This document shows, one piece after another, positions 1 to 64,000 of a stretch of DNA of 64,000 nt. Where the stretch lies: contig NZ_CP047898.1 of assembly GCF_009911795.1 (NCBI RefSeq), positions 2,418,001-2,482,000 on the forward strand, in the 5' to 3' direction. Position 1 is the stretch's first letter, and the number at the start of each line of letters is the position of its first letter. The position numbers and the translations under genes are program-made. Source of the DNA: Pseudarthrobacter psychrotolerans (lineage in GTDB: Bacteria; Actinomycetota; Actinomycetes; Actinomycetales; Micrococcaceae). The notes under the pieces are model-generated. The model made no database searches and was not told the origin of the DNA. It saw nothing but the letters and a program-made list of their open reading frames with translations.

Positions 1-5
1 GTCAT
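1..5 (-). CDS. Possible start codon of a leftward gene cut by the window edge
   Basis: On the minus strand an ATG lies at 5-3, preceded by an AGGGGA-type ribosome binding site at 13-18 with normal spacing. The gene would run out of the window to the left, so nothing is known of its product. Confidence 0.3.
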
Positions 6-93
6 GGAACTTCCCCTCTCACGCTGGGCGGGTGCGCCTTTGCGTGATCAGGATACGCCTGCCCGTGTTCCCCGAGCCAGCAGAGGAAACCCC

Positions 94-153
94 GTTGATC
101 TATCAGGTCGCGTCGCTCTGGAGGCTGAGAACGACTGTAAGTGATGGATCAAC
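94..153. repeat. Intergenic hairpin, GTTGATCTATCA family (decayed copy)
   Basis: The outer arms GTTGATCTATCA (94-105) and TGATGGATCAAC (142-153) pair with one mismatch, but the inner arms no longer pair well. The outer arms match better preserved copies at 28359-28419 and 50605-50671. Confidence 0.7.
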
Positions 154-180
154 ATGGTTACAGCGAGCGTGCGGACTACG

Positions 181-473
181 GTGCGGCTTTTCTGCGGATT
201 ACTTCGATTCCGAAACCACCACGATCGAAAACGTCTTCCCCGCCGAATCCACCCGCCCGCAGCCGTCCGTAGCCAACGGGGCCGCCGGCGCGGGCGGCAC
301 TGTCGGCGGCGTTCCCGGTGATGTTCACTCTCCCCACCAGCGGCATCGGGACCTCGGCCGACGGGCAGTCGATTGTGCTGACCGATCCGGGAGCCATCGG
401 CGCCATCTCGGCCGCCATGGCCGCGGACACTCTGGGCGGCTACGCGGCAGCCGACGGCCTGGCGGGTTCCTAG
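181..473 (+). pseudogene. Remnant of an LCP (LytR-CpsA-Psr) family gene with two internal deletions
   Basis: Three pieces line up in order with the intact LCP gene region downstream. Bases 181-200 match its upstream sequence near 3104-3123. Bases about 203-290 match its post-membrane segment (ESTRPQPSV shared). Bases 318-473 match its last 50 codons, reading VMFTLPTSGIGTSADGQS and ending in a TAG at 471. The start, the membrane anchor and the whole catalytic LCP domain are missing, and the two coding pieces are in different frames. It cannot make a working protein. It looks like a duplicated paralogue that has been gutted. Confidence 0.8.
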
Positions 474-496
474 GGTGTGCTGTTAGGCAGGACTTT

Positions 497-913
497 CTAG
501 GCAGGGCGGCGCAGCCGGACCGGCCGGGAAACCGGCGCCTTGGCTGTCTCTCCGGCTTCCCGCATCCGGGGGACGGCGAAGCTCACCACCAAGCGGGCGT
601 TGGCGTCGTCCGTGGACCTGATGGTCAGGCTCCTGGTGCCGGGCGGCAGGGACGGAGTGAAAACCTGCAGGTTCCGGGTGCCCACACTGGCTGAATCCCG
701 GAGCGTGTAAGGGGTACCCCAATGATCTTCGATGGCAATCTCAGGGACGGCTCTGGCGGCAGCGGATTCCACGTGGATGTTGACCACCAGGCACGTGCTC
801 CAGACTTCGACCGAGAGTACCGTGAACTCAGCGCCGGGTGTCAGGTGCAGGCCGTACGTGGGCGGCAGGAGCATCTTCCGGAGGATGCCTTTCGGAATTA
901 AGTTTCGCATCAT
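497..913 (-). CDS. Uncharacterised small protein (138 aa)
   Basis: The product is not recognised. It has a short basic N-terminus (MMRNLIPKGILRK), no clear signal peptide or membrane segment, and alternating hydrophobic residues suggesting an all-beta fold. The ATG at 913 is chosen over an upstream TTG at 922 and a second ATG at 910; a G-rich stretch lies directly upstream. Codon use is normal for the window, so a real gene is likely. Its 3' end faces the LCP remnant. An AT-rich stretch at 921-955 is the probable promoter. Confidence 0.55.
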   Translation of the reverse strand: MMRNLIPKGILRKMLLPPTYGLHLTPGAEFTVLSVEVWSTCLVVNIHVESAAARAVPEIAIEDHWGTPYTLRDSASVGTRNLQVFTPSLPPGTRSLTIRSTDDANARLVVSFAVPRMREAGETAKAPVSRPVRLRRPA

Positions 914-1083
914 CGCCCCCAAAATTTACTAAGAGTGCTTACAATTAGCCCGCGATAATGACGCCCTGTCAAGGTCCTGGCCAGGGTCCTGTGGCAACCC
1001 ACAACAGCTCAAGTTAACCCGCGCCACACCGGGTGTTCATCCGGGGGAAACGGGCCGTGTCTTCGCCTCCTGCAGGGTGGGTC

Positions 1084-2747
1084 ATGACTGATATCTCACG
1101 CCGCACCATCGTCAAGGGTTCCGTACTCGCCGCAGCGCTGGCGGCCACGCCCGCCGCCGCGAACGCCAGCAGCTTCCCGGCCGGCCGGACCGGGATCCCG
1201 CTGGTCCGGAACCGCCTCACCCTGCCCAGCGGCATCGCCACCGGTGACGTCACTTCCGATTCCGCCGTGCTCTGGTCCCGCTCCTCGGCCGCGGGCCGGA
1301 TGACCGCCACCCTCCGCGCGGTGGGAGCCGGCGGCGAAATCCTGCGCGGCCGCGGAGCCTTCGAACGCACCCTCCGCGGACCCCGGGCCACCCAGGCCTC
1401 CGACTTCACGGCCAAAATCCACGCCGGCAACCTGCCATCCAACACCCGCTTCGCACTGGAGATCAGTTTCGAGGACGACGGCGGCGCGGCCGGCGAGACC
1501 GCCAAGGGAACCTTCCGCACGGCACCCGACGCCGGGACCTTCAACGGGGAGGGACGCACCGGCGGCGACACCCCGCCGTCGTCCGCCCAAAGCTTTGTCT
1601 GGACCGGCGACACCGCCGGCCAGGGCTGGGGCATCAACGAGGAGATCGGCGGCATGCGCGGCTACCGGGCCATGCACAACACCCGGCCCGACTTCTTCAT
1701 CCACTCCGGCGATACCATCTACGCCGACGGCCCCATCGCCGAAACCGTGGTCGAAAATGACGGCCAGGTGTGGCGCAACCTTGTCACGGAGGAAGTCTCC
1801 AAGGTGGCCGAAACGCTCACCGAATTCCGCGGCCGGCACCGCTACAACTCCCTGGACGCCAACATGCGCGCCATGTTCGCCGACGTCCCGGTGATCGCCC
1901 AGTGGGACGACCACGAGACCCACAACAACTGGTACCCCGGCCAGATCATCGACGACGCCCGCTACACCGTCCGCGACGCCAATACCCTCGCAGCGCGTGG
2001 CCGGCAGGCGTGGCAGGAGAACATGCCCCTCGCTGACAGTTCCGCGCTGTGGCGCCCGGGAACGTTCGACGACGGCGGGCAGTACCAGCCGGCCCGCATC
2101 TACCGGAAAATCCCCCGCGGTCCGCAGCTTGATGTGTTCTGCCTGGACATGCGCACCTTCAAGTCGCCCAACACGGACGGCAAGGAGGCCTACGCCACCT
2201 CCATCCTTGGCCAGGAGCAGGTGGACTGGCTGATCCGCGAGGTTTCCAAGTCCAAGGCGACCTGGAAAGTGATCGCCGCGGACCTGCCCCTGGGCATTAT
2301 CGTCCCGGACGGTGCCGTGAACCAGGAAAGCCTGGCCAACCGCGACCCCGGTGCGCCGCTGGGCCGCGAGCTCGAAATCGCCGGGGTGCTGAGCGCGTTC
2401 AAGCGGAACCGGGTGAAGAACGTAGTGTGGCTGACGGCCGACGTGCACTACTGCGCCGCCCATCATTACTCCCCGAACGCGCGGCCTTCACGGACTTCGA
2501 TCCGTTCTGGGAGTTCGTGGCCGGCCCCATCGCAGCCGGATCGTTCGGGCCCAACCCGATGGACGGGACGTTCGGACCCGAGGTGGTATTCGCCAGGGCC
2601 GGACGGTTCCCTGGCGAATCACCGCGCGACGGCGAGAACCAGTTCTTCGGCCACGTACAGCTGGGCGAGGATGAAAGCTTCACCGCAAGCCTGCGGAACG
2701 CCAACGGCGCCGTAGTGTTTTCCAGGGTTCTCACCCCCGAACGGTGA
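1084..2747 (+). CDS. phoD: PhoD-like alkaline phosphatase/phosphodiesterase, exported by Tat, with a frameshift
   Basis: The N-terminus MTDISRRTIVKGS carries a twin-arginine motif (R6-R7) followed by an alanine-rich hydrophobic stretch, so the enzyme should be folded in the cytoplasm and exported. A PhoD N-terminal beta domain is followed by the metallophosphatase core: GDTIYADG (about residues 209-216), DDHETHNN (275-282) and ADVHYC (about 452-457). These residues bind the metal centre in the family. The frame breaks near base 2473: the C-terminus (FTDFDPFWEFVAGP onward, stop at 2745-2747) is one frame away. Adding one C to the CCCC run at 2472-2475 restores 554 residues. This may be a sequencing error. 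ATG 1084 fits the Tat signal better than an upstream GTG. Confidence 0.85.
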
Positions 2748-2752
2748 GGGAT

Positions 2753-2775
2753 GGCCCCCGGCGATGCCGGGGGCC
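2753..2775 (+). terminator. Hairpin terminator after the PhoD-like gene
   Basis: GGCCCCCGG and CCGGGGGCC form a perfect stem around a five-base loop, six bases past the stop codon. It lacks a long T-tract, as is common in high-GC actinobacteria. Confidence 0.65.
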
Positions 2776-2961
2776 ACCGTATCGGGAGGGTCACCCGCAG
2801 ACTGCCGATGCGCTGGCTGGCGCTGTGGCGTGCCCAAACGGCTAATCGCCCTCTAGAGGCAGATGAAAAAGAGACGCGTCCGGATCCTCCCGGTAATGCT
2901 GTTCTAGCACCGGGAGGAGGACGGTTCAAGGGGTTCCGGCGGGTAACTTAGCTGCGTGTCC

Positions 2962-3063
2962 AAACGCTCTCTCACATCCTGCCGGTTTTCCGGCGACGCT
3001 CTCACCTCCGGCCTGGCGTAGAGAGAGCGTTTCGGATTTGGCTGCGGAAAGTGAGAGAGCGTT
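2962..3063. repeat. Four-armed CTCTCTCAC intergenic repeat
   Basis: Left arms lie at 2962-2985 (AACGCTCTCTCACATCC) and 2995-3008. Right arms lie at 3018-3032 (GTAGAGAGAGCGTTT) and 3050-3063 (GTGAGAGAGCGTT). The layout of two left and two right arms matches the copy at 25544-25651. Confidence 0.75.
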
Positions 3064-3165
3064 GATGCCGGGCCCCGCAGTCATACTTCAGCTGTGGATT
3101 ATTGTGCGGCTTTTTTGCGGATTCCCCTGATGTAACGCCCCCGCTGCCGGTGCTAATTTTCGGAA

Positions 3166-4263
3166 ATGGGCATCCTTTCGGCGCATCCAGGTACTGCGTA
3201 TCCCGGCAAATCTGCACGCCGGGGCGGCCATGTCCGTGCCATCCTGCTGGTGCTGCTGGCACTGGCGATCCTCATCCCGGCCTCCGCCGGCGCCTATCTC
3301 GTCAGGATCTTCGACTCTCAAACCACCAGGATCAGTAACGCCTTCCCCGACGAATCCACCCGCCCGCAGCCGTCCGTCCCCGGAACGGCCAATGGAACGG
3401 GTACCGCAGCGGTGGGCAGCGCGCCGTCGTCGGCCAGCGGCAGATCGCTGAACATCCTGGTGATGGGCAGCGACAGCCGGAGTGCCACCACCGGGGAAGC
3501 CACCTCCGGAGCCAGTTCTGACCAGCGCGCGGACACCCTCATGCTGGTTCACATCCCCGCGGACCGCAGCAAGATCTACTCCATCTCCGTGATGCGGGAC
3601 CTCTGGGTGGGTGTCCCTGACCACGGCACGGCCAAGATCAACGCCGCGCTGGCGTACGGCGGAGTCCCGCTGATGGTGCAGACCGTGGAGTCCATTTTCG
3701 GCCAGCGCATCGACCACGTTGTCCTGATCGATTTCCAAGGCTTCGTGGGGATGACCGATGCGCTGGGCGGGGTGGAAGTGAACATCCCAGCTCCGCTTGT
3801 CCCCTACCACAACCAGATCTCCTTCCCGGCCGGTCCAATGACCCTGGACGGAAAGAGCGCCCTGGAGTTCGTCCGCGAGCGCTATGCGTTCGCCGACGGC
3901 GACTACCAACGGGTGCGCAACCAGCAGGCCTTCGCCAAGGCGCTGCTGGCCAAAAACCTCAGCGCTGACACTCTCCTGAACCCTCTCAAAGTCAACAACG
4001 TGGTCAGCGCTATGGCCCCGTTCATCAGCGTGGACAGCGGACTGGATGCGGCCACGCTGGCCGGACTCGCCGTCGAACTTAAGAACGTCCGGCCCAGCGA
4101 CATGGTGATGTTCACGCTCCCCACCCGGGGAACCGGAACCTCCGCCGACGGCCAGTCCATTGTGTTGACCGATCCTGCTTCCATCAGCGCCATCTCGGCT
4201 GCCATGGCCGCCGATACCCTGGGCGACTACGTGGCCGCCAACGGCCTGCAGCACGGAAACTGA
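3166..4263 (+). CDS. LCP (LytR-CpsA-Psr) family cell-envelope glycopolymer transferase
   Basis: This is a 365-residue membrane-anchored protein. A single hydrophobic segment at about residues 24-44 leaves the rest outside the cell. The LCP domain begins at LNILVMGSDSR (about 95-105) and continues with RADTLMLVHIP, SVMRDLWV and the conserved VRERYAFADGDYQRVRNQQ stretch. LCP enzymes move lipid-linked glycopolymers onto peptidoglycan or arabinogalactan. The start is ATG 3166, though the ribosome binding site is weak. A gutted paralogue sits at 181-473 and shares both coding ends and leader sequence. The target polymer cannot be told from sequence. Confidence 0.88.
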   Translation: MGILSAHPGTAYPGKSARRGGHVRAILLVLLALAILIPASAGAYLVRIFDSQTTRISNAFPDESTRPQPSVPGTANGTGTAAVGSAPSSASGRSLNILVMGSDSRSATTGEATSGASSDQRADTLMLVHIPADRSKIYSISVMRDLWVGVPDHGTAKINAALAYGGVPLMVQTVESIFGQRIDHVVLIDFQGFVGMTDALGGVEVNIPAPLVPYHNQISFPAGPMTLDGKSALEFVRERYAFADGDYQRVRNQQAFAKALLAKNLSADTLLNPLKVNNVVSAMAPFISVDSGLDAATLAGLAVELKNVRPSDMVMFTLPTRGTGTSADGQSIVLTDPASISAISAAMAADTLGDYVAANGLQHGN

Positions 4264-4326
4264 GGCGGCGCTACCCCGGTAGCGAACGGCGGCCTTTTTG
4301 TCCGCCCGGCTCTATATATTGAAGGC

Positions 4327-6576
4327 ATGACCCAGACTCCGCTGCAGGATTCCGCCAACCCTTCCGCCGCTACCGCCCCTGCGCCGCCCGCGCCCCCCGT
4401 GGCCAAGAAGGTCCCGCACGAGCGGACGCACCATGGCGACACGTTCGTGGACAACTTCGAATGGCTGCGCGAGAAGGAATCCGCCCAGGTGGTGGAGCAC
4501 CTGAAGGCTGAGAACGCCTACCAGGAGGCGGTTACCGCCCACCAGGAGCCGCTGCGGGAGGCCATCTTCCAGGAAATCAAGGGCCGCACGCAGGAGACAG
4601 ACCTGTCTGTCCCGAACCGCAAGGACGGCTGGTGGTACTTCAGCCGCTCGGTCGAGGGCAAGGAGTACGGCATCCAGTGCCGCGTCCGTGCCCAGGACAC
4701 CGGCAACCCCGTGGCCGACTGGACTCCTCCCGCAGTGGAGGCCGGCGTCGAAATCCCGGGCGAGGAGGTGCTGCTGGACGGCAACATTGAAGCCGAGGGC
4801 AAGCCGTTCTTCTCGGTGGGCGGCTCGGCCGTCACGGTGGACGGGAACCTTTACGCCTACGCCGTGGACAACGCCGGCGACGAACGTTTCACCCTCCGCA
4901 TCAAGGACCTCCGCACGGGTGAACTCCTGCCGGACGTCATCGAGAACATCTTCTACGGCGTCAGCTTCTCCCCGGACGGCACGCGCATTTTCTACACCGT
5001 GGTGGACGATTCGTGGCGCCCGTACCAGGTCAAGTCCCATGCCCTGGGCACCCCCGTCACCGACGATGAGGTGATTTACCAGGAGGACGACGTCGCCATG
5101 TGGCTGGGCTTTGAGGTCTCCTCTGACAGGCGTCACCTCGTGCTGGGCATCGGTTGCTCCGAGTACAGCGAGACCCGCCTGCTGCGTTTTGATGACCCGA
5201 CGGCGGCGCTCACCACCGTGATTTCGCGGGACGAGCGCGTCCTCTATGAGGCCGAACCGTTCCTTTTCACCGGCCCGGACGGTGAAAAGTCGGAACGCAT
5301 CATCATCACGCACAACCGCAACGCCGTGAACTCCATGGTCTCCCTGATCGACCCCGCCGAGCTCGCCAAGCAGCTGGCCGGGCAGCACTGGAGCACCGTC
5401 GTCGAGCATTCCGACGACGTACGCGTCAACGGGGCCGGCGTCACCTCCACGCACCTGATTGTTTCAATCCGCAAGGACACTATCGAGCGCGTCCAGGTGA
5501 TGGGGCTGGCCGGGCTCGGCACCCCCGCGCAGGAAGCCCCGGTGGAACCGGCGTTCGACGAGGAGCTGTACACGGCCGGCGTCGGCGGTTCGGACTACGA
5601 GGCGCCCGTGATCCGGCTGGGCTACACGTCCTACTTCACGCCGTCGCGCGTGTACGACTTTGTGCTGCCCACCCCGGCTTTGCCGCTTGGTGAGCTGCTG
5701 CTGCGCAAGGAAAGCCCGGTGCTGGGCGGCTACTCCGCCGGCGACTACGTGGCCACCCGCGAATGGGCCGACGCCGCCGACGGCACGCGGATCCCCCTGT
5801 CCGTGCTGCGGCACAAGAGCGTCAAGCAGGATTCGACGGCGGCGGGCCTGGTCTACGGATACGGCTCCTACGAACTGAGCATGGACCCGGGCTTCGGCAT
5901 CGCCCGGCTGTCGCTGCTGGACCGCGGCATAGTGTTTGTGATCGCACACATCCGCGGCGGCGGCGAGCTGGGCCGGCACTGGTACGAGGACGGCAAGAAG
6001 CTCACCAAAAAGAACACGTTCACCGACTTTGTGGACGCGACCGACTGGCTGGCCACCTCCGGGTGGGTTGATCCGTCCCGGATTGCGGCGCTGGGCGGCT
6101 CTGCGGGCGGTCTGCTGATGGGTGCCGTGGCCAACCTGGCGCCGGAAAAGTACGCCGCGGTGGTGGCGCAGGTGCCGTTTGTGGATGCGCTCACCACCAT
6201 CCTGGATCCGGAGCTTCCGCTGTCCGCCCTGGAATGGGAAGAGTGGGGCAACCCCATCACGGACCCCGAGGTCTACGCCTACATGAAGTCCTATTCGCCG
6301 TACGAGAATGTGCGTTCAGTCGCTTACCCCAAGGTGGCTGCGGTGACCTCGTTCAACGACACGCGGGTACTCTACGTGGAGCCGGCCAAGTGGGTCCAGG
6401 AGCTGCGGAACAAGACCACCGGCACGGAGCCTGTGGTGATGAAGATCGAGATGGACGGCGGCCACGGCGGCGCCTCCGGCCGGTATGTCCAGTGGCACGA
6501 GCGCGCGTGGGACTACGCGTTCATCGCCGATTCCCTCGGCGCGGGCGAGCTGCTTCCCGGGGCTGGACTGCGATAG
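4327..6576 (+). CDS. ptrB: Oligopeptidase B (prolyl oligopeptidase family S9A)
   Basis: This 749-residue cytoplasmic serine peptidase cleaves short peptides after basic residues. An N-terminal beta-propeller region (about 30-450) precedes an alpha/beta hydrolase domain. The catalytic triad can be placed: Ser592 in GGSAGGLLMG, Asp678 in FNDTRVLYVEP and His713 in GGHGGASGRY. The run WEEWGNP before the Asp is typical of oligopeptidase B. Length fits the family (about 690-750). The start ATG 4327 has a GAAGG site six bases upstream. An intergenic hairpin begins at the base directly after the stop codon. Confidence 0.93.
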   Translation: MTQTPLQDSANPSAATAPAPPAPPVAKKVPHERTHHGDTFVDNFEWLREKESAQVVEHLKAENAYQEAVTAHQEPLREAIFQEIKGRTQETDLSVPNRKDGWWYFSRSVEGKEYGIQCRVRAQDTGNPVADWTPPAVEAGVEIPGEEVLLDGNIEAEGKPFFSVGGSAVTVDGNLYAYAVDNAGDERFTLRIKDLRTGELLPDVIENIFYGVSFSPDGTRIFYTVVDDSWRPYQVKSHALGTPVTDDEVIYQEDDVAMWLGFEVSSDRRHLVLGIGCSEYSETRLLRFDDPTAALTTVISRDERVLYEAEPFLFTGPDGEKSERIIITHNRNAVNSMVSLIDPAELAKQLAGQHWSTVVEHSDDVRVNGAGVTSTHLIVSIRKDTIERVQVMGLAGLGTPAQEAPVEPAFDEELYTAGVGGSDYEAPVIRLGYTSYFTPSRVYDFVLPTPALPLGELLLRKESPVLGGYSAGDYVATREWADAADGTRIPLSVLRHKSVKQDSTAAGLVYGYGSYELSMDPGFGIARLSLLDRGIVFVIAHIRGGGELGRHWYEDGKKLTKKNTFTDFVDATDWLATSGWVDPSRIAALGGSAGGLLMGAVANLAPEKYAAVVAQVPFVDALTTILDPELPLSALEWEEWGNPITDPEVYAYMKSYSPYENVRSVAYPKVAAVTSFNDTRVLYVEPAKWVQELRNKTTGTEPVVMKIEMDGGHGGASGRYVQWHERAWDYAFIADSLGAGELLPGAGLR

Positions 6577-6641
6577 CCCATCGATTGCTCCGTAACCGCC
6601 GTTTTCAGTGCTCAAAAGGGCCGTTATGGAGCAATCGATGG
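6577..6641. repeat. Intergenic hairpin, GATTGCTCC family (copy 1)
   Basis: The arms CCATCGATTGCTCCGTAAC and GTTATGGAGCAATCGATGG pair almost perfectly around an inner TTTT/AAAA stem. It starts with no gap after the ptrB stop codon. Confidence 0.85.
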
Positions 6642-6750
6642 TGTCCAGACGGGCTCGATCTGGTTCCCAAATAAGCGAGCAGTGCTTACTATTATCTGAC
6701 GTAGTGCTGTCCGCTGGGGGCAGATCAACCCGAGCCGGACTTGAGGTTAC

Positions 6751-7596
6751 GTGAGCATGATTTCCCAGCACAACGAGGGCGGCGCCACTCCCCGAGCAAT
6801 GGGCGGCACGGGCCCGTACCTGATCTGGCCGGCATTCTTCACAGACCTCACCGGTAAGGCGCGGCAAAGTGTCGTTGTCCTGACGGCCCTTGCGGTCTTT
6901 CTGGCCGTGCCCACGTGGGCGTGGTGGCCCGACGGCAGGACGTACGGTCCGGACGATCACCAACCCAGCATGGTGCTGGTATCCTCCACCAGCCCAGATG
7001 AACCGGTCATGCGAATTGCACCTGCCGTTTGGGAAAGTCCGGCACCGCCCTGGGTGTTCCCTTTCGACCGGCCGGATGCCCCGCAAGACGACGGCAACCA
7101 GGCCTTGGCGGTGAACACCACCGACGGCTCGGTGGCCTACAGCGTGGAGTTCGATTTGGTCTGGGCCGAAGACGGCGAGCCTGTGGACACGAGGAACGAA
7201 GCGTATGCGTTTGCCAACTGCACAGGCTGCGCGGCCGTAGCCGTGGGATTCCAGGTGGTACTGATTGAGGAACAATCCGATGTCATAGCTCCGGAGAACC
7301 ATTCCGCGGCCGTGAACTACAACTGCCTGGAATGCCACACCTACGCGCTGGCCAGCCAGTTGGTTCTGACCGTGGACCGTGCGCTGAACGATGACGGCAT
7401 GGAACGACTGTCAGAGCTGTGGGCCGAAATCGACGAGTACGGCAGCAACCTCGAGAAAGTCCCGCTTTCTGAAATCCAGTCCCGGCTGGAGGCGTACAAG
7501 GAGCAGATCATCGCCATCGTCCAAGCCGACCCGAGTGCCATGACGGACGGCGCCGCAACGTCCGCTGAACCGCAGCCGTCCGCCACCTCCGCCTAA
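6751..7596 (+). CDS. Membrane-anchored protein with paired CxxC motifs, function unknown
   Basis: This is a 281-residue protein. One hydrophobic segment at about residues 40-56 is followed by a long external domain. Two matching halves carry NCTGC (Cys157, Cys160) and NCLEC (Cys192, Cys195), each followed by a beta-strand-like run (AVAVGFQVVLI, ALASQLVLTV). This suggests an internal duplication and either disulfides or metal binding. The C-terminal third is charged and probably helical, ending in a Ser/Pro/Ala tail. GTG 6751 follows TTGAGG by four bases; ATG 6757 is an alternative. Similar paired-cysteine proteins occur in actinobacteria, but I know no assigned function. Confidence 0.75.
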   Translation: MSMISQHNEGGATPRAMGGTGPYLIWPAFFTDLTGKARQSVVVLTALAVFLAVPTWAWWPDGRTYGPDDHQPSMVLVSSTSPDEPVMRIAPAVWESPAPPWVFPFDRPDAPQDDGNQALAVNTTDGSVAYSVEFDLVWAEDGEPVDTRNEAYAFANCTGCAAVAVGFQVVLIEEQSDVIAPENHSAAVNYNCLECHTYALASQLVLTVDRALNDDGMERLSELWAEIDEYGSNLEKVPLSEIQSRLEAYKEQIIAIVQADPSAMTDGAATSAEPQPSATSA

Positions 7597-7607
7597 AGGT
7601 CAGAGCC

Positions 7608-8075
7608 CTAGGTGTCGTTCTCTTCGTGCTCGGGATGCTCGGCCAGCAAGTCGGCGAGGGTCTCCAGGTTGGCGCGGACCGTCCGGGTGTGGGCCTTCTG
7701 CACGAATGGGTCTGCCAGCTTGCCGAACACACCACCAAGTCCGGAGGCCGCATCGATGCGGTACGTCAGCCGCGTCCCGTCGCCCTGGGGTTCCAAGGTG
7801 TTGGAAATGGTGAAGTCCAAATCCCCTTCAACGCTTCGGATCACCGATTTCTTCGGCGGATCAAAGTGAGTGTTCTCGGTTACCCAGTCGAAGCGCCTGC
7901 CCATGATCTTGCTCGTGCCCCTGGCCCGGGTGCCCAACGCAACGGGACCGTCGCCGATCTGTTCTGCCTGGACAACTGACGAATCCCAGACGGGGATGTT
8001 CGAGGTCTTGATCAGAAAATCAAAGACCTCCTGGCGCGGGCGGGAGATGAAGACACTTTCCTCGATGACGGCCAT
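7608..8075 (-). CDS. SRPBCC (START/Bet v1-like) superfamily protein
   Basis: This 155-residue protein has the helix-grip layout of polyketide cyclase/START-like proteins: an opening strand IEESVFISRPRQEVFDFL, then IPVWDSSV, central strands, and a long C-terminal helix (HTRTVRANLETLADLLAEHPE). Members bind hydrophobic ligands. The ligand here is unknown. ATG 8075 is chosen because an AGGAG site lies eight bases upstream; a longer reading from 8093 would bury that site in coding sequence. It stands alone. Confidence 0.8.
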   Translation of the reverse strand: MAVIEESVFISRPRQEVFDFLIKTSNIPVWDSSVVQAEQIGDGPVALGTRARGTSKIMGRRFDWVTENTHFDPPKKSVIRSVEGDLDFTISNTLEPQGDGTRLTYRIDAASGLGGVFGKLADPFVQKAHTRTVRANLETLADLLAEHPEHEENDT

Positions 8076-8220
8076 TTTCGTGCTCCTCGGCAACGCCTGG
8101 TGACGGCACGGCTTGGCCGGCAGGTAGGCTCAAACGCCAGTGTGGCCACCGCCTTCCGCCGAGTCAGCGCCTCCGGCCTTCGATGCCGTCCGCTGCTCGC
8201 CGTACGCTGGCCTGACAAAC

Positions 8221-8282
8221 CCATCGATTGCTCCGTAACCGCCGTTTTCAGCGCTCAAAAGGGCCATTACGGAGCAATCGAT
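8221..8282. repeat. Intergenic hairpin, GATTGCTCC family (copy 2)
   Basis: Arms CCATCGATTGCTCCGTAA and TTACGGAGCAATCGAT flank an inner GTTTTCAG/CTCAAAA stem. It ends 17 bases from the stop codon of the leftward acetyltransferase gene. Confidence 0.85.
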
Positions 8283-8298
8283 TACCGGAATCGTTCCC

Positions 8299-8856
8299 TC
8301 ACCGGGGCCGGGCGCGCCATTCGTCCTCAAGGATCGCGTAGAACACCTCGGTGGCCCACTGGCCTTTGTAATGCCACTTGTCCACCAGCCGGGCCTCCAA
8401 CCGCATGCCGAGCCGTTGGCATAGAGCAGCGGAGGCGGTGTTCAGGGCGTCGAGCTTTGCCTCGATCCGGTGCATCCCCAGCTCCTCGAACCCCAGCTTC
8501 AGCACCGCATCCGCGGCCTCGGCCCCGTAGCCCTTGCCCCGCGCGGCCGGCGCCAGGGTCCATCCGACTTCGCCCTGGCCGCGCCCGGGAAGCCACTTCA
8601 GCACCACTTCGCCCAGCAGCCCCGGCGATTCCTTCGCCTCGATGGCCAGGCATACCCAATCATTCTCCTTCTCGAAGACGAAGTTGGCGTACTTGCCTAC
8701 GGACTCCATGCACTTGGTGTAGCTCTTGGCCTCCCCCGGCAGGAAGCGGGCCGTCTCCGGCAGCGAATGGTAGGCATGGAAGGCGTCCAGGTCCGCAGCT
8801 TCGAACCGGCGCAGGATCAGCCGCTCGGTGCGGATGGGCAAAGTGATCTCAGGCAT
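8299..8856 (-). CDS. GNAT N-acetyltransferase, RimJ/RimL type
   Basis: This is a 185-residue protein of the Acetyltransf_3 type. It opens with LPIRTERLILRRFEAADLDAF, the usual start of this subfamily, and carries the acetyl-CoA pyrophosphate-binding loop ARGKGYGAEA (about residues 108-117) and the following NTASAALCQRLGMRLEA segment. Such enzymes acetylate amino groups on proteins or small molecules; the substrate is not known. The start ATG 8856 lacks a strong ribosome binding site. It sits between two copies of the same hairpin family. Confidence 0.87.
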   Translation of the reverse strand: MPEITLPIRTERLILRRFEAADLDAFHAYHSLPETARFLPGEAKSYTKCMESVGKYANFVFEKENDWVCLAIEAKESPGLLGEVVLKWLPGRGQGEVGWTLAPAARGKGYGAEAADAVLKLGFEELGMHRIEAKLDALNTASAALCQRLGMRLEARLVDKWHYKGQWATEVFYAILEDEWRARPR

Positions 8857-8880
8857 GGACTGAGGCTACCCCGCGGCCCG

Positions 8881-8940
8881 TCCATTGCTCCGTAACTGCC
8901 GTTTTGGGCGCCCAAAAGGGCCGCTACGGAGCAATCGATG
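8881..8940. repeat. Intergenic hairpin, GATTGCTCC family (copy 3), supplying the ackA stop codon
   Basis: Arms TCCATTGCTCCGTAACTGCC and GCCGCTACGGAGCAATCGAT pair with few mismatches. The ackA reading frame runs into the right arm, and its TAG stop (8926-8924) lies inside it. Confidence 0.85.
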
Positions 8941-10089
8941 AGTGGACGACGGCGGCAGTCGCCTCTGCGATGGCGCGCTCCTCGTCGGTGGGCACCACCA
9001 ACACCGGGATGACGGAGGCAGCCGTGGAAATCACCCGCGGTTCCTTGGACCGCTGACTGTTCAGGCCGACGTCGAGCTCTATCCCCAGCGCACGCAGCCT
9101 GTCAGTCACCAGTGCGCGGAACTGGTGCGAGTTCTCGCCGATCCCCGCCGTGAACACGAGTGCTTTGGCGCCCCCGACGGCCACGTGGTAGCCGCCGATG
9201 TACTTGGCCAGCCGGTAGGACGCGACCGCGAGCGCCATTGAAGCCTTGGCGTCGCCGGCCTCTGACGCCTCCACCACCGAGCGCATGTCGTTGTTCCCGG
9301 CGAGCCCCTTCAGCCCCGATTCGCGGTTGAGCATGGTGTCGATGTCCTCCGGAGTCCAGCCGTTCCGGCCGAGGAATACCAGGATGGAGGGATCGAGGTC
9401 GCCTGAGCGGGTGCCCATCACCAGGCCCTCCAGCGGCGTGAAGCCCATGGAGGTGTCCACCGAATGACCGCCCCGGATGGCCGTGACGGAGGCGCCGTTC
9501 CCCAGGTGGGCGATCACGCCGTCGAACTCGTCCACGGGCAGATCCAGCAGCGCGGCAGCGCGCTGCGTGACGTACTCATGCGAGGTGCCGTGGAAGCCAT
9601 AGCGGCGGATGCCGTGGTTCGTATAGAGCTCGTCCGGGACGGCATAGCGCCAGGCGTGCTCGGGCAGGGTGCGGTGGAAAGCGGTGTCGAACACGGCCAC
9701 CTGCGGCAGGTCCGGCCACTTCCTGCTGATGGCTCGGATGCCCAGGACGCTGGCGGGGTTGTGGAGCGGCGCCAGCGGGTTAAGCCGCTCGATGGCGCGG
9801 GTGATCTCGTTGTCGATCAGCACCGGCTCGGCGAACCGCTCGCCGCCGTGCACCACGCGGTGGCCCACCGCCGCCAACTCGAGGTCCCCGAGCTCGGCAT
9901 GGATCGCGGAGTCCACCTGTTCCAGTGCCTCCGCATGGTCCCGGGGCCCTCGATTTCGCCATCGCCATCGCCGCCGTTGCCCATGCCGATCTCCTCGATC
10001 AGCCCTTCGGTCAGCACAATGCCGGCGGCCACGTCACGGACCTGGTACTTGAGCGAGGACGAACCGGAATTGATGACGAGCACAAGCAT
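8924..10089 (-). CDS. ackA: Acetate kinase, with a frameshift near the N-terminus
   Basis: The enzyme makes acetyl phosphate and ADP from acetate and ATP, or the reverse, and works with Pta. The N-terminus LVLVINSGSSSLKYQV is the family signature. The rest (GHRVVHGGERF, AVFDTAFHRTLP, RRYGFHGTSHEYV, HLGNGASV, MGTRSGDLDP, FTAGIGENS) follows in another frame. The break lies near 9940-9946. Adding one base to the CCC/GGGG run there gives 388 residues, a normal length. The last residues (SSIAP) and stop come from the hairpin at 8881-8940. Because the enzyme is otherwise perfect, a sequencing error is more likely than a dead gene. pta is not adjacent. Confidence 0.9.
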
Positions 10090-10151
10090 GGGGCCTCCTG
10101 AAGCGTTGGTACCGCGGGCATCTAGGACCCACTATAAGTTGCCTTCCGACG

Positions 10152-10457
10152 TCAGCCGCCGGCGATGTCCCGCAGGGTCTGCAGGTGCCCGTCCCAGGCC
10201 TTCCGCCCTGCAGCGGTCACGCTCGCCGAGGTCCGAGGCATTTTCCCTGCGAAGCCCTTCCGGATCTTTATGTACCCGGCCTTCTCCAGCACGGCCAGTT
10301 GCTTGCTGAGCACGGAATCGCTGACCTGGATGGCGTCCCGCAGGTCCTTGAAGTCCAACGACTCCGCACCTGCCAGTGCCGCCATGATGTAGAAGCGGAC
10401 GGGTTGATGGATAAGGTCGTCGAGCCGGAGGCGGGGATGTTCCGCGGCGGTGCTCAT
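10152..10457 (-). CDS. Winged-helix transcriptional regulator, MarR/ArsR-like
   Basis: This 101-residue protein is almost entirely one winged helix-turn-helix domain. The segment SDSVLSKQLAVLEKAGYIKIRKG contains the recognition helix and the start of the wing. It belongs to the short 'transcriptional regulator' type (HTH_27), which often controls a neighbouring membrane protein. Its ATG overlaps the stop codon of the upstream membrane protein gene (ATGA at 10457-10454), so the two are translationally coupled and probably form one operon. Confidence 0.85.
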   Translation of the reverse strand: MSTAAEHPRLRLDDLIHQPVRFYIMAALAGAESLDFKDLRDAIQVSDSVLSKQLAVLEKAGYIKIRKGFAGKMPRTSASVTAAGRKAWDGHLQTLRDIAGG

Positions 10458-10931
10458 GCGCGCAGCTCACGGAAGGCTGCGGCCAGGCCAACTCCGGCAA
10501 GTACGACGGCGGCGCTCACGTAGAACCAGATGTTCCCGTCGCGGAAGAGGCTGGCTCCTACCCCCAGTGCGACGCCGTACAGAACGAAGTAGGCGATCAG
10601 CGACGTCAGGAACCGCCTAGTGTACCCGGCTTTGGTGGACGTCTGGAACATCGGCCAGATGCAGGCCGTTGCGGCTCCCCAGGTTCCGACGGCGGCGGCC
10701 AGCAGCGGGGCGCCGTACCGGTGCGGGACACGATCTGCATGCCGATCATCAGCATCGATCCCAGAATGGCCAGGCTGGTGAAGACCATGGCGACAGGCCA
10801 CGCCGCGGCATTGATGGAGGTGGCACCGATCGATTGCGCCTTCGCCAGGAGCTCCTGCGCCTCGGCAGGAGTGGTTCGATTTCAGTGACTTGTTTTTGCG
10901 AATCATTCTCATTAGAGTGATCGGCATGCAT
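10454..10931 (-). CDS. Small four-helix membrane protein, frame broken, start uncertain
   Basis: The C-terminal 75 residues (GAPLLAAAVGTWGAATACIWPMF to AAFRELRA) are in one frame; the preceding AVAMVFTSLAILGSMLMIGMQ type segment is in another. One extra base in the GGG run at 10725-10727 joins them, giving four membrane helices. A second single base near 10866 would extend the reading to an ATG at 10931 (159 residues), but that start overlaps the divergent gene, so it is doubtful. Function unknown. It is coupled to the winged-helix gene downstream, which is likely its regulator. Confidence 0.6.
10895..10915 (+). promoter_or_regulatory. Candidate Zur box before the CobW-like gene
   Basis: GAATCATTC (10900-10908) is a small palindrome inside TTGCGAATCATTCTCATTA. 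It resembles the AATnATT core of actinobacterial Zur boxes. The two downstream genes are of the zinc-starvation type, which supports the call. Confidence 0.5.
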
Positions 10932-12041
10932 CTCACTGTGATCAGCTCCCTGGACGCCCTGTGCCGCCAGCAAGCCTGCCAAGACGCGGCCGCGGCCAAT
11001 CCCGGCGCCGTGGTGGTCCTGCACGACCTGCTGGAAAACGGTGTCGTCATCCGCAGGATCTCCAGCCAGTCCGGGTTCGTGGAGCGCGCCGAGACGCAGC
11101 TGGAACACGGCTGCCTGAGCTGCACCGTCCGGCTGGACCTGGTGCCCACCATCGAGCGGCTGCTGGAACGCGGGGAGACGCAGGCCATCATCGGGCTCCC
11201 GCCGGCGGTATCCGCGGAGGCCGCGATCGGGGCTTTGCGGCGTGGTCTTTCTCGCCCGGTGACGATTGATTCCGCTGTCCTTGTCTGCGCCCCTGACACA
11301 CTGGAGGACCACATTTGGGACCACCACACACTGTTTGAATCCGGATTCACGCCGGTCCCGGAAGACCAGCGCACCGCGGGCGAATTCCTCATAGGCGAGC
11401 TCTCGTTCAATGACACCGTACTGCTGGCGGAGGTGGACCTGTTTCCGGCCGACCCCGCCCTGCGGGTTCGCGGCGTGCAACTGGTGCGGGAACTGGCTCC
11501 GCACGCCGACGTGGTGGAAAACGCCGGCCTCATCCGCCCCGGCCGCCACGACTACCAGGACGCCCTGAGCCGGACGGTCCCCGGTTCGGTGCGGATCCCG
11601 GCGTCGTCCTCCATCTCACCGTTCACCACTGTCACCCACCGGGCCCAGCGTCCGCTGCACCCCGAGCGGTTCCGGCACGCCCTGGCGTCCCTCGCGGAGG
11701 GGTGCTGCTGGTTGCGGGGCCGCCTGTGGATCGCCGCCGCACCGCAGTGCCGGATCGCCATCCAGGGAATCGGCCCGCGTGTCTGGCTCGAAAATACCGG
11801 ACCGTGGCTGGCAGACCAGGACGCCGGTGCGGCGCCCGATCCCCTCACCCATGTGGACGCCCACCTGGACTGGCATCCCGAACACGGGGACCGCGGAAGC
11901 GTGCTGGCCGCCACCGGAGAGGGCATGGACCCGGCGGAAATTGCTCAACTGCTCTCCGCCTGCGAGCTCACCGACGCGGAAATGGAGGCCGGGTTCGCCG
12001 GGCTGACCGATCCGTTCCGGCTTGACGCCGCCCCGAACTGA
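10926..12041 (+). CDS. CobW-like (G3E family-derived) protein of the zinc-starvation response
   Basis: This is a 371-residue protein with a CobW-like plan. It carries GCLSCTVR (Cys63, Cys66), the reduced form of the family's GCxCC metal motif. A C-terminal CobW_C-like domain (about 215-350) contains HPERFRHALASL and WLRGRLWIAA. The usual N-terminal GxxGxGKT loop is not seen, so GTP binding is doubtful. In mycobacteria a similar zinc-regulated CobW-like protein (Mrf/Mpy recruitment factor) sits with zinc-free ribosomal proteins and acts in ribosome hibernation. A matching role is an inference. ATG 10926 is chosen over a TTG at 10890. Confidence 0.75.
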   Translation: MHLTVISSLDALCRQQACQDAAAANPGAVVVLHDLLENGVVIRRISSQSGFVERAETQLEHGCLSCTVRLDLVPTIERLLERGETQAIIGLPPAVSAEAAIGALRRGLSRPVTIDSAVLVCAPDTLEDHIWDHHTLFESGFTPVPEDQRTAGEFLIGELSFNDTVLLAEVDLFPADPALRVRGVQLVRELAPHADVVENAGLIRPGRHDYQDALSRTVPGSVRIPASSSISPFTTVTHRAQRPLHPERFRHALASLAEGCCWLRGRLWIAAAPQCRIAIQGIGPRVWLENTGPWLADQDAGAAPDPLTHVDAHLDWHPEHGDRGSVLAATGEGMDPAEIAQLLSACELTDAEMEAGFAGLTDPFRLDAAPN

Positions 12042-12101
12042 ACCGCCCCCGGCTTCACCCCGAACCGCCCGCCAACCACCACTAAAACAAGGAGCAAGCC
12101 C

Positions 12102-12224
12102 ATGAAAGTCAGAAATTCCCTCCGCGCCCTCAAGAAGGTTCCCGGTGCCCAGATCGTCCGACGCCGGGGCCGCACCTTTGTGATCAACAAAAAGAACCCG
12201 CGGATGAAGGCCCGTCAGGGCTGA
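12102..12224 (+). CDS. rpmJ: 50S ribosomal protein L36, zinc-free (type B) paralogue
   Basis: This 40-residue protein begins [19 protein letters not shown] and is rich in Lys and Arg, matching type B L36 (YkgO type). It lacks the CxxC...C...H zinc ribbon of the housekeeping form, so it can replace that form when zinc is scarce. An AAGGAG site lies eight bases before the ATG. It follows the CobW-like gene by 60 bases, and both are probably under the candidate Zur box upstream. Confidence 0.92.
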
Positions 12225-12320
12225 GGCTGCGGACCGGTCCACCCTCCGCCTGCCGTTGCGCCAGCCGCGGCAGGCGCTTAGAGTCGGCGGACACGTTGCA
12301 CTACGCAGAGAGGGACTTCC

Positions 12321-12581
12321 ATGCCGAACGACACCACTCAGCCCGACAACACCGAACCCGAGACCGCAGAATCTGACAGGACAGGCACCAAAGACCCCAC
12401 CGGCATCGAAGGTGCCAACCCGGCCCTGGACGACACCGGAAGCCCTAAAGCCGACGAGGTGGGCGAGGCCGCTGAGCCGCCCGAAGATCTGCAAAACCTG
12501 GACCTCACGCCCGAAGGACTCTCCGATGAGCCGGCCCAGCAGGAGGACCCGGACAGCGTGGCGAAGCCGGAAAACAGCTAG
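12321..12581 (+). CDS. Acidic low-complexity protein (86 aa), function unknown
   Basis: This small, very acidic protein is rich in Asp, Glu, Pro and Thr, with no hydrophobic core, and is probably disordered. A GAGGG site precedes the ATG at 12321. Such proteins are common as actinobacterial orphans; no role can be assigned. A hairpin repeat follows nine bases after its stop. Confidence 0.65.
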   Translation: MPNDTTQPDNTEPETAESDRTGTKDPTGIEGANPALDDTGSPKADEVGEAAEPPEDLQNLDLTPEGLSDEPAQQEDPDSVAKPENS

Positions 12582-12589
12582 GGCCACCT

Positions 12590-12658
12590 CAACCTCCGCG
12601 AGAAGGCACTTCGCGGCAGTGTTTGCGGAAGACATTGCCGCGAAGTGCCATCTCGTTG
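12590..12658. repeat. Intergenic hairpin, GCGAGATGGCA family (copy 1)
   Basis: The left arm CCGCGAGAAGGCACTTCGCGG pairs with the right arm CCGCGAAGTGCCATCTCG. CAACC and GTTG lie at the outer ends. It is nearly identical to the copy at 18518-18586. Confidence 0.85.
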
Positions 12659-12675
12659 CGTACAGCCCGGGGCCC

Positions 12676-12912
12676 TCAACCGCCGGGGTCGACTGCCTCC
12701 ACGGAGATGAGAACCACCCCGAGGTCCCGGACCTTCATCAGCACCCCGTGCAGCGCTGCCTGGTCAGCGACGAATCCGCAAAGACTGGTGGTGCCGTCGC
12801 TTTCGCGGGTCAGCGTAAGGTCATCGAACCAGGCAGACCAGTGCTGGTCCAGGTGCCCGCCGATACGAATCCGGTATTGGGTGGGCACCCGGCGTTCTGG
12901 GGACGCAGTCAT
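12676..12912 (-). CDS. Conserved small protein of unknown function (78 aa)
   Basis: The protein reads YRIRIGGHLDQHWSAWFDDL, then a beta hairpin with TSLCGFVADQAALHGVL and KVRDLGVVLISVEAVDP. This pattern is a common small actinobacterial protein, often found beside transporters or regulators. No function is established to my knowledge. It lies 51 bases after the membrane protein gene on the same strand and is probably co-transcribed with it. Confidence 0.78.
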   Translation of the reverse strand: MTASPERRVPTQYRIRIGGHLDQHWSAWFDDLTLTRESDGTTSLCGFVADQAALHGVLMKVRDLGVVLISVEAVDPGG

Positions 12913-12963
12913 CAGGTTCTCACCCGGACCGTCGTGGCCCGCAGCGGGCGGCTGCCCGGGTTG

Positions 12964-13653
12964 TCACTGGGCGCCTTCCGGATGGACCGGCGAACCGACG
13001 GTGCCCGGCATCGTCCGTGCCGCCGTCGTACGCAGCCCGCTCCACAGTGAGTACCCCAGACCGATCAGGGCCACACCGATGGGCAAGGCGAACAGCCTGT
13101 CGTTGATCTGCGGCAGCAGTGGGAGGGCCAGAGTTGCCACGGACCCGGCGGCGAGCAGCGCCGCTGCGCAACGGGCGAGTACCTTGGCGCGGAAGAGTGC
13201 GATGCCGAAGAGGAGGCCGCCACCCAGGAACGTGACCGCGGAGGCCAGGTTCAGGCCCACCATAAGGCCGATGTCGCCGCTCACGGGGTCCCCCAAGACC
13301 GTGGCAAAAACGTCGTTGACGTAGCCGGGTGCACTGTGGGCCAGAGTTGGCAGGACAACCGCCCCGATGACTTCCATGCTGATCATGATGAGGTAGCCGG
13401 CACCGAACACGAGGTATCCGATCAGACCCAGCACTCCGGCCTGCGTCACTTGGCGCAGGTACATGCCGGTGATCCCGATGAGTGACAGGCCGGCCATAAA
13501 CACCTTGACGGTTTGGCGGACCGTGTACTCGGTAGTGGTGGCGAACTCTGCATCCAACTGGGGGTGGTTGATCTGGACGCCGATGAACAGCAGGCCTGCC
13601 GCGGCCGCGGACAGGCCGGCCCAGCGGGTGAGTTTGGTGGTGGTGATGGACAT
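12964..13653 (-). CDS. Integral membrane protein, DUF4386-like
   Basis: This 229-residue protein has about six membrane helices and begins MSITTTKLTRWAGLSAAAAGLLF. The helix spacing and the opening resemble DUF4386-type proteins of unknown function. ATG 13653 is favoured because GGGAG lies seven bases upstream; an in-frame ATG at 13707 is less likely. It is followed on the same strand by a conserved 78-residue protein and preceded by a large LuxR-type regulator, which may control it. Confidence 0.75.
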   Translation of the reverse strand: MSITTTKLTRWAGLSAAAAGLLFIGVQINHPQLDAEFATTTEYTVRQTVKVFMAGLSLIGITGMYLRQVTQAGVLGLIGYLVFGAGYLIMISMEVIGAVVLPTLAHSAPGYVNDVFATVLGDPVSGDIGLMVGLNLASAVTFLGGGLLFGIALFRAKVLARCAAALLAAGSVATLALPLLPQINDRLFALPIGVALIGLGYSLWSGLRTTAARTMPGTVGSPVHPEGAQ

Positions 13654-13807
13654 GTCTGGCTCCCTGAGTTTGAGTTGCGGCGGCGTGGCGCTGCCGGATA
13701 TCTCCAAGGTAGGGAGCGGCGGGGTGAGCCGGCGTCACCCGATGATGTGACTGACGGGGTGAAACGTGGTGCGTGACACCTGGCGGCGCGAAACCCGGAG
13801 TGCCCGG

Positions 13808-16621
13808 TTACATCAGGCCGCGGTCGCGCGCACGGCGTACTGCCGCCCGGCGGCTGGTGACGCCGAGCTTGGTGAAGATGTGTTTGGTGTGCGTGCGCAG
13901 CGTGTTGTGCGAAATGAACAGTTGGCGGGCGATCTCCGGCCCGCTCAGTTCGCTGTCGAGGAGCCTGAGGACCTGCAGTTCCCGCTCACTCAGCGGGTCA
14001 ACGTCCGACGGCGGCCGCTCCCCCGGGCGGGAAGGTTTCGGTTGCGGAGGGGACGGTTGCGGAGGCTCACCGAGGGTGAGCAGGCGGCGGGCGCGGTCCC
14101 GGACGCGGACGGCAGCGCCGTCGTCGTGCGTTGCCTCACGCGCTGCTTCACGTGTTGCATCACGCATAGCCTCGCGCAGCAGCTCGACCATGGGTGGCCC
14201 TTCGTCCAGGAACAGCCGCACGTACTCTTCCGGTTCGGGCGGGTCAGCCAATGCAGAGCGGAGCGACTCCAGCGCCTGGCGGCGCTCGCCCAGCGCGTCA
14301 TGGGCAAGAGCCTGCAGCATGCGGATCTCCACCACGCTGCCCGCGCGCCCGGATGCCGTGGCCAGGGCGAGAAACCGGTCCAGCAGCTCAACGGCTCCTG
14401 TGGCCGCGCCTGTGTCCGGGTGGGCCCGCTGCTGGGCAATCAGCAGACGCACCAACGTGAGGTGGCTGTATTCGTTCATGTAGCTGGCCGCATCGGTGAC
14501 AGAAATCCCGCGTGCGTTCGCCCAGCCGGTGGCCTCGGCCAGGTTGCCCTGGCGTACCCAGACCCTGGCTTTGATGGCCGGGATGGGGCGCACCTCCGGG
14601 AAGAACCCCGGCCGGAAAAGCTGCTCCGCCTGGTCCAGGTAGCTGATGGCGCGCTCCGGGCTGCCCTCGTCCTGGGCCACCAGCCCCATCGCCACGAACC
14701 ACCGGTAGCGGCTTTCGGTCATCGGCCCCCGTTCCACGAACACTGCAGCGGCCTCGAGGTGCCTGTTGGCGCCGCTAAGGTCTCCAGCCTGCCGGCAGAT
14801 CTCACTCAGCCCCACGTGGAGCTCGGAGCTCGCGCGCACCATGGAGTCGCCGCGGGCGTCGGCCAACTGCAGCGCATTGTCGTAGAGCCGGCGCGCCTCG
14901 CCTGGCCGGCCGGATGCAAGCCACATGTCAGCGAGCACCACGGTGCTGCTGAGCTCGTCAACCAGGTTCCCGGCCGCGTGCAGGCTAGCCACGGCCTGCG
15001 TGAACGTCTGCAGCGCGCCCGGCACGTCGCCGTCCGCCCAAGCGGCGAGCCCCAGGAAACCGCTGGCCGCGCCACGGGCAAGATGGTCCTCCGGTCCGGC
15101 AAGCACAAGTGCGTGCCGGGCGTGGGCCGCGGTGCCTCCGACATCACCGCCTGCCTGCGCAACCGCGGCGCGGTAAACGGCGATGGTGGCCGGCACCGTC
15201 TGGACTTCTTCGGTATCAGCCAAGGGCGGAGTCGGGCCGTCCGGCACCGCGGCCAGCGCACCTTCAGCGTCAGCGAGCGCGGGTACCGCCGCCAGCGCAC
15301 GTTCAGCGTCAGCGAGCCGCGACTCCACCCCGGGGAGGTCTCCGGACACCAGAAGAAAACCGGCGTAGAAGACACTGAGCACCGGGCTGCGCCGGATGTC
15401 GGCGTCGGGAAGCTCCTTCAGCCAGCCGAACAGCACGGCGTCCTGGCGGCTGCGCCGGAGCATCGGGACGGCCAGCTCTACCAGGTGCGCCGCGCGGTCA
15501 AAGTCCTGGCCGGCCAGGGCGTGCCGGACGGCGTCCTCGGTGTGGTCTTGGGACTCATGCCAGCGGCTGGCGCGCTGATGCAGCAGCGGAATCTGGCCGG
15601 GCTGCTCGCTGAGCAGGCGCCCCCGCAGGACGTCAGCGAAGAGGTGGTGGTAGCGGTACCATTCGCGCTGGTCATCCAGCGGGATGACGAAGAGATTGGC
15701 GCGCTCCAGGGCCGCGAGCGTGCTGCTCCCGTCCTCCCGGCCGGTGACGGCATCACAGAGCGGCCCGGTGAGCCTGTCGAGCACGGCGGTCTGCAGCAGG
15801 AAACTGCGGACGGCTTCCGTCTGGTGCTGCAGCACCTCCTCCACCAGGTAGTCCACGATGTAGCGGTGGTCCCCGGCGAAGCGCTCGATGAATCCGGCCG
15901 CGTCGTCACGCCCCTTGAGCGAGAGCGCGGCGAGCTGCAGCGCCGCGATCCAGCCCTCCGTCCGCTGGTCCAACGTCGACACCTGCCCGGCGGCCAGATC
16001 CAGTCCTGCCACGTCGTTGAGGTAGGCAGCGGTCTCGTCAGGGGTAAACCGCAGATCCGCGGCGCGGATCTCCACCAGCTCTCCCCTCACCCGCCAGCGG
16101 GACAGGGGCAGCTCGGGGTCGGACCGGGTGCTCACCACCACATGCACGCGCGGCGGAAGGTGCTCCACGAAGTAGGCCATGCCGGTGCCGATGTCGCGAC
16201 TGTCCACCGCGTGGTAGTCGTCCAGCACCAGCCATACGTCCTTTGGCACGGCCGCGAGATCGTTCACCAGGGCGGTGAGTAAAAGCTCGGTTGCCAAGGG
16301 CGGCGACGCGATCAGCTCCAACGCCGAGGAGCCGACGCCGGGCACCGCGCTCTGGAGCGAGGTGACAACGCAGGTCCAGAATGAGGCCGGCTCGCTGTCC
16401 GCCGGATCCAAGGAGAGCCAGGCCACGCACCGGTCCTGGCCGGCTGCTTCACCAAACCAGTCGGCCAGGAGCGCGGTCTTCCCGAATCCGGCCGGTGCGG
16501 ACAGCAGCGTCAGCCCGGAATCCGCACCGAGGCGCAGCTTCTCCCTCAGCCGTGGGCGCACCACAAAACCCCGTCGCGGCGCGGGGACGTAAAGCTTGGT
16601 GGCCATCATCGAACGTGTCAT
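13808..16621 (-). CDS. Large ATP-binding LuxR (MalT/LAL) family transcriptional regulator
   Basis: This is a 937-residue protein. An N-terminal STAND-type ATPase carries a Walker A loop APAGFGKT (about 42-49) and DVWLVLDDYHAVDS as the Walker B region. A long helical TPR-like sensor region follows, and the C-terminus is a LuxR helix-turn-helix (about 873-937, LSERELQVLRLLDSELSGPE). An alanine-rich duplication (ADAERALAAVPA, ADAEGALAAVPD) sits near residue 500. ATG 16621 begins MTRSMMATKLYVPAPRRGFV, the usual family opening; MM at 16609/16606 is possible. An insertion sequence ends only 20 bases upstream of the start, so its native promoter is probably cut off. Confidence 0.9.
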   Translation of the reverse strand: MTRSMMATKLYVPAPRRGFVVRPRLREKLRLGADSGLTLLSAPAGFGKTALLADWFGEAAGQDRCVAWLSLDPADSEPASFWTCVVTSLQSAVPGVGSSALELIASPPLATELLLTALVNDLAAVPKDVWLVLDDYHAVDSRDIGTGMAYFVEHLPPRVHVVVSTRSDPELPLSRWRVRGELVEIRAADLRFTPDETAAYLNDVAGLDLAAGQVSTLDQRTEGWIAALQLAALSLKGRDDAAGFIERFAGDHRYIVDYLVEEVLQHQTEAVRSFLLQTAVLDRLTGPLCDAVTGREDGSSTLAALERANLFVIPLDDQREWYRYHHLFADVLRGRLLSEQPGQIPLLHQRASRWHESQDHTEDAVRHALAGQDFDRAAHLVELAVPMLRRSRQDAVLFGWLKELPDADIRRSPVLSVFYAGFLLVSGDLPGVESRLADAERALAAVPALADAEGALAAVPDGPTPPLADTEEVQTVPATIAVYRAAVAQAGGDVGGTAAHARHALVLAGPEDHLARGAASGFLGLAAWADGDVPGALQTFTQAVASLHAAGNLVDELSSTVVLADMWLASGRPGEARRLYDNALQLADARGDSMVRASSELHVGLSEICRQAGDLSGANRHLEAAAVFVERGPMTESRYRWFVAMGLVAQDEGSPERAISYLDQAEQLFRPGFFPEVRPIPAIKARVWVRQGNLAEATGWANARGISVTDAASYMNEYSHLTLVRLLIAQQRAHPDTGAATGAVELLDRFLALATASGRAGSVVEIRMLQALAHDALGERRQALESLRSALADPPEPEEYVRLFLDEGPPMVELLREAMRDATREAAREATHDDGAAVRVRDRARRLLTLGEPPQPSPPQPKPSRPGERPPSDVDPLSERELQVLRLLDSELSGPEIARQLFISHNTLRTHTKHIFTKLGVTSRRAAVRRARDRGLM

Positions 16622-16641
16622 GGGATCCCGTTCCAGCCTAG

Positions 16642-18468
16642 GACACCGCTGAACAAAGGGCGATCTGGCCGGTAGTGCTCGCTGGTGCCGGGTTGTTGGC
16701 GGTTCGGGCGTCCGGCTGGTGGGGGTTACCGGTTTATCTTGGCGGAGCCGGGAGGGTTTGCGGAACGGTTTTTTGGGGCTGCGGTGGCGGAGGTGTGCTG
16801 CGGACGCCAATGCCGGGCCGGCTCTCCGGGGGCTCTAGGTGATGGCCCAGGTCCCGTTGATGTTGGCAAGTCCGAGATTGACCATCCGGCGCAGGTTCAG
16901 TCCTGCCGTGCGCAGGGTGAGCCAGGTGTTGTTCCTGGCGACGCCGAGGTAGGGGACGCGCCGGTTACCGCGGGTGAGCCAGGCGATGGAGCGTTCGACC
17001 ATGGGACGGTGGCGGCGGTAGGTTTCGGCGAAGTCGGGGTCCTGGGCTCGGGCCCGGTGTTCGCGCTGGAGCGCGTCATGGGGATGCAGAGTCAGGGATT
17101 TGCCGTCCCGGGCGGTGGTGCACCGGTCCCTGAAAGGGCAGCCGAGGCAGGCGGCACCGAAGGTGACGTTGCGTTTGGGGCTGATCTTCCGGGTGACGTT
17201 GTTTGGGCAGGTCACGGTGCCAGCGGCCTCGTCGACGCTGAAGTCATCGAGGGTGAACCCGCCGATCACGGCCGGGCGCAGCGGCCAGGGCTTGATCACC
17301 GGGGTGTGTCCGGCCGCGGCGACGGCAGCGAGCATCTCTCCGGTGCCGTAGGCGGAATCGGCGAGCACTTCCACCGGCGCCGGCCCGATGGTGGTGTCCT
17401 TGCCCAGCAGTTCCGCGCCGACGGCCGCGTCGCCGTTGCCCGGTCCGGAGGCCTTGGTCAGGGCGGACGCGGTGATGATCCCGGTATCGGGCTCGATCAC
17501 GATATGGGCCTTGAACCCGTCCTGGCGTCTGGCCTGGGTCTTGTGGGCGTGCCGGGCCTCCGGGTCAACGGTGGAGATCACCCGGTCATAGGCGGTTTTC
17601 CGGGCGATCCGCCATCGTCCGTCGGTACCGTCAGAGCCTTCGGCGGGCTCGACGTCCTGGCCGGAAACCAGCGCCAGCAGGGCCACGGCATCCGCGGCTT
17701 TGCCTTCCAGATCGGCGGTATCGATGGCGGCCAGCAGCGCCAGAGCGTCCGTGACCAGGGCGGAGACCAGCTCGTCCCGGGCCGCGGGATCATCCCAGGC
17801 GATCCGGGGTTTGCCCGGCTGCGTGTAGTCGTAGCCGGTGCAGACCGCGGGGACCAGCATATCCGCGCCGGGCACCTCCCGGCCGACCCGGCGGATCGCG
17901 GCGACCAGCTGCGTGACGGTGTCCTGACGGGCCACCGCATCATCGAGGACGGTCGAATCCAGCGCCCGCCGCGTCCTGGATTTCAGCACGCCGGTCTCGG
18001 CGACCACGGCGGCGATGGCCTGGAAAATCCGGTCCGGGCGGCCGCTGGCGGCCAGGCGCTTGCGCCAGTACGTCAACGTCGTCGGATGAAACGCCTTCGT
18101 GGTCACGGCGAACCCGCAGGCCGCTTTCCAGCGCAGATCAAAAGTCACCGCTTCCGCGGCCTCGCGGTCCGAGAGCCCGTTCAACGCTTGCAGGACCAAC
18201 ACCGTGGCCACGACCTCGGCCGGAATCGAGGGCCGGCCCCTGCCCGACGGGAACAGGTCCTCAAACATCGACGACGGGAACAACCTCCCCCGGTTCCCAG
18301 CCAGAAACGCGAAGACGCTGCCTGGGTCCAAAAGGTCCCCGGCCAGCGCCTCAACATCCAAGATTTCCCGCTGCCCATCATCACGACCCTGCATAAATCA
18401 AGTCTTAACGATCCGCAGCCAGAGTCCCGCAGGCGCGCCTTAATGCGCAGGACTAAATCAGCAGTGTC
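16642..18468 (-). mobile_element. Complete IS1182-type insertion sequence (1827 bp) with CTAG target duplication
   Basis: The left end GACACCGCTGA (16642-16652) and the reverse complement of the right end GACACTGCTGA (18458-18468) form terminal inverted repeats with one mismatch. Both ends are flanked by CTAG (16638-16641 and 18469-18472), a four-base target duplication. Removing the element and one CTAG leaves GCCTAGGC, a palindromic target. One intact transposase gene fills the element. Confidence 0.88.
16835..18394 (-). CDS. IS1182 family transposase
   Basis: This 519-residue protein has the family layout. The N-terminal segment covers RGRPSIPAEVVATVLVLQAL and LSDREAAEAVTFDLRWK, with a DDE-type core including ALDSTVLDDAV, VLADSAYGTGE and ERSIAWLTRGNRRVPYLGV. 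A cysteine pair (CLGCPFRDRC) lies before the C-terminal part, as in other members. It looks complete and is the only gene of the element. ATG 18394 is used. Confidence 0.92.
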   Translation of the reverse strand: MQGRDDGQREILDVEALAGDLLDPGSVFAFLAGNRGRLFPSSMFEDLFPSGRGRPSIPAEVVATVLVLQALNGLSDREAAEAVTFDLRWKAACGFAVTTKAFHPTTLTYWRKRLAASGRPDRIFQAIAAVVAETGVLKSRTRRALDSTVLDDAVARQDTVTQLVAAIRRVGREVPGADMLVPAVCTGYDYTQPGKPRIAWDDPAARDELVSALVTDALALLAAIDTADLEGKAADAVALLALVSGQDVEPAEGSDGTDGRWRIARKTAYDRVISTVDPEARHAHKTQARRQDGFKAHIVIEPDTGIITASALTKASGPGNGDAAVGAELLGKDTTIGPAPVEVLADSAYGTGEMLAAVAAAGHTPVIKPWPLRPAVIGGFTLDDFSVDEAAGTVTCPNNVTRKISPKRNVTFGAACLGCPFRDRCTTARDGKSLTLHPHDALQREHRARAQDPDFAETYRRHRPMVERSIAWLTRGNRRVPYLGVARNNTWLTLRTAGLNLRRMVNLGLANINGTWAIT

Positions 18469-18517
18469 CTAGGCGACGCCAGCACCCAACCCGGGTGCCG
18501 CCGTCGAACGTTAACTT

Positions 18518-18586
18518 CAACCTCCGCGAGATGGCATTTCGCGGCAGTGTTTTCGAAAGACATTGCCGCGAAGTGCCATCTCGTTG
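18518..18586. repeat. Intergenic hairpin, GCGAGATGGCA family (copy 2)
   Basis: Arms CCGCGAGATGGCATTTCGCGG and CCGCGAAGTGCCATCTCG form a long stem around GTGTTTTCGAAAGAC. The hairpin ends at the base next to the pta stop codon (18587-18589). Confidence 0.88.
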
Positions 18587-20665
18587 CTAAGGAACCGGCA
18601 CCTGCGCCTGGATGGCTGTGATGGCCACCGTGTTCACGATGTCCTCCACGGTGCAGCCGCGGGAGAGGTCGTTGACCGGCTTGCGCAGGCCCTGCAGGAC
18701 GGGCCCGACGGCGACCGCACCGGAGCTCTGCTGCACCGCCTTGTACGTGTTGTTGCCGGTGTTCAGGTCGGGGAAGATGAACACGGTCGCCTGGCCTGCC
18801 ACCGACGAGCCGGGCATTTTGGAGGCCCCGATGGAGGCGTCCACGGCGGCGTCGTACTGGATGGGGCCTTCGACGGCGAGATCCGGGCGGCGGGCACGCA
18901 CCAGTTCGGTGGCCTGCCGGACTTCGTCCACGGCCTCGCCGGAGCCCGAGCCGCCGGTGGAGTAGGACAGCATGGCCACGCGCGGCTCCACTCCGAACTG
19001 CACGGCGGTTTCGGCCGAGGCGAGGGCGATGTCGGCGAGCTGCTCCACGTTGGGATCTGGATTTACGGCGCAGTCGCCATAGACCAGCACCCGGTCCGGC
19101 ATCAGCATCAGGAACACGGAGGACACGAACTTCACGCCGTCGCGGGTCTTCACAAATTCCAGCGCGGGGCGGATGGTGTGCGCCGTGGTGTGCGCGGCGC
19201 CGGACACCATGCCGTCCACCACGCCCAGCTGGACCATCATGGTGCCGAAGTAGCTGCCGTCCTGCATGATTTCCAGTGCTTTGGGCAGGTCCACGCCCTT
19301 GTGCGCCCGCAGCTCCGCGTACTTCTCCGCGAATCCCTGCCGCAGTTCCGAGGTGGCCGGGTCCACGATGTTGATTCCGGCGAGGTCGATGCCGTTGGCC
19401 GCCGCCAGCTCCCGGACCTGCGATTCCGGTCCCAGCAGGGTGAGGTCGCAGACGTCGCGGCGGTGCAGGATTTCGGCGGCCTGCAGGATCCGGACGTCCG
19501 TTCCCTCCGGCAGCACCACATGCCGGCGCTGCCCCCTGGCCCGTTCGATGAGGTCGTGCAGGAACCGCAGCGGGGTCATCCGTTCCAGGCGCGGCAGGTG
19601 GAGGCGCTCCACCAGCTCAGTCTCGTCCACCCTCCTGGACCACAGGCCCAGCGCGGATGCCACCTTGCGGCGGTGCCCGGACCAGATCTCGCTGCGGACC
19701 TCGGAGACTCGCTTGGCGGTGGTGTACGTGTCCTCGCTGGCCGCAAACACGGGGAAGGGAGCCTGCGCCAGGAGCGGGTAGATGTTGGCGTCCGGGGACA
19801 GGCCGCCGGTCAGGATCAGCGCCGACGGCACCGGGAACTCCGGCGAGAACGACGACGCCAGGCACGCAACCATCACGTCCGCGCGGTCGCCGGGAACAAT
19901 CACCAGGGCGCCCTCGTCCAGCACATTCAGGAAGTTGCCCACGTTCATGGCCGCCACCTTGATGTCCCGGACGTCGCGCTCCATGTCCGCAAGGCCGGCG
20001 ATCTGGCGCACGCCCAGGGCCGTGGCTACCTCGCCGGTGGTGGGCCGGGCGATCTCCTCCAGCTCCGGCAGGACGTACACCGGCCGCTTGGATGCACCCG
20101 GCTTGATGGCGGCCGCGATTTCCTCCAGCAAGTCCGGGTCCGCGCGGTTCACCATGATGGCCAGCAGCGTGCACTTCTCCGCCGCCAGCTCCTTGCGGGC
20201 AACCTCGACGGCGGCCGCAGCCTCGGCAACACTGAGCCCCCTGGCGCCCACCACGGCAACCACCGGCGCGGCCAGATTGTTGGCCAGCCGGGCGTTGAGG
20301 TCAAACTCGACGGCGGCGTCCTGGCCGGTGAGGTCCGTCCCCTCCACGATTACCACGTCACAATGCTTGGCGATCTCGGCGAAGATCTCCACGCAGCGGG
20401 CATCGATGTCCTCGCGTTTTCCGTCTGCCAGGAGGGCCCGCACTTCGGCGGACGTCAGCCCGCCGCGGCAACGGTCGTCGTCGAGCGCGAAGCGTGATTT
20501 CATGAGCGCCACCATGGGGTCATCGGCGGCATCCGGGCCGTGGACCACCGGTTTGAAGAACCCGATCCGGTCCGCGTGCCGGTGGAGCGTGTCCGCGAGG
20601 CCCAGGGCCACGAGAGATTTGCCCGATCCCGGGGTGGTCGCACTGACGTAGATGCCTTTGGCCAT
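18587..20665 (-). CDS. pta: Phosphate acetyltransferase
   Basis: This 692-residue enzyme interconverts acetyl-CoA and acetyl phosphate and is the partner of acetate kinase. It is the long form. An N-terminal BioD/CobQ-like P-loop domain (SATTPGSGKS at residues 8-17) is followed by a DRTGG-type middle domain and the C-terminal catalytic PTA domain (RHVVLPEGTDVRILQAAE, SYSTGGSGSGE, GPIQYDAAVD, FPDLNTGNNTYKAVQ). ATG 20665 begins MAKGIYVSATTPGSGKS with AAAGGG upstream. ackA lies 8.5 kb away on the same strand rather than next to it. A hairpin abuts the stop codon. Confidence 0.95.
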   Translation of the reverse strand: MAKGIYVSATTPGSGKSLVALGLADTLHRHADRIGFFKPVVHGPDAADDPMVALMKSRFALDDDRCRGGLTSAEVRALLADGKREDIDARCVEIFAEIAKHCDVVIVEGTDLTGQDAAVEFDLNARLANNLAAPVVAVVGARGLSVAEAAAAVEVARKELAAEKCTLLAIMVNRADPDLLEEIAAAIKPGASKRPVYVLPELEEIARPTTGEVATALGVRQIAGLADMERDVRDIKVAAMNVGNFLNVLDEGALVIVPGDRADVMVACLASSFSPEFPVPSALILTGGLSPDANIYPLLAQAPFPVFAASEDTYTTAKRVSEVRSEIWSGHRRKVASALGLWSRRVDETELVERLHLPRLERMTPLRFLHDLIERARGQRRHVVLPEGTDVRILQAAEILHRRDVCDLTLLGPESQVRELAAANGIDLAGINIVDPATSELRQGFAEKYAELRAHKGVDLPKALEIMQDGSYFGTMMVQLGVVDGMVSGAAHTTAHTIRPALEFVKTRDGVKFVSSVFLMLMPDRVLVYGDCAVNPDPNVEQLADIALASAETAVQFGVEPRVAMLSYSTGGSGSGEAVDEVRQATELVRARRPDLAVEGPIQYDAAVDASIGASKMPGSSVAGQATVFIFPDLNTGNNTYKAVQQSSGAVAVGPVLQGLRKPVNDLSRGCTVEDIVNTVAITAIQAQVPVP

Positions 20666-20756
20666 GGTCCGCCCTTTGCTGTGCGTGGTGCCGTCCCTCC
20701 ATCCTTGCACTTCCCGGGTTGGGCTGCGGGCAGGGCTCTGCGCCGGGCGTGCGCTG

Positions 20757-20820
20757 CCGCGAAATGGCACTTCGTGGCAATGCCCGAGGCCGCGACGGCC
20801 GCCAAATGTCACTCGCGGAG
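20757..20820. repeat. Decayed intergenic hairpin, GCGAGATGGCA family (copy 3)
   Basis: The left arm CCGCGAAATGGCACTTCGTGG and the right arm GCCGCCAAATGTCACTCGCGG still resemble the two good copies, but several pairs are lost. Confidence 0.6.
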
Positions 20821-20831
20821 AGGCCCAGGCC

Positions 20832-20881
20832 TTGACAACGACCCCGCATCTGGGATTACCTAATGAACATTCGGTATATAA
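20832..20881 (+). promoter_or_regulatory. Promoter of paaI-paaK with a TetR-type operator
   Basis: TTGACA at 20832-20837 is a good -35 box. TTACCTAATGAACATTCGGT (20856-20875) covers the expected -10 region and resembles the operators at 24408, 27807 and 36686. Binding here would block RNA polymerase. Confidence 0.6.
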
Positions 20882-20899
20882 AGCTGGAGGCAATGACGC

Positions 20900-21373
20900 A
20901 TGGCTGAAGCAGCACTCTCCGGGGCCACCCACCCCATCCTGGAAAACGACTACGCCTCCGAATGGATGGGCATCGAAGTCCTCGCCGTCAGAGACGGACA
21001 CGCCACCATCCGCATGACGCTCCGGCAGGAAATGCTCAACGGCTTCGGCATGGCCCACGGCGGAATGATCTTCGCCTTCGCCGACTCCGCCTTTGCCCTG
21101 GCCTGCAATCCGGTGAATCCGACGCCCGAAGAGATCAACAACATCACGGTTGCCGCCGGCGTCGACATCAACTTCCTGAAGCCGGCCTACCGCGGCCAGG
21201 TGATCACCGCCGTCGCGGACCGCCGGTCCAGCTCCGGCCGCAGCGGGCTGTACGACATCCAGATTTTCGCGGCCGACGCCGGTGCGCAGCCCGATTCGCT
21301 CCCCAGTTCCGGCACGCCCGGTGAACTCATCGCCGAGTTCCGCGGACGCAGCCGCACCATCCCCAAGAAGTAG
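20900..21373 (+). CDS. paaI: Hydroxyphenylacetyl-CoA thioesterase PaaI
   Basis: This is a 157-residue hotdog-fold thioesterase. The motif GFGMAHGGMIFAFADSAFALA is the active-site loop and helix of the PaaI group. In phenylacetate breakdown it removes CoA from dead-end ring-hydroxylated or ring-opened CoA intermediates and so protects the CoA pool. GGAGG lies nine bases before ATG 20900; an out-of-frame ATG at 20893 leads to a stop at once. It is followed by paaK after six bases, so the two form an operon. Confidence 0.92.
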   Translation: MAEAALSGATHPILENDYASEWMGIEVLAVRDGHATIRMTLRQEMLNGFGMAHGGMIFAFADSAFALACNPVNPTPEEINNITVAAGVDINFLKPAYRGQVITAVADRRSSSGRSGLYDIQIFAADAGAQPDSLPSSGTPGELIAEFRGRSRTIPKK

Positions 21374-21379
21374 GAAACC

Positions 21380-22753
21380 ATGACCCTCCACGCCCCCGAA
21401 ACACCCGCTCCGCACGCAGCCTCCCAGGCCCACGCAGCCTCCGACGCCATCCTTGACCGCGAGGAAACCATCTCCCGCGACGAACTCGAAGCCCTCCAGC
21501 TCGCCCGCCTGCAGCACACGGTGGCCTACGCCTACGACCGCGTGCCGCTTTACAAGCGCAAGTTCGACGACGCCGGCATCCATCCCACGGACCTGCGCGA
21601 ACTCAGCGATCTGGGCAACTTCCCGTTCACCACCAAGGAAGACCTGCGCGCCGAGTACCCGTTCGGCATGTTCGCCGTGCCGCAGAGCGAAGTAGCCCGC
21701 ATCCATGCAAGTTCGGGCACCACGGGCCGGCCCACCGTCGTCGGGTACACCAAGCAGGACCTGGCCGACTGGGCGAAACTCGTGGCCCGCTGCCTCCGCG
21801 CGTCAGGCGTCCGGCCCGGCATGAAGGTCCACAACGCCTACGGTTACGGCCTGTTCACCGGCGGTCTGGGCGCGCACGCCGGCGCCGAAGCACTGGGCTG
21901 CACCGTGATCCCCATGTCCGGCGGGCAGACCGAACGCCAGATCCAGCTCATCCAGGACTTCGCGCCGGACGCCATCCTGGCCACGCCGACGTACCTGCTC
22001 ACCATCGCCGACGCCATGGCGCACATGGGCATCGACCCGACGTCGACCTCACTTAAGTACGCCGTCCTGGGCGCCGAGCCGTGGACCCAGGAGATGCGGC
22101 ACGAACTCGAGGTCACCATGAACATCAAGGCCTGCGACATCTACGGGCTGTCCGAAGTGATGGGCCCGGGCGTCGCCGGCGAGGCCGTGGAAACCCAGGA
22201 CGGCAGCCACATCTGGGAGGACCACTTCCGCCCCGAAATCATCGACGCGTTCAATCCCGTAGTGGGCGAGGAAAACGTGCTGCGCGACGGCGAACACGGC
22301 GAGCTGGTGTTCACCTCGCTCACCAAGGAAGCCCTGCCGATCATCCGCTACCGCACCAAGGACCTCACCCGCCTGCTCCCCGGCACAGCCCGCCCCGCGC
22401 ACCGCCGGATGGGCCGCATCACCGGCCGCAGCGACGACATGATCATCCTGCGCGGCGTGAACCTCTTCCCGTCCCAGATCGAGGAAATCGCACTGCGCAT
22501 CCCCGAACTCAGCCCGCACTTCCAGCTCGAACTCACCCGCCCCGAAGGCCAGCGGATGGACCAGTTGACAGTCAGGATCGAGCGCCGGGACGCCGTGACC
22601 CCCGAGCAGAGTACGACGGCGGCGCGCGCCCTGCAGGAGCAGATCAAGATCCACGTAGGTTCTTCGTGCGCCGTTGACGTGGTCGAGCCGGGCTCGCTGG
22701 AGCGGTCAAACGGCAAGCTGCGGCGGATCTACGACCTGCGGCCCAAGGCGTAG
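21380..22753 (+). CDS. paaK: Phenylacetate-CoA ligase
   Basis: This 457-residue enzyme activates phenylacetate to phenylacetyl-CoA with ATP, the first step of the aerobic hybrid pathway. The P-loop-like motif SSGTTGRPT lies at residues 111-119. YGLSEVMGPGVAGE and GRSDDMIILRGVNLFPSQIEE are typical of the PaaK branch of the adenylate-forming family. Length is normal. The ring epoxidase genes paaABCDE are not in this window. A hairpin repeat follows 14 bases after the stop. Confidence 0.95.
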   Translation: MTLHAPETPAPHAASQAHAASDAILDREETISRDELEALQLARLQHTVAYAYDRVPLYKRKFDDAGIHPTDLRELSDLGNFPFTTKEDLRAEYPFGMFAVPQSEVARIHASSGTTGRPTVVGYTKQDLADWAKLVARCLRASGVRPGMKVHNAYGYGLFTGGLGAHAGAEALGCTVIPMSGGQTERQIQLIQDFAPDAILATPTYLLTIADAMAHMGIDPTSTSLKYAVLGAEPWTQEMRHELEVTMNIKACDIYGLSEVMGPGVAGEAVETQDGSHIWEDHFRPEIIDAFNPVVGEENVLRDGEHGELVFTSLTKEALPIIRYRTKDLTRLLPGTARPAHRRMGRITGRSDDMIILRGVNLFPSQIEEIALRIPELSPHFQLELTRPEGQRMDQLTVRIERRDAVTPEQSTTAARALQEQIKIHVGSSCAVDVVEPGSLERSNGKLRRIYDLRPKA

Positions 22754-22767
22754 CCCCACCCCTTGAA

Positions 22768-22829
22768 GCGCGAACTGGCAGCTAATGACCTCAAATCCGG
22801 AAATTGAGGTCATCTGCTGCCAGTTCGCG
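22768..22829. repeat. Intergenic hairpin, GCGAACTGGCAG family
   Basis: Arms CGCGAACTGGCAGCTAATGA and TCATCTGCTGCCAGTTCGCG pair with few mismatches, followed inward by CCTCAA/TTGAGG. It probably ends the paaI-paaK transcript. Confidence 0.8.
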
Positions 22830-22904
22830 TTGCGTATGTAGGGCCCGGTTCGGGCGTTGCCGGGGCCTCAACTGGCCGTTCGCGCCGATCGCCGGCACGC
22901 ACAT

Positions 22905-22938
22905 GGCAACTTGTTGCCAATTGCTGCAACCGGTTGCA
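22905..22938 (+). promoter_or_regulatory. Two palindromic operator sites before the MHS transporter gene
   Basis: GGCAACTTGTTGCC (22905-22918) and TGCAACCGGTTGCA (22925-22938) are perfect palindromes whose centres are 20 bases apart, about two helical turns. The second is a classic LacI-family type site. The sites differ from the TetR operators of the paa genes. Confidence 0.65.
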
Positions 22939-23011
22939 TAAACTTGCTTTTCTGGCTAGGGTGGGGACCGCGCCGACGAAGCCGTGGGCGCGGTCTCAGA
23001 CAGGAAAAGCA

Positions 23012-24364
23012 ATGACGCATAGCCCCCTGCCTTCGGGTACTCAGACACATGGTGCACTTCACCCGCCCGCCGTCACGAAGACCGAGCTGCGCCGCGCCGG
23101 CTGGGCCGGCTTCATCGGCACCGTCCTGGAAAACTACGACATGGTTGTCTACGGCGTGGGCACGGCCATCATCTTCAACACCCTGTTCTTCCCCAACGTC
23201 TCCCCCGCGGTGGGTTTCATCGCCAGCTTCGGCGCGTACGCCGTCGGCTTCATTGCCCGGCCCCTGGGCGGCCTGTTCTTCTCCCGCTACGGCGACAGGA
23301 TCGGCCGCAAGTTCGTCCTTGTCGCCACGCTGGCCCTGATGGGCACCGCTACCTTTGCCATGGGCCTGCTGCCCACGTACGAATCCGTGGGCATCCTGGC
23401 TCCGATCCTCCTGACCGTCCTACGGTTCATCCAGGGCTTCGGCGCTGGCGCGGAAATGGCCAGCGCCGTGGTGCTGCTGGCTGAATATGCACCCAAGGGC
23501 AAGCGTGGAGCCATGACTTCGCTGGTATGGGCCGGCGCGGCGGTGGGCTCCGTTTTCGGTTCCGGCGCATGGATCCTGGTCCAGCTCCTGCCGCGCGAAG
23601 ACCTTGAGTCCTGGGGCTGGCGCCTGGTGTTCCTGTCCAGCGCCCTGGTGACCGTCGCCGCCTACCTGATCCGCCGCAACATGAAGGAATCCCCGGTCTT
23701 CACCGAGCTCAAGAAGGAACACGTCGAGGCCGCTTCCCCGGTCTCGGAGGTGCTGAAGAAGGGCCGCCGGCCGCTGCGCCAGGTGTTCCTCATCAACATG
23801 GGCACACACGCGCACTCCTACATTTACCAGGCGTTCCTGGGCACGTTCCTGATCTCCGTGGTCAACATCGACAAGACCCTCATCCCCCAGATGCTGGCCA
23901 TGGGCGGACTCTTCGCCATCCCCGCAGCCCTGATCGCAGGCCGCGCCACCGACCGCTGGGGCCGCAAGCCAGTAAACGTGTTCATCCTCGGCTTCCTTTT
24001 CCTGTTCTCCTTCCCGGCCTTCTGGCTCAGCAGCACGGGCAACGTCTGGCTGATCGCCCTGGTCTATGCCGTGGGCTTCACCTTCGCTGTTGAGGGCGGC
24101 ATTGCGGCCCAGTCGGCCATGTACGCCGAACTGTTCGGCTCAAAGTACCGCTACGCCGGGGTGGCCATTGCCCGTGAGTTCTCAGCGATCCTCGGCGGCG
24201 GCATCGCGCCCATCATCTGCTCGGCACTGCTGGCCTGGGCCACCAATTCCTACTGGCCCATCGCCGTCTACATGATGATCGTTGTGGGCATCTCGCTGTT
24301 CCAGGCCATCAAGACTCCGGAGACCAGGGACCGCGACCTCACGCTGGAAGAAAACGCCAGCTAA
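23012..24364 (+). CDS. MFS transporter, metabolite:H+ symporter (MHS) family
   Basis: This 450-residue permease has about 12 membrane helices. Opening helix GFIGTVLENYDMVVYGVGTA and the loop motif GGLFFSRYGDRIGRKFVLV identify the MHS branch, whose members carry aromatic acids, citrate, proline or betaine with protons. Its place between paaK and the paa regulator suggests phenylacetate or a related aromatic acid, but its operators are of a different kind, so this is uncertain. ATG 23012 has AGGAAAAG upstream; an earlier in-frame start at 22934 would cover the operator sites. Confidence 0.85.
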   Translation: MTHSPLPSGTQTHGALHPPAVTKTELRRAGWAGFIGTVLENYDMVVYGVGTAIIFNTLFFPNVSPAVGFIASFGAYAVGFIARPLGGLFFSRYGDRIGRKFVLVATLALMGTATFAMGLLPTYESVGILAPILLTVLRFIQGFGAGAEMASAVVLLAEYAPKGKRGAMTSLVWAGAAVGSVFGSGAWILVQLLPREDLESWGWRLVFLSSALVTVAAYLIRRNMKESPVFTELKKEHVEAASPVSEVLKKGRRPLRQVFLINMGTHAHSYIYQAFLGTFLISVVNIDKTLIPQMLAMGGLFAIPAALIAGRATDRWGRKPVNVFILGFLFLFSFPAFWLSSTGNVWLIALVYAVGFTFAVEGGIAAQSAMYAELFGSKYRYAGVAIAREFSAILGGGIAPIICSALLAWATNSYWPIAVYMMIVVGISLFQAIKTPETRDRDLTLEENAS

Positions 24365-24383
24365 GCGCGAACGGACACTTGGG
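24364..24383. repeat. Single arm of the GCGCGAACGGACACTT repeat
   Basis: AGCGCGAACGGACACTTGGG directly follows the MHS transporter stop codon. Two reversed copies of the same arm lie at 35343-35401. No pairing arm is present here. Confidence 0.55.
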
Positions 24384-24407
24384 GCCCCGTGCTGCGCCGC
24401 TGCAGGA

Positions 24408-24426
24408 ATTACCGAACGTTCGTGAG
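24408..24426 (+). promoter_or_regulatory. TetR-type operator before the regulator gene
   Basis: ATTACCGAACGTTCGTGAG contains the near-perfect palindrome ACCGAACGTTCGTG (24411-24424), 15 bases before the regulator's start codon. It fits autoregulation. Confidence 0.7.
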
Positions 24427-24438
24427 AAAATAGCCGGT

Positions 24439-25044
24439 ATGCCCACTACAGCAGCCCCCAACAAGCGCGGCCGTCCCGGTTACGACCAGCAGTCCGTGCT
24501 GCTCATCGCCGTCGACGTCTTCAACCGGCACGGCTATGATGCCACTTCCATGGGCATCCTCGCCGAGAACCTGGGCATCTCAAAATCGGCCATCTACCAC
24601 CACGTGCCGTCCAAGGGCGACCTCCTGAAGCTCGCGCTCGACCATGCGCTGGGCGGCCTGGAATCGATCCTGGAACAGCCCGGAGCGCAAAGCGGCGCGG
24701 CGGATGCGCGGCTGGAATTTGTCCTGCGGCAGACCGTGGCGGTACTGGTGGAGCGGCTGCCGTTTGTCACGCTGCTCCTGCGGTTGCGGGGCAATACTGA
24801 CATTGAGCGCGACGCCCTGGAACGGCGTCGCGCGTTTGATCATGAGGTGGCCGCCCTCATTTCTGCGGCCCGCGACGAAGGCTCGCTGCGCCAGGACATC
24901 GATCCGCGCACCGTCACGCGCCTGCTGTTCGGCACCATCAACTCAATCGTTGAATGGTACAAACCGGGCGGCTCCCTCACACCGGAAAAACTGGCCGACG
25001 ACGTCATCACCATCGCGTTCGACGGGCTCCACGCGCAGCACTAG
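24439..25044 (+). CDS. paaR: TetR family regulator, probable phenylacetate repressor (PaaR-like)
   Basis: This 201-residue protein has an N-terminal TetR helix-turn-helix, MGILAENLGISKSAIYHHVPSK being the recognition part, and a C-terminal ligand domain of the TetR_C type. It lies between paaK and paaZ, and a matching palindrome is found before its own gene and at three paa promoters. This suggests it represses the paa genes and is released by a CoA intermediate, as PaaR-type regulators are. The name is an inference from context. ATG 24439 is used; the longer reading from 24379 would cover the operator. Confidence 0.82.
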   Translation: MPTTAAPNKRGRPGYDQQSVLLIAVDVFNRHGYDATSMGILAENLGISKSAIYHHVPSKGDLLKLALDHALGGLESILEQPGAQSGAADARLEFVLRQTVAVLVERLPFVTLLLRLRGNTDIERDALERRRAFDHEVAALISAARDEGSLRQDIDPRTVTRLLFGTINSIVEWYKPGGSLTPEKLADDVITIAFDGLHAQH

Positions 25045-25084
25045 GGGAACGTGCGGCCCGCCGAGTGCGACGTGCCCCAGACGG

Positions 25085-25492
25085 TCAGAGCTGGTATTCG
25101 GCCTGTGTGCCAAACGTCTCGTGAACGCAGAGAATGTTGTGCTCCGTGTCCATGAACCAGGCGCACTTCTCCGAGTCCGTAGTACAGATGTGGTTGTCGG
25201 TCTTCAGGTCGGGCAGATCATAGTCCTGGAACCGGACGCCCCTGGCCTCCATGTCCTGGACGATCCGCTCAATGTCACGCACCTCGAAACTGAGGGCTGT
25301 GTGCTCGGAGTGTTTCCCATCCGAGACCGGCAACAACTGCAGCATCGGGCCGCCGTCGGTACCGAGTAATTCGCTTCCATCGTCTGTCATTCCGCGGTGC
25401 GGGAGGCCCAGTTTTTCGGTGTAGAAACTGCGGGCGCGCGCTGCATCATCGACGGGCAGGATGGTTGTGGCTGTGTTCAGGGCTAGGTTCAT
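25085..25492 (-). CDS. VOC (glyoxalase/bleomycin resistance) superfamily protein
   Basis: This 135-residue protein has two beta-alpha-beta-beta-beta modules. The first is TATTILPVDDAARARSFYTEKLGL, and the second runs through FEVRDIERIVQDMEARGV to CAWFMDTEHNILCVHE. Such proteins bind a metal and act on small molecules or sequester them; the substrate is unknown. GGAGGTGG lies just upstream of ATG 25492 and settles the start. It lies between the regulator and paaZ but has no evident link to phenylacetate. Confidence 0.85.
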   Translation of the reverse strand: MNLALNTATTILPVDDAARARSFYTEKLGLPHRGMTDDGSELLGTDGGPMLQLLPVSDGKHSEHTALSFEVRDIERIVQDMEARGVRFQDYDLPDLKTDNHICTTDSEKCAWFMDTEHNILCVHETFGTQAEYQL

Positions 25493-25543
25493 TTGGCCAC
25501 CTCCTACGGTGGAAATTTTACGCCTCGGCAACCCGGAAAGATC

Positions 25544-25651
25544 CCAACGCTCTCTCACATCCTGCGGTAAAACCCCCAACGCTCTCTCACTTTCCTCAAG
25601 AAAGTGAGAGAGCGTCGGCGGAAAACGTACATTAAGTGAGAGAGCGTCCGG
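25544..25651. repeat. Four-armed CTCTCTCAC intergenic repeat
   Basis: Left arms at 25544 (CCAACGCTCTCTCACATCC) and 25576 (CCAACGCTCTCTCACTTTC) are followed by right arms at 25600 (GAAAGTGAGAGAGCGTCGG) and 25632 (TTAAGTGAGAGAGCGTCCGG). The inner pair forms a near-perfect hairpin. It ends five bases from the paaZ stop codon. Confidence 0.85.
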
Positions 25652-25655
25652 GGAG

Positions 25656-27758
25656 CTACTTTTCGACGAGGGTCAGGACGTCGTAGGTTGCCACGATGTC
25701 GTCGTTCTGGTTGGTCAGCAGCGCGTCCCAGGCCACCTCGCCGTACTCGTCGGTTTCGCGCGGCGTGATCTTCTTGGCCGTCAGGGTGACCCGGATGGAA
25801 TCCCCGGCAGCCACAGGTGTGATGAAGCGGAGGTTCTCCAGGCCGTAGTTGGCCAGGACCGGACCCGGCGCAGGGTCCACAAACAGTCCGGCGGCCCAGC
25901 TCAGGAGCAGGTACCCGTGCGCCACAATCCCCGGAAAGAACGGGTTGGCTTCGGCGGCTTCCTGGTTGGTGTGGGCATAGAAGGTATCGCCGGTGGAGTT
26001 CGCGAACGCCGTGATGTCCGCCAACGACACTTCACGCAGCCCGGACCGGACGGCGTCGCCGATCCGCAACGAAGCCAGGGACTTCCGGAACGGGTGCGCC
26101 CCCTCGGTCTCCACCGTGAAGTTCCGGTCCGCCCCGGTGTGCCAGAGGCCGGTGACGGCGGTGAGCATGTTGGGCGAACCCTGGATGGCGGTGCGCTGCA
26201 TGTGGTGCATGACCGAGCGGATGCCGCCCAGCTCCTCGCCGCCGCCGGCCCGGCCGGGGCCGCCGTGGACCAGGTGCGGCACCGGGGAACCGTGGCCGGT
26301 GGAGCTGCGGGCGTCCTCGCGGTTGAGCATCAGGACGCGGCCGTGGTGGGCGGCGATCCCGGTGACGAGTTCGCGGGCTACGGCCGGATCGTTGGTGCAG
26401 ACCGATGCCACGAGGGAGCCGCCGCCCCGGGCGGCGAGGCGGACGGCGTCGGGTAGGTCCTTGTATCCGATCACCGAGGCAACCGGGCCGAACGCCTCCA
26501 GGGAGTGGATCGCGTCAGCCTCCGCGTCAGCCCAGCTCAGCACCACCGGCGACATATACGCGCCAGCATCCACCACGCCAGTGGCGCCGCCGGCAGAGGT
26601 GACGGACGGCGAATCGAGCGTTCCGTACGCAAGCTCCCCGCCGGCGTCGAGCATTGACTGCACCGCGGCGCGGACGTCGGCGAGCTGCTCAAGCGACGCC
26701 AAAGCGCCCATGGTGACACCGTCGGCGCGGGGATCCCCCAGCACCACCCGCTCATCCACGCGCATGCCGATCGCGGCGATCACCGCCGGCACCAGCTCCT
26801 GCGGGACGATGGCGCGGCGGATGGACGTGCACTTCTGGCCCGCCTTAACCGTCATTTCGGTGACCACGGACTTGATGAAGGCGTCGAATTCGGGGGTGCC
26901 CTCCACCGCATCGGGGCCCAGAATGGCGGCGTTGAGCGAGTCCGTTTCGGACGTGAACCGGACGCCGCCCTGCACCACATTGGGGTGCGACTTCAGGGAC
27001 AGCGCGGTGGACGCGGAACCGGTGAAAGCCACCAGGTCGCGGTAGTCCAGCACGTCCAGGAGTCCGCGGACGGAGCCGGAAATCAGCTGCAGCGAGCCCT
27101 TCGGCAGGATGTTGGATTCGATGATCGCCTTCACCACGGCCGCGGCCACGTACCCGGTGGGCGTGGCCGGCTTGACGATGGTGGGGACCCCTGCGAGGAA
27201 GGCGGGCGCGAGTTTCTCCAGCATGCCCCAGACCGGGAAGTTGAACGCGTTGATCTGCACCGCGACGCCGGGGATCCGCGTGTAGATGTGCTCGGCCACG
27301 AACGAACCGTCCTTGGACAGCACCTCCATGGGGCCGTCCACCACCACCTGCGAATTGGGCAGCTCGCGCCGGCCCTTGGACCCGAACGTGAAGAGGACGC
27401 CGATTCCGCCGTCGATGTCGATCATCGAGTCGATCTTGGTGGCACCGGTCTGGGCCGAAAACGTGTAGAAATGCTCGCGCCGGGCGTTCAGGTACTGCGC
27501 CAGCTCCTTGAGCTTCAGCGCGCGCTGGTGGAAGGTCAGCTTGCCCAGTTCCGCCTGTCCTGTGGTGCGGCCGTAATCCACGACGGCGGAAAGGTCCAGG
27601 CCCTCGGTACTCACCTTGGCCAGGATTTCCCCGGTGCTCGCATCCCGCACGGGGACAGCGGAGGCTGCCGAACCGGCGTCGGGCGTCCACCAGGAATCCT
27701 GTACAAAACTGGGAACGGTCTGGACGGTGTCGACTGTAGCTTCGGCAGTGGTGGTCAT
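25656..27758 (-). CDS. paaZ: Bifunctional oxepin-CoA hydrolase / semialdehyde dehydrogenase PaaZ
   Basis: This 700-residue fusion enzyme opens the oxepin-CoA ring and oxidises the resulting aldehyde with NADP. The aldehyde dehydrogenase half (about 1-530) has the active-site Cys310 in KAGQKCTSIRRA and Glu271 in FTSETDSL. The C-terminal MaoC-type hydratase half (about 560-700) carries DTFYAHTNQEAA and FPGIVAHGYLLLSW. Length and order match family members. ATG 27758 has GGAAGGA upstream. It diverges from a thioesterase gene, with a TetR-type operator between them. Confidence 0.95.
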   Translation of the reverse strand: MTTTAEATVDTVQTVPSFVQDSWWTPDAGSAASAVPVRDASTGEILAKVSTEGLDLSAVVDYGRTTGQAELGKLTFHQRALKLKELAQYLNARREHFYTFSAQTGATKIDSMIDIDGGIGVLFTFGSKGRRELPNSQVVVDGPMEVLSKDGSFVAEHIYTRIPGVAVQINAFNFPVWGMLEKLAPAFLAGVPTIVKPATPTGYVAAAVVKAIIESNILPKGSLQLISGSVRGLLDVLDYRDLVAFTGSASTALSLKSHPNVVQGGVRFTSETDSLNAAILGPDAVEGTPEFDAFIKSVVTEMTVKAGQKCTSIRRAIVPQELVPAVIAAIGMRVDERVVLGDPRADGVTMGALASLEQLADVRAAVQSMLDAGGELAYGTLDSPSVTSAGGATGVVDAGAYMSPVVLSWADAEADAIHSLEAFGPVASVIGYKDLPDAVRLAARGGGSLVASVCTNDPAVARELVTGIAAHHGRVLMLNREDARSSTGHGSPVPHLVHGGPGRAGGGEELGGIRSVMHHMQRTAIQGSPNMLTAVTGLWHTGADRNFTVETEGAHPFRKSLASLRIGDAVRSGLREVSLADITAFANSTGDTFYAHTNQEAAEANPFFPGIVAHGYLLLSWAAGLFVDPAPGPVLANYGLENLRFITPVAAGDSIRVTLTAKKITPRETDEYGEVAWDALLTNQNDDIVATYDVLTLVEK

Positions 27759-27806
27759 CGTTGACGGGTCCTTCCAATAGGGGGACAAAACGCGGCCAAG
27801 GCTTTA

Positions 27807-27829
27807 CTGACCGTCCGTTCGGTAATATG
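27807..27829. promoter_or_regulatory. TetR-type operator between paaZ and the divergent thioesterase
   Basis: CTGACCGTCCGTTCGGTAAT includes ACCGTCCGTTCGGTA (27810-27824). It lies 49 bases from the paaZ start and 62 from the other start, so one bound dimer could control both directions. Confidence 0.7.
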
Positions 27830-27890
27830 TCTACAGTACATGACTGTGCTGTACTGCACACTGGAAGTTCCGCCTCGCCAAAGGAGACCC

Positions 27891-28337
27891 ATGACCGCCG
27901 TATCCCCGGACGCCGCCGCGCCGGACGCCACTGCCCATGGCGCCACCCCGTGGAAGATCGTCCTCGGCGAGCTCGACGAGAAGATGGGAGTGAAAATCCT
28001 GGAGGAATCGGTGGAGCGCGTGGTGGCGACGATGCCTGTGGAGGGCAACAGGCAGTCGTTCGGGTTGCTGCACGGCGGCGCGTCCCTGGCGGTGGGCGAG
28101 GCCGTGGGCTCCTGGGCGGCCGTGATCCACGCCAGCACGTTGGGGAAAACTGCCGTGGGGGTGGACGTCTCCGCGACGCATCACCGCTCCGCACGCGAAG
28201 GCCAGATCACCATCACTGCCACGCCCATCCACCTCGGCGGCACCCTGACCACGCACGAGGTCCTGATCACCAACGACGCCGGCCAGCGCCTCTGCACGCT
28301 GCGCATCACCAATCTGCTGATGAAGCCGAAGAAGTAG
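27891..28337 (+). CDS. Hotdog-fold acyl-CoA thioesterase (PaaI/menI-like)
   Basis: This 148-residue protein shows the loop and helix QSFGLLHGGASLAVGEAVGSW and the strand GVDVSATHHRSAREGQI of the 4-hydroxybenzoyl-CoA/PaaI thioesterase group. AAGGAG lies directly upstream of ATG 27891. It diverges from paaZ and shares its operator region, so a role in recycling CoA during phenylacetate breakdown is likely. An alternative is the DHNA-CoA thioesterase of menaquinone synthesis, whose family is similar; three men genes are in this window but far away. Confidence 0.85.
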   Translation: MTAVSPDAAAPDATAHGATPWKIVLGELDEKMGVKILEESVERVVATMPVEGNRQSFGLLHGGASLAVGEAVGSWAAVIHASTLGKTAVGVDVSATHHRSAREGQITITATPIHLGGTLTTHEVLITNDAGQRLCTLRITNLLMKPKK

Positions 28338-28358
28338 CCGTCCACCACCCTCCCTCCG

Positions 28359-28419
28359 GTTGCTCTATCACTCAACGTCGCCATTCCACGCTGATGACGA
28401 CGTTAAGTGATAGATCAAC
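28359..28419. repeat. Intergenic hairpin, GTTGCTCTATCACT family (copy 2)
   Basis: GTTGCTCTATCACTCAACG and CGTTAAGTGATAGATCAAC pair with two mismatches and continue into TCG/CGA. The stop codon of the leftward protease gene (TGA, 28417-28415) lies inside the right arm. Confidence 0.87.
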
Positions 28420-31128
28420 TTGGGGTGGGGCGCTGCCGCTTCCGCCGCTTCGCCAACACCAGGAACACGCCGCCGACGGCGAGCGCACCGGCCGCCAGTC
28501 CGCCGAACAGAATCAGCCCGGACGCCCCGGTGGTGGCCAGGTTTGCCGCCCGGCTGTCACCCAGCGGACGTACGACGGCGGCGTTGTCACCTGCCGGAGG
28601 CACCGCGCCGGTCGCGGCTGGTACCCCAGCCGGCACGGCAGCAGCAGGGACCACTACTGGCGCCGGAGCGTCAATGACGAACGTCGCAACAGCCGGGGCA
28701 GAAGCGATCCCTTCAACAGACCCCGTCACTGACAACACATGTGTCCCAAGGGCCAACCCGGCGGGGAACGGCACGTTCCATCCTCCGCCAACGACCAGCG
28801 CCAGCGGAGCCACGGTACGCGCCACAGACCTCGACCCGGTTCCACCCCCCGCTGTTGCACCGGACAGGGGAATGCCGTCAATGGACACCGTCACCTCTGC
28901 GCCGTTAACGCCGCTTCCTGAAATGCTTTCCGGCAGAGCGTCTTGCCGGAGGTGTAGCCCGTTAGAGATGCTGGAAATGATTAGAGCCGGCGGGGTTACG
29001 GTAAAGGTTTCAGTGACCGCAGGGCTGTCGGTTAGGCCCGTATAGGACAGCACGGCCGTCACGTTCACTTTCCCGAAGGCTGCGGGTCCGGTCAGGGGAA
29101 CCGACCATTGGCCGTCCGGCCCGACAAATCCGGACCCTGTGACGTCGCCCGTGAGAGTCACTGTGGACCCAGGCGTTCCCGTACCGGCAACACTCTTCAG
29201 TTCCGGGAGCGCGTCCGCCGCCGAAGTCGTGAATACGGGGGTGTTAAGGTACTCCGGAGCGACGATGGCCGTCAGCGCTACGGTGCCCGAGCGGCTGAAG
29301 CCGTTGACGGATTCCGCCGAAAAAGTGAATGTCCCGGGCACCTCTGGCGCGGTGAAGGACCAGTTGCCTGCGGCGTCCACAGGAACTTCGAGTGGCTGCC
29401 GGCCAGCCAGCGTAACGCGCACCTTCGAATTAGCGGCCACGGAAGAGGCCGGCGCCGCGGCCACACGTCCTGTCACGTCGGCCCCGGCAGCGAATGTCAG
29501 GTTGGCGGGTGCAACGAGTTCAGGCTTGTTGAGGAACAGCTGGACCTGCACTCCACCAGGGATCGTGGCGATGGAGTCCTCGAGGGTGGCGGCAATTGCC
29601 AGGGTCTGTGCCCCCTTGAGGTTTTCGGCTCCGGTGTGGGTGCCGACAGCAAAATTGCCACTTATCCACGGGCCGCCTGAGTCGCCGCCGGCTGACTTTA
29701 CCGATGTCGAATCGAAGGCGCGGACTGGCCGGAGGTCGTTGTCATAGTTCGGAGGGACGCTGTTCCGTCCCGGCATCATCCAGATCCCAACTGAATCAAC
29801 GGCGCCGCACTTCCACCCCGTGGTGCGCCCAGACCGGCATACCTTCTGGCCCTGGAACGGCGCCGTAGTTCCGACGATCCTGACCGGGTCCGGGGTTATG
29901 GTGTTGCCCCAGGTGGTGGCGGCCGGCTGAAGGTTCAGCCCGGGGGCGATGTCCTGGATGACGGCGATGTCAGTGCCGACACTGGATCCTGCCGCTGTGG
30001 CTGCCGAGTTGCTCGGGCCGCCGAATTGGCTGAACCCGAAAATGCCGAGCGGGGCGAGGGGTCGCACCAGGGAAGTAGTGGACCCGGCAGCCGGAGCCGA
30101 GGTGGGGGGTTCGATGCCAGCGGCTTTGGCCAAGCCGTCCTCGGCGCAGTGTCCAGCAGTCAGGACCAGCGGCAGTCCGGTGGGGCTGAACGCGCCAAAG
30201 CCCGCCGAGCAGATGGCCAGGTTGTCAGCAAAGTATCCCTGTCCGCCGAAGATGTCGTCCTCGGTTTTGACGGCGGCACCCTTTTCCAGCTGAACATTGG
30301 CGTAGCGCGCCACGAACTGCGCGGGGGTTAACTTGCCGGGATCGGCCGACGCCGGTGCGGACGCCTCCGCGGCGGGCTGGCTGTCCTGGGTTGCCGAGAC
30401 CTCTGATTCCGGGGTGTTGACGGAACCTGTACGGATAACAAAGTGCCCGTCCGTGTAGGTGACTGCCTGGAGCCCCTGGGTTCCCACGTCACGAACGTAG
30501 GCCTGGAACAGCTGATCAATGTTCCCAGCGACCAACTCGGGCTCCACTACAGCGGGAACCGACGGGACTGCGGTGGGTACTGGAGGCGTGGCAGCCGCCG
30601 TTTCGGGAACCGGCGTTGCCGCAACTGAAGTTGGAGGGGACACCAACACGAAGTCGACGGGGCCGGGCTGGTTCAGCTCATCCACCCTGGCCTGCAGGGC
30701 GGAGCCTGCCCCTTCAACCATGATTTCGCCGGCCTGCAGGCGGATGCCCACATAGCCAGGGAGCGCACGCAAGGAATCCGCAGCGTCAGCTGCCCGCCGG
30801 CCAAGCTCCCCGGCCGCATTGAATTCCGCCAAGCTCATGCCGAGATCCCGACGGACCGCTTCGGAGAGGCCTGCGGCGGAGGGGCCCCTGCCAGAGCGCC
30901 TCCCGCCGGATCTCCAGAATCCAAAACCCCGGCACCGCTGAGGTGAGCGTCGCCAACCCCGGAACCACCCGCCGTCGGGCTTTCCGAAACCGCAGACGGC
31001 TCAACAGCCGGCTGTTCAACAGCCCATGCGGGCACAGCCCCAAGCCCCACCGAAAGTGCCACTCCGGCAGCCGCTGCTGCTGCAAATACACGTTTCAAAC
31101 TGTGTGCCGTCACTTTCGTTCTATTCAT
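28415..31128 (-). CDS. Exported, wall- or membrane-anchored trypsin-like serine protease, with a frameshift
   Basis: A signal peptide (MNRTKVTAHSLKRVF then an alanine-rich core ending AWA) is followed by a propeptide region like that of alpha-lytic proteases (GLSEAVRRDLGMSLAEF). The S1 domain has its His in LTAGHCAED, Asp in GTDIAVIQD and Ser in SAGGDSGGPW. Several Ig-like beta repeats follow, then LATTGASG, a membrane helix and KRRKRQR, a sortase-like or membrane anchor. The signal peptide part and the rest are in different frames; one extra base in the GGGG/CCCC run at 30881-30888 joins them into 904 residues. The start overlaps the upstream gene by eight bases. Confidence 0.85.
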
Positions 31129-31369
31129 CTGTATCGCTCCGCCGTGCCACGTACGCTGCGACCACCGCGGCCAGGCACGTAACTGCCCCGCCTACCATCA
31201 GGAAGATCTGGCCTGGGAGCCACTCGCCGTCGACGGTCCCGTCGCCGAGCCCGAAGTTCTCGTCCGTAGTCCCGAAATCTGACGCGAGGACGGCCCAGAA
31301 CGGCCCTGCGACAAGCATCACCGCTCCCGCCACCGCGAGCGACGCTGCCACGTACTTTATGGAATTCAT
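31121..31369 (-). CDS. Small two-helix membrane protein (82 aa)
   Basis: Helices span about residues 6-30 (VAASLAVAGAVMLVAGPFWAV) and 54-75 (QIFLMVGGAVTCLAAVVAAYV), with a short acidic loop between them. The start overlaps the stop of the phosphatase gene (ATGA), and its own end overlaps the protease start, so three genes are tightly coupled. The function is unknown; a role in export or anchoring of the protease is only a guess. Confidence 0.75.
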   Translation of the reverse strand: MNSIKYVAASLAVAGAVMLVAGPFWAVLASDFGTTDENFGLGDGTVDGEWLPGQIFLMVGGAVTCLAAVVAAYVARRSDTDE

Positions 31370-32118
31370 GGCGCCACCCGGCTGCCGAGCAGGTTCAGGA
31401 CGGCGCCCAGTTCGGCCTCGGACAGGCCGTTGCGCAGGAGGAAGGTGCGCGTGTCCAGTTCCCGGACAAACTCCACCACCGTCCGGCCTCGCCGCTCAAG
31501 CAGGGGTGTCAGTTCAGCGTCGTCGAGGTAGCGTTCGCCGGCATGGGGCGGGCCGTGGGTCCGGAAGCGTTCGTTGATGCCGCGGGCGGCTTTGGCGTAA
31601 CCGTCGGCGATGCGTTCGTCCGGGTCGCCGACAAGGTCCTGCAGCATGGCCGCCACCATTCCGCTGCGGTCCCGGCCCGCCGCGCAATGAACGACGACGC
31701 CGGCTTCGGCGCCTGTCTCGGCTGCCCCGACAGCTCGGAACACCGCCACGAACTTCGCCGGGTAAAGCCGGACATTGTGCAGATAGTGGGCGGGGTCGTT
31801 GAGGTAGGGACCGCAGACGGCGGTGAACCGGGGATCGTCGGGTTCTTCTGTGGGTGCCGAGACGATCCTGATGCCGGACCGGGCCGATTCGGGCACGTCA
31901 GGGTCGGTGTCCCGGCGCCGCGCTTCACGGGAGTTACGGAGATCAATCACGGTGCGGACGCCGTCGTCGTACGCCTGCCGCCAACCTGCCGCGGTGAGCC
32001 ATTCACGGCGGCCCATCCGATAGACGCGGCCGGCAACGTGCCACGCATTCACGGCTCCGTCCCAGCCCACGGCTCCCCCTGTCGTCTCCACCCGGACAGC
32101 TAACCACAAAGCCGCCAT
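31366..32118 (-). CDS. Tyrosine-protein phosphatase family protein
   Basis: This protein of about 250 residues contains the phosphatase loop HCAAGRDRSG (Cys nucleophile and Arg), the general layout of bacterial Y_phosphatase3 proteins, and FRVYRMGRREWL-like N-terminal sequence (GRVYRMGRREWLTAAG). It may act on phosphotyrosine, phosphoserine or phosphoinositide. The start is uncertain: ATG 32118, an upstream ATG 32160 and a downstream GTG are all possible. It overlaps the next gene by four bases and begins the coupled trio with the protease. Confidence 0.82.
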   Translation of the reverse strand: MAALWLAVRVETTGGAVGWDGAVNAWHVAGRVYRMGRREWLTAAGWRQAYDDGVRTVIDLRNSREARRRDTDPDVPESARSGIRIVSAPTEEPDDPRFTAVCGPYLNDPAHYLHNVRLYPAKFVAVFRAVGAAETGAEAGVVVHCAAGRDRSGMVAAMLQDLVGDPDERIADGYAKAARGINERFRTHGPPHAGERYLDDAELTPLLERRGRTVVEFVRELDTRTFLLRNGLSEAELGAVLNLLGSRVAP

Positions 32119-32266
32119 CGCCCGCACGCGCCAAGTAGGTAGCCGGGCAGGTAGCGGCACAGAAAATCGAGTACTCCGAGCCCGTGATGGGCTTGTGCGT
32201 GGGGCGTACGGTGACTGTTACATGCCTGTGTTATTTGTTCAATCGATAGTCAAAAGGGGAAATTCG

Positions 32267-33076
32267 ATGGCACCTTCAGCAGCACGACGGCGGCGCTCGG
32301 CTTTTGCAGCCGGCCTCGCCACCATGGCAATGGCTTTGGGCTTCGCGGCCGTCCCGGCCGAGGCGGCGCCACCGCCGAAGGCGGACTATGTGGCGTTGGG
32401 AGACTCCTACGCCGCCGGGCAAGGCGCGGCACCTTACACGGACCGGACCTGCTTCGTGAGTCGCAAGGGATATCCGGCAATTGCTAACAACCTCCGGGAT
32501 ATCCGGCTGACGGCGAACGCAGGGTGCTCCGGTCAGGTGACTGCGGACGTCATCGCTGACGCGCAGGCAACGGTGGACAGCGGCACGGAAATAGTTACGG
32601 TCACGGTCGGCGGAAACGACCTCGGCACAACCAACGTACTTTTGTCCTGCCTGCCAGCGCCGACCCCAGACTGCGCGGGCGCCTTGGCAACAGTCCAAAC
32701 AAAGCTCACTGACGGCAGCCTCGCCTCGTCGCTGGCAGGGGTGGTGGCCGCCATCCGGTCGAAGTCCCTTACCGCCAAGATCGTCTTCACGGGATACCCG
32801 CGGCTCTTCGCCCCCGATCACGCGTTCGCCGCGGTGGCGAATCCTTTGGCCGATGGGCTGAACGGTGTCATCGCCGGCGTCGCCCTTCAAACAGGGTCAC
32901 AATTCGTGGACGTGGCGCCTGCCTTCGCGACCCATGGCATTGGTTCGGCAGAACCGTGGATCAATTTCAGCGCGGCAGGCGTCCTGGACCCGGCCAATTT
33001 CCACCCGAACGGAGAGGGCTATCGGCACGGCTACTACGCCTCACTGGTCAGCCAGCGCGCCTTCGCCCTGAACTAG
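32267..33076 (+). CDS. Secreted SGNH/GDSL hydrolase (lipase or esterase)
   Basis: This 269-residue protein has a signal peptide (RRRRSAFAAGLATMAMALG to AEA) and the SGNH blocks: GDSYAAGQG (Ser nucleophile), AGCSGQ (Gly), GGNDLG (Asn) and the C-terminal HPNGEGY (His). Such enzymes cleave acyl esters outside the cell. AAGGGGA seven bases before ATG 32267 decides the start. Cysteine pairs in the mature part probably form disulfides, as in Streptomyces relatives. Confidence 0.88.
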   Translation: MAPSAARRRRSAFAAGLATMAMALGFAAVPAEAAPPPKADYVALGDSYAAGQGAAPYTDRTCFVSRKGYPAIANNLRDIRLTANAGCSGQVTADVIADAQATVDSGTEIVTVTVGGNDLGTTNVLLSCLPAPTPDCAGALATVQTKLTDGSLASSLAGVVAAIRSKSLTAKIVFTGYPRLFAPDHAFAAVANPLADGLNGVIAGVALQTGSQFVDVAPAFATHGIGSAEPWINFSAAGVLDPANFHPNGEGYRHGYYASLVSQRAFALN

Positions 33077-33083
33077 TGCGCCC

Positions 33084-33118
33084 ACTCGCCAAGCACCCCT
33101 TACGCGTGCTTGGCGAGT
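33084..33118. terminator. Bidirectional hairpin between convergent genes
   Basis: ACTCGCCAAGCA (33084-33095) and TGCTTGGCGAGT (33107-33118) form a perfect 12-base stem. It lies after the hydrolase gene and overlaps the last codons of the leftward acetyltransferase gene. Confidence 0.65.
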
Positions 33119-33708
33119 CTGTGCTCCAGCCCGTTCCGGACCATGGGCCACTCGTGCTCCAGGATTGAGAACACCACGGTGTCGCGCAGGACCCCGTCGC
33201 TGGTCCGGCGGTGGCTCCGCAGCACGCCGTCCTGCTTCGCACCGAGCCTGGCGATTGCTTCCCTGGACTGGTGGTTCAGCCAGTGCGTACAAAACTCCAC
33301 GGCGACGCAGCCCAGGGTTTCGAACGCGTGTCGCAGCAGCAGCAGCTTGGAGTCAGGGTTGGTGCCGGTGCCGTGGACTGACGCGGCGTTCCACGTGTAA
33401 CCGACCTCCACACGTGGCGTACCGGCGTCGATATTGCAGTATGTAGTCATCCCGATGATCCGTCCCGGGCCGCCCGTGGCAGGATCGATCAGCCGCGTGG
33501 TGAACGGCAGCATGGACCCCTGCTCCTGCAGGGCCAGCCTGCGGTCGATCTCCGCGGCCATCCCGTCCGGCGACGGGACAGACGTGTACCAGAGCTTCCA
33601 CAGCTCGCCATCCTGTGCGGCCGCCACCAGGCCATCATGGTGATCGTGCTTCAGCGGCTCAAGAATCACGTGCGGGCCGGTCAGGGTGAGGGGTTCAAAG
33701 AGGGTCAC
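33100..33708 (-). CDS. GNAT family N-acetyltransferase
   Basis: This 202-residue protein of the RimJ/RimL type begins LTLTGPHVILEPLKHDHHDGL and continues through RIIGMTTYCNIDA, VEVGYTWNAASVHGTGTNPDSKLLLLRHAFE (acetyl-CoA site) and REAIARLGAKQDGVLRSH. The substrate is unknown. GTG 33708 lies nine bases after the stop of the upstream 3-hydroxyacyl-CoA dehydrogenase gene with AGGA before it, so it is the last gene of the paa cluster transcript, though probably unrelated in function. Confidence 0.87.
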   Translation of the reverse strand: MTLFEPLTLTGPHVILEPLKHDHHDGLVAAAQDGELWKLWYTSVPSPDGMAAEIDRRLALQEQGSMLPFTTRLIDPATGGPGRIIGMTTYCNIDAGTPRVEVGYTWNAASVHGTGTNPDSKLLLLRHAFETLGCVAVEFCTHWLNHQSREAIARLGAKQDGVLRSHRRTSDGVLRDTVVFSILEHEWPMVRNGLEHRLAKHA

Positions 33709-33717
33709 CCGGAAATC

Positions 33718-34578
33718 CTACTCAGCCCAGTCGAAGAATCCCTTGCCGGTCTTCCGTCCCAGCTCTCCGCGGGCCACTTTGTCCTTGAGGATCTGCGGCG
33801 GGGCGAAGCGTTCCCCCAGCGTGGAATGCAGGTACTCGGCGATGCCCAGCCGCACGTCCAGGCCCACAATGTCCGTGGTTCTCAGCGGGCCTGTGGGATG
33901 TTTGTAGCCCAGGACCATGGCGGCGTCGATGTCGGCCGCGGATGCCACCCCCTCCTCGACCATGCGCATCGCCTCCAGCGCGATGGCAACGCCCAGCCGT
34001 GAGGAGGCAAAGCCCGGTGCGTCATTGACGACGACGGCGGTCTTGCCGAGTGCCTCGACCCACCTTTTCGCCGCCTCCGCCAGGTCCGGGGACGTCTGCT
34101 CGCCGAGCACCACTTCAATGAGGGTGGAGGCCGGGACTGGGTTGAAAAAATGCAGGCCGAGGAAGTGCTGCGGGCGCTTGAGTTCGCGGGCCAGTCCGTT
34201 GACGGACAGGGACGACGTGTTGGAGGCGAGGTACGCATCCGCGGCCAGACGCTCTTCGATGCCGCGGAGCGAGGTGACCTTCAGGTCCCACTCTTCGGGC
34301 ACGGCTTCCACCACCAGCCGGCGGTCCTTGAAGTCGTCGTAATCCACCGTGACATTGAGCCGCGACACCATCTCATCCAGGTTGCCGTCTGTGGCTCCGC
34401 GTTCGATGCTCTTGGCGGCGGCGGATTCGACACGTTCGCGGGCGGCTTCGGCGGACGCTTCATCGCGCTCCACCACCAGGACGTTGGCCCCGTTGATCAG
34501 GAACGCGTGGGCGATCCCGGCGCCCATGCGGCCGCCGCCGAGGACGCCGACGGTGGAGGGAAGGTTTGGGTTGGTCAT
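33718..34578 (-). CDS. paaH: 3-Hydroxyacyl-CoA dehydrogenase (PaaH-like)
   Basis: This 286-residue NAD enzyme oxidises 3-hydroxyadipyl-CoA or 3-hydroxybutyryl-CoA. The Rossmann motif GVLGGGRMGAGIAHAF lies at residues 11-26. LASNTSSLSV, the catalytic HFFNPVPASTLIEVV segment and the C-terminal helical domain (KHPTGPLRTTDIVGLDVRL) are all present. It follows the enoyl-CoA hydratase gene by two bases and lies in an operon with the thiolase, which supports the phenylacetate beta-oxidation role. Confidence 0.9.
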   Translation of the reverse strand: MTNPNLPSTVGVLGGGRMGAGIAHAFLINGANVLVVERDEASAEAARERVESAAAKSIERGATDGNLDEMVSRLNVTVDYDDFKDRRLVVEAVPEEWDLKVTSLRGIEERLAADAYLASNTSSLSVNGLARELKRPQHFLGLHFFNPVPASTLIEVVLGEQTSPDLAEAAKRWVEALGKTAVVVNDAPGFASSRLGVAIALEAMRMVEEGVASAADIDAAMVLGYKHPTGPLRTTDIVGLDVRLGIAEYLHSTLGERFAPPQILKDKVARGELGRKTGKGFFDWAE

Positions 34579-34580
34579 GG

Positions 34581-35414
34581 TTATTTCTTCCCTGTTTTCT
34601 TGTCGCCGGTTTTCTTGTCGAGAAAGGCCTGCATGCGGTCAAATTTGGCCTGGGATTCAAAAAGGATCCCCTGCGCCAGTTGGTCAATCAGCGGGTGGGA
34701 CTCCGCGGGGGCGTGGAACACCGACTTGGTGATCCGCACGGCCAGCGGGTCCTGGCGGCCGATCCTGTCCGCCAGGTTGTGCGCGGCGTCCATCAGGTCC
34801 GGTGCCTCGTGGATCTCCGTGATGAGGCTGGCAGCGAGGGCCTCCTCAGCCCGGAGCACCAGGCCAGCCAACAGGATCTGCTTGGCCAACGGCTCCCCCA
34901 CCAGCTCCCTTAAGCGCCAGCTGGCCCCGGCCGCGGCCAGGATCCCCAGCCCTGTTTCGGGGTTGCCGATCCGGACGCTGGGCGTTCCGATCCGAAAATC
35001 CGCAGCATAGGCGAGCTCCGCGCCGCCACCGAGGCAGTACCCGTCCAGGGCGGCAATGACCGGCATGGGCAGCTTGGCGATACGGACAAAAATCGTGGAG
35101 TTGATGCCCTGTAGCGCGTCGTCGCGGCGCCGCTCGCGCAGCTGGGCGATGTCCGCACCCGAGGCAAAGACGCCGTCGACCCCCGAGATGATCAGCACTT
35201 TGGGATTCTGCTCCAGCGCGGCGCAGACAACGTGCAGTTCATCCACCATCTGCTGGTCAATGGCATTCCGGACGTCGGGGCGGTTGAGGAGGACCACCAC
35301 ACGGTCATCCCGCTCCTCGACCAGGAGGGTGCCGAAGTCAAGGGTGCTTAAGTGTCCGCTCGCGCTGTGTGGGGAGGTGCTTAAGTGTCCGTTCGCGCTG
35401 TCCGGGGCGGGCAT
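34581..35414 (-). CDS. Enoyl-CoA hydratase/isomerase (PaaF/PaaG-like) with a repeat-derived N-terminus
   Basis: This 277-residue crotonase-fold enzyme has the oxyanion-hole segments SGVDGVFASGADI and GYCLGGGAELAYAADFRIG. It should hydrate or isomerise CoA intermediates between PaaZ and PaaH. ATG 35414 overlaps the thiolase stop (TGATG). The first 24 residues (ANGHLST and SASGHLST) are not family sequence: they are two in-frame copies of a 26-base intergenic repeat. The ordinary crotonase sequence starts at about LDFGTLLVEERDD, so a translated repeat insertion is likely. F or G type cannot be told apart. Confidence 0.88.
   Translation of the reverse strand: MPAPDSANGHLSTSPHSASGHLSTLDFGTLLVEERDDRVVVLLNRPDVRNAIDQQMVDELHVVCAALEQNPKVLIISGVDGVFASGADIAQLRERRRDDALQGINSTIFVRIAKLPMPVIAALDGYCLGGGAELAYAADFRIGTPSVRIGNPETGLGILAAAGASWRLRELVGEPLAKQILLAGLVLRAEEALAASLITEIHEAPDLMDAAHNLADRIGRQDPLAVRITKSVFHAPAESHPLIDQLAQGILFESQAKFDRMQAFLDKKTGDKKTGKK
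35343..35401. repeat. Tandem copies of a 26-base repeat inside the enoyl-CoA hydratase gene
   Basis: GGTGCTTAAGTGTCCG followed by [C/T]TCGCGCTGT occurs at 35343-35368 and 35376-35401, with a 33-base period and one mismatch. Thirty-three bases is eleven codons, so the frame is kept. The same arm, reversed, lies at 24364. Confidence 0.85.
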
Positions 35415-36625
35415 CAGACACGCTCCAGCAGCATCGCGGTGCCTTGGCCCACGCCGATGCACATCGTTGCCAAGCCGATTTTGGCGTTCTCGCGTTCCAT
35501 CCGGCCCAGCAGCGTGATGGCGATCCGTGATCCGCTGGAACCGAGCGGATGCCCCAGGCTGATGGCGCCGCCGTCGTTATTTACGATGCCGGGGTCCAAC
35601 CCGAGCCGACGCATACTCGCGAGCGACTGTGTGGCGAACGCTTCGTTAAGCTCGACGGCGCCCAGGTCACCAACGCTGAGGCCGCTCCGGGCGAGCACTT
35701 TCTGCGTCGCCGGGACCGGGCCGATGCCCATGATTTCGGGTTCGCAGCCGGCCGAGGCGCCGTCGATGATCCGGGCCCGCGGTGTCAGGCCGAGCCTTTG
35801 GATGGCGGCCTCGGACGCGACGATGATGGCTGAAGCGCCGTCGTTCAGCGTGGACGAGTTCCCTGCCGTGACCACGGAACCGCCCGGGACTACGGGGCGC
35901 AATCCGGCGAGGACCTCCAGGGTAGTGCCGGCGCGGGGGCCTTCATCGGTGTCCACCACCGTTTCGGTCTTGCGGGACTTGACGGTCACCGGGACGATCT
36001 CGTCCCTGAAACGCCCTGCGGCGATGGCGGCGAGGGAACGCTCGTGGGAGCGGACCGCGAACGCGTCGGCGTCCTCGCGGCTGATGCCGTCCACGCGGGC
36101 CACTTCTTCGGCTGTTTCCGGCATGGAGTAGGTCATCTTGCCGCCCCGCGCCAGCTCGCCCTTCTGGAAGAGGGGGTTGACGAAGCGCCAGCCGATGGAC
36201 GTATCGAAGATCTGGCCCGGCTTCGCGAACGCCGTCGCGGGTTTTTCCTGGGTCCACGGCGCACGGCTCATGGACTCTACGCCGCCGGCAATCACCACGT
36301 CCGCGGCGCCGGACTTGATCATGTGGCTGGCCTGGATGATGGCGCTCAGCCCCGACGCGCACAGCCGGTTGACGGTGATTCCCGGGATGTGGAGGGGAAG
36401 CCCGGCCAGCAGGACGGCCATCCGGGCGACGTTCCGGTTTTCCTCACCCGCACCGTTGGCATTGCCCAGGATAACTTCCTCGATGCTGTCCGGGTCGAGG
36501 CCCGCACGGGACACGGCCTCGCGGACCACCAACGCTGCCAGATCATCCGGGCGGACCGCCGACAACGCACCGCCGTACCTGCCCACAGGAGTGCGGACGC
36601 CGCCAACTAGAAAAGCCTCGACCAT
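35414..36625 (-). CDS. paaJ: Acetyl-CoA acyltransferase (beta-ketoadipyl-CoA thiolase type, PaaJ-like)
   Basis: This 403-residue thiolase has its nucleophilic Cys in NRLCASGLSA (about residue 89) and a second Cys in ATMCIGVGQG near the C-terminus, with GHPLGSSGSRI for the His. It should split 3-oxoadipyl-CoA to succinyl-CoA and acetyl-CoA, the last step of the phenylacetate route. A pcaF-like role is a close alternative. AAAGGA precedes ATG 36625, and a TetR-type operator lies about 60 bases upstream. It heads the operon with the hydratase and the dehydrogenase. Confidence 0.92.
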   Translation of the reverse strand: MVEAFLVGGVRTPVGRYGGALSAVRPDDLAALVVREAVSRAGLDPDSIEEVILGNANGAGEENRNVARMAVLLAGLPLHIPGITVNRLCASGLSAIIQASHMIKSGAADVVIAGGVESMSRAPWTQEKPATAFAKPGQIFDTSIGWRFVNPLFQKGELARGGKMTYSMPETAEEVARVDGISREDADAFAVRSHERSLAAIAAGRFRDEIVPVTVKSRKTETVVDTDEGPRAGTTLEVLAGLRPVVPGGSVVTAGNSSTLNDGASAIIVASEAAIQRLGLTPRARIIDGASAGCEPEIMGIGPVPATQKVLARSGLSVGDLGAVELNEAFATQSLASMRRLGLDPGIVNNDGGAISLGHPLGSSGSRIAITLLGRMERENAKIGLATMCIGVGQGTAMLLERV

Positions 36626-36685
36626 AAGAACAAATCCTTTACGCCAGGGGGCCGGAATCTTCCGGGCCGTCCAGTGACCGCCCTA

Positions 36686-36710
36686 TTTACCGACCGTTCG
36701 TTCTATAAAC
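36686..36710 (-). promoter_or_regulatory. TetR-type operator before the thiolase operon
   Basis: ACCGACCGTTCGTT (36689-36702) matches the operators at 24411 and 27810. It sits in the short gap between the thiolase start and the end of the next gene, so it must serve the thiolase operon. Confidence 0.7.
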
Positions 36711-36717
36711 ACTACAC

Positions 36718-37380
36718 TCACAGGACCACGACGCCGAGGTGTCCTGCCAGGAGCGGCGCCAGCAGGCTCAGCTGATAGTCATCGATCACCACACCGGCCA
36801 GGCTGCCGAGGCCGCTGATGGTCCGGAAATCCGTGCCGCGCAGGTCAAAGTCCTTCAGCCGGGCTCCGGTGAGATCCAGGGTTCCGATAGTGCAGTTCTT
36901 CAGCGCCACGCGCGTCCCGGAGGCGGACCCGAGGTCCAGTTCGTTGATGATGCAGTCGCTGATGACGACGTCGGTCAGTTTGGACCCGCGCAGATTGAGG
37001 AAGTCCAGCTTGCCGCCGTCGATCCGGACCGACTGCCAACCTGTCTCATAGAGCTCAGCGGAACCCAGCCTCGGATTGTTCAGCTGCACATCCCGCCACG
37101 TGGAGCGGGCGGCCCGGAACACCGGCGCGTACAGCTCAGACAGAATGCAGTCCCGGAAGGTGGCCCCCCGGAGCTGGGTGTCATTGAAGGAGACGCCTTG
37201 GAACTCGCACTCGGCGAAGTCCGTGCCGCTCAGCTCCAGACCGTCAGCGGCCGCCCGGCTGTACCGGACGCCGTCGTACCTTTCACCACGCCGGAAGTCC
37301 GGGGCGGGATCATCCGTGATGTCCTCCAGGCTGACCGGCGACAGCCGCGGAGCCGTAACCTTCGATACTTTCGAGGCCAC
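36718..37380 (-). CDS. Pentapeptide-repeat protein
   Basis: This 220-residue protein has a central right-handed beta-helix type region with A(D/N)LxX repeats, for instance LELSGTDFAECEFQGVSFND, LRGATFRDC and LRGSKLTDVVISDC. Some pentapeptide proteins protect gyrase from quinolones; most have no known role, and none can be assigned here. GTG 37380 overlaps the stop of the upstream SRPBCC gene (TAGTG), so the two are coupled. Confidence 0.85.
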   Translation of the reverse strand: MASKVSKVTAPRLSPVSLEDITDDPAPDFRRGERYDGVRYSRAAADGLELSGTDFAECEFQGVSFNDTQLRGATFRDCILSELYAPVFRAARSTWRDVQLNNPRLGSAELYETGWQSVRIDGGKLDFLNLRGSKLTDVVISDCIINELDLGSASGTRVALKNCTIGTLDLTGARLKDFDLRGTDFRTISGLGSLAGVVIDDYQLSLLAPLLAGHLGVVVL

Positions 37381-37838
37381 TAGAGCGATTCCGCTTTGGC
37401 CGCGATTTCTGCCAGATCCTTGGCAAGCGCCTTCCGCGTCATACTCATGCCCATCTTGCCGAAGAGGGCCATGGTGACCTTGCTGAAGAGTGTGGGTTTT
37501 ACGACGTCGGCGCCAAAAGTCAGCGTCAGGTCCGTCCCGCCGTCGCGCTCGGCCAGGCTGAAGCGCGACGTGTAATCGGCCCCGCCTTGGAGGGCTTTGA
37601 CCGTGGTGCTGCGGGGAGGATCAGCCTGCGCCACCCACATCTCCACAGTTTCCGAGCGGCCCATCATGGTCCGGGTTTCCTTCCAGCGCGTCCCCTCGCC
37701 GTAGGGCGCGTCGCTGAGCATCTGCACAGCATCGATGCCGGACAGGGTGGCGGCGGAGCCCGGGATGTCCGAGATGACGGCCCAGACCTTTTCCGGCGTG
37801 GCCTTGATGTGCTGGGTCAGGCTTGTGCTGTGTTCCAT
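37380..37838 (-). CDS. SRPBCC family protein
   Basis: This 152-residue protein has the Bet v1/START-like plan: the opening STSLTQHIKATPEKVWAVISDI, then GEGTRWKETRTMMGRSETVEMWV, central beta strands with DLTLTFGADV, and a C-terminal helix. Its ligand is unknown. It is translationally coupled to a pentapeptide-repeat protein. The ATG at 37838 is well placed. Confidence 0.82.
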   Translation of the reverse strand: MEHSTSLTQHIKATPEKVWAVISDIPGSAATLSGIDAVQMLSDAPYGEGTRWKETRTMMGRSETVEMWVAQADPPRSTTVKALQGGADYTSRFSLAERDGGTDLTLTFGADVVKPTLFSKVTMALFGKMGMSMTRKALAKDLAEIAAKAESL

Positions 37839-37893
37839 GCATCGAGCCTAGTCGGGGGCACTGACATTCGACAGCAACTGATACCGGGAGCCC

Positions 37894-37924
37894 TTGAAAT
37901 GGTAAGCATGCTTTGTGTTATTCT
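37894..37924 (+). promoter_or_regulatory. Probable promoter of the CsbD gene
   Basis: TTGAAA (37894-37899) is a fair -35 box and TATTCT (37919-37924) a possible -10. The perfect palindrome AAGCATGCTT (37904-37913) lies between them and could bind a regulator. Confidence 0.45.
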
Positions 37925-37970
37925 GAAACGGCATTGTTTGATCAACCGGACACGAAAGGTGGCCAGACTC

Positions 37971-38147
37971 ATGGGCCTCGGAGACAAGATCAGTAACGAA
38001 GCGGAGCACCTGGGCGGCAAGGCCAAGGAAGCGACCGGCAACGCCACGGACAACGACAAGCTCAAGGCCGAAGGCCAGGCCGACCAGGTCAAGGCTGATG
38101 CCAAGAAGGTCGGCGAAAACGTCAAGGACACCTTCAAAAAGGACTAG
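37971..38147 (+). CDS. CsbD family stress protein
   Basis: This 58-residue protein reads MGLGDKISNEAEHLGGKAKEA and ends in an almost all-charged, helical tail, the typical CsbD pattern. CsbD proteins are small, abundant and induced by general stress in many bacteria; the molecular role is not known. AAAGGTGG lies ten bases before the ATG. A strong terminator follows at once, so it is monocistronic. Confidence 0.9.
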   Translation: MGLGDKISNEAEHLGGKAKEATGNATDNDKLKAEGQADQVKADAKKVGENVKDTFKKD

Positions 38148-38161
38148 TCCTTCCACATTTC

Positions 38162-38209
38162 GAACGGCGGCGGATTCCCATGGGGGGTCCGCCGCCGTTC
38201 TTGTGTCTT
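38162..38209 (+). terminator. Intrinsic terminator after the CsbD gene
   Basis: GAACGGCGGCGGA (38162-38174) and TCCGCCGCCGTTC (38188-38200) form a perfect 13-base stem, followed by TTGTGTCTT. It is the clearest intrinsic terminator in the window. Confidence 0.85.
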
Positions 38210-38212
38210 ATC

Positions 38213-38348
38213 CCCATCGGTTGCTCCACACGGGCCCTTTTGACGCCTCATAAGGGCCCGCACGGAGCAATCGATGGAGGGATTGACGGCGGCAGGGTTC
38301 CCTGGCCGAGCTTGCGAGGCGAGGGGGCCGGTGGGGAGCAACCGATGG
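38213..38348. repeat. Intergenic hairpin, GATTGCTCC family (copy 4), with an extra arm
   Basis: Arms CCCATCGGTTGCTCCACACGG and ACGGAGCAATCGATGGAGGG enclose a GC-rich inner stem (GGGCCCTTTTGA / TCATAAGGGCCC). A third arm GGAGCAACCGATGG lies at 38335-38348. The second and third arms are both followed by AGGG(G)ATTGACGG. Confidence 0.8.
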
Positions 38349-38380
38349 AGGGGATTGACGGCTCCGGTTACCCTTGGCCC

Positions 38381-39124
38381 ATGACGAATGTGGACCTGAG
38401 TGCCCAGAGTGCCGCTTCCGGCGGTTCGCCTTCGCTGGGCGGATATCTCGCCACGCCTTCCGGACCAGGCCCGTTTCCCGCCGTCCTGATGATCCACGAA
38501 GCATTCGGCCTGAACGAGCTGGTGCGCGGGCACGCAGACCGGCTGGCCCGCGCCGGGTACCTGACGCTGGCGGTGGACCTGTTCAGCGACGGCGGCCCGC
38601 GCCGCTGCCTGGTCAGCACCATGCGGAGCATGCTCCGGGGAAACGGCCGCGCGTTCACCGACCTCGCTACGGCCCGGACCTGGCTGGCCACTTCGCCGCT
38701 GTCCACCGGCAAAACCGGGGTGATCGGGTTCTGCATGGGCGGCGGATTCGCGCTGCTGGTGGCCCGCGACGGCTGCGACGCCGCCTCGGTCAACTATGGC
38801 CGCCTGCCGGGCAATCTCGAGGAAGCCCTCCGGGGCGCCTGCCCCATCGTGGCCAACTTCGGCGGCCGGGACCTCACCCTCAAGGGCGCGGCCGGCAAGC
38901 TCGAGACCGCCCTGGACAACCTCGGCATCGAAAACAGCGTCAAGGAATTCCCGACCGCCGGGCACGCCTTCCTCAACGAAACCGACGTGGGCCCGGCAGT
39001 CTTCCGGCCGCTGATGCGGGTCATGGGCATCGGCCCGGACCCGGAATCCTCCCCCGAAGCCTGGCAGCGGATCGAAAACCACTTCGCCCGGTACCTCAAA
39101 GGCGTGGACGCCGGCCGGTCCTAA
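38381..39124 (+). CDS. Dienelactone hydrolase family protein
   Basis: This 247-residue alpha/beta hydrolase has a family-type nucleophile elbow GFCMGGGFAL with Cys as the nucleophile, as in dienelactone hydrolase. The acid lies in the FGGRDLTLKG segment and the His in PTAGHAFLNE. Such enzymes open lactone rings in aromatic degradation or act as general esterases; the substrate is unknown. The ATG at 38381 lacks a strong ribosome binding site. A hairpin of the same family lies on each side of the gene. Confidence 0.87.
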   Translation: MTNVDLSAQSAASGGSPSLGGYLATPSGPGPFPAVLMIHEAFGLNELVRGHADRLARAGYLTLAVDLFSDGGPRRCLVSTMRSMLRGNGRAFTDLATARTWLATSPLSTGKTGVIGFCMGGGFALLVARDGCDAASVNYGRLPGNLEEALRGACPIVANFGGRDLTLKGAAGKLETALDNLGIENSVKEFPTAGHAFLNETDVGPAVFRPLMRVMGIGPDPESSPEAWQRIENHFARYLKGVDAGRS

Positions 39125-39190
39125 CCCATCGGTTGCTCCGCAACGGCCGTTTTGAAGCCCCATAAGGGCGGTTGTGGAGCAATCGATGGG
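39125..39190. repeat. Intergenic hairpin, GATTGCTCC family (copy 5)
   Basis: Arms CCCATCGGTTGCTCCGCAAC and GTTGTGGAGCAATCGATGGG pair well. Compared with copy 1, T-A has become C-G in the CAAC/GTTG part, a compensatory change. It begins with no gap after the hydrolase stop codon. Confidence 0.87.
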
Positions 39191-39210
39191 GTTTCGACAG
39201 GCTCAACCGA

Positions 39211-39254
39211 CGACGACGGCGGGCCGCCCCCGAAAGGGTGACCCGCCGTCGTCG
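39211..39254 (-). terminator. Terminator of the amino-acid permease gene
   Basis: CGACGACGGCGGG (39211-39223) and CCCGCCGTCGTCG (39242-39254) form a perfect 13-base stem about 36 bases past the permease stop codon. Confidence 0.7.
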
Positions 39255-39289
39255 TACTTCTTAGCGTCCGGCTGCTGAGGCGAAAAGCC

Positions 39290-40750
39290 CTAGCAGAAGA
39301 GCTCGCTCTTGGGCTCGTTGTTCCTGACCTTCTGCCAGCCCAGCCACAGGACCAGCGCGAAGAACGGGATGGTGGCCAGGGTCCAGAGGCCGAGCTGGAA
39401 TACTTCGCCGGTCTTGCTGGTCATGGTGTCGAAGCCGATCAGCACTGTGATGGCCAGCAGCGCAATGAGTCCGGCCCAGCTGCTCCAGGTTCCGCCGGGC
39501 GCGGGCAGGGAGGAGACCTTGCCCTTCTTCTTGCGCAGCGCGATCTGGCTGGCGAAGATGGCGCCCCAGGTGAAGATCACGCCGATCGATGCGGAGTTGA
39601 GCGCCAGGTCGAAGGCATGGGAGCCGCCGAGCCAGATGTTCAGCAGGATGCCCACGAGGTAGACGGCGCCGATGGCCAGGATGGCGGCGTACGGCACGTG
39701 GCTCTTGGACATCTTGGTCAGCCACTCCGGAGCGTGTCCGTTGTTGGCCATGGTGCGGAAGATCCGGCCGATCGAGTACAGGCCCGAGTTGCAGGAGGAC
39801 AGTGCGGCGGTGATGACGATCATGTTCATCACGTCGCCCATCCAGCCGAGGCCCATCTGCCCGAACACGGTGACGAACGGCGAGGTGCCGGCCACGTACT
39901 GGTCCGAGGGCAACAGCATCGCGAGGAGGGTCACGGAACCGACGTAGAACACCACAATGCGGAAGACCACGGCGCGGATCGCCTTGGGAACTTCCTTGGC
40001 GGGGTCCTGCATTTCACCGGCGGTGATGCCGACGAGCTCAATGCCGTTGTAGGCGAAGATCACGGCGTTCAGGACCAGGATCATCACCAAGGCACCCTTG
40101 GGGAACATGCCGCCTTCGGCTGCGAAGAGGTTGTTCACGGAAGCGTGGCCGTCGCCCACCTGGGCGTTGGTGACCACCATGAAGGTGCCGACGGCCAGGA
40201 AGATCATGATGGCGCCGACCTTGAGGCAGGAGGCCCAGAATTCGAATTCGCCGAACGCCTTGACGCTCAGGAGATTGACGCCCACGAGCAGCAGCAGCGC
40301 TGCGATGGCGGACAGTTCAACAGGCACGTTGGGGAAGAAGAACTGGAAGTACAGTCCGATCGCGATGAGTTCGGCGATGCCGGTCATGGCCCAGTTGATG
40401 AAGTACATCCAGCCGGACAGGTACGCGCCCTTTTTGCCGAACATCTCGCCGGCGTAGCTGACGAAGGAACCCGACGTCTGGCGGTACATGATGAGCTCGC
40501 CCAGGGCCCGCATCAGCAGGTAGGCGATGACGCCGGCAATGGCGTAGGAGAAGATGAGGGCGGGGCCAGTGGAGGCCAGGCGTCCGCCGGCACCCATAAA
40601 GAGGCCGACGCCGATGGCGCCGCCCATGGCAATCATGGTCACCTGGCGGCCGCTCAGGGATTTTTTGTAGCCCTCGGCGCTGAGGGTGGAGTCGACAACG
40701 GCGGATTGCGCCGTCGGGCTCTCGAGTTCTGTGGGGGTACTTTGAGGCAC
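39290..40750 (-). CDS. APC-family amino-acid permease
   Basis: This 486-residue permease has about 12 membrane helices. The first helix carries MIAMGGAIGVGLFMGAGGRL, and later QTSGSFVSYAGEMFG and the loop ITAGEMQDPAKEVPKAI are typical of the AAT group (aromatic, GABA, D-serine/D-alanine/glycine permeases). The exact substrate is not clear. GTG 40750 is preceded by AAGGA. A palindromic operator region lies upstream. It stands alone and ends at a good hairpin. Confidence 0.9.
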   Translation of the reverse strand: MPQSTPTELESPTAQSAVVDSTLSAEGYKKSLSGRQVTMIAMGGAIGVGLFMGAGGRLASTGPALIFSYAIAGVIAYLLMRALGELIMYRQTSGSFVSYAGEMFGKKGAYLSGWMYFINWAMTGIAELIAIGLYFQFFFPNVPVELSAIAALLLLVGVNLLSVKAFGEFEFWASCLKVGAIMIFLAVGTFMVVTNAQVGDGHASVNNLFAAEGGMFPKGALVMILVLNAVIFAYNGIELVGITAGEMQDPAKEVPKAIRAVVFRIVVFYVGSVTLLAMLLPSDQYVAGTSPFVTVFGQMGLGWMGDVMNMIVITAALSSCNSGLYSIGRIFRTMANNGHAPEWLTKMSKSHVPYAAILAIGAVYLVGILLNIWLGGSHAFDLALNSASIGVIFTWGAIFASQIALRKKKGKVSSLPAPGGTWSSWAGLIALLAITVLIGFDTMTSKTGEVFQLGLWTLATIPFFALVLWLGWQKVRNNEPKSELFC

Positions 40751-40796
40751 AACAATTCCTTGTGGGTAGGGGATTGGCCGGCACCGGAAACCCCGA

Positions 40797-40854
40797 GTTT
40801 TGTCCAGCTAATTCGGGATAATCCCGCATTAGGGGTACTTATGTGGACAAAAAC
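40797..40854 (-). promoter_or_regulatory. Nested palindrome upstream of the permease
   Basis: An outer inverted repeat (GTTTTGTCCA at 40797-40806; TGGACAAAAAC at 40844-40854) encloses a perfect palindrome CGGGATAATCCCG (40814-40826). It probably holds one or two operators and the promoter. Confidence 0.55.
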
Positions 40855-40938
40855 TCTCAGGCGTCGAAGGTTCGCGCGGCCTGTCCATCCTACAAGATCC
40901 GAACCGCAGCTAGTGACGCGGGCTACACTCGGGCCCGG

Positions 40939-41274
40939 TTAAGCCAAACTATTGCCACGTATATGGGGAGACTCCAGAATAATATTCTGTTCAGCATCCT
41001 CCTGGACGCTGTACGTGCGCAGAGGTTCGGCGCCGGTGCTGGAGCAGCCCGTTTCCAGGCTGAACGCGTGCTGGTGCAGCGGGCACATCACCACCTGCCG
41101 GTCGATGGTTCCGTCCGCGATGGGGCCGCCGCGGTGGGGGCAGGCGGCGGACAGTGCGCGCAGGGTTCCGTCCCTCAGCCGGAAGACCGCCACCTGCTCA
41201 CCGTCGACCCCGAAGGCACGCCCTTCGCCAAACGGGATCTGGTCCACGGGACCAAGGCTGTGGCGGGCGCTCAT
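40939..41274 (-). CDS. nirD: Nitrite reductase (NADH) small subunit
   Basis: This 111-residue Rieske-type protein has the CxH...CxxH cluster motif CPHRGGP (Cys45, His47) and CPLHQHAF (Cys64, His67). These residues bind a 2Fe-2S cluster in true Rieske proteins; many NirD proteins lack them, so this is the iron-sulfur type. It pairs with NirB to reduce nitrite to ammonia. Its ATG overlaps the nirB stop (ATGA), so the two are coupled. Confidence 0.9.
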   Translation of the reverse strand: MSARHSLGPVDQIPFGEGRAFGVDGEQVAVFRLRDGTLRALSAACPHRGGPIADGTIDRQVVMCPLHQHAFSLETGCSSTGAEPLRTYSVQEDAEQNIILESPHIRGNSLA

Positions 41275-43787
41275 CGGACCGGCACCTGGGGCAGGACGGT
41301 GAGGGGCAGGGAGGTGCGGAACTGGCCCGGCGTGAGCGGATCGTCGCGTTCGCTCCACGGGTCCACGTAGCTGTCCACGGAGGTCTGCATCGCCGCGTCC
41401 AGCCGTTCGGCGATGCCTTCGGAATCCTCCACGATGACCGCGCGGAGATGCTCGATGCCCACCCGCGGCACAAAGGCGTAGGTCCGTTCCAGCCAGTTGG
41501 CCTGCTCCCGGTAGTACTGCATAAAGCGGCCGGTGAGGAGCTTGACCTCCTCCGGATGATCCACGGTGGCCAGCAGGTCGCCCTTGCGGATGTGGGCCCC
41601 CGCTGCTCCCCCGACGTAGAGTTCCCAGCGGCCGCCCTCCACAGCCACCACGCCCACGTCCTTGACCAGCGATTCCGCGCAGTTCCGCGGGCAGCCGGAC
41701 ACAGCCAGCTTCAGTTTGGCGGGCGACTCGATCCCCTGGAACCGGGACTCGATCTCGATGCCCAGCTTGGTGGAATCGCCTGTGCCGTAACGGCAGAAGT
41801 CCTTCCCCACGCAGGTCTTCACCGTGCGGAAGCTCTTGCCGTAGGCGTAGCCCGAGGGCATGTCCAGGTCCGCCCACACCTGCGGCAGGTCCTCCTTGGG
41901 GATTCCCAGGAGGTCGATCCGCTGCCCGCCGGTCAGCTTGATCAGCGGAACGTTGTGCTTTTCGGCCACGTCGGCGATCCGGCGCAGCTGCTGCACGGAC
42001 GTGACGCCGCCCTTCATCTGCGGGACCACGGAGAACGTGCCGTCGCGCTGGATGTTGGCGTGCACCCTGTCATTGATGAAGCGGGCGTCGCGTTCGTCGA
42101 TGTACTGGTCCGCGAGCATCATTTTGAGCAGCGAGGCCAGGCCCATTTTGGACTTTGCGTCTTCGGCGCTGCCGGGAGCCAAAGCCGTAAACACCTGGGA
42201 CACCGAGCGCAGGCCCTGCTTGCGGATGGCGGCCATCAGGGCCGGCTTGTCCAGCGGGATCCCCGGCACGTAGTAGCTGGCGGCCGGATCCTCCTCCACC
42301 GCGCCGTCCGCGGCCCACTCCACCACCTGTTTGACCATAAGCTTGCAGGAACCGCAGCCCTTGCCGGCCCGGGTGGCGTCCATGGCGCCGGAAACAGTGG
42401 CGCAGCCGCCCTTCACGGCGGCCACGAGTGCCCCCTTCGAAACGCCGTTGCAGTTGCAGACCTGAGCGCCGTCGTCGAGCTCGGCAACACCCACGTCCTC
42501 ACCCGGCCCGCCGACGTCGAACAGCAGCGCGATCCGCTCCTCCGGCAGCGGCAGCCCGCGGTCGTAGGCCTGCGTCAGGTACGCCACCTTCCGGCTGTCC
42601 CCCAGAAGCGTGGCGCCCACCATCTTGTTGTCTCGGACCACGATGGACTTGAAGATGCCGCGGCTCGGTTCCGAGAAGACGATGTGCTCGTCCGTGTCGA
42701 GCTCGGGACCGTGCAGTCCCATGGATGCGACGTCGACGCCGGCAACCTTTAGTTTCGTGGCGGTCCGCGAGCCGAGGTAGGCCGAGGACGTATCGGCGCC
42801 GGTCACGTGGTTGGCGAGCACCACGGCCTGTTCCCACAGCGGCGCCACCAGGCCGTATACCTCTCCGCGGTGCTGGACACACTCCCCCACCGCATAGATA
42901 TCGTCCTCGTCCTGGACGCGTAGCCGGTCATCCACCACGATGGCCCGCTCCACCGGCAGCCCGCTCAGTACGGCCACGTCCACGTTCGGTCGGATCCCGG
43001 CGGCCACCACCACCATGTCGCACGCGATGTCGTCCCGGTCGCGGAGGCTGACGCCGCTGACCCGGTCCGTACCGAGGACTGCCGTGGTGCGGCTGGACGT
43101 ATGCACTCGGATACCCAGGGCCTCCACGCTCCTGCGCAGCACCGCGCCGCCGTCGGGCCCCATCTGCGCATTCATGAGGTGCCCGCCCGAGTGCACCACC
43201 TCCACGTCGATCCCGTGGCTTTTCAGGCCGTACGCCGCCTCCAGGCCCAACAGGCCGCCGCCGATCACCACCGCCCGCCGGTGGTGTTCCTGCTGGGCAT
43301 GCTGGACCATCTTGCGGGTGTCGTCGATGGTGCGGAACCCGAACACACCGTGCTTCACGGACCCACCCGGCGTGTAGAGGCCATCCATCGGCGGCATGTG
43401 GGAGCGGCTGCCGGTGGCGATGATGAGGGTGTCGTATGGCGTAACGCGGCCGTCGTTAGAGAAGACATGCTTGGTGAATTTGTCGATCCGGTCGACACGG
43501 ACGCCGGCGTGCAGGGTGATGCTGTTCTCGCGGTACCAGGACAGGGCGTTCAGGAAGATGTCGGCGTCGCTTTCCTCGCCAGAGAGAACGTGGCTGAGCA
43601 TGATCCGGTTGTAGTTTCCGTAGGGCTCGTCCCCGAACATGGTGATGGTGAACTGGCCGGCGCCGCCCCGGGCGAGGATCTCCTCCACCGCCCGGGCGCC
43701 AGCCATCCCGTTGCCCACCACCACCAGCCGACGGCGCGGCGCGGCACCTGCGTGCCTCCCCTGCGGCCGGTCGAGCACGCTGGTCAT
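41271..43787 (-). CDS. nirB: Assimilatory nitrite reductase (NADH) large subunit
   Basis: This 838-residue enzyme reduces nitrite to ammonia. The N-terminal FAD/NAD domain starts VVVGNGMAGARAVEE (about 22-36). A BFD-like 2Fe-2S domain has CNCNGVSKG (about 442) and GCGSCK. The C-terminal sirohaem/4Fe-4S domain has CVGKDFCRYG (about 657) and SGCPRNCAES (about 699), the four cluster cysteines. All cofactor motifs are present. The start overlaps the stop of an upstream small gene (TGATG). No nitrate reductase gene is in the window. Confidence 0.95.
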   Translation of the reverse strand: MTSVLDRPQGRHAGAAPRRRLVVVGNGMAGARAVEEILARGGAGQFTITMFGDEPYGNYNRIMLSHVLSGEESDADIFLNALSWYRENSITLHAGVRVDRIDKFTKHVFSNDGRVTPYDTLIIATGSRSHMPPMDGLYTPGGSVKHGVFGFRTIDDTRKMVQHAQQEHHRRAVVIGGGLLGLEAAYGLKSHGIDVEVVHSGGHLMNAQMGPDGGAVLRRSVEALGIRVHTSSRTTAVLGTDRVSGVSLRDRDDIACDMVVVAAGIRPNVDVAVLSGLPVERAIVVDDRLRVQDEDDIYAVGECVQHRGEVYGLVAPLWEQAVVLANHVTGADTSSAYLGSRTATKLKVAGVDVASMGLHGPELDTDEHIVFSEPSRGIFKSIVVRDNKMVGATLLGDSRKVAYLTQAYDRGLPLPEERIALLFDVGGPGEDVGVAELDDGAQVCNCNGVSKGALVAAVKGGCATVSGAMDATRAGKGCGSCKLMVKQVVEWAADGAVEEDPAASYYVPGIPLDKPALMAAIRKQGLRSVSQVFTALAPGSAEDAKSKMGLASLLKMMLADQYIDERDARFINDRVHANIQRDGTFSVVPQMKGGVTSVQQLRRIADVAEKHNVPLIKLTGGQRIDLLGIPKEDLPQVWADLDMPSGYAYGKSFRTVKTCVGKDFCRYGTGDSTKLGIEIESRFQGIESPAKLKLAVSGCPRNCAESLVKDVGVVAVEGGRWELYVGGAAGAHIRKGDLLATVDHPEEVKLLTGRFMQYYREQANWLERTYAFVPRVGIEHLRAVIVEDSEGIAERLDAAMQTSVDSYVDPWSERDDPLTPGQFRTSLPLTVLPQVPVR

Positions 43788-44134
43788 CAGTGCTCCACCA
43801 TGCCGAGGTCCACCACCACGGATCCCCCAACACCATCCGGGGCGGCGAGATAGAGCTCCACTACCGAGCCGCCGTCGATGTCCTCCACCACCCGCAGCGG
43901 CACATGGACCTCGCTCTTCGCGCCGATGGGGAAGTAACGCATGGGCACGCCGTTGCGCATCAGCACCACCGTGATGAGTTCACCGCTGGAATTGCCGCCG
44001 CGGAAGTAGAGCGTCTGGTTGATGACACCGTCCGGAACGTAGTGCGACAGTTCACTGTGGATGGGGACGGGTTTTTCCACCCCGGTGCCCACAAACGGGA
44101 AAATGCCCTGCAGGAAAAGGTTCTTGGTGATCAC
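43787..44134 (-). CDS. Conserved small protein encoded before nirBD, function unknown
   Basis: This 115-residue protein is predicted to be mostly beta strand, with PFVGTGVEKPVPIHSELSHYVP and VHVPLRVVEDIDGGSVVELYLAAP. No signal peptide, cysteine or membrane segment is present. GTG 44134 has AAAGGA upstream. It is the first gene of the nirBD transcript and overlaps the nirB start, so a role in nitrite reduction, its maturation or its control is likely. I do not recognise the family. Confidence 0.75.
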   Translation of the reverse strand: MITKNLFLQGIFPFVGTGVEKPVPIHSELSHYVPDGVINQTLYFRGGNSSGELITVVLMRNGVPMRYFPIGAKSEVHVPLRVVEDIDGGSVVELYLAAPDGVGGSVVVDLGMVEH

Positions 44135-44297
44135 GGACAGATCCTTTCGGCCGGCGGGAAGACTGGCATAGGCCTATCTTCCGCCGCCGATGTTTCCGCC
44201 TTCCGGTCCGTGCGTAACGATCCTTTTACGCAAAACTCACCGTTTTCCGCGTCCCGCTGGGCCGCGAGCCTGCCCGGGCCGCCCGAGGCCTGCGCCG

Positions 44298-44365
44298 CCG
44301 TTTCGATGGTTCCCTGCGCGTTCGACGGCGGCCGACGTCGAGCGGGCACGGAACCGTCGAAACGG
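44298..44365. repeat. Long hairpin between the nir operon and the ABC-F gene
   Basis: CCGTTTCGATGGTTCC (44298-44313) and GGAACCGTCGAAACGG (44350-44365) pair with one mismatch. A smaller GTCGTGG/CCACGAC pair follows. No gene overlaps it. It lies after the leftward ABC-F gene and could end its transcript. Confidence 0.65.
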
Positions 44366-44414
44366 GCACGGGCAGTCGTGGCCCCCAAGGACGGTGGTGT
44401 GCCCTGCCACGACG

Positions 44415-46148
<1,734 letters not shown>

Positions 46149-46219
46149 GACAAGTCCTCGCAAGATTCCGCAGTGTGGCCGCCGGAACTGGTGCTCGACG
46201 GCGGCCCTGGATTCGGGGA

Positions 46220-46258
46220 AACAGCCCGGCATTGCCGGGCTGTTGCTCAGGACTTCAT
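46220..46258 (-). promoter_or_regulatory. Possible attenuator in the ABC-F leader: three-codon reading frame plus hairpin
   Basis: Reading leftward, ATG AAG TCC TGA (46258-46247) encodes Met-Lys-Ser. It is followed after two bases by a perfect 11-base stem AACAGCCCGGC / GCCGGGCTGTT (46244-46220). The same layout controls several ABC-F resistance genes by ribosome stalling. Confidence 0.45.
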
Positions 46259-46298
46259 CGCTCCAGCTTCCCCGTCGGAAGCCGCAGCGTCAAGCCGG

Positions 46299-46370
46299 GA
46301 CACCACGAATGACACCATAATTTGCCAGAAGGTATTGACGTGACACCATCATGACGTCAAGCTGGTGTCA
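46299..46370 (+). promoter_or_regulatory. GACACCA operator array overlapping the next start codon
   Basis: GACACCA occurs at 46299-46305, TGACACCA at 46310-46317 and 46341-46348, and the inverted TGGTGTCA at 46363-46370. The last includes the A of the ATG. The array lies between the ABC-F gene and a ribbon-helix-helix protein gene. Confidence 0.6.
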
Positions 46371-46885
46371 TGCAACTCAACCAGTACGTATCAGCCGTCC
46401 AGCATCAGCTGGGCGTCGCCGCCGAAGCCGGTGGCCCTGAGGCCCGGGAACTCAGCGACCGCCTCACGGCCGCGCTTGAGTCCACTGTCAGGCTCGTCCT
46501 TCTCGAAGCCCTCTCCGACGCCGCCAGCGAGATCACCCTCGAGCTGGCCCCGGCGTCGGTGGAGGTCCGGCTCCGGGGGCGCGATCCGGAGTTTGTGGTC
46601 ACCAGCCCGCCCGCCGCCAGCGAATTCGAAGCGGTGACGGAACGGCCTGCCCCGCCGGCCCGGCAGGCCCCGGAAGAGCTCGACGGCGCCAGCACCTCGC
46701 GCACGACGCTCCGGCTCCCGGATCACCTCAAGCAGCAGGTTGAAGAGGCCGCCGGTCTTGAAGGCCTGTCCGTAAACTCCTGGCTGATCCGGGCCGTCGC
46801 GGACGCCCTCAACGGCAGCCAATCGACTCAACGGACCATTCGCCGCGATCCGGGCGAGCAGAACTTCACAGGATGGGCACGCTAA
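46370..46885 (+). CDS. HicB/ribbon-helix-helix domain protein
   Basis: This 171-residue protein has an N-terminal helical part and a C-terminal ribbon-helix-helix (TLRLPDHLKQQVEEAAGLEGLSVNSWLIRAVADAL, about residues 117-150), a DNA-binding fold. A proline-rich linker joins them. There is no toxin partner of the HicA type. The transcript may be leaderless, because the operator array runs into the ATG; this suggests the protein binds its own promoter. It overlaps the downstream gene by one base (TAATG). Confidence 0.82.
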   Translation: MQLNQYVSAVQHQLGVAAEAGGPEARELSDRLTAALESTVRLVLLEALSDAASEITLELAPASVEVRLRGRDPEFVVTSPPAASEFEAVTERPAPPARQAPEELDGASTSRTTLRLPDHLKQQVEEAAGLEGLSVNSWLIRAVADALNGSQSTQRTIRRDPGEQNFTGWAR

Positions 46886-47748
46886 TGACAACCTTCGAGA
46901 CCCCCCAACCAATCGCCGTCGTGGTGGACGTGTCCGTCCGTGCCGACATCCTGATTGTCGCCGGCAACCGCACGGACACCGTGGTCAGCGTCCGGCCCCG
47001 CGAGGTAACCCGGGCCCTGGACATCAAGGCGGCTGAACAGACCACCGTGGACTATACGGATGGACGCCTGCAGGTACGGCTGCGTCCCCAGCGCCGCCAC
47101 AGCTGGTTCGGCGACGGCGGCGCCGTGGACATCACCGTTGACGTGCCCATCGGCTGCAGCCTGGAGTTGAAGTCCGGCATGGGCGATCTCCGCTGCGAGG
47201 GCGAATTCAGCTCCGCCGAACTGAAGACGGACATGGGCCACGTCCACCTCGATCACTGCACGGAGCTCCGCGCCCACACGGGCATGGGCGATGTGACCGT
47301 GGAACGCGTCGCAGGGCGGGCCGAAATCAAGACCGGCTCGGGCAAGATCCGGATCCGGGAAATCGACGGGACCGCCAGCGTCAAGAACGGCAACGGCAGC
47401 ACGTACATCGTGGATGCCGCCGGTGAGCTCAAGGTCAGTGCCGCCAACGGCGATGTCTTCCTTGAACGCGCCGGCGACACCACCACCATCAAGGCCTCCA
47501 ACGGCGACATCACGGTCGGCGAAGTGGCCCGCGGAACCCTTACCCTCCAGACTGCTGCAGGTTCGTTGGCCATCGGCGTCCGCGAAGGCAGCGCCGCCTG
47601 GCTGGACCTCAGCACCAAGTACGGGCGCGTCCGCAACGGGCTCGATGCCACCAGCGGGCCAAGCGAGACGGACGCCAAAGTGGAGATCCGCGCCCGCAGC
47701 GCCTACGGCGACATCACCGTGCGGCGCTCCCCCGTTCCCACCAGGTAA
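46885..47748 (+). CDS. DUF4097 family beta-helix protein
   Basis: This 287-residue protein is a regular beta solenoid of repeated GMGDLRCEG, DMGHVHLDH, GMGDVTVER, GSGKIRIRE and NGDVFLERA turns. This is the DUF4097 pattern. It has no signal peptide or membrane helix. Function is unknown; DUF4097 proteins often occur with regulators of envelope stress. It is coupled to the ribbon-helix-helix protein, which may regulate or sense with it. Confidence 0.87.
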   Translation: MTTFETPQPIAVVVDVSVRADILIVAGNRTDTVVSVRPREVTRALDIKAAEQTTVDYTDGRLQVRLRPQRRHSWFGDGGAVDITVDVPIGCSLELKSGMGDLRCEGEFSSAELKTDMGHVHLDHCTELRAHTGMGDVTVERVAGRAEIKTGSGKIRIREIDGTASVKNGNGSTYIVDAAGELKVSAANGDVFLERAGDTTTIKASNGDITVGEVARGTLTLQTAAGSLAIGVREGSAAWLDLSTKYGRVRNGLDATSGPSETDAKVEIRARSAYGDITVRRSPVPTR

Positions 47749-47751
47749 AAC

Positions 47752-47814
47752 CAACGCGGGGTCACTTACGGCCCATGATTCCCCTCGGGATGGGCGCTAA
47801 GTGACCCCGCGTTG
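47752..47814. repeat. Intergenic hairpin, CAACGCGGGGTCA family (copy 1)
   Basis: CAACGCGGGGTCACTTA pairs perfectly with TAAGTGACCCCGCGTTG, and an inner GCCCAT/ATGGGC pair follows. It lies between convergent genes and starts three bases after the DUF4097 stop codon. Confidence 0.9.
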
Positions 47815-47830
47815 CTGTGGGCTGTCCGGA

Positions 47831-48709
47831 CTACCCGACCAGGACCGCGGCGGCTTTCCGGCGGCGGGCCTTCGCCAGCCGGGTGCCGATCAGTCCCTGC
47901 CGGGGGCTGAACAGGTAGACGGCGGCGAACACCACACCCTGGGTGAGCACCACCATGGCGCCCGACGCCGTGTCCAGGTAGTAGCTGAAGTAGATGCCGG
48001 CGATGGAGCAGACGGCTGAAATCACCGGGGCGATGACCAGCATCCGGTTGAAGCGGTCCGTGAGCAGGTAGGCGGTGGCCCCGGGGATGATGAGCATGGC
48101 CACCACCAACACAACACCCACGGTCTGCAGCGCCACCACCGACGTCAGCGCCAGCAGCCCCATGAGCAGCGCCCCCAGCCGCTTCGGGGAGAGCCCGATC
48201 GCGTGGGCATGCGTGGGATCGAACGCGTAGAGGGTCAGGTCGCGGCGCTTCAGGATCAGGATCACGAAAGCCACGACGCCGAGCACCAGCACCTGGATCA
48301 GGTCCGGGATGCTGACGCCCAGGAGGTTGCCGAAGATGATGTGGTTCAGGTCAGTCTGGCTGGGCGTGACGGAAATCAGCACCAGGCCCAGCGCAAACAG
48401 CGAGGTGAACACAATGCCGATGGCGGCGTCCTCCTTCACCCGGCTGGTGTTGCGGACCACGCCGATCAGGGTCACCGCGATCAGGGCGAACACCAGGGCA
48501 CCGAGCGCAAACGGGGCGCCCACAATGTAGGCCAGCACAACGCCGGGCAGCACGGCGTGGGAGACGGCGTCGCCCATCAGGGACCAGCCGATCAGCACCA
48601 GCCAGCAGCTGAGGACAGCACAGACGACGGCGGCGAGCGCGGTGGTGATGATGGCGCGGACCATAAAGTCGTAGCTGAGCGGTTCAAGCAGGATGTCGAG
48701 GAATTCCAT
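47831..48709 (-). CDS. Metal ABC transporter permease (Mn/Fe type)
   Basis: This 292-residue permease of the ABC-3 family has about eight membrane helices. It contains LMGDAVSHAVLPGVVLAY, the conserved ligand-pathway segment, and the DAAIGIVFTSLFALG region. It carries Mn2+, Zn2+ or Fe2+ into the cell with the ATPase and binding protein encoded upstream. The three-gene order and the DtxR-type box before the first gene favour manganese or iron over zinc. It is separated from the ATPase gene by three bases. Confidence 0.9.
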   Translation of the reverse strand: MEFLDILLEPLSYDFMVRAIITTALAAVVCAVLSCWLVLIGWSLMGDAVSHAVLPGVVLAYIVGAPFALGALVFALIAVTLIGVVRNTSRVKEDAAIGIVFTSLFALGLVLISVTPSQTDLNHIIFGNLLGVSIPDLIQVLVLGVVAFVILILKRRDLTLYAFDPTHAHAIGLSPKRLGALLMGLLALTSVVALQTVGVVLVVAMLIIPGATAYLLTDRFNRMLVIAPVISAVCSIAGIYFSYYLDTASGAMVVLTQGVVFAAVYLFSPRQGLIGTRLAKARRRKAAAVLVG

Positions 48710-48712
48710 GGG

Positions 48713-49540
48713 TCAGCCCCTGCTCTCGGTGGTGGCGGCGGTGCGTGCGTGCGTGGCCGCACCGGTGGCGGGATGGACGACGGCGGCCGGGGCGCCAGGT
48801 TCCGGGAGGTCGCGGTTCAGCACATCCAGGCCGAACGCCATGGCCAGGTTCTCCGGCTGCAGCACCAGTTCCGGCGCGCCGTGCATCAGGACCCGGCGCA
48901 TAAGGAGCACGGCTTCGTCGCACAGCCCAGGCAGGGCGTGCAGGTCGTGGGTGGAGATCAGGATGGTGCAGCCGTCCGAGGCGAGCTCGCGCAGGAGCCG
49001 CGTGATGGTGGCCTCGGAGCGCTTGTCCACGCCGGCGAACGGTTCGTCCAGCAGCATCATGGTGGCGCCCTGGGCGATGCCGCGGGCCACAAAGGCGCGT
49101 TTCTTCTGCCCGCCTGAGAGCTGCCCGATCTGCCGCTCTGCAAACTCTCCCAGTTCCACGCGATCCAGCGCCTGGTCGACGGCGGAACGGTCGGCCTTGG
49201 AGGGGCGCCGGGTGAAGCCCTGGTGCCCGTAGCGTCCCATCATCACCACATCGCGGACGGACAGAGGGAACTGCCAGTCCACGTCCTCGCTCTGCGGCAC
49301 GTAGCCGATCCCGCCCTCCTTGCGCGCCTTGGTGGGTGACTGTCCGCCGATCAGTACGCGGCCGGCGTCGGGCTTGATCATTCCCATGATCACTTTGAAC
49401 AGGGTGGATTTCCCGGACCCGTTCATGCCGATCAGGCCGCAGATCCGAGCGGCATCCACGGTGAGCGAGGCGGAATCGAGCGCCAGGACCTCGCCGTAGT
49501 GGACGGTGACGTTTTCAACGAGGATGGCTGGGGTGCTCAT
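48713..49540 (-). CDS. Metal ABC transporter ATP-binding protein (Mn/Fe type)
   Basis: This 275-residue ATPase has Walker A GMNGSGKSTLFK (about 38-49), the signature LSGGQKKRAFVARGIA, Walker B MMLLDEPFAGVD and the switch His in ISTHDLHAL. YVPQSEDVDWQFPLSVRDVVMMGRYG is typical of manganese/iron importers of the SitB/MntA type. The start overlaps the stop of the binding protein gene (ATGA). Confidence 0.92.
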   Translation of the reverse strand: MSTPAILVENVTVHYGEVLALDSASLTVDAARICGLIGMNGSGKSTLFKVIMGMIKPDAGRVLIGGQSPTKARKEGGIGYVPQSEDVDWQFPLSVRDVVMMGRYGHQGFTRRPSKADRSAVDQALDRVELGEFAERQIGQLSGGQKKRAFVARGIAQGATMMLLDEPFAGVDKRSEATITRLLRELASDGCTILISTHDLHALPGLCDEAVLLMRRVLMHGAPELVLQPENLAMAFGLDVLNRDLPEPGAPAAVVHPATGAATHARTAATTESRG

Positions 49541-50535
49541 GATTTCGCTCCCGGGGAGGCGGTGGAGGTGCCTGCCAGCGCCTTGGTGATGAGCTCGGCG
49601 TCGTGCCTGATCAGGTCCAGGTAGGTGGGTACGGGACCGTCAGCCTCGGACAGCGAATCCACGTAAAGTGTGCCGCCGAACTTGGCTCCGGTGGCGCCCA
49701 CCACCTGCCGCATGGGGGCATCGGACACCGTGGATTCACAGAAGACCGCCGGGACCTGGTTGGCCTTGACGTACTCGATGGCGCGGGTGATCTGCTGCGG
49801 CGTGGCCTGCTGTTCGGCGTTGACCGCCCAGATGTAGACCTCTTTGAGTCCTGCGTCGCGGGCAAGGTAGGAGAAGGCGCCTTCGCAGGTCACCAGGGCC
49901 CGCTGGTTCTCCGGGAGGCCGGCGAGGCTTGCTTTCATCTCGTCCTGCACACCCTGCAGTTCGGCCTTGTAGGCGTCACCGTTGGCCTTGAATACTGCAG
50001 CGTTCTCCGGGTCAAGCTCGCTGAACGCCTTCACCATGTTGTCCGTGTAGATCTGCACGTTCACGGGCGACATCCACGCATGCGGGTTCGGTTTGCCCTG
50101 GTACGAGTCCTCGCTGATGGACATGACCTCCACACCATCACTGACCACGGCGTGCGGCACGTCCAGGCCCTCCACGAACTGCCCAAACCAGGCCTCGAGG
50201 TTCAGGCCGTTGTCCAGGATGAGGTCCGCCTTGGCAGCCTTGCGGATGTCGCCCGGAGTCGCTTCGTAGCCGTGGATCTCGGCGCCCGCCTTGGTGATGG
50301 ACTCCACGGTGAGCTTGTCCCCTGCAACGTTCCGGGCGACGTCGGCCAGTACCGTGAAGGTGGTTAGGACCACGGGCTTCTCACTGTCGCTGTTGCCTGA
50401 CGCGTCACCCCCGCATGCGGTCAGGGACAAGGTCAGGAGGACGACGGCGGCGGTTGCGGCGGCACGGAACGCCGCCGATCCCCCGGCAAGGGTTCGGGCG
50501 GCTATTTCGGCCCGACGAAACAAAAAGTTAGGCAT
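49537..50535 (-). CDS. Metal ABC transporter substrate-binding lipoprotein (Mn/Fe type)
   Basis: This 332-residue cluster A-I binding protein has a lipoprotein signal ending LTACGG. Metal ligands can be placed: His in AEIHGYEATPGD, His in PNPHAWMSP, Glu in TCEGAFSYLA and Asp in LYVDSLSEADG, the His-His-Glu-Asp set of manganese and iron binders rather than the zinc set, whose loop is His-rich. ATG 50535 lies within a DtxR-type operator, so the mRNA may be leaderless; ATG 50544 is an alternative. Confidence 0.9.
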   Translation of the reverse strand: MPNFLFRRAEIAARTLAGGSAAFRAAATAAVVLLTLSLTACGGDASGNSDSEKPVVLTTFTVLADVARNVAGDKLTVESITKAGAEIHGYEATPGDIRKAAKADLILDNGLNLEAWFGQFVEGLDVPHAVVSDGVEVMSISEDSYQGKPNPHAWMSPVNVQIYTDNMVKAFSELDPENAAVFKANGDAYKAELQGVQDEMKASLAGLPENQRALVTCEGAFSYLARDAGLKEVYIWAVNAEQQATPQQITRAIEYVKANQVPAVFCESTVSDAPMRQVVGATGAKFGGTLYVDSLSEADGPVPTYLDLIRHDAELITKALAGTSTASPGAKS

Positions 50536-50541
50536 ACCGAA
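50528..50541 (-). promoter_or_regulatory. DtxR/MntR-type operator overlapping the start of the metal importer operon
   Basis: TTAGGCATACCGAA differs by one base from the symmetric TTAGGnnnnCCTAA form of DtxR-family boxes. The start codon (50535-50533) lies inside it, so a bound metal-loaded repressor would block both transcription and start access. Confidence 0.6.
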
Positions 50542-50604
50542 CATTCTACGGAATGCCGTTCTGGCCCCGCAATGTGACACCCACGCGCGTCGCCCTTCCA
50601 CCCT

Positions 50605-50671
50605 CCCGTTGCTCTATCACTTTTGGTCCCCAAAAGTCCGGTTTGGCGACCAAAAGTGATAGGGCAACGGG
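50605..50671. repeat. Intergenic hairpin, GTTGCTCTATCACT family (copy 3)
   Basis: CCCGTTGCTCTATCACTTTT and AAAAGTGATAGGGCAACGGG pair with one mismatch, and GGTC/GACC extends the stem. The inner arms differ from those at 28359 yet still pair. It lies between divergent genes. Confidence 0.88.
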
Positions 50672-50698
50672 CAGGAAATGGGGAGCTAGGCTGAACGT

Positions 50699-51460
50699 AT
50701 GGCCACCACACACCGGAAACCACCTGCGCCGCAGCCCGGGCTGTACGGGTTTTCCACCCTTGATTTCACCGCCGTCGGCTTCTATGTGGCCGTGGCCGGG
50801 CTCTTTGCCGTGGCCGGGGAACTGCTGGCACCGTTCATCCGCCAGCTTGCCCCCAGCCCCGCCGCGGCATCGTACGCCGTGAACCTCATCTTCTATGGCT
50901 CGATCGGGATACTGGCACTGGCCGCCGCCCGCCGGGTGGTGGCCCGGGACCTGCGCGTGCTGGCCACCCGTCCGTGGTTCACCCTGCTGATGGTGCCCGC
51001 AGCCGTGGTGGCCATGATGATCCTCACCGCGGTTGTGGTGGCGGCCGGGGGCGGGGTGCAGACGTCGGCGAACCAGGCCGGGCTGCAGGCGCTGATCCAA
51101 CAGGTTCCTGCCTGGCTGATGGTGCCGGTCCTGGTGGTAGTGGGCCCGTTCGTGGAGGAGTACATCTTCCGGCACCTGCTGATCGGCAAGCTCAGCCGCC
51201 GGCTCAACATCTGGCTGTGCTGCGCCCTGTCCGTGGTCCTCTTTGCCGGCATCCACATTGCGGGCCAGGAGGCCATCACACTCAGTGCGCTGCTCCCCTA
51301 CCTGGCCATGGGCGCCACGCTGGTCTTTGTTTACGTGTGGACCGGGAAGAACCTGATGTTCTCCTATTTTGTGCACGCGGCGAAGAACCTGCTGGCGGTC
51401 ATCTTCATCTACGCCATCCCGCCCGAGCTCTTCGAGCAGCTGCAGCAGGTCCAGCCCTGA
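50699..51460 (+). CDS. CPBP family intramembrane metalloprotease (CAAX protease-like)
   Basis: This 253-residue protein has about seven membrane helices. It carries the Abi/CPBP motifs EEYIFRHLLIG (Glu-Glu and Arg), HIAGQEA and FSYFVHAAKN, which form the active site of these glutamic/metal-dependent intramembrane proteases. Members process prenylated proteins, bacteriocins or regulators. The substrate is unknown. ATG 50699 follows a purine-rich stretch. It stands alone, with hairpin repeats on both sides. Confidence 0.9.
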   Translation: MATTHRKPPAPQPGLYGFSTLDFTAVGFYVAVAGLFAVAGELLAPFIRQLAPSPAAASYAVNLIFYGSIGILALAAARRVVARDLRVLATRPWFTLLMVPAAVVAMMILTAVVVAAGGGVQTSANQAGLQALIQQVPAWLMVPVLVVVGPFVEEYIFRHLLIGKLSRRLNIWLCCALSVVLFAGIHIAGQEAITLSALLPYLAMGATLVFVYVWTGKNLMFSYFVHAAKNLLAVIFIYAIPPELFEQLQQVQP

Positions 51461-51477
51461 CACCTGGTCAGCCCAAC

Positions 51478-51540
51478 CAACGCGGGGTCAGATATAGCCG
51501 GTGCGTAGCCGCCAGATGGGCCGTATCTGACCCCGCGTTG
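51478..51540. repeat. Intergenic hairpin, CAACGCGGGGTCA family (copy 2)
   Basis: CAACGCGGGGTCAGATA pairs perfectly with TATCTGACCCCGCGTTG. Compared with copy 1, CTTA/TAAG has become GATA/TATC, so both sides changed together. It follows the CPBP protease gene by 17 bases. Confidence 0.9.
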
Positions 51541-51589
51541 CATGACGGGGGGACTATCGCCCAGCCAGCCGCCGTCGTATTTTGGTGGG

Positions 51590-52030
51590 ATGGGACTGAA
51601 CATCCAGATCGTAGTGGACAGCAAGAACCCGCATGAGCTCGCCGACTGGTGGGCGGAAACCCTGGACTGGGCCATTGAGCCACAGAACGAGGGCTTCATC
51701 CGTTCCATGATCAGCCAGGGCTACGCTACGGACGCCGAGACGTTGGTCCATAGGGGCAAACTCGTGTGGAGGACAGGACAGGCCATCCGCCCGGTCGAAG
51801 AACTCGAGGCCAAGGCACCTGCCCGCCGCATCCTGTTCCAGACGGTGCCGGAAGGAAAGACCGTCAAGAACCGCGTCCACTGGGACGTGCGCCTGGATGG
51901 CCGGGACAAGGATGACGTCCGGAAGGAACTCGAAGCCCGCGGAGCCAGCTTCCTGTGGACGGCTGGCCAGGGCCCGCTCGAATGGCACACCATGGCCGAT
52001 CCGGAGGGCAACGAGTTCTGCATCAGCTGA
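51590..52030 (+). CDS. VOC-like (glyoxalase-like domain) protein
   Basis: This 146-residue protein reads NIQIVVDSKNPHELADWWAETL at the start and FLWTAGQGPLEWHTMADPEG then EFCI at the end, the typical opening and closing of Glyoxalase_6-type proteins of actinobacteria. The substrate is unknown. ATG 51590 follows GGTGGG. The next gene, menB, begins 22 bases later on the same strand, but no link to menaquinone is known. Confidence 0.85.
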   Translation: MGLNIQIVVDSKNPHELADWWAETLDWAIEPQNEGFIRSMISQGYATDAETLVHRGKLVWRTGQAIRPVEELEAKAPARRILFQTVPEGKTVKNRVHWDVRLDGRDKDDVRKELEARGASFLWTAGQGPLEWHTMADPEGNEFCIS

Positions 52031-52051
52031 GCCGATTACTAGACTTGTCCG

Positions 52052-53017
52052 GTGAGCAACCAAATTCCCGCCAAGGTGTCCGACGTCTTTGACCCCACCC
52101 GCTGGCGCACCGTGTCCGGTTTCGACGACTTCCAGGACATGACGTACCACCGGCAGGTTGAGCGCGTGTCCACCACCGGACCAACCGGAACGGAAACCCG
52201 GGACCTGCCCACCGTCCGCATCGCCTTCAACCGCCCGGAAGTGCGCAACGCCTTCCGCCCCGGCACCGTGGACGAGCTCTACCGCGCGATGGACCACGCC
52301 CGCATGACCCCGGACGTCGCCACCGTCCTGCTCACCGGCAACGGCCCCTCCCCCAAGGACGGCGGCCACAGCTTCTGCTCCGGCGGGGACCAGCGCATCC
52401 GCGGCCGGGACGGGTACCGGTATGCCGACGGCGAGACCACGGAAACCATCGACCCCGCCCGCGCCGGCCGCCTCCACATCCTCGAGGTCCAGCGGCTAAT
52501 GCGGACCATGCCCAAGGTGGTCATCGCGGTGGTGAACGGCTGGGCTGCCGGCGGCGGGCACTCCTTGCACGTGGTCGCCGACCTCACCATCGCCTCCCGC
52601 CAGCACGGCAAGTTCAAGCAGACCGACGCCACGGTGGGCTCCTTCGACGCCGGGTACGGCTCTGCCCTGCTGGCCCGCCAAATCGGCCAGAAGTCCGCCC
52701 GGGAAATCTTCTTCCTGGCCCGTGAGTACTCCGCGGACGACATGGTCCGCCTGGGCGCCGTGAACGAGGCCGTGGACCACGAGCGCCTCGAAGAGGTGGC
52801 CCTGGAATACGCCGCGGACATCGCCCGCCAGTCACCGCAGGCCATCCGCATGCTGAAGTTCGCGTTCAACCTTGCCGACGACGGCCTGGCAGGCCAGCAG
52901 GTCTTCGCCGGCGAAGCCACGCGCCTGGCCTACATGACGGACGAAGCGGTGGAAGGAAAGGAAGCCTTCCTGGAGAAACGGGACCCGGACTGGTCCCGCT
53001 TCCCGCACTACTTCTAG
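52052..53017 (+). CDS. menB: 1,4-Dihydroxy-2-naphthoyl-CoA synthase
   Basis: This 321-residue crotonase-fold enzyme closes the second ring of menaquinone. It has the MenB-specific SFCSGGDQRIRG, the oxyanion-hole AAGGGHSLHVVADLTIAS and the SFDAGYGSALLARQIGQKSAREIFFLAREY stretch, plus the C-terminal FLEKRDPDWSRFPHY. GTG 52052 closely follows a TAGACT-like -10, so the message may be leaderless. menE and menA follow on the same strand. Confidence 0.95.
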   Translation: MSNQIPAKVSDVFDPTRWRTVSGFDDFQDMTYHRQVERVSTTGPTGTETRDLPTVRIAFNRPEVRNAFRPGTVDELYRAMDHARMTPDVATVLLTGNGPSPKDGGHSFCSGGDQRIRGRDGYRYADGETTETIDPARAGRLHILEVQRLMRTMPKVVIAVVNGWAAGGGHSLHVVADLTIASRQHGKFKQTDATVGSFDAGYGSALLARQIGQKSAREIFFLAREYSADDMVRLGAVNEAVDHERLEEVALEYAADIARQSPQAIRMLKFAFNLADDGLAGQQVFAGEATRLAYMTDEAVEGKEAFLEKRDPDWSRFPHYF

Positions 53018-53077
53018 GCACCACTTTCAAGCCGGCCGGCCTCCAGGCCCCGGCTGACTTCAAAGGCAGGACGGCAC

Positions 53078-54274
53078 ATGAATCTCGGAACCCAGACCAT
53101 CGGTCCCACGGACATCGACCCGGTGCTCAAAGCCCTGGCCGCCGCCCTCCACGGTGAGGGACCCGCCGTCGAACTTTCCGCGGGCCCCGACGGCGGGCTG
53201 GTGGTGGGACACACCGAGACGCCCGGCTGCGATGACGCCGTGGCGGTGGTCCGAACGTCCGGCTCGACGGGCGCGCCGAAGGCCACCATCCTGACCGTCG
53301 AGGCACTGGCGGCCTCATCCATGGCCACCGCCCTGGCGCTCAAGGGCGAGGGCCAGTGGCTCCTGGCGCTGCCCGTGCAGTACGTGGCCGGCGTTCAGGT
53401 CCTGGTGCGGTCGCTGTTTGCCGGCACCCGGCCGTGGGTCATGGACCTGTCCGGCGGCTTCACCCCTGAGGCCTTCACGGCCGGCGCCTTGGAGCTGACC
53501 GACAAGTTCCGTTTCACCTCGCTGGTGCCCACACAGCTCCAACGCCTCCTCGAGGCGCCGTCGCCGGAGACCCTGGCCGTCCTGCGTCGGTTCAACGGCA
53601 TCCTGCTGGGCGGCGCACCGGCGTCGGCCGGGCTGCTGGACGCTGCCCGCGAGGCGGGCGTCCGGGTCATCACCACGTACGGATCCGCCGAAACCTGCGG
53701 CGGCTGCGTGTACGACGGCGTGCCGCTGGAAGGTGTCCAGGTCCGTGTGGCGGAGGACGGCCGTATCCTGCTGGGCGGCGATACCGTTGCCGCCGGGTAC
53801 CTGGATACGCCTGAAGCGACGGACACGTTCTACGAGGAAGACGGCGTCCGCTGGTACCGCACCAACGACCTCGGCACGCTGGACGCGGACGGCCGGCTCA
53901 CCGTGCTGGGCCGCGCCGACGACGTCATCATCACCGGCGGCGTCAAAGTCTCCGCCGCGCATGTGCAGGAAGAGCTGGAAAAGTCCGACGGCGTCGCGGC
54001 GGCTTTTGTGGCGGGCGTCCCGTCCACGGAATGGGGCCAGGCCGTGGCCGCGTTCGTTGCGCTCGACGCCTCCTCCAGCGCCCAGGACTCAAGTGCCGCT
54101 GGCACCCCCACCGGGGATCACGCCGTCGTACTTAAAGAAGAATGGCACCGGCGGCTGGGTCTCCTGGCGCCGAAAGCCGTGCTGGCCGCCCCGCAACTCC
54201 TGATGCTTGCCAACGGCAAGCCGGACCGCCTGGCGATGATCGAACGGCTCAACGCTCTGCATCAGGGAAAGTAG
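53078..54274 (+). CDS. menE: o-Succinylbenzoate-CoA ligase
   Basis: This 398-residue adenylate-forming enzyme activates o-succinylbenzoate with CoA and ATP for menaquinone synthesis. The P-loop-like RTSGSTGAPKATI (about 69-81), YGSAETCGGCVYDG and GRADDVIITGGVKVSAAHVQEEL mark the family. It is shorter than E. coli MenE, as is usual for actinobacteria. It follows menB by 60 bases and precedes menA by 79, so the three probably form one transcript. Confidence 0.93.
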   Translation: MNLGTQTIGPTDIDPVLKALAAALHGEGPAVELSAGPDGGLVVGHTETPGCDDAVAVVRTSGSTGAPKATILTVEALAASSMATALALKGEGQWLLALPVQYVAGVQVLVRSLFAGTRPWVMDLSGGFTPEAFTAGALELTDKFRFTSLVPTQLQRLLEAPSPETLAVLRRFNGILLGGAPASAGLLDAAREAGVRVITTYGSAETCGGCVYDGVPLEGVQVRVAEDGRILLGGDTVAAGYLDTPEATDTFYEEDGVRWYRTNDLGTLDADGRLTVLGRADDVIITGGVKVSAAHVQEELEKSDGVAAAFVAGVPSTEWGQAVAAFVALDASSSAQDSSAAGTPTGDHAVVLKEEWHRRLGLLAPKAVLAAPQLLMLANGKPDRLAMIERLNALHQGK

Positions 54275-54353
54275 AGTAGAGCTGCACCGGCGGCCCGTTC
54301 GCGGCCGCCACCACCGTTTCATCGTTCTCCAAACCCAACACGAGGTACTGACC

Positions 54354-55235
54354 GTGGCCACAGCCGCACAATGGATCCAAGGCGCCCGCCTCCGCACTCT
54401 GCCGGCCGCCATCGCCCCGGTACTGATCGGCACCGCCGCGGCCTACGAGCTGGATTCGTTCCGCCCCGTAAATGCCGTGCTGGCCGCCCTCGTGGCGCTG
54501 CTGCTGCAGATCGGTGTGAACTACGCCAACGACTACTCCGACGGCGTCCGTGGCACCGACGAGGACCGGGTTGGGCCGCTGCGGCTGGTGGGCTCCGGCG
54601 CTGCCCAGCCGGAACACGTCAAATATGCAGCGTTCGGCGCCTTCGCCGCGGCCATGCTGTTCGGCCTGGCGCTGGTGGTGATCACCCAGAGCTGGTGGCT
54701 GATCCTGGTGGGAGTCGGCTGCGTCATGGCCGCCTGGGGCTACACCGGCGGCAAGAACCCCTACGGCTACATGGGCCTGGGCGACGTCTTTGTGTTTGTC
54801 TTCTTCGGCCTGGTGGCAACCCTCGGCACCACCTACACCCAGGCAGGCCAGGTCAACCTGCCGGCCGTGATCGGCGCGATCGGCACCGGCCTGATTGCCT
54901 GCGCCCTGCTGATGGCCAACAACGTCCGCGACATCCCCACCGACATCCAGGCCGGGAAAAAGACCCTGGCCGTACGGCTGGGCGACAAGCACGCCCGCGA
55001 AAGCTACGTGCTGATGCTCGCCGTGGCCATCCTGCTGGTGGTCATCCTGGCTCCCGGGCGGCCTTGGATGCTGATCGTGCTGCTGCTGATCCCGGCTTGC
55101 CTGATGCCTGCCTGGCTGATGATCAATGGCCGCAAGCGCAAGAGCCTCATCCCCGTGCTTAAGCAGACCGGCCTGATCAACCTCGGCTACAGCCTGCTGT
55201 TCTCACTGGGACTGGTACTCAGCCACGGATTCTAG
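54354..55235 (+). CDS. menA: 1,4-Dihydroxy-2-naphthoate polyprenyltransferase
   Basis: This 293-residue UbiA-type prenyltransferase attaches the isoprenoid tail to DHNA to make demethylmenaquinone. About eight membrane helices are present. The first Asp-rich motif is NYANDYSDGVRGTDEDRVGP (NDxxD type), and the second is NNVRDIPTDIQAGKKTLAVRLG. GTG 54354 begins MATAAQWIQGARLRTLPAAI, the usual start. It ends the men gene row. Confidence 0.94.
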   Translation: MATAAQWIQGARLRTLPAAIAPVLIGTAAAYELDSFRPVNAVLAALVALLLQIGVNYANDYSDGVRGTDEDRVGPLRLVGSGAAQPEHVKYAAFGAFAAAMLFGLALVVITQSWWLILVGVGCVMAAWGYTGGKNPYGYMGLGDVFVFVFFGLVATLGTTYTQAGQVNLPAVIGAIGTGLIACALLMANNVRDIPTDIQAGKKTLAVRLGDKHARESYVLMLAVAILLVVILAPGRPWMLIVLLLIPACLMPAWLMINGRKRKSLIPVLKQTGLINLGYSLLFSLGLVLSHGF

Positions 55236-55253
55236 GCCGAATCCAGGCGGATC

Positions 55254-55595
55254 CTAGGCCTCGGGCGCCTTCGTTTCGGGTGTCTTCGTTTCGCGTGTCT
55301 TCGGGCCGCTGTTCCGGATGGTGATGTCCGGGTGGGCGTCCAGGAGGCTGTCCTCGGCGTCGGCGTCGGCCAGTTCGCCTTCACTGCGCAGCGGCTTCGC
55401 CTTGCCGGAGAGCCGGCCGTGAATGGCGGCCGCGGCGTCGTCGCGCTGTTTCTGGAAGAAAAGGTAGCTGACCGCAAACGCGATCAGCGCTGCGCAGATG
55501 ACTGACAGCACCGCCCCCAGCTTCAGGAACATAAAAAGCACAAAGAGCGGCGCAAACAGCGCCAGCCGGATCAGGGAGTATCTCAGAAAAGCCAC
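55254..55595 (-). CDS. DUF4229 family membrane protein
   Basis: This 113-residue protein has two membrane helices (about 8-27 and 28-47) followed by FQKQRDDAAAAIHGRL, a DUF4229 hallmark, and a charged tail. The tail holds a 15-base tandem repeat (55265-55300) encoding KTRET/KTPET. GTG 55595 is used. The gene is often beside menA in actinobacteria and converges on it here. Function unknown. Confidence 0.87.
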   Translation of the reverse strand: MAFLRYSLIRLALFAPLFVLFMFLKLGAVLSVICAALIAFAVSYLFFQKQRDDAAAAIHGRLSGKAKPLRSEGELADADAEDSLLDAHPDITIRNSGPKTRETKTPETKAPEA

Positions 55596-55655
55596 GGTTC
55601 AAGTTTAGCCGCCCTGCCTGAACGCCCCCGGCCTGCGGACGATAGACTTAATGGC

Positions 55656-56069
55656 ATGCTCTTCCGTGTGGTTCTCGCCGTCGCCGTTCTCGTCATCTTT
55701 GTGTATGGCCTGGTGGACGTGATCCGCACTGACGGCCGCCTCACCCGCGGGATCTCCAAGCCGGCCTGGATCGTGGTGATGATTGTCCTTCCGGTGCTCG
55801 GCGCCATCCTGTGGCTGCTGATCGGCCGTCCGCGTGACTCAGCCCCGGTCCGCCAAACATACAGCCACCCCTCAGCGCCGGACGATGATCCCGACTTCCT
55901 CCGCAACCTGGAAATGCGCCGCCGGAACCAGACCGAAGCCGCCCGCCTCAAGAAGCTCAAGGACGACCTGGAGGCGAAAGCCAAGGCCGACGGCGGTCCC
56001 GCCGGCACCGGACAGGACAGCGCCGGTACGGGAGATGCGGACACCCACGATACCGGCGACATAAAGTAG
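55656..56069 (+). CDS. PLDc_N domain membrane protein
   Basis: This 137-residue protein has two N-terminal helices (MLFRVVLAVAVLVIFVYGLVD and ISKPAWIVVMIVLPVLGAILWLLIG) and a long charged, probably coiled-coil tail (LKKLKDDLEAKAKADG). The N-terminal part matches the PLDc_N domain, found alone in many actinobacteria and at the start of cardiolipin synthases. No catalytic HKD motif is present. Function unknown. Confidence 0.87.
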   Translation: MLFRVVLAVAVLVIFVYGLVDVIRTDGRLTRGISKPAWIVVMIVLPVLGAILWLLIGRPRDSAPVRQTYSHPSAPDDDPDFLRNLEMRRRNQTEAARLKKLKDDLEAKAKADGGPAGTGQDSAGTGDADTHDTGDIK

Positions 56070-56075
56070 GAGAAC

Positions 56076-56345
56076 ATGGCCCAGCACCCCGGCAGAGAAC
56101 CCCACTGCCTGCTGAGGCCGCCCCCGCTCCACCCGCTCCTCCCCCACGGCCCGGCCTGTCCTACGCCGCACCGGCACCCATTGTGGTCATTCCGCCGACG
56201 CCGCGGAGTGTCCGCCTGGCAAGGGGCTTCTGGCTGTCCAGCTTCGTTGCCGGCCTCACCGTAGTCATCGGATCCTTCCTCGTACCGGAGGGCGACGCCG
56301 GGCATAACGTGCTCCTCCTGTGGGGAGCCCAGCTGCTCCTGGTCC
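56076..56345 (+). pseudogene. Truncated, frame-broken membrane protein gene
   Basis: The reading frame starts MAQHPGREP at ATG 56076, right after the PLDc_N gene. One extra C in the CCCC run at 56100-56103 continues it as PLPAEAAPAPPAPPPRPGLS, a proline-rich stretch, then VRLARGFWLSSFVAGLTVVIGSFL, a membrane helix. Soon after, near 56280-56345, it runs into reversed sequence of a dynamin-like gene, so the true 3' half seems to be missing. The family is not recognised. Confidence 0.55.
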
Positions 56346-56923
56346 GTCTTCGACAGGACGCCCACCACGGTCGGGGTGATTCGCATGGCCTGGCGCAGGA
56401 ACCTGATCTCCGGCTCGGTGTATTCCTGGGACGCATCCGAAACCAGCAGCTTGGCGTCGGCCGTTGGCAACGCCGTCAGCGTGGAAAGTGTATGGGTGGA
56501 CCCCAGGCCGCCGGCCAGCAATTTGCGGGGCAGGAACACCCTTCCGCGGCCACAAGTTTCTTGGTGTTGCCCGGGTTTCCGCGCGCCGAAACGTAGGCGG
56601 CGAGTTCCCCGATGTTGATGGGCTGGCGTTCGAGGGCTGCTTCTTCGCCGGGTTCAGCGCCTGCGCGAGGCAATGGGACAGACGCCGACGCCGACTCACT
56701 TTGAATTCACCCACCACAATCACTCGGATGCTGGGATCGTTGAGCCGTCGCAGTGTCTCGTCCAGGCGTTTACGCAAATCGGCGCGCTCGCCCTCGCTGA
56801 CGATTCCGATGCCCTGTTCCACCAGATTGATCAGTTGTGCCGCCGCCGCGGGGATCGACGGCCTCGCCGGTCCCGAGGAGCCTGGGGTCGTCGCCGGACC
56901 CCCGGTCGTTGAGCTTCAGCCAC
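56280..56923 (-). pseudogene. Decayed dynamin-like GTPase (IniA/IniC type) lacking its GTP-binding motifs
   Basis: A GTG at 56923 has AAAGGA seven bases upstream. Family pieces are in order: LINLVEQGIGIVSEGERADL, RLNDPSIRVIVVGEFK, then INIGELAAYVSARGNPGN, then STLTALPTADAKLLVSDAS and RITPTVVGVLSKTD. The P-loop is cut off inside GEFK(QGKS), and the DxPG segment between LLAGGL and GSTHT is missing. Everything after SKTD is lost. One-base frame breaks at CCCCC (56899-56903) and CCC (56539-56541) add to the damage. It cannot bind GTP normally. Confidence 0.8.
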
Positions 56924-56972
56924 AGCCAGTCCTTTGCGTCAAGTCTCCTAAATGAGACGTTTGGGGTTGGCC

Positions 56973-57014
56973 GGGAGTGCCCGGCAGGAGGTTGGGCTCC
57001 AGCCGGGCACTCCC
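56973..57014 (-). terminator. Hairpin after the IniB-like gene
   Basis: GGGAGTGCCCGGC (56973-56985) and GCCGGGCACTCCC (57002-57014) form a perfect 13-base stem, 19 bases past the stop of the leftward IniB-like gene. Confidence 0.75.
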
Positions 57015-57032
57015 TGGATACCTGGGACGTGA

Positions 57033-57662
57033 CTAGAGGTTGACGTCGTCCTCGGCGTTGATCTCGGTGTTGCCGACCTCGGCGTCACGGCCCGCGTTGA
57101 CGGAGTTGTCCGTCGAGCTGTCATTTGAGTTGTCCCTGTTGTAGGAGTCCTCAATGTTGTTGGAATCGTCCATGTCGACATCGTCGCCGGCAGCCACTGC
57201 CCGGTCACCGGAAGCGATAACAGAGTCGTTGTCGAACCACTGCTCGACGTCGCCGTCGGCCCAAATGTTCTGGTTGACGGACTGGTCGGTGATGGTGTCC
57301 CGGTCATCCACCGTTGACGTGTAGGAGTAGTTGTTCACCACATTGTGCAGCTGCTGGATAGCGTGCGTGTGGTCCCCGTTGCCACCGCCGGAGAGAGTAG
57401 GAGTGACCGCGACGGCGCCGCCGCCGGTCGCAGCGCCGTTGCCGCCGGTGTTGTAGGACCGGTCGAAGGAGGACGCGTGGATCGTAATGGGTGCGTAGTC
57501 CAGGACAACGGGCAATGCCGCGTCAACGTCCGCGGAGCAGACGCCACCGAGGCCGGCGTTTTCCAGTGACCGCTCCGGATCGTCCAGGAATTCCTTCGCG
57601 GCCTCTTCGTTTCCGAACAGGCTCATAAGGAACAGGACGAGGTCGTTTGCGAGTGTAGGCAT
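57033..57662 (-). CDS. IniB N-terminal domain protein
   Basis: This 209-residue protein begins with the IniB_N-type helical domain: ANDLVLFLMSLFGNEEAAKEFLDDPERSLENAGL. The rest is low-complexity sequence rich in Asn, Asp, Gly and Ser (SNNIEDSYNRDNSNDSSTDN), like other IniB-type tails, with no membrane helix. In mycobacteria iniBAC is induced by cell-wall damage. Here the gene lies between an IniR-like regulator and a broken dynamin-like gene, the same neighbourhood. The molecular role of IniB is not established. Confidence 0.85.
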   Translation of the reverse strand: MPTLANDLVLFLMSLFGNEEAAKEFLDDPERSLENAGLGGVCSADVDAALPVVLDYAPITIHASSFDRSYNTGGNGAATGGGAVAVTPTLSGGGNGDHTHAIQQLHNVVNNYSYTSTVDDRDTITDQSVNQNIWADGDVEQWFDNDSVIASGDRAVAAGDDVDMDDSNNIEDSYNRDNSNDSSTDNSVNAGRDAEVGNTEINAEDDVNL

Positions 57663-57778
57663 TTGATGGTCCTCAAATCTTCTCTGAGCGGCGGGTCGCC
57701 CGGCGTCGCTACCGGGCTTGAATCAAACGTACGGTCCCGCCCCGGACCGGGCATCGGGTCGTTTCCCCCTATTGGCCC

Positions 57779-57794
57779 ACCCCCTGGCGGGGGT
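57779..57794 (-). terminator. Hairpin after the IniR-like gene
   Basis: ACCCCC (57779-57784) and GGGGGT (57789-57794) pair around a four-base loop, 32 bases past the regulator's stop codon and before the IniB-like gene promoter. Confidence 0.55.
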
Positions 57795-57825
57795 CCGCCG
57801 GCCGTCCTGTTGGGGGACTAGGGGA

Positions 57826-59880
57826 TCACTCCCGCAGGGGGTCTTCGGAGCCCAGGGCAAGCCTCAGCCGGACCAGCAGGTCGGAGCGGTTTTCAGCACC
57901 CAGCCGGCGGCGCATCCGGGCAATATGGTGCTCGGCAGTCCTCGGGGAAATGTAGATTGCTTCCCCGATTTCCCGGTAGGTTTTTCCTTCCAGCACCAGC
58001 CTCGCCACTTCTTTTTCGCGTTCGCTCAGCACCGAGCCGTCCGACTGGACAGTGCCGTTGCCATGATCCGCGGCAGCAACGATGCCGGCCTCGGCCTGCG
58101 CGGCGGCGTTCGCGCCGCCAGAGCTTCCCTGCGGGTGAAAGTCCCGGGCGCAGGCCAGCAGGCGCAGCATGTCCTTGCGCTCGCCTGCCCGTGCCGCGGC
58201 GTGGCCGGCAAGCCGGGCCCCTTCCCAGGGCATCCCGACGGCGTTGAGCCCGCGGGCGGCCGACTCGACCTCCGTTGCCCGGAACTTTCCGGCCAGAACC
58301 GCCACCCAGACCTTGCCGGCCACCGCCAGTACTGACGCGAGGTGGCTGTGGTCGGCTGCGCGGGCAAGCGCTGCTGCATGGGGTGCGAGATCGGCCGGGC
58401 TGTCGCTCAGCAGAGCCGCCTGGACGGCCGCCCAGTGCATGGGCACAGCCCATAGCGGTGGTTCCCCAAGGTTCTGCAGGAGCTTCCAGGCCTCGTCAAG
58501 GTACAGCGAGATCCGTCTCGTCTCGCGCAGCCGGGCGGCCGTGATAGTCAGTTCCGCCCACGGGAGGAGGCTGTACAGATCAACCGATGTGTGCAGCATG
58601 GCTTCCCGTGCGCGTTCCCACGCGAGGACGAGGCCGTGGACTTCGCCGCTGCGGCGTGCGAGACCCACTTCCAGCGCGGCGCAAAGGAATTCGTCACGAG
58701 GAACCAGTGGCCAGTGGTTGGTCTTGCAGGCCTCGTTGACGGCCAGGCGTGCTTCCTCTGGATTGTCCTGCTGCATGGCGGACCACGCCTGGAGCAGGAA
58801 CAGCCTGGGTTTGGCCGCGTTGCCTCCTTGGCCAGCAGTTGTGGCCGCGCGCACGATAGTTTCCGCGAGGTGGGGTTCGCCGCTGTGCAGTGCCACGAGC
58901 GCGGCCAGGGCACCAGGGGTGTCCGGCAGCGGGAGGGAAGTCCCCGATGCGTTCAGCATGTCGGATGCGTGGATCAGTGCCGGAAGACCTTGGTGCGGAT
59001 CCTGGGCCAGCGACTCGAGGATGCCCTGGCCCGTCTGCGCCTGTCCCACGGCCAGGAGTGTGGGCGACTCCGGAGCGGAGCCGGCCGCGAACATCGCTTC
59101 GGCACCGACGCGGTTGCCGCAGCCGATCATGGCCACCACGGCGGACGGCGCGGACGGTCCAACCCGCTCCGGACCCAGCCAGCTGTAGACGTCCGCGCTG
59201 CGGGCCAGCAGCCCTCGCTGTGCCCATACGGCGGCTGCAACGTCCACGCCGCGACGGAGATCCGGCGGGTCAGCGTACACAAGGAGCCCGTCGATGATCC
59301 GTCCGGCGGAATCCAGATCGCCCGTGGCCGAAGCAGCTTGGGCGCGGCGGGCCGCGGTGGCCAGCTCATCGGCGCCCGCCAGCAGGGCCTCATCGTACAG
59401 TTGGACGGCCAGGCCCGGATCATGTTCGAGTGCCTTGTCCCCGGCCTTTTCGAGTTCAGCGACAACGCGCTGGTCAGCGAGACCGCTGCGTGCCAAGTCA
59501 CGGGCAAGGTCGCCAAGAGGAAGGCCCTGTGCGGCGAAGCATCCCACGAGTTCGCGCTGAAGCGCGTGGACGCGCGGCGTGGGCGTTATCTTCAGAAGGG
59601 CAAGCTGGGCGGTGCCCACCACGGTTCCGTCCGGCTGCAGGAGACCGGATGCCTCTGCCCGTGCCACTAGCGATTCGAGGCCGTCCGCGCCATCGCCGGC
59701 CATTTTCCGCTCGAGCTCCTGGGGCAACGGACCGGGGAGCGTGAAACCCACCGACAAGGCCAGCAGGAGTTCGCGGACTACGGCGGTCTCACCACGAAGC
59801 TGCAGCGCCGTGAACTGGGGGCTTCCGGTTACGTCCAGCTCCAGTTCTGCCGGGGTGATGTGAGGCTTTCTTGTCACCAT
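57826..59880 (-). CDS. LuxR-type regulator of the IniR kind
   Basis: This 684-residue protein has a long helical, TPR-like region and a C-terminal LuxR helix-turn-helix (LSEREKEVARLVLEGKTYRE, about 615-684). No Walker A motif is seen, so it lacks the ATPase domain of full-length IniR or MalT. Its position next to an IniB-like gene supports an IniR-type role in envelope stress, which is an inference. ATG 59880 lies three bases after the stop of a short Hsp70-like remnant, so the two share a transcript. Confidence 0.8.
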   Translation of the reverse strand: MVTRKPHITPAELELDVTGSPQFTALQLRGETAVVRELLLALSVGFTLPGPLPQELERKMAGDGADGLESLVARAEASGLLQPDGTVVGTAQLALLKITPTPRVHALQRELVGCFAAQGLPLGDLARDLARSGLADQRVVAELEKAGDKALEHDPGLAVQLYDEALLAGADELATAARRAQAASATGDLDSAGRIIDGLLVYADPPDLRRGVDVAAAVWAQRGLLARSADVYSWLGPERVGPSAPSAVVAMIGCGNRVGAEAMFAAGSAPESPTLLAVGQAQTGQGILESLAQDPHQGLPALIHASDMLNASGTSLPLPDTPGALAALVALHSGEPHLAETIVRAATTAGQGGNAAKPRLFLLQAWSAMQQDNPEEARLAVNEACKTNHWPLVPRDEFLCAALEVGLARRSGEVHGLVLAWERAREAMLHTSVDLYSLLPWAELTITAARLRETRRISLYLDEAWKLLQNLGEPPLWAVPMHWAAVQAALLSDSPADLAPHAAALARAADHSHLASVLAVAGKVWVAVLAGKFRATEVESAARGLNAVGMPWEGARLAGHAAARAGERKDMLRLLACARDFHPQGSSGGANAAAQAEAGIVAAADHGNGTVQSDGSVLSEREKEVARLVLEGKTYREIGEAIYISPRTAEHHIARMRRRLGAENRSDLLVRLRLALGSEDPLRE

Positions 59881-59883
59881 GCC

Positions 59884-60000
59884 TCAGGCCGCCGGCTCTG
59901 TCACGATTGGCGTAGCAGTTTCCGAAGCGGTAGGCGCCGGCGCGGGCGGTTCGGCAGCTGTGAAACTGGTCCCGACGTCTATGACGAGAACGTAGTTCAT
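59884..60000 (-). pseudogene. Hsp70-like (DnaK family) gene reduced to 38 codons
   Basis: The frame opens MNYVLVIDVGTSFTAA, the first phosphate-binding strand and loop of actinobacterial Hsp70-like proteins found in ini-type loci. It then jumps directly to a proline/threonine-rich tail (EPPAPAPTASETATP) and stops. The ATPase and substrate domains are missing, so about 400 or more codons appear to be deleted in frame. The remnant is directly followed by the IniR-like gene. Confidence 0.6.
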
Positions 60001-60155
60001 GTGTACCTCGGAACAACGCAGCGAGCCGTCGGCGAGCTTCATCACAGACGAGCTTCAACCAAGGTAGCATCACCGCATGCCCGGCAACACCCTCATTCGT
60101 ACATCGATTGGCGTATTAGCTGCGGGCTGATGCGGTTCTCCGGAGAAACCCCAGT

Positions 60156-61283
60156 TCAGAGCCCCGAGTAGGAATGCAGGCCATTAAAGAACTGGTTCAC
60201 GATGGTGAAGTTGAAGACAACGCACAGGTAGCCCACGATCGACAGCCAGGCGGCCCGGGTGCCGGTCCAGCCACGGGTGGCGCGGGCGTGCAGGTAGCCT
60301 GCGTAAACCACCCAGATCACGAATGTCCAGACTTCCTTGGTGTCCCAGCCCCAGAACCGGCCCCAGGCCTTTTCGGCCCAGATGGCTCCGAACATGAGAG
60401 TGAACGTCCAGCCGATGAAGGCGATGGCGTTGATCCGGTAGGACAGGTTTTCCAGGCTCAGCGCCGAGGGAACCAGGCGCATAAAACCAAGCTTGTCGGC
60501 ACCGCCGGCAGCCACCGTCTTTTGCCGGTGGGACTGGACCAGCTGCAGGGCGGACATGGCGAACGTGAGGGTGAAGAGGGCGGAGGACATCACGGCGATG
60601 GACACGTGGATGATCAGCCAGTAGCTCTGCAGCGCCGGAACCAGGTGGCCCACCGGAGTCCAGAAGGCCACGGAGGCGGCCACCAGCATGATAATGGCCA
60701 GGCCCACCACAAACGTGCCGAGGAACCGCAGGTCGCGCCGGATCAGCACCACCAGGAACACGGCCACGGCCACAAAAGCGCCGGTAGTCAGGAACTCGTA
60801 CATGTTGCCCCACGGCACCCGCCCGGACCCGATGGCGCGCGTGATGACGCCGGCGGCGTGGATCAGCACGCCGAGAACAGTGAGGGCAACAGCGACGCGC
60901 GCCGGAACGCGGCGTTCCGCGGCGTAGCGCATATCGGCGTCGGCGGTCTGCCCGGCCCCGGAAGCGTCGCCGACCCGCTTGGCAACGGACGATGACGGCC
61001 GCTCGGCCCGTCCCACCGGTCCGGCCAGGTGCGAGTCCACCCTGTCCACTGCCACGCTGTCCGCTGCTCCCCTGTCCGCTGCCGCGGCTGATCCAGCGCC
61101 GGCCATTGCGGGCACCTTGGTCCCGGCAGCCTCGGCTGCCTTCAGGTCAACGGCGCGCAGCGCCTTGCTGCTCTTCGCGAGGTCCCAGGCAAAGGCGATG
61201 AACGCCACGGTGTACGTGCCGGCGGCGAGCAGCATAAACAGCTCGCTGTACTGGCCCATGGTTTCATTGATGGCGAACGGCAT
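60156..61283 (-). CDS. ccsB: Cytochrome c maturation protein CcsB (System II, CcsA/ResC type)
   Basis: This 375-residue membrane protein has eight or so helices and the haem-handling motif WGRFWGWDTKEVWTFVIW, with conserved His residues in the flanking helices. It exports haem and, with ResB, attaches it to apocytochrome c outside the membrane. An unusual 80-residue Ala/Ser-rich loop sits after the first helix. The start overlaps the resB stop by one base. It is the last gene of the tlpA-ccdA-resB-ccsB operon. Confidence 0.93.
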   Translation of the reverse strand: MPFAINETMGQYSELFMLLAAGTYTVAFIAFAWDLAKSSKALRAVDLKAAEAAGTKVPAMAGAGSAAAADRGAADSVAVDRVDSHLAGPVGRAERPSSSVAKRVGDASGAGQTADADMRYAAERRVPARVAVALTVLGVLIHAAGVITRAIGSGRVPWGNMYEFLTTGAFVAVAVFLVVLIRRDLRFLGTFVVGLAIIMLVAASVAFWTPVGHLVPALQSYWLIIHVSIAVMSSALFTLTFAMSALQLVQSHRQKTVAAGGADKLGFMRLVPSALSLENLSYRINAIAFIGWTFTLMFGAIWAEKAWGRFWGWDTKEVWTFVIWVVYAGYLHARATRGWTGTRAAWLSIVGYLCVVFNFTIVNQFFNGLHSYSGL

Positions 61284-63040
61284 TACTGGTCCTTTTTCGG
61301 CCCGGTGGGGCCAGCTGGGGAGGTGAGCGAGACTGCGCCATTATCGCCCTGGCGGCTGGGAGTTTGCTGGGTGCCGGTGGAATCGGAATCGCCAGCAGAA
61401 TCGCCGGAATCGGAATCCTCAAGCTGCCACTCTTCGGAGAGCAGCTTCCTGATGACCGCCGCCTCCGCGGCCAGCCGATGGTCCTCACCGCGGGCCAGCA
61501 GGCCATACTCCACCATGGTCCGGCCGTCCTCGTGGGTCCCGGTCCGCACCCAGACGCGGCGCCGGTTCACATACAGCGAGACGATCAGGCCACCCACGGC
61601 CAGGAGCGCGAAAATGAGGACGTAGAGCTGGCCCGGGTTGTGGTGGATGTCCACGCCCACGTACCGCTTCACGCTATCAAAGCTGATGCTGCCTTTGCCG
61701 TCCGGCAAGGTGTAGGTGCTGCCCGGCGCCAGGGTGATGCCGCCGGCGTCCAGGTTGCGGGCGTTCAGCGGCGTGAGGTCAGTGACGTCCAGTTCAAAGA
61801 CATTCTGCGGCGAGCCGGCGTCCAGGCCAAGGTCCCCGAAGTAGGAGTTCAGGGTCAGCCGCGGGTTGAACAGGTCCGGATCGCCGCTGAAGGACACCCC
61901 CGCGTCGGTGACAAACGCCGTGGGCAGGAAGAACCCCACGAAGCCCAGCTGTTCGGGCCGGGCGTCCGGGACCTTGATCACCAGGGACGAGTAGTAGTTG
62001 TCACCCTGGAGCTTGGCCACCACGGGACCCTGCATGGCCACGTTGCCGGCGCCGTCGCGGATGGTCACCACGGGCGCGTAGCCGTTGCCGGTGAGGTAGA
62101 TGCTGGTGCCGCCCAGGGTCACGGGATCGTTGACCTTCAGGACTTCCTGCTTGGCGGGCGAGTCCGGGGTTTCCCGGGTGGTGACTTCGGCGTTGAAGTC
62201 GATGGGCTGACCGATTTTGCCTGGTGATTCGCGGTCAAACAAGACGTCGAATTTGTCCAGCTGGATGGAGTACGGCTGCAGCTGGCTGGACTGGAAATTG
62301 GTGCCGGGGGTGAACTGGTCGTAGCCCACCAGGGTGTTCACAAAGGTGTCGCCCTCCACCAGGATGCGCTGGCCGCTGTAGCCGAACAGGCCGCCCACGG
62401 CCACGGACACCAGCACGCCGATCAGCGACGTGTGGAACACCAGGTTCCCTACCTCCTTGGCGAAGCCGCGCTCGGCGCCCAAAGACGGCCGCGCGCCGTC
62501 GTCGTCCCTCACCTCAACGCGGTAGCCGCGCTTCTTCAGCACCCCGGCGGCACTGCGGATGGCGTCCGACGCCGGGAGGCCGGCGTCGGCGGGAACCACC
62601 AGGGTGCCGTACTCGGGGAGGCGGGAGAGACGCTTGGGGGTCCGCGGCGGCTGGGAGCGCATGGCCTTGTAATGGGCGATGGCGCGCGGGACTACGCAGC
62701 CGATCAGCGAGATGAACAGCAGGATATAGATGGCCGAGAACCAGGCCGACGAATAGACGTCGTAGAGCTGCAGGGTGTCCAGCAGCTTCCCGTAATCCTG
62801 GTTGGCCTTGATGTACTGCGTCACGATGGACGGGTTGGCCGGACGCTGCGGGAACAGCGAACCGGGCACCGCGGCAACGGCCAGGAGCAGCAGCAGGAAC
62901 AGCGCCGTGCGCATGCTGGTCAGCTGGGTCCAGGCCCAACGCAGCATCTCCACCGGCCCCAGGACGGGCAGCGCCGCCTCGGTTTTGGCGGCGGCAACGG
63001 GGGCCGGGGACTTTTTGTTTGCTTTCACGCGCTCGCTCAT
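61283..63040 (-). CDS. resB: Cytochrome c maturation protein ResB (System II)
   Basis: This 585-residue protein has N-terminal helices (TALFLLLLLAVAAVPGSLFPQ and AWFSAIYILLFISLIGCVVP), then VGNLVFHTSLIGVLVSVAVG, a large outer domain and a final helix (LYVLIFALLAVGGLIVSLYV). With CcsB it forms the haem ligase. The acidic Ser/Asp/Thr tail is likely disordered. ATG 63040 overlaps the ccdA stop (TGATG). Confidence 0.94.
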   Translation of the reverse strand: MSERVKANKKSPAPVAAAKTEAALPVLGPVEMLRWAWTQLTSMRTALFLLLLLAVAAVPGSLFPQRPANPSIVTQYIKANQDYGKLLDTLQLYDVYSSAWFSAIYILLFISLIGCVVPRAIAHYKAMRSQPPRTPKRLSRLPEYGTLVVPADAGLPASDAIRSAAGVLKKRGYRVEVRDDDGARPSLGAERGFAKEVGNLVFHTSLIGVLVSVAVGGLFGYSGQRILVEGDTFVNTLVGYDQFTPGTNFQSSQLQPYSIQLDKFDVLFDRESPGKIGQPIDFNAEVTTRETPDSPAKQEVLKVNDPVTLGGTSIYLTGNGYAPVVTIRDGAGNVAMQGPVVAKLQGDNYYSSLVIKVPDARPEQLGFVGFFLPTAFVTDAGVSFSGDPDLFNPRLTLNSYFGDLGLDAGSPQNVFELDVTDLTPLNARNLDAGGITLAPGSTYTLPDGKGSISFDSVKRYVGVDIHHNPGQLYVLIFALLAVGGLIVSLYVNRRRVWVRTGTHEDGRTMVEYGLLARGEDHRLAAEAAVIRKLLSEEWQLEDSDSGDSAGDSDSTGTQQTPSRQGDNGAVSLTSPAGPTGPKKDQ

Positions 63041-63795
63041 CAGATCGGCAATTTCACATCGGTTTGGAACCAGTACTGCAATTCGGTGACCCAGGCGCCC
63101 CAGACGCCGCTGGCCATCAGCAGGCCCAGCACCACCAGGATCCCGCCGCCGATCCGCTGGATGGCCAGGCGGTGCGTGCGGAAGAAGGACATCACGCCCA
63201 TGCCGCGCCGGACCGCCAGGGCGATCAGCAGGAACGGGATGCCCAGGCCCAGGCTGTAGACAAATGCCAGGAAGGCACCTTTGGCGGCGGAGGAACCGCC
63301 GGACAGGCTCAGGAGCTGGACGGCGGAGTAGGTGGGGCCGATGCACGGGGCCCAGCCCAGGCCGAACGTGAGGCCCAGCAACGGCGCGCCCCACAGGCCG
63401 GCCGGTGGCTTGGCGTGGATCTTCGCGTCACGCTGCAGCCAGCCGAAACCGCCCATAAACACCACGCCCATGAGGATGACCAGGACCCCCAGCAGTTGGG
63501 TGATCCAGGCATTCTGCGAGCCGGTGATCAAGGTGCCCAGTTGGCCGAACGCGCCGCCCAGCAGGACAAAAATCACGGAGAACCCCAGCACAAAAAGCCC
63601 GATGCCCGCGAGCATCCGGCCGCGCTTCTGCTTCTCCAGGTCCACGCCGCTCAGGCCGGTGACGTAGCCCAGGTAGCCGGGCACCAGGGGCAGCACGCAC
63701 GGCGACAGGAAGGACACCAGACCGGCGAGCAGCGCCACCGGGATGGCAAGCAGGAGCGAGCCGTTCAGGATGGTTTCGGCGAAGGGGCTGTTCAC
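63040..63795 (-). CDS. ccdA: Thiol:disulfide interchange membrane protein CcdA
   Basis: This 251-residue protein has six membrane helices. The two redox-active cysteines lie in FLSPCVLPLVPGYLGYV and GLGWAPCIGPTYSAVQL. It passes electrons across the membrane to a thioredoxin-like partner that keeps apocytochrome cysteines reduced. GTG 63795 is used. The partner gene lies 15 bases upstream. Confidence 0.94.
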   Translation of the reverse strand: MNSPFAETILNGSLLLAIPVALLAGLVSFLSPCVLPLVPGYLGYVTGLSGVDLEKQKRGRMLAGIGLFVLGFSVIFVLLGGAFGQLGTLITGSQNAWITQLLGVLVILMGVVFMGGFGWLQRDAKIHAKPPAGLWGAPLLGLTFGLGWAPCIGPTYSAVQLLSLSGGSSAAKGAFLAFVYSLGLGIPFLLIALAVRRGMGVMSFFRTHRLAIQRIGGGILVVLGLLMASGVWGAWVTELQYWFQTDVKLPI

Positions 63796-63810
63796 GGTCC
63801 GGGGCCGCCG

Positions 63811-64000
63811 CTACTCTGCCACGGCGGCGGTGATGAGGGCTTTGAGGGTGCCCTTCTGGATTTCGCCCAGCACGCGCGAGGCCACGCGGCCCTGCTTGTC
63901 CAGGACCAGTGTTGTGGGCACCGCCCCCGGCGGGACCAGGCCGGAGACGGCCAGGAGCACGCCGCCGTTCTTGTCATCGAAGCTGGGGTAGGTCAGGTTG
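63811..64000 (-). CDS. TlpA/ResA-like thioredoxin (C-terminal part; 5' end outside the window)
   Basis: The last 62 residues are visible: YPSFDDKNGGVLLAVSGL, then PPGAVPTTLVLDKQGRVASR with the cis-proline segment (VPTT) of thioredoxin folds, and a final helix. This is the reductant for cytochrome c apoproteins, fed by CcdA. The CxxC motif lies beyond the window edge. Confidence 0.88.
   Translation of the reverse strand, partial: NLTYPSFDDKNGGVLLAVSGLVPPGAVPTTLVLDKQGRVASRVLGEIQKGTLKALITAAVAE

Follow-up and report, generated by a model that had tools for sequence, protein, structure and literature searches.

Families of extragenic hairpins resembling REPs at gene ends in Arthrobacter and its relatives

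Introduction

To our knowledge, the purpose of extragenic palindromes has been unclear ever since REPs were found. Bacterial MITEs are short, inverted-repeat, non-coding and patchy in their presence, and the hairpins described here share these features. REPs of the GTAG- and CGTC-tagged superfamilies have stems of 5-13 or 8-9 bp, GT pairing has been reported within REP stems, and untagged families are mentioned as existing elsewhere (PMC3733652, in part). The words Arthrobacter and actinobacteria are absent from the text of that paper. One table of the RepRanger paper has a row for Arthrobacter livingstonensis (PMC12306157, in part). Among the full-text matches listed from the open-licence literature, no paper dealt with such repeats in Arthrobacter, which is no proof of absence.

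Our hairpins resemble REPs, as those are characterized in parts of PMC3733652, in being multicopy extragenic palindromes downstream of coding regions, mostly co-directional or convergent, with several families per genome. They differ in that their stems are 22-30 bp rather than 5-13 bp and in that the GT pairing of REP stems is not in excess here, by a weak test. By eye, no unpaired GTAG or CGTC tag was present at the foot of the hairpins in alignments of families D and A with their flanks. With the REPIN/RAYT system they share an inverted arrangement that folds into a hairpin of similar size, loose at its centre, and a family-specific recognition sequence (PMC3116915 and PMC8266576, both in part). 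Unlike that system, they occur without Y1/RAYT in their own and in sampled same-genus genomes, and their arms are frozen at orthologous sites. They are also similar to the repeated stem-loop sequence families obtained from genome scans (PMC2267715, in part), a paper whose text does not contain the word Arthrobacter. Like intrinsic terminators, the hairpins stand at 3' ends, many of them between convergent genes. However, T-rich 3' ends (at least 4 T of 9) are rare here, at 13/82 compared with 41/120 for other hairpins near stops (P = 0.003), and the arm sequence is common to unrelated genes.

We read the hairpins as untagged REP-like extragenic palindromes of Arthrobacter and relatives, whose tested features misfit the described REP families and whose resident copies would be kept through recognition by a host protein, more likely as DNA. 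We give this reading, both parts taken jointly, a probability of roughly 0.5.

Results and discussion

Hairpin families in the window

A hairpin scan of the window, by which we mean the whole 64-kb stretch of DNA analyzed, returned 21 hairpins. Using nhmmer with families A-F, we recovered 15 repeat-family elements (Table 1), in line with the original prediction of about fifteen hairpins of some 60 bases. Two more are extra to these 15: a relic at 94, which nhmmer missed at E 0.01 although it is visible by eye, and, at 44298, a hairpin of an additional family. Stem length in the window is mostly 22-30 bp for these families, and one ungapped call reaches 38. Genes were called with a codon-usage caller written for this analysis, not with a standard annotator.

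The modular build that had been proposed, with an outer arm common to a family and a differing inner part, was confirmed. CTTA/TAAG at 47752 becomes GATA/TATC at 51478, and TAAC/GTTA at 6577 becomes CAAC/GTTG at 39125, where one pair changes. The change from AACGTCG/CGACGTT at 28359 to TTTGGTC/GACCAAA at 50605 is also present in the sequence. However, since the copy at 28357 carries a family H inner stem, this is a module swap and not the base-by-base covariation it had been taken for. Rfam had no family at gathering score in the 64-kb window, which agrees with the earlier statement that no named family was known for these hairpins, yet they belong with a known, REP-like kind.

Table 1. Hairpin elements of the 64-kb window and their surroundings.
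Element	Position	Strand	Remarks
Relic hairpin	94..153	.	B-like outer arm (GTTGATC...GATCAAC), inner part H-like; read by eye
Family C, partly decayed	2967..3059	.	Half-sites 86 nt apart
Family A hairpin	6578..6641	.	Adjoins stop codon of gene 4327-6576
Family A hairpin	8222..8283	.	Flanking genes co-directional
Family A hairpin	8879..8940	.	Overlaps 3' end of gene 8924-9916; absent here in relative G331
Family E hairpin	12599..12655	.	Scan and nhmmer
Family E hairpin	18527..18583	.	Stop of gene 18587-20665 at 3 nt
Degenerate family E element	20761..20811	.	Flanking genes divergent
Family F hairpin	22767..22831	.	Scan and nhmmer
Family C nested element	25550..25644	.	Half-sites >><<, spacing 32/24/32; kept in relative G331
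Chimera, B outer arm and H inner stem	28357..28418	.	B and H seeds both match; kept in G331
Family A hairpin	38214..38277	.	No hairpin at same place in G331
Family A hairpin	39125..39190	.	Flanking genes convergent
Family M hairpin, CCGTTTCGATGGTTCCCTGC	44298..44365	.	In relatives: downstream of gene at 47831-48709
Family D hairpin	47752..47814	.	Flanking genes convergent
Family B hairpin	50605..50671	.	Divergent genes; just upstream of gene 50699-51460
Family D hairpin	51478..51540	.	17 nt past stop of gene 50699-51460

Placement at gene ends

Most copies were predicted to lie within 20 bases of a stop codon. This is borne out for 11/15 elements in the window and, over 2.06 Mb of the same chromosome, where we found 82 elements, for 57 of the 75 that have a flanking stop. 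By comparison, 11% of random intergenic placements (n = 5000) fell within 20 nt of a stop. Convergent gene pairs hold 36/82 elements compared with 20% of random placements, while divergent pairs hold 6/82 compared with 29%. Some copies sit upstream of gene starts. Because the same families recur elsewhere on the chromosome and show strong proximity to stop codons, the families of the window are not a product of chance. In other genomes, 59/73 family D copies were within 20 nt of a stop, with 7/84 matches at locus edges omitted; the tests of D in other genomes (length and pairing, placement, GU) used 80/117 D loci. Copies are not found equally inside coding sequence, as 1/82 elements in the 2.06 Mb and 0/77 classified D copies in other genomes lay within a gene.

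The proximity to stops, the convergent excess and the divergent deficit would also be expected of RNA-level 3'-end elements, such as bidirectional terminators without a U-tract, 3' stabilizers or RNase III substrates, with pairing selected in RNA. Stems of 22-30 bp and the compensating changes of family D (26 vs 5.5, below) suit such elements as well. If the hairpins acted as RNA, however, GU should be commoner than AC on the sense strand, and we counted 44 of each in co-directional copies of the families other than C. This test is weak because the control hairpins near stops (GU:AC of 63:51 when co-directional and 38:20 when convergent) were picked by a caller that itself favors GU. In addition, T-rich ends are fewer than in other hairpins, some copies lie upstream of genes, and the arm sequence is strongly conserved, a feature that a simple stem in RNA would not require. 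We consider an RNA-level role possible but doubtful. The few T-rich ends, the equality of GU and AC, the copies upstream of gene starts and the half-sites of family C, which are spaced exactly 32 nt apart, suggest that the hairpins more likely act as DNA than as RNA.

Arm sequence and pairing in family D

Family D was seen in Arthrobacter, Pseudarthrobacter, Paenarthrobacter and one Micrococcaceae MAG, and distribution over genomes is patchy; in the same-genus sample, 15 genomes had D and 9 did not. With lengths of 56-71 allowed, 80/84 copies examined were exactly 63 nt long. In these hairpins the outer arms are strongly conserved, the pairs 17-19 positions in from either end vary, the inner core is again conserved and the loop drifts. 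We compared one ortholog pair from each of 38 groups. To enter this set, a copy had to be exactly 63 nt long and to have no more than one mismatch in each arm; identical pairs with flanks above 99.5% were dropped. Differences were found at 6/988 positions of the outer arms, 73/228 of pairs 17-19, 16/304 of core 20-23 and 228/494 of the loop. The mismatch limit caps arm divergence in this set, and decayed copies are uncounted, but the observed 0.6% is far under the cap. Two-sided changes that keep the inner stem paired numbered 26 compared with 5.5 expected (0/2000 as high).

Covariation had been taken in the original prediction to mean that pairing is selected. For family D, the excess of compensatory changes across the 38 ortholog groups strongly supports this, whereas in family A covariation within this genome is weak (11 two-sided cells vs 7.8 shuffled, 40/500). 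Within this genome, D itself gave 15 two-sided cells compared with 4.8 shuffled (0/500). Among 76 non-redundant D copies from named genomes, picked by their outer arms only, inner pairing was above the shuffled expectation, with pair 18/46 paired in 75% compared with 35%. D arms are almost never solitary, with 34 arms in hairpins and 2 single in 2.06 Mb, and D loops differ widely among copies of one genome. Given the nearly unchanged arms, the drift of the loop and the excess of paired changes, resident D copies appear to have been retained both for the sequence of their arms and for their pairing.

Two-sided changes could also arise without selection for pairing if template-switch (quasi-palindrome) correction copied one arm onto the other. 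In D block 14-19, the arms differ at at least two of six positions in 31/76 copies, where correction would restore pairing; the block is exactly palindromic in only 30/76, so pairing there is not strict. However, one-sided changes exceeded two-sided paired changes by 75 to 8 at flank identity of at least 88% and by 262 to 135 below it. These pair counts are not independent, as they hold repeated comparisons (own copies in several loci, overlapping named and unnamed collections), while the 38-pair result, with one pair per group, is free of that repetition. The dominance of one-sided changes, greatest among close pairs, points to stepwise compensation and not to sudden correction. Correction would also not freeze the arm sequence, and we regard it as a highly improbable source of the pattern.

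Under recognition by a host protein, the reading we prefer, a putative protein would recognize the arm sequence in combination with the shape, whether folded or as a long palindrome. Resident copies would be retained through that recognition, more likely at the DNA than at the RNA level, while rare local copying, allele exchange and deletion would spread and remove copies. Benefits might include, for example, shielding of convergent gene ends, topological relief or 3'-end processing. Because the arms are frozen, the loop is free and the inner pairs compensate, selection on a repetitive palindrome becomes measurable: the same positions can be traced through related species, and within one hairpin the rate of evolution differs greatly from part to part. 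Arm and fold together are a defined bait for finding a candidate recognizing protein.

Several points count against a host protein acting on DNA, namely that the preference for 3' ends also fits a role in RNA, that the GU test is weak, that the covariation of family A within this genome is weak and that pairing in D block 14-19 is not strict.

Other families

Elements of families A, B, D, F and H are 61-63 nt long. When family profiles were compared, limited to copies in which neither query arm had more than one mismatch, A and B had the dip at 17-19 in common with D. Family F departs from this plan, and the profiles of H, K, E and I have only 3-6 copies each behind them. The two E hairpins at 18527 and 12599 are 93% alike, flanks included. 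In family A, pair 23/40 is mismatched in 10/15 copies; oriented by this mismatch, copies had no fixed direction relative to genes, judged by eye. More speculatively, the hairpins may be a new class of protein-addressed chromosomal palindromes: a common chassis some six helical turns long, with swappable outer "address" arms, each with its own putative reader, and selected at gene ends. One such hairpin would be replaceable on the spot by another with a different address, without RAYT transposases. We hold this fuller scheme to be unlikely.

Copies of family A stand around a GNAT gene (about 8222/8879) and a DLH gene (38214/39125). Integron attC sites come with an integron integrase and a conserved core site. 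The arrangement suggested gene cassettes, but the two enclosed genes are unrelated.

Turnover at single sites

At a given place on the chromosome, related species can have hairpins of different families or no hairpin at all. Across 30 genus genomes, the gap at 39125 held A (5), K (4), another hairpin (2), or others or none. In relatives the 50605 site is occupied by B, by H or by remnants, or is empty; for the 50605/51478 site, we assigned by eye the labels of L197, L203, L204, L215 and L224 and the D calls of L204, L215 and L222. In the comparison with relative G331, 10/29 elements were without anchors and 4 more without alignment. Two empty sites, at 2468605 and 2633334, had no clear target-site duplication by eye. 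Different families at one site, the REP-like kind and the strong conservation of the D arm sequence itself go beyond the original prediction. Copies cluster, and neighboring copies resemble each other (29 D places and 26 A places, excluding one-strand matches and matches below about 40 bits).

Patchy presence both at sites, with empty ones among them, and over genomes, changing families at one site, and clusters of similar neighbors are what selfish hairpins moved in trans by a putative enzyme would leave behind, and conservation would then reflect repeated renewal of copies and not host function. Yet orthologous copies have frozen arms with drifting loops, and D loops are diverse within one genome, unlike a recent burst. 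A search for transposases of the Y1 type (Y1/RAYT, PF01797) gave 0 matches in the own genome and, among 295 genomes of the family, none in those of the same genus, while 11/295 have one. We regard selfish spread as an improbable explanation of the conservation. By eye, local hairpins in 14 loci around the Y1 matches of these 11 relatives were unlike our families. A RAYT origin was rejected on both counts. With the usual transposase missing, this class allows the spread of copies to be told apart from their retention.

The D pattern had no exact match in viral contigs, and one D copy used as query had no match in phages. One A copy had no match among 72,556 plasmid records. In the same records, one D copy matched two, both of them megabase replicons of one Arthrobacter strain.

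Intergenic hairpins fall into families with shared arms

A hairpin scan found 21 hairpins in the window and recovered all three inner-stem comparisons quoted in the original prediction. We defined families by clustering intergenic hairpins from 2.06 Mb of this chromosome, followed by iterated nhmmer. The chromosome is a 4.96 Mb contig of a 5.17 Mb, three-contig genome, and the window covers its bases 2418001-2482000. Once overlaps were removed, this yielded 82 elements, 15 of them in the window; by fetched stretch, 2 lie at 0-0.4 Mb, 5 at 1.0-1.4 Mb, 50 at 2.02-2.88 Mb and 25 at 3.6-4.0 Mb. Whole-genome models gave 29 clear places for family D and 26 for A, every one on the large contig. Both are clustered, with 3 adjacent pairs less than 2 kb apart for D (as many in 8 of 2000 random sets) and 5 for A (0 of 2000), and variable parts are somewhat more alike in neighbouring than in distant copies (permutations 13/2000 and 29/2000).

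Both outer arms of D are matched exactly at 117 or more loci in other genomes; those listed all carry the titles Arthrobacter, Pseudarthrobacter, Paenarthrobacter or, for one MAG, Micrococcaceae. Under strict filters, D is present in 44 of 295 genomes of the taxonomic family, 13 of 32 genera and 15 of 24 genomes of the same genus. No viral contig matched the exact D pattern, and no phage record matched one D copy used as query.

Hairpin families and other features. Element numbers are from clustering and iterated nhmmer over 2.06 Mb; w, window; g, genome.
Feature	Sequence	Elements	Length (nt)	Position
Family A	CATCGATTGCTCC	17	62 in 17/18	w 38214, 39125
Family B	CGTTGCTCTATCACTT	6	63 in 5/5	w 50605
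Family C, nested	CGCTCTCTCAC	13		w 25550-25644, 2967-3059; g 391853, 2025845, 2064007, 3699246; others
Family D	CAACGCGGGGTCA	18	63 in 156/166	w 47752, 51478
Family E		9	57	
Family F		5	61 in 5/5	
Family H		10	62 in 7/7	
Family I		2	65	
Family K		4	54 or 64	
Family-I-like hairpin				w 40796-40855
Acetate kinase gene				w 8924-9916
DDE transposase gene				w 16835-18268
Phosphate acetyltransferase gene				w 18587-20665
Palindromic box	TTAGGCATACCGAACATTCTA			w 50528-50548
TAGGCT stretch	TAGGCT			w 50687-50701
Further hairpin cluster	GACGACGGCGGG...CCCGCCGTCGTC			g 2702845-2872443
Identical hairpin pairs				g 2026037/2288477, 2028390/2290830

Conservation was scored per position from each hairpin end, pooling the two arms across every locus collected. 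In D it is close to 100% at 1-13, where the query forces part of it, then 74-91% at 14-16, 50-61% at 17-19 and 95-98% at 20-23, falling to 33-50% in the loop. Dips at 17-19, with conservation returning from 20, also occur in A (53-78%, 18 copies) and B (30-50%, 5 copies); F deviates from this plan, being variable at 8 and 15-16. The anatomy of H, E, I and K is based on 3-6 copies. Pair 23/40 of A is mismatched (G-G or C-C) in 10 of 15 copies while neighbours 22 and 24 are always paired, giving a near-symmetric hairpin a direction. In the window, the copy at 28357 combines the outer arm of B with the inner stem of H; the B and H seeds both recover it.

Family C is built differently. Its half-sites stand in direct or inverted order at a spacing of exactly 32 nt, as >><< with 32/24/32 spacing at 6 places and in rows at others; all 15 listed places are intergenic. 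From its layout, C looks more like a DNA-binding array than a simple hairpin, 32 nt being about three helical turns.

Inner stems of family D change by compensation

Within this genome, D showed 15 two-sided cells versus 4.8 when shuffled (0/500), and A, more weakly, 11 versus 7.8 (40/500). Among 76 non-redundant D copies from other genomes, selected by outer arms alone, inner pairs formed above shuffled expectation (18/46, 75% vs 35%; 19/45, 71% vs 42%; 25/39, 83% vs 57%), and block 14-19 was exactly palindromic in just 30 of the 76.

The strongest pairing test is the comparison of orthologous positions. Matching 161 D copies by flanking sequence gave 38 groups with 134 orthologous pairs in all. 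With each group represented by a single pair, arms differed at 6/988 positions, a figure conditional on the collection, which holds copies with at most one mismatch per arm. Other differences numbered 32/228 at 14-16, 73/228 at 17-19, 16/304 in core 20-23, 44/152 at 24-25 and 228/494 in the loop. Two-sided changes that kept pairing numbered 26 versus 5.5 expected (0/2000), alongside 67 one-sided changes and 23 two-sided changes without pairing. The hairpins of the original prediction are real and repeated, and their compensation holds up in this comparison by position. Over all D pairs, one-sided to two-sided paired changes stood at 75:8 at flank identity of at least 88% and 262:135 below it, as expected for stepwise compensation.

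Elements lie near stop codons

Convergent genes flank 36 of the 82 elements (random intergenic placements, 20%), co-directional genes 39 (51%) and divergent genes 6 (29%); 1 is inside a called gene. Most copies had been placed within 20 nt of a stop codon, and this holds for 57 of 75 elements with a flanking stop versus 11% of 5000 random placements. D in named genomes behaves alike: across 80 loci, 39 copies are convergent, 34 co-directional and 4 divergent, none falls inside a gene, and 59 of 73 have a stop codon no more than 20 nt away.

In the window, the acetate kinase and phosphate acetyltransferase genes are about 8.7 kb apart, and their interval holds a DDE transposase gene and two near-identical family E hairpins. 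The B hairpin at 50605 sits between two motifs. One is the palindromic box, which adjoins a ZnuA-like gene; the other, six bases 5' of the ATG of gene 50699-51460, is TAGGCT, which we take to resemble a leaderless -10 promoter.

Families can differ at orthologous sites

Much of a 400 kb stretch aligns collinearly with one relative, G331, and nucleotide identity is about 91% in most of the listed blocks. The compared stretch has 29 of our elements, 19 of them anchored: 6 match the same family, 2 another family (own F vs K at 2251227; own K vs F at 2644707), 7 a site without a hairpin and 4 larger rearrangements.

We compared individual sites across 30 genus genomes. The gap adjoining an amino-acid permease gene (39290-40750) holds A in 5, K in 4 and another, shared hairpin in 2; K can be on either side of the terminator-like hairpin, which leaves its place there inexact. 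Upstream of the permease gene is a family-I-like hairpin, where relatives' hairpins have quite different stems. Directly 5' of gene 50699-51460, assigned partly by eye, are B in 3, H in 8, remnants in 4 and none in 15. On a gene tree these states showed no clustering relative to shuffled labels (13 changes vs mean 13.4; as low in 98/200), and "none" by itself gave 8 changes versus 10.2 (53/500). One shallow clade holds B (locus L198), H (L200, L201) and none (L199). On the 3' side, 8 of 30 genomes have D or a recognisable form of it and 2 have half-remnants (partly by eye); 3' of gene 47831-48709 are D in 3, a remnant in 1, family M in 2 and F in 1. Homologous recombination between species could carry such alleles.

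DNA and RNA readings

T-rich ends (at least 4 T of 9) occur in 13 of 82 elements versus 41 of 120 other near-stop hairpins (p 0.003). On the sense strand, co-directional copies hold 44 GU and 44 AC pairs (D in other genomes 21/16; own families without C 23/28), where selection at the RNA level would be expected to favour GU. In control hairpins the counts were 63 to 51, and for convergent genes 38 to 20; the test is weak because the caller that picked them itself favours GU. The exact period of C, fixed lengths that we infer to be near six helical turns, and copies 5' of a gene start all point more to DNA; the preference for 3' ends points more to RNA or harmless placement.

The hairpins are REP-like

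In behaviour in place and in number the elements resemble REPs, the known extragenic palindromes. Missing are the tag and stem size of the described REP superfamilies, as well as their transposase and GU signature, and we therefore call the elements REP-like, not REPs. The Y1 transposase (PF01797) is absent from this genome; it occurs in 11 of 295 family genomes and in none of the same genus in that sample. By eye, hairpins beside PF01797 genes in relatives are unlike our families. It is surprising that arms are frozen while resident copies drift, that different outer arms follow a common plan, and that families are exchanged at one site.

A further cluster of 16 hairpins, partly terminator-like, is dense at 2.70-2.87 Mb of the genome, with members at a few other places. 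Two pairs of identical hairpins are each about 262 kb apart, which suggests that a segment has been duplicated.
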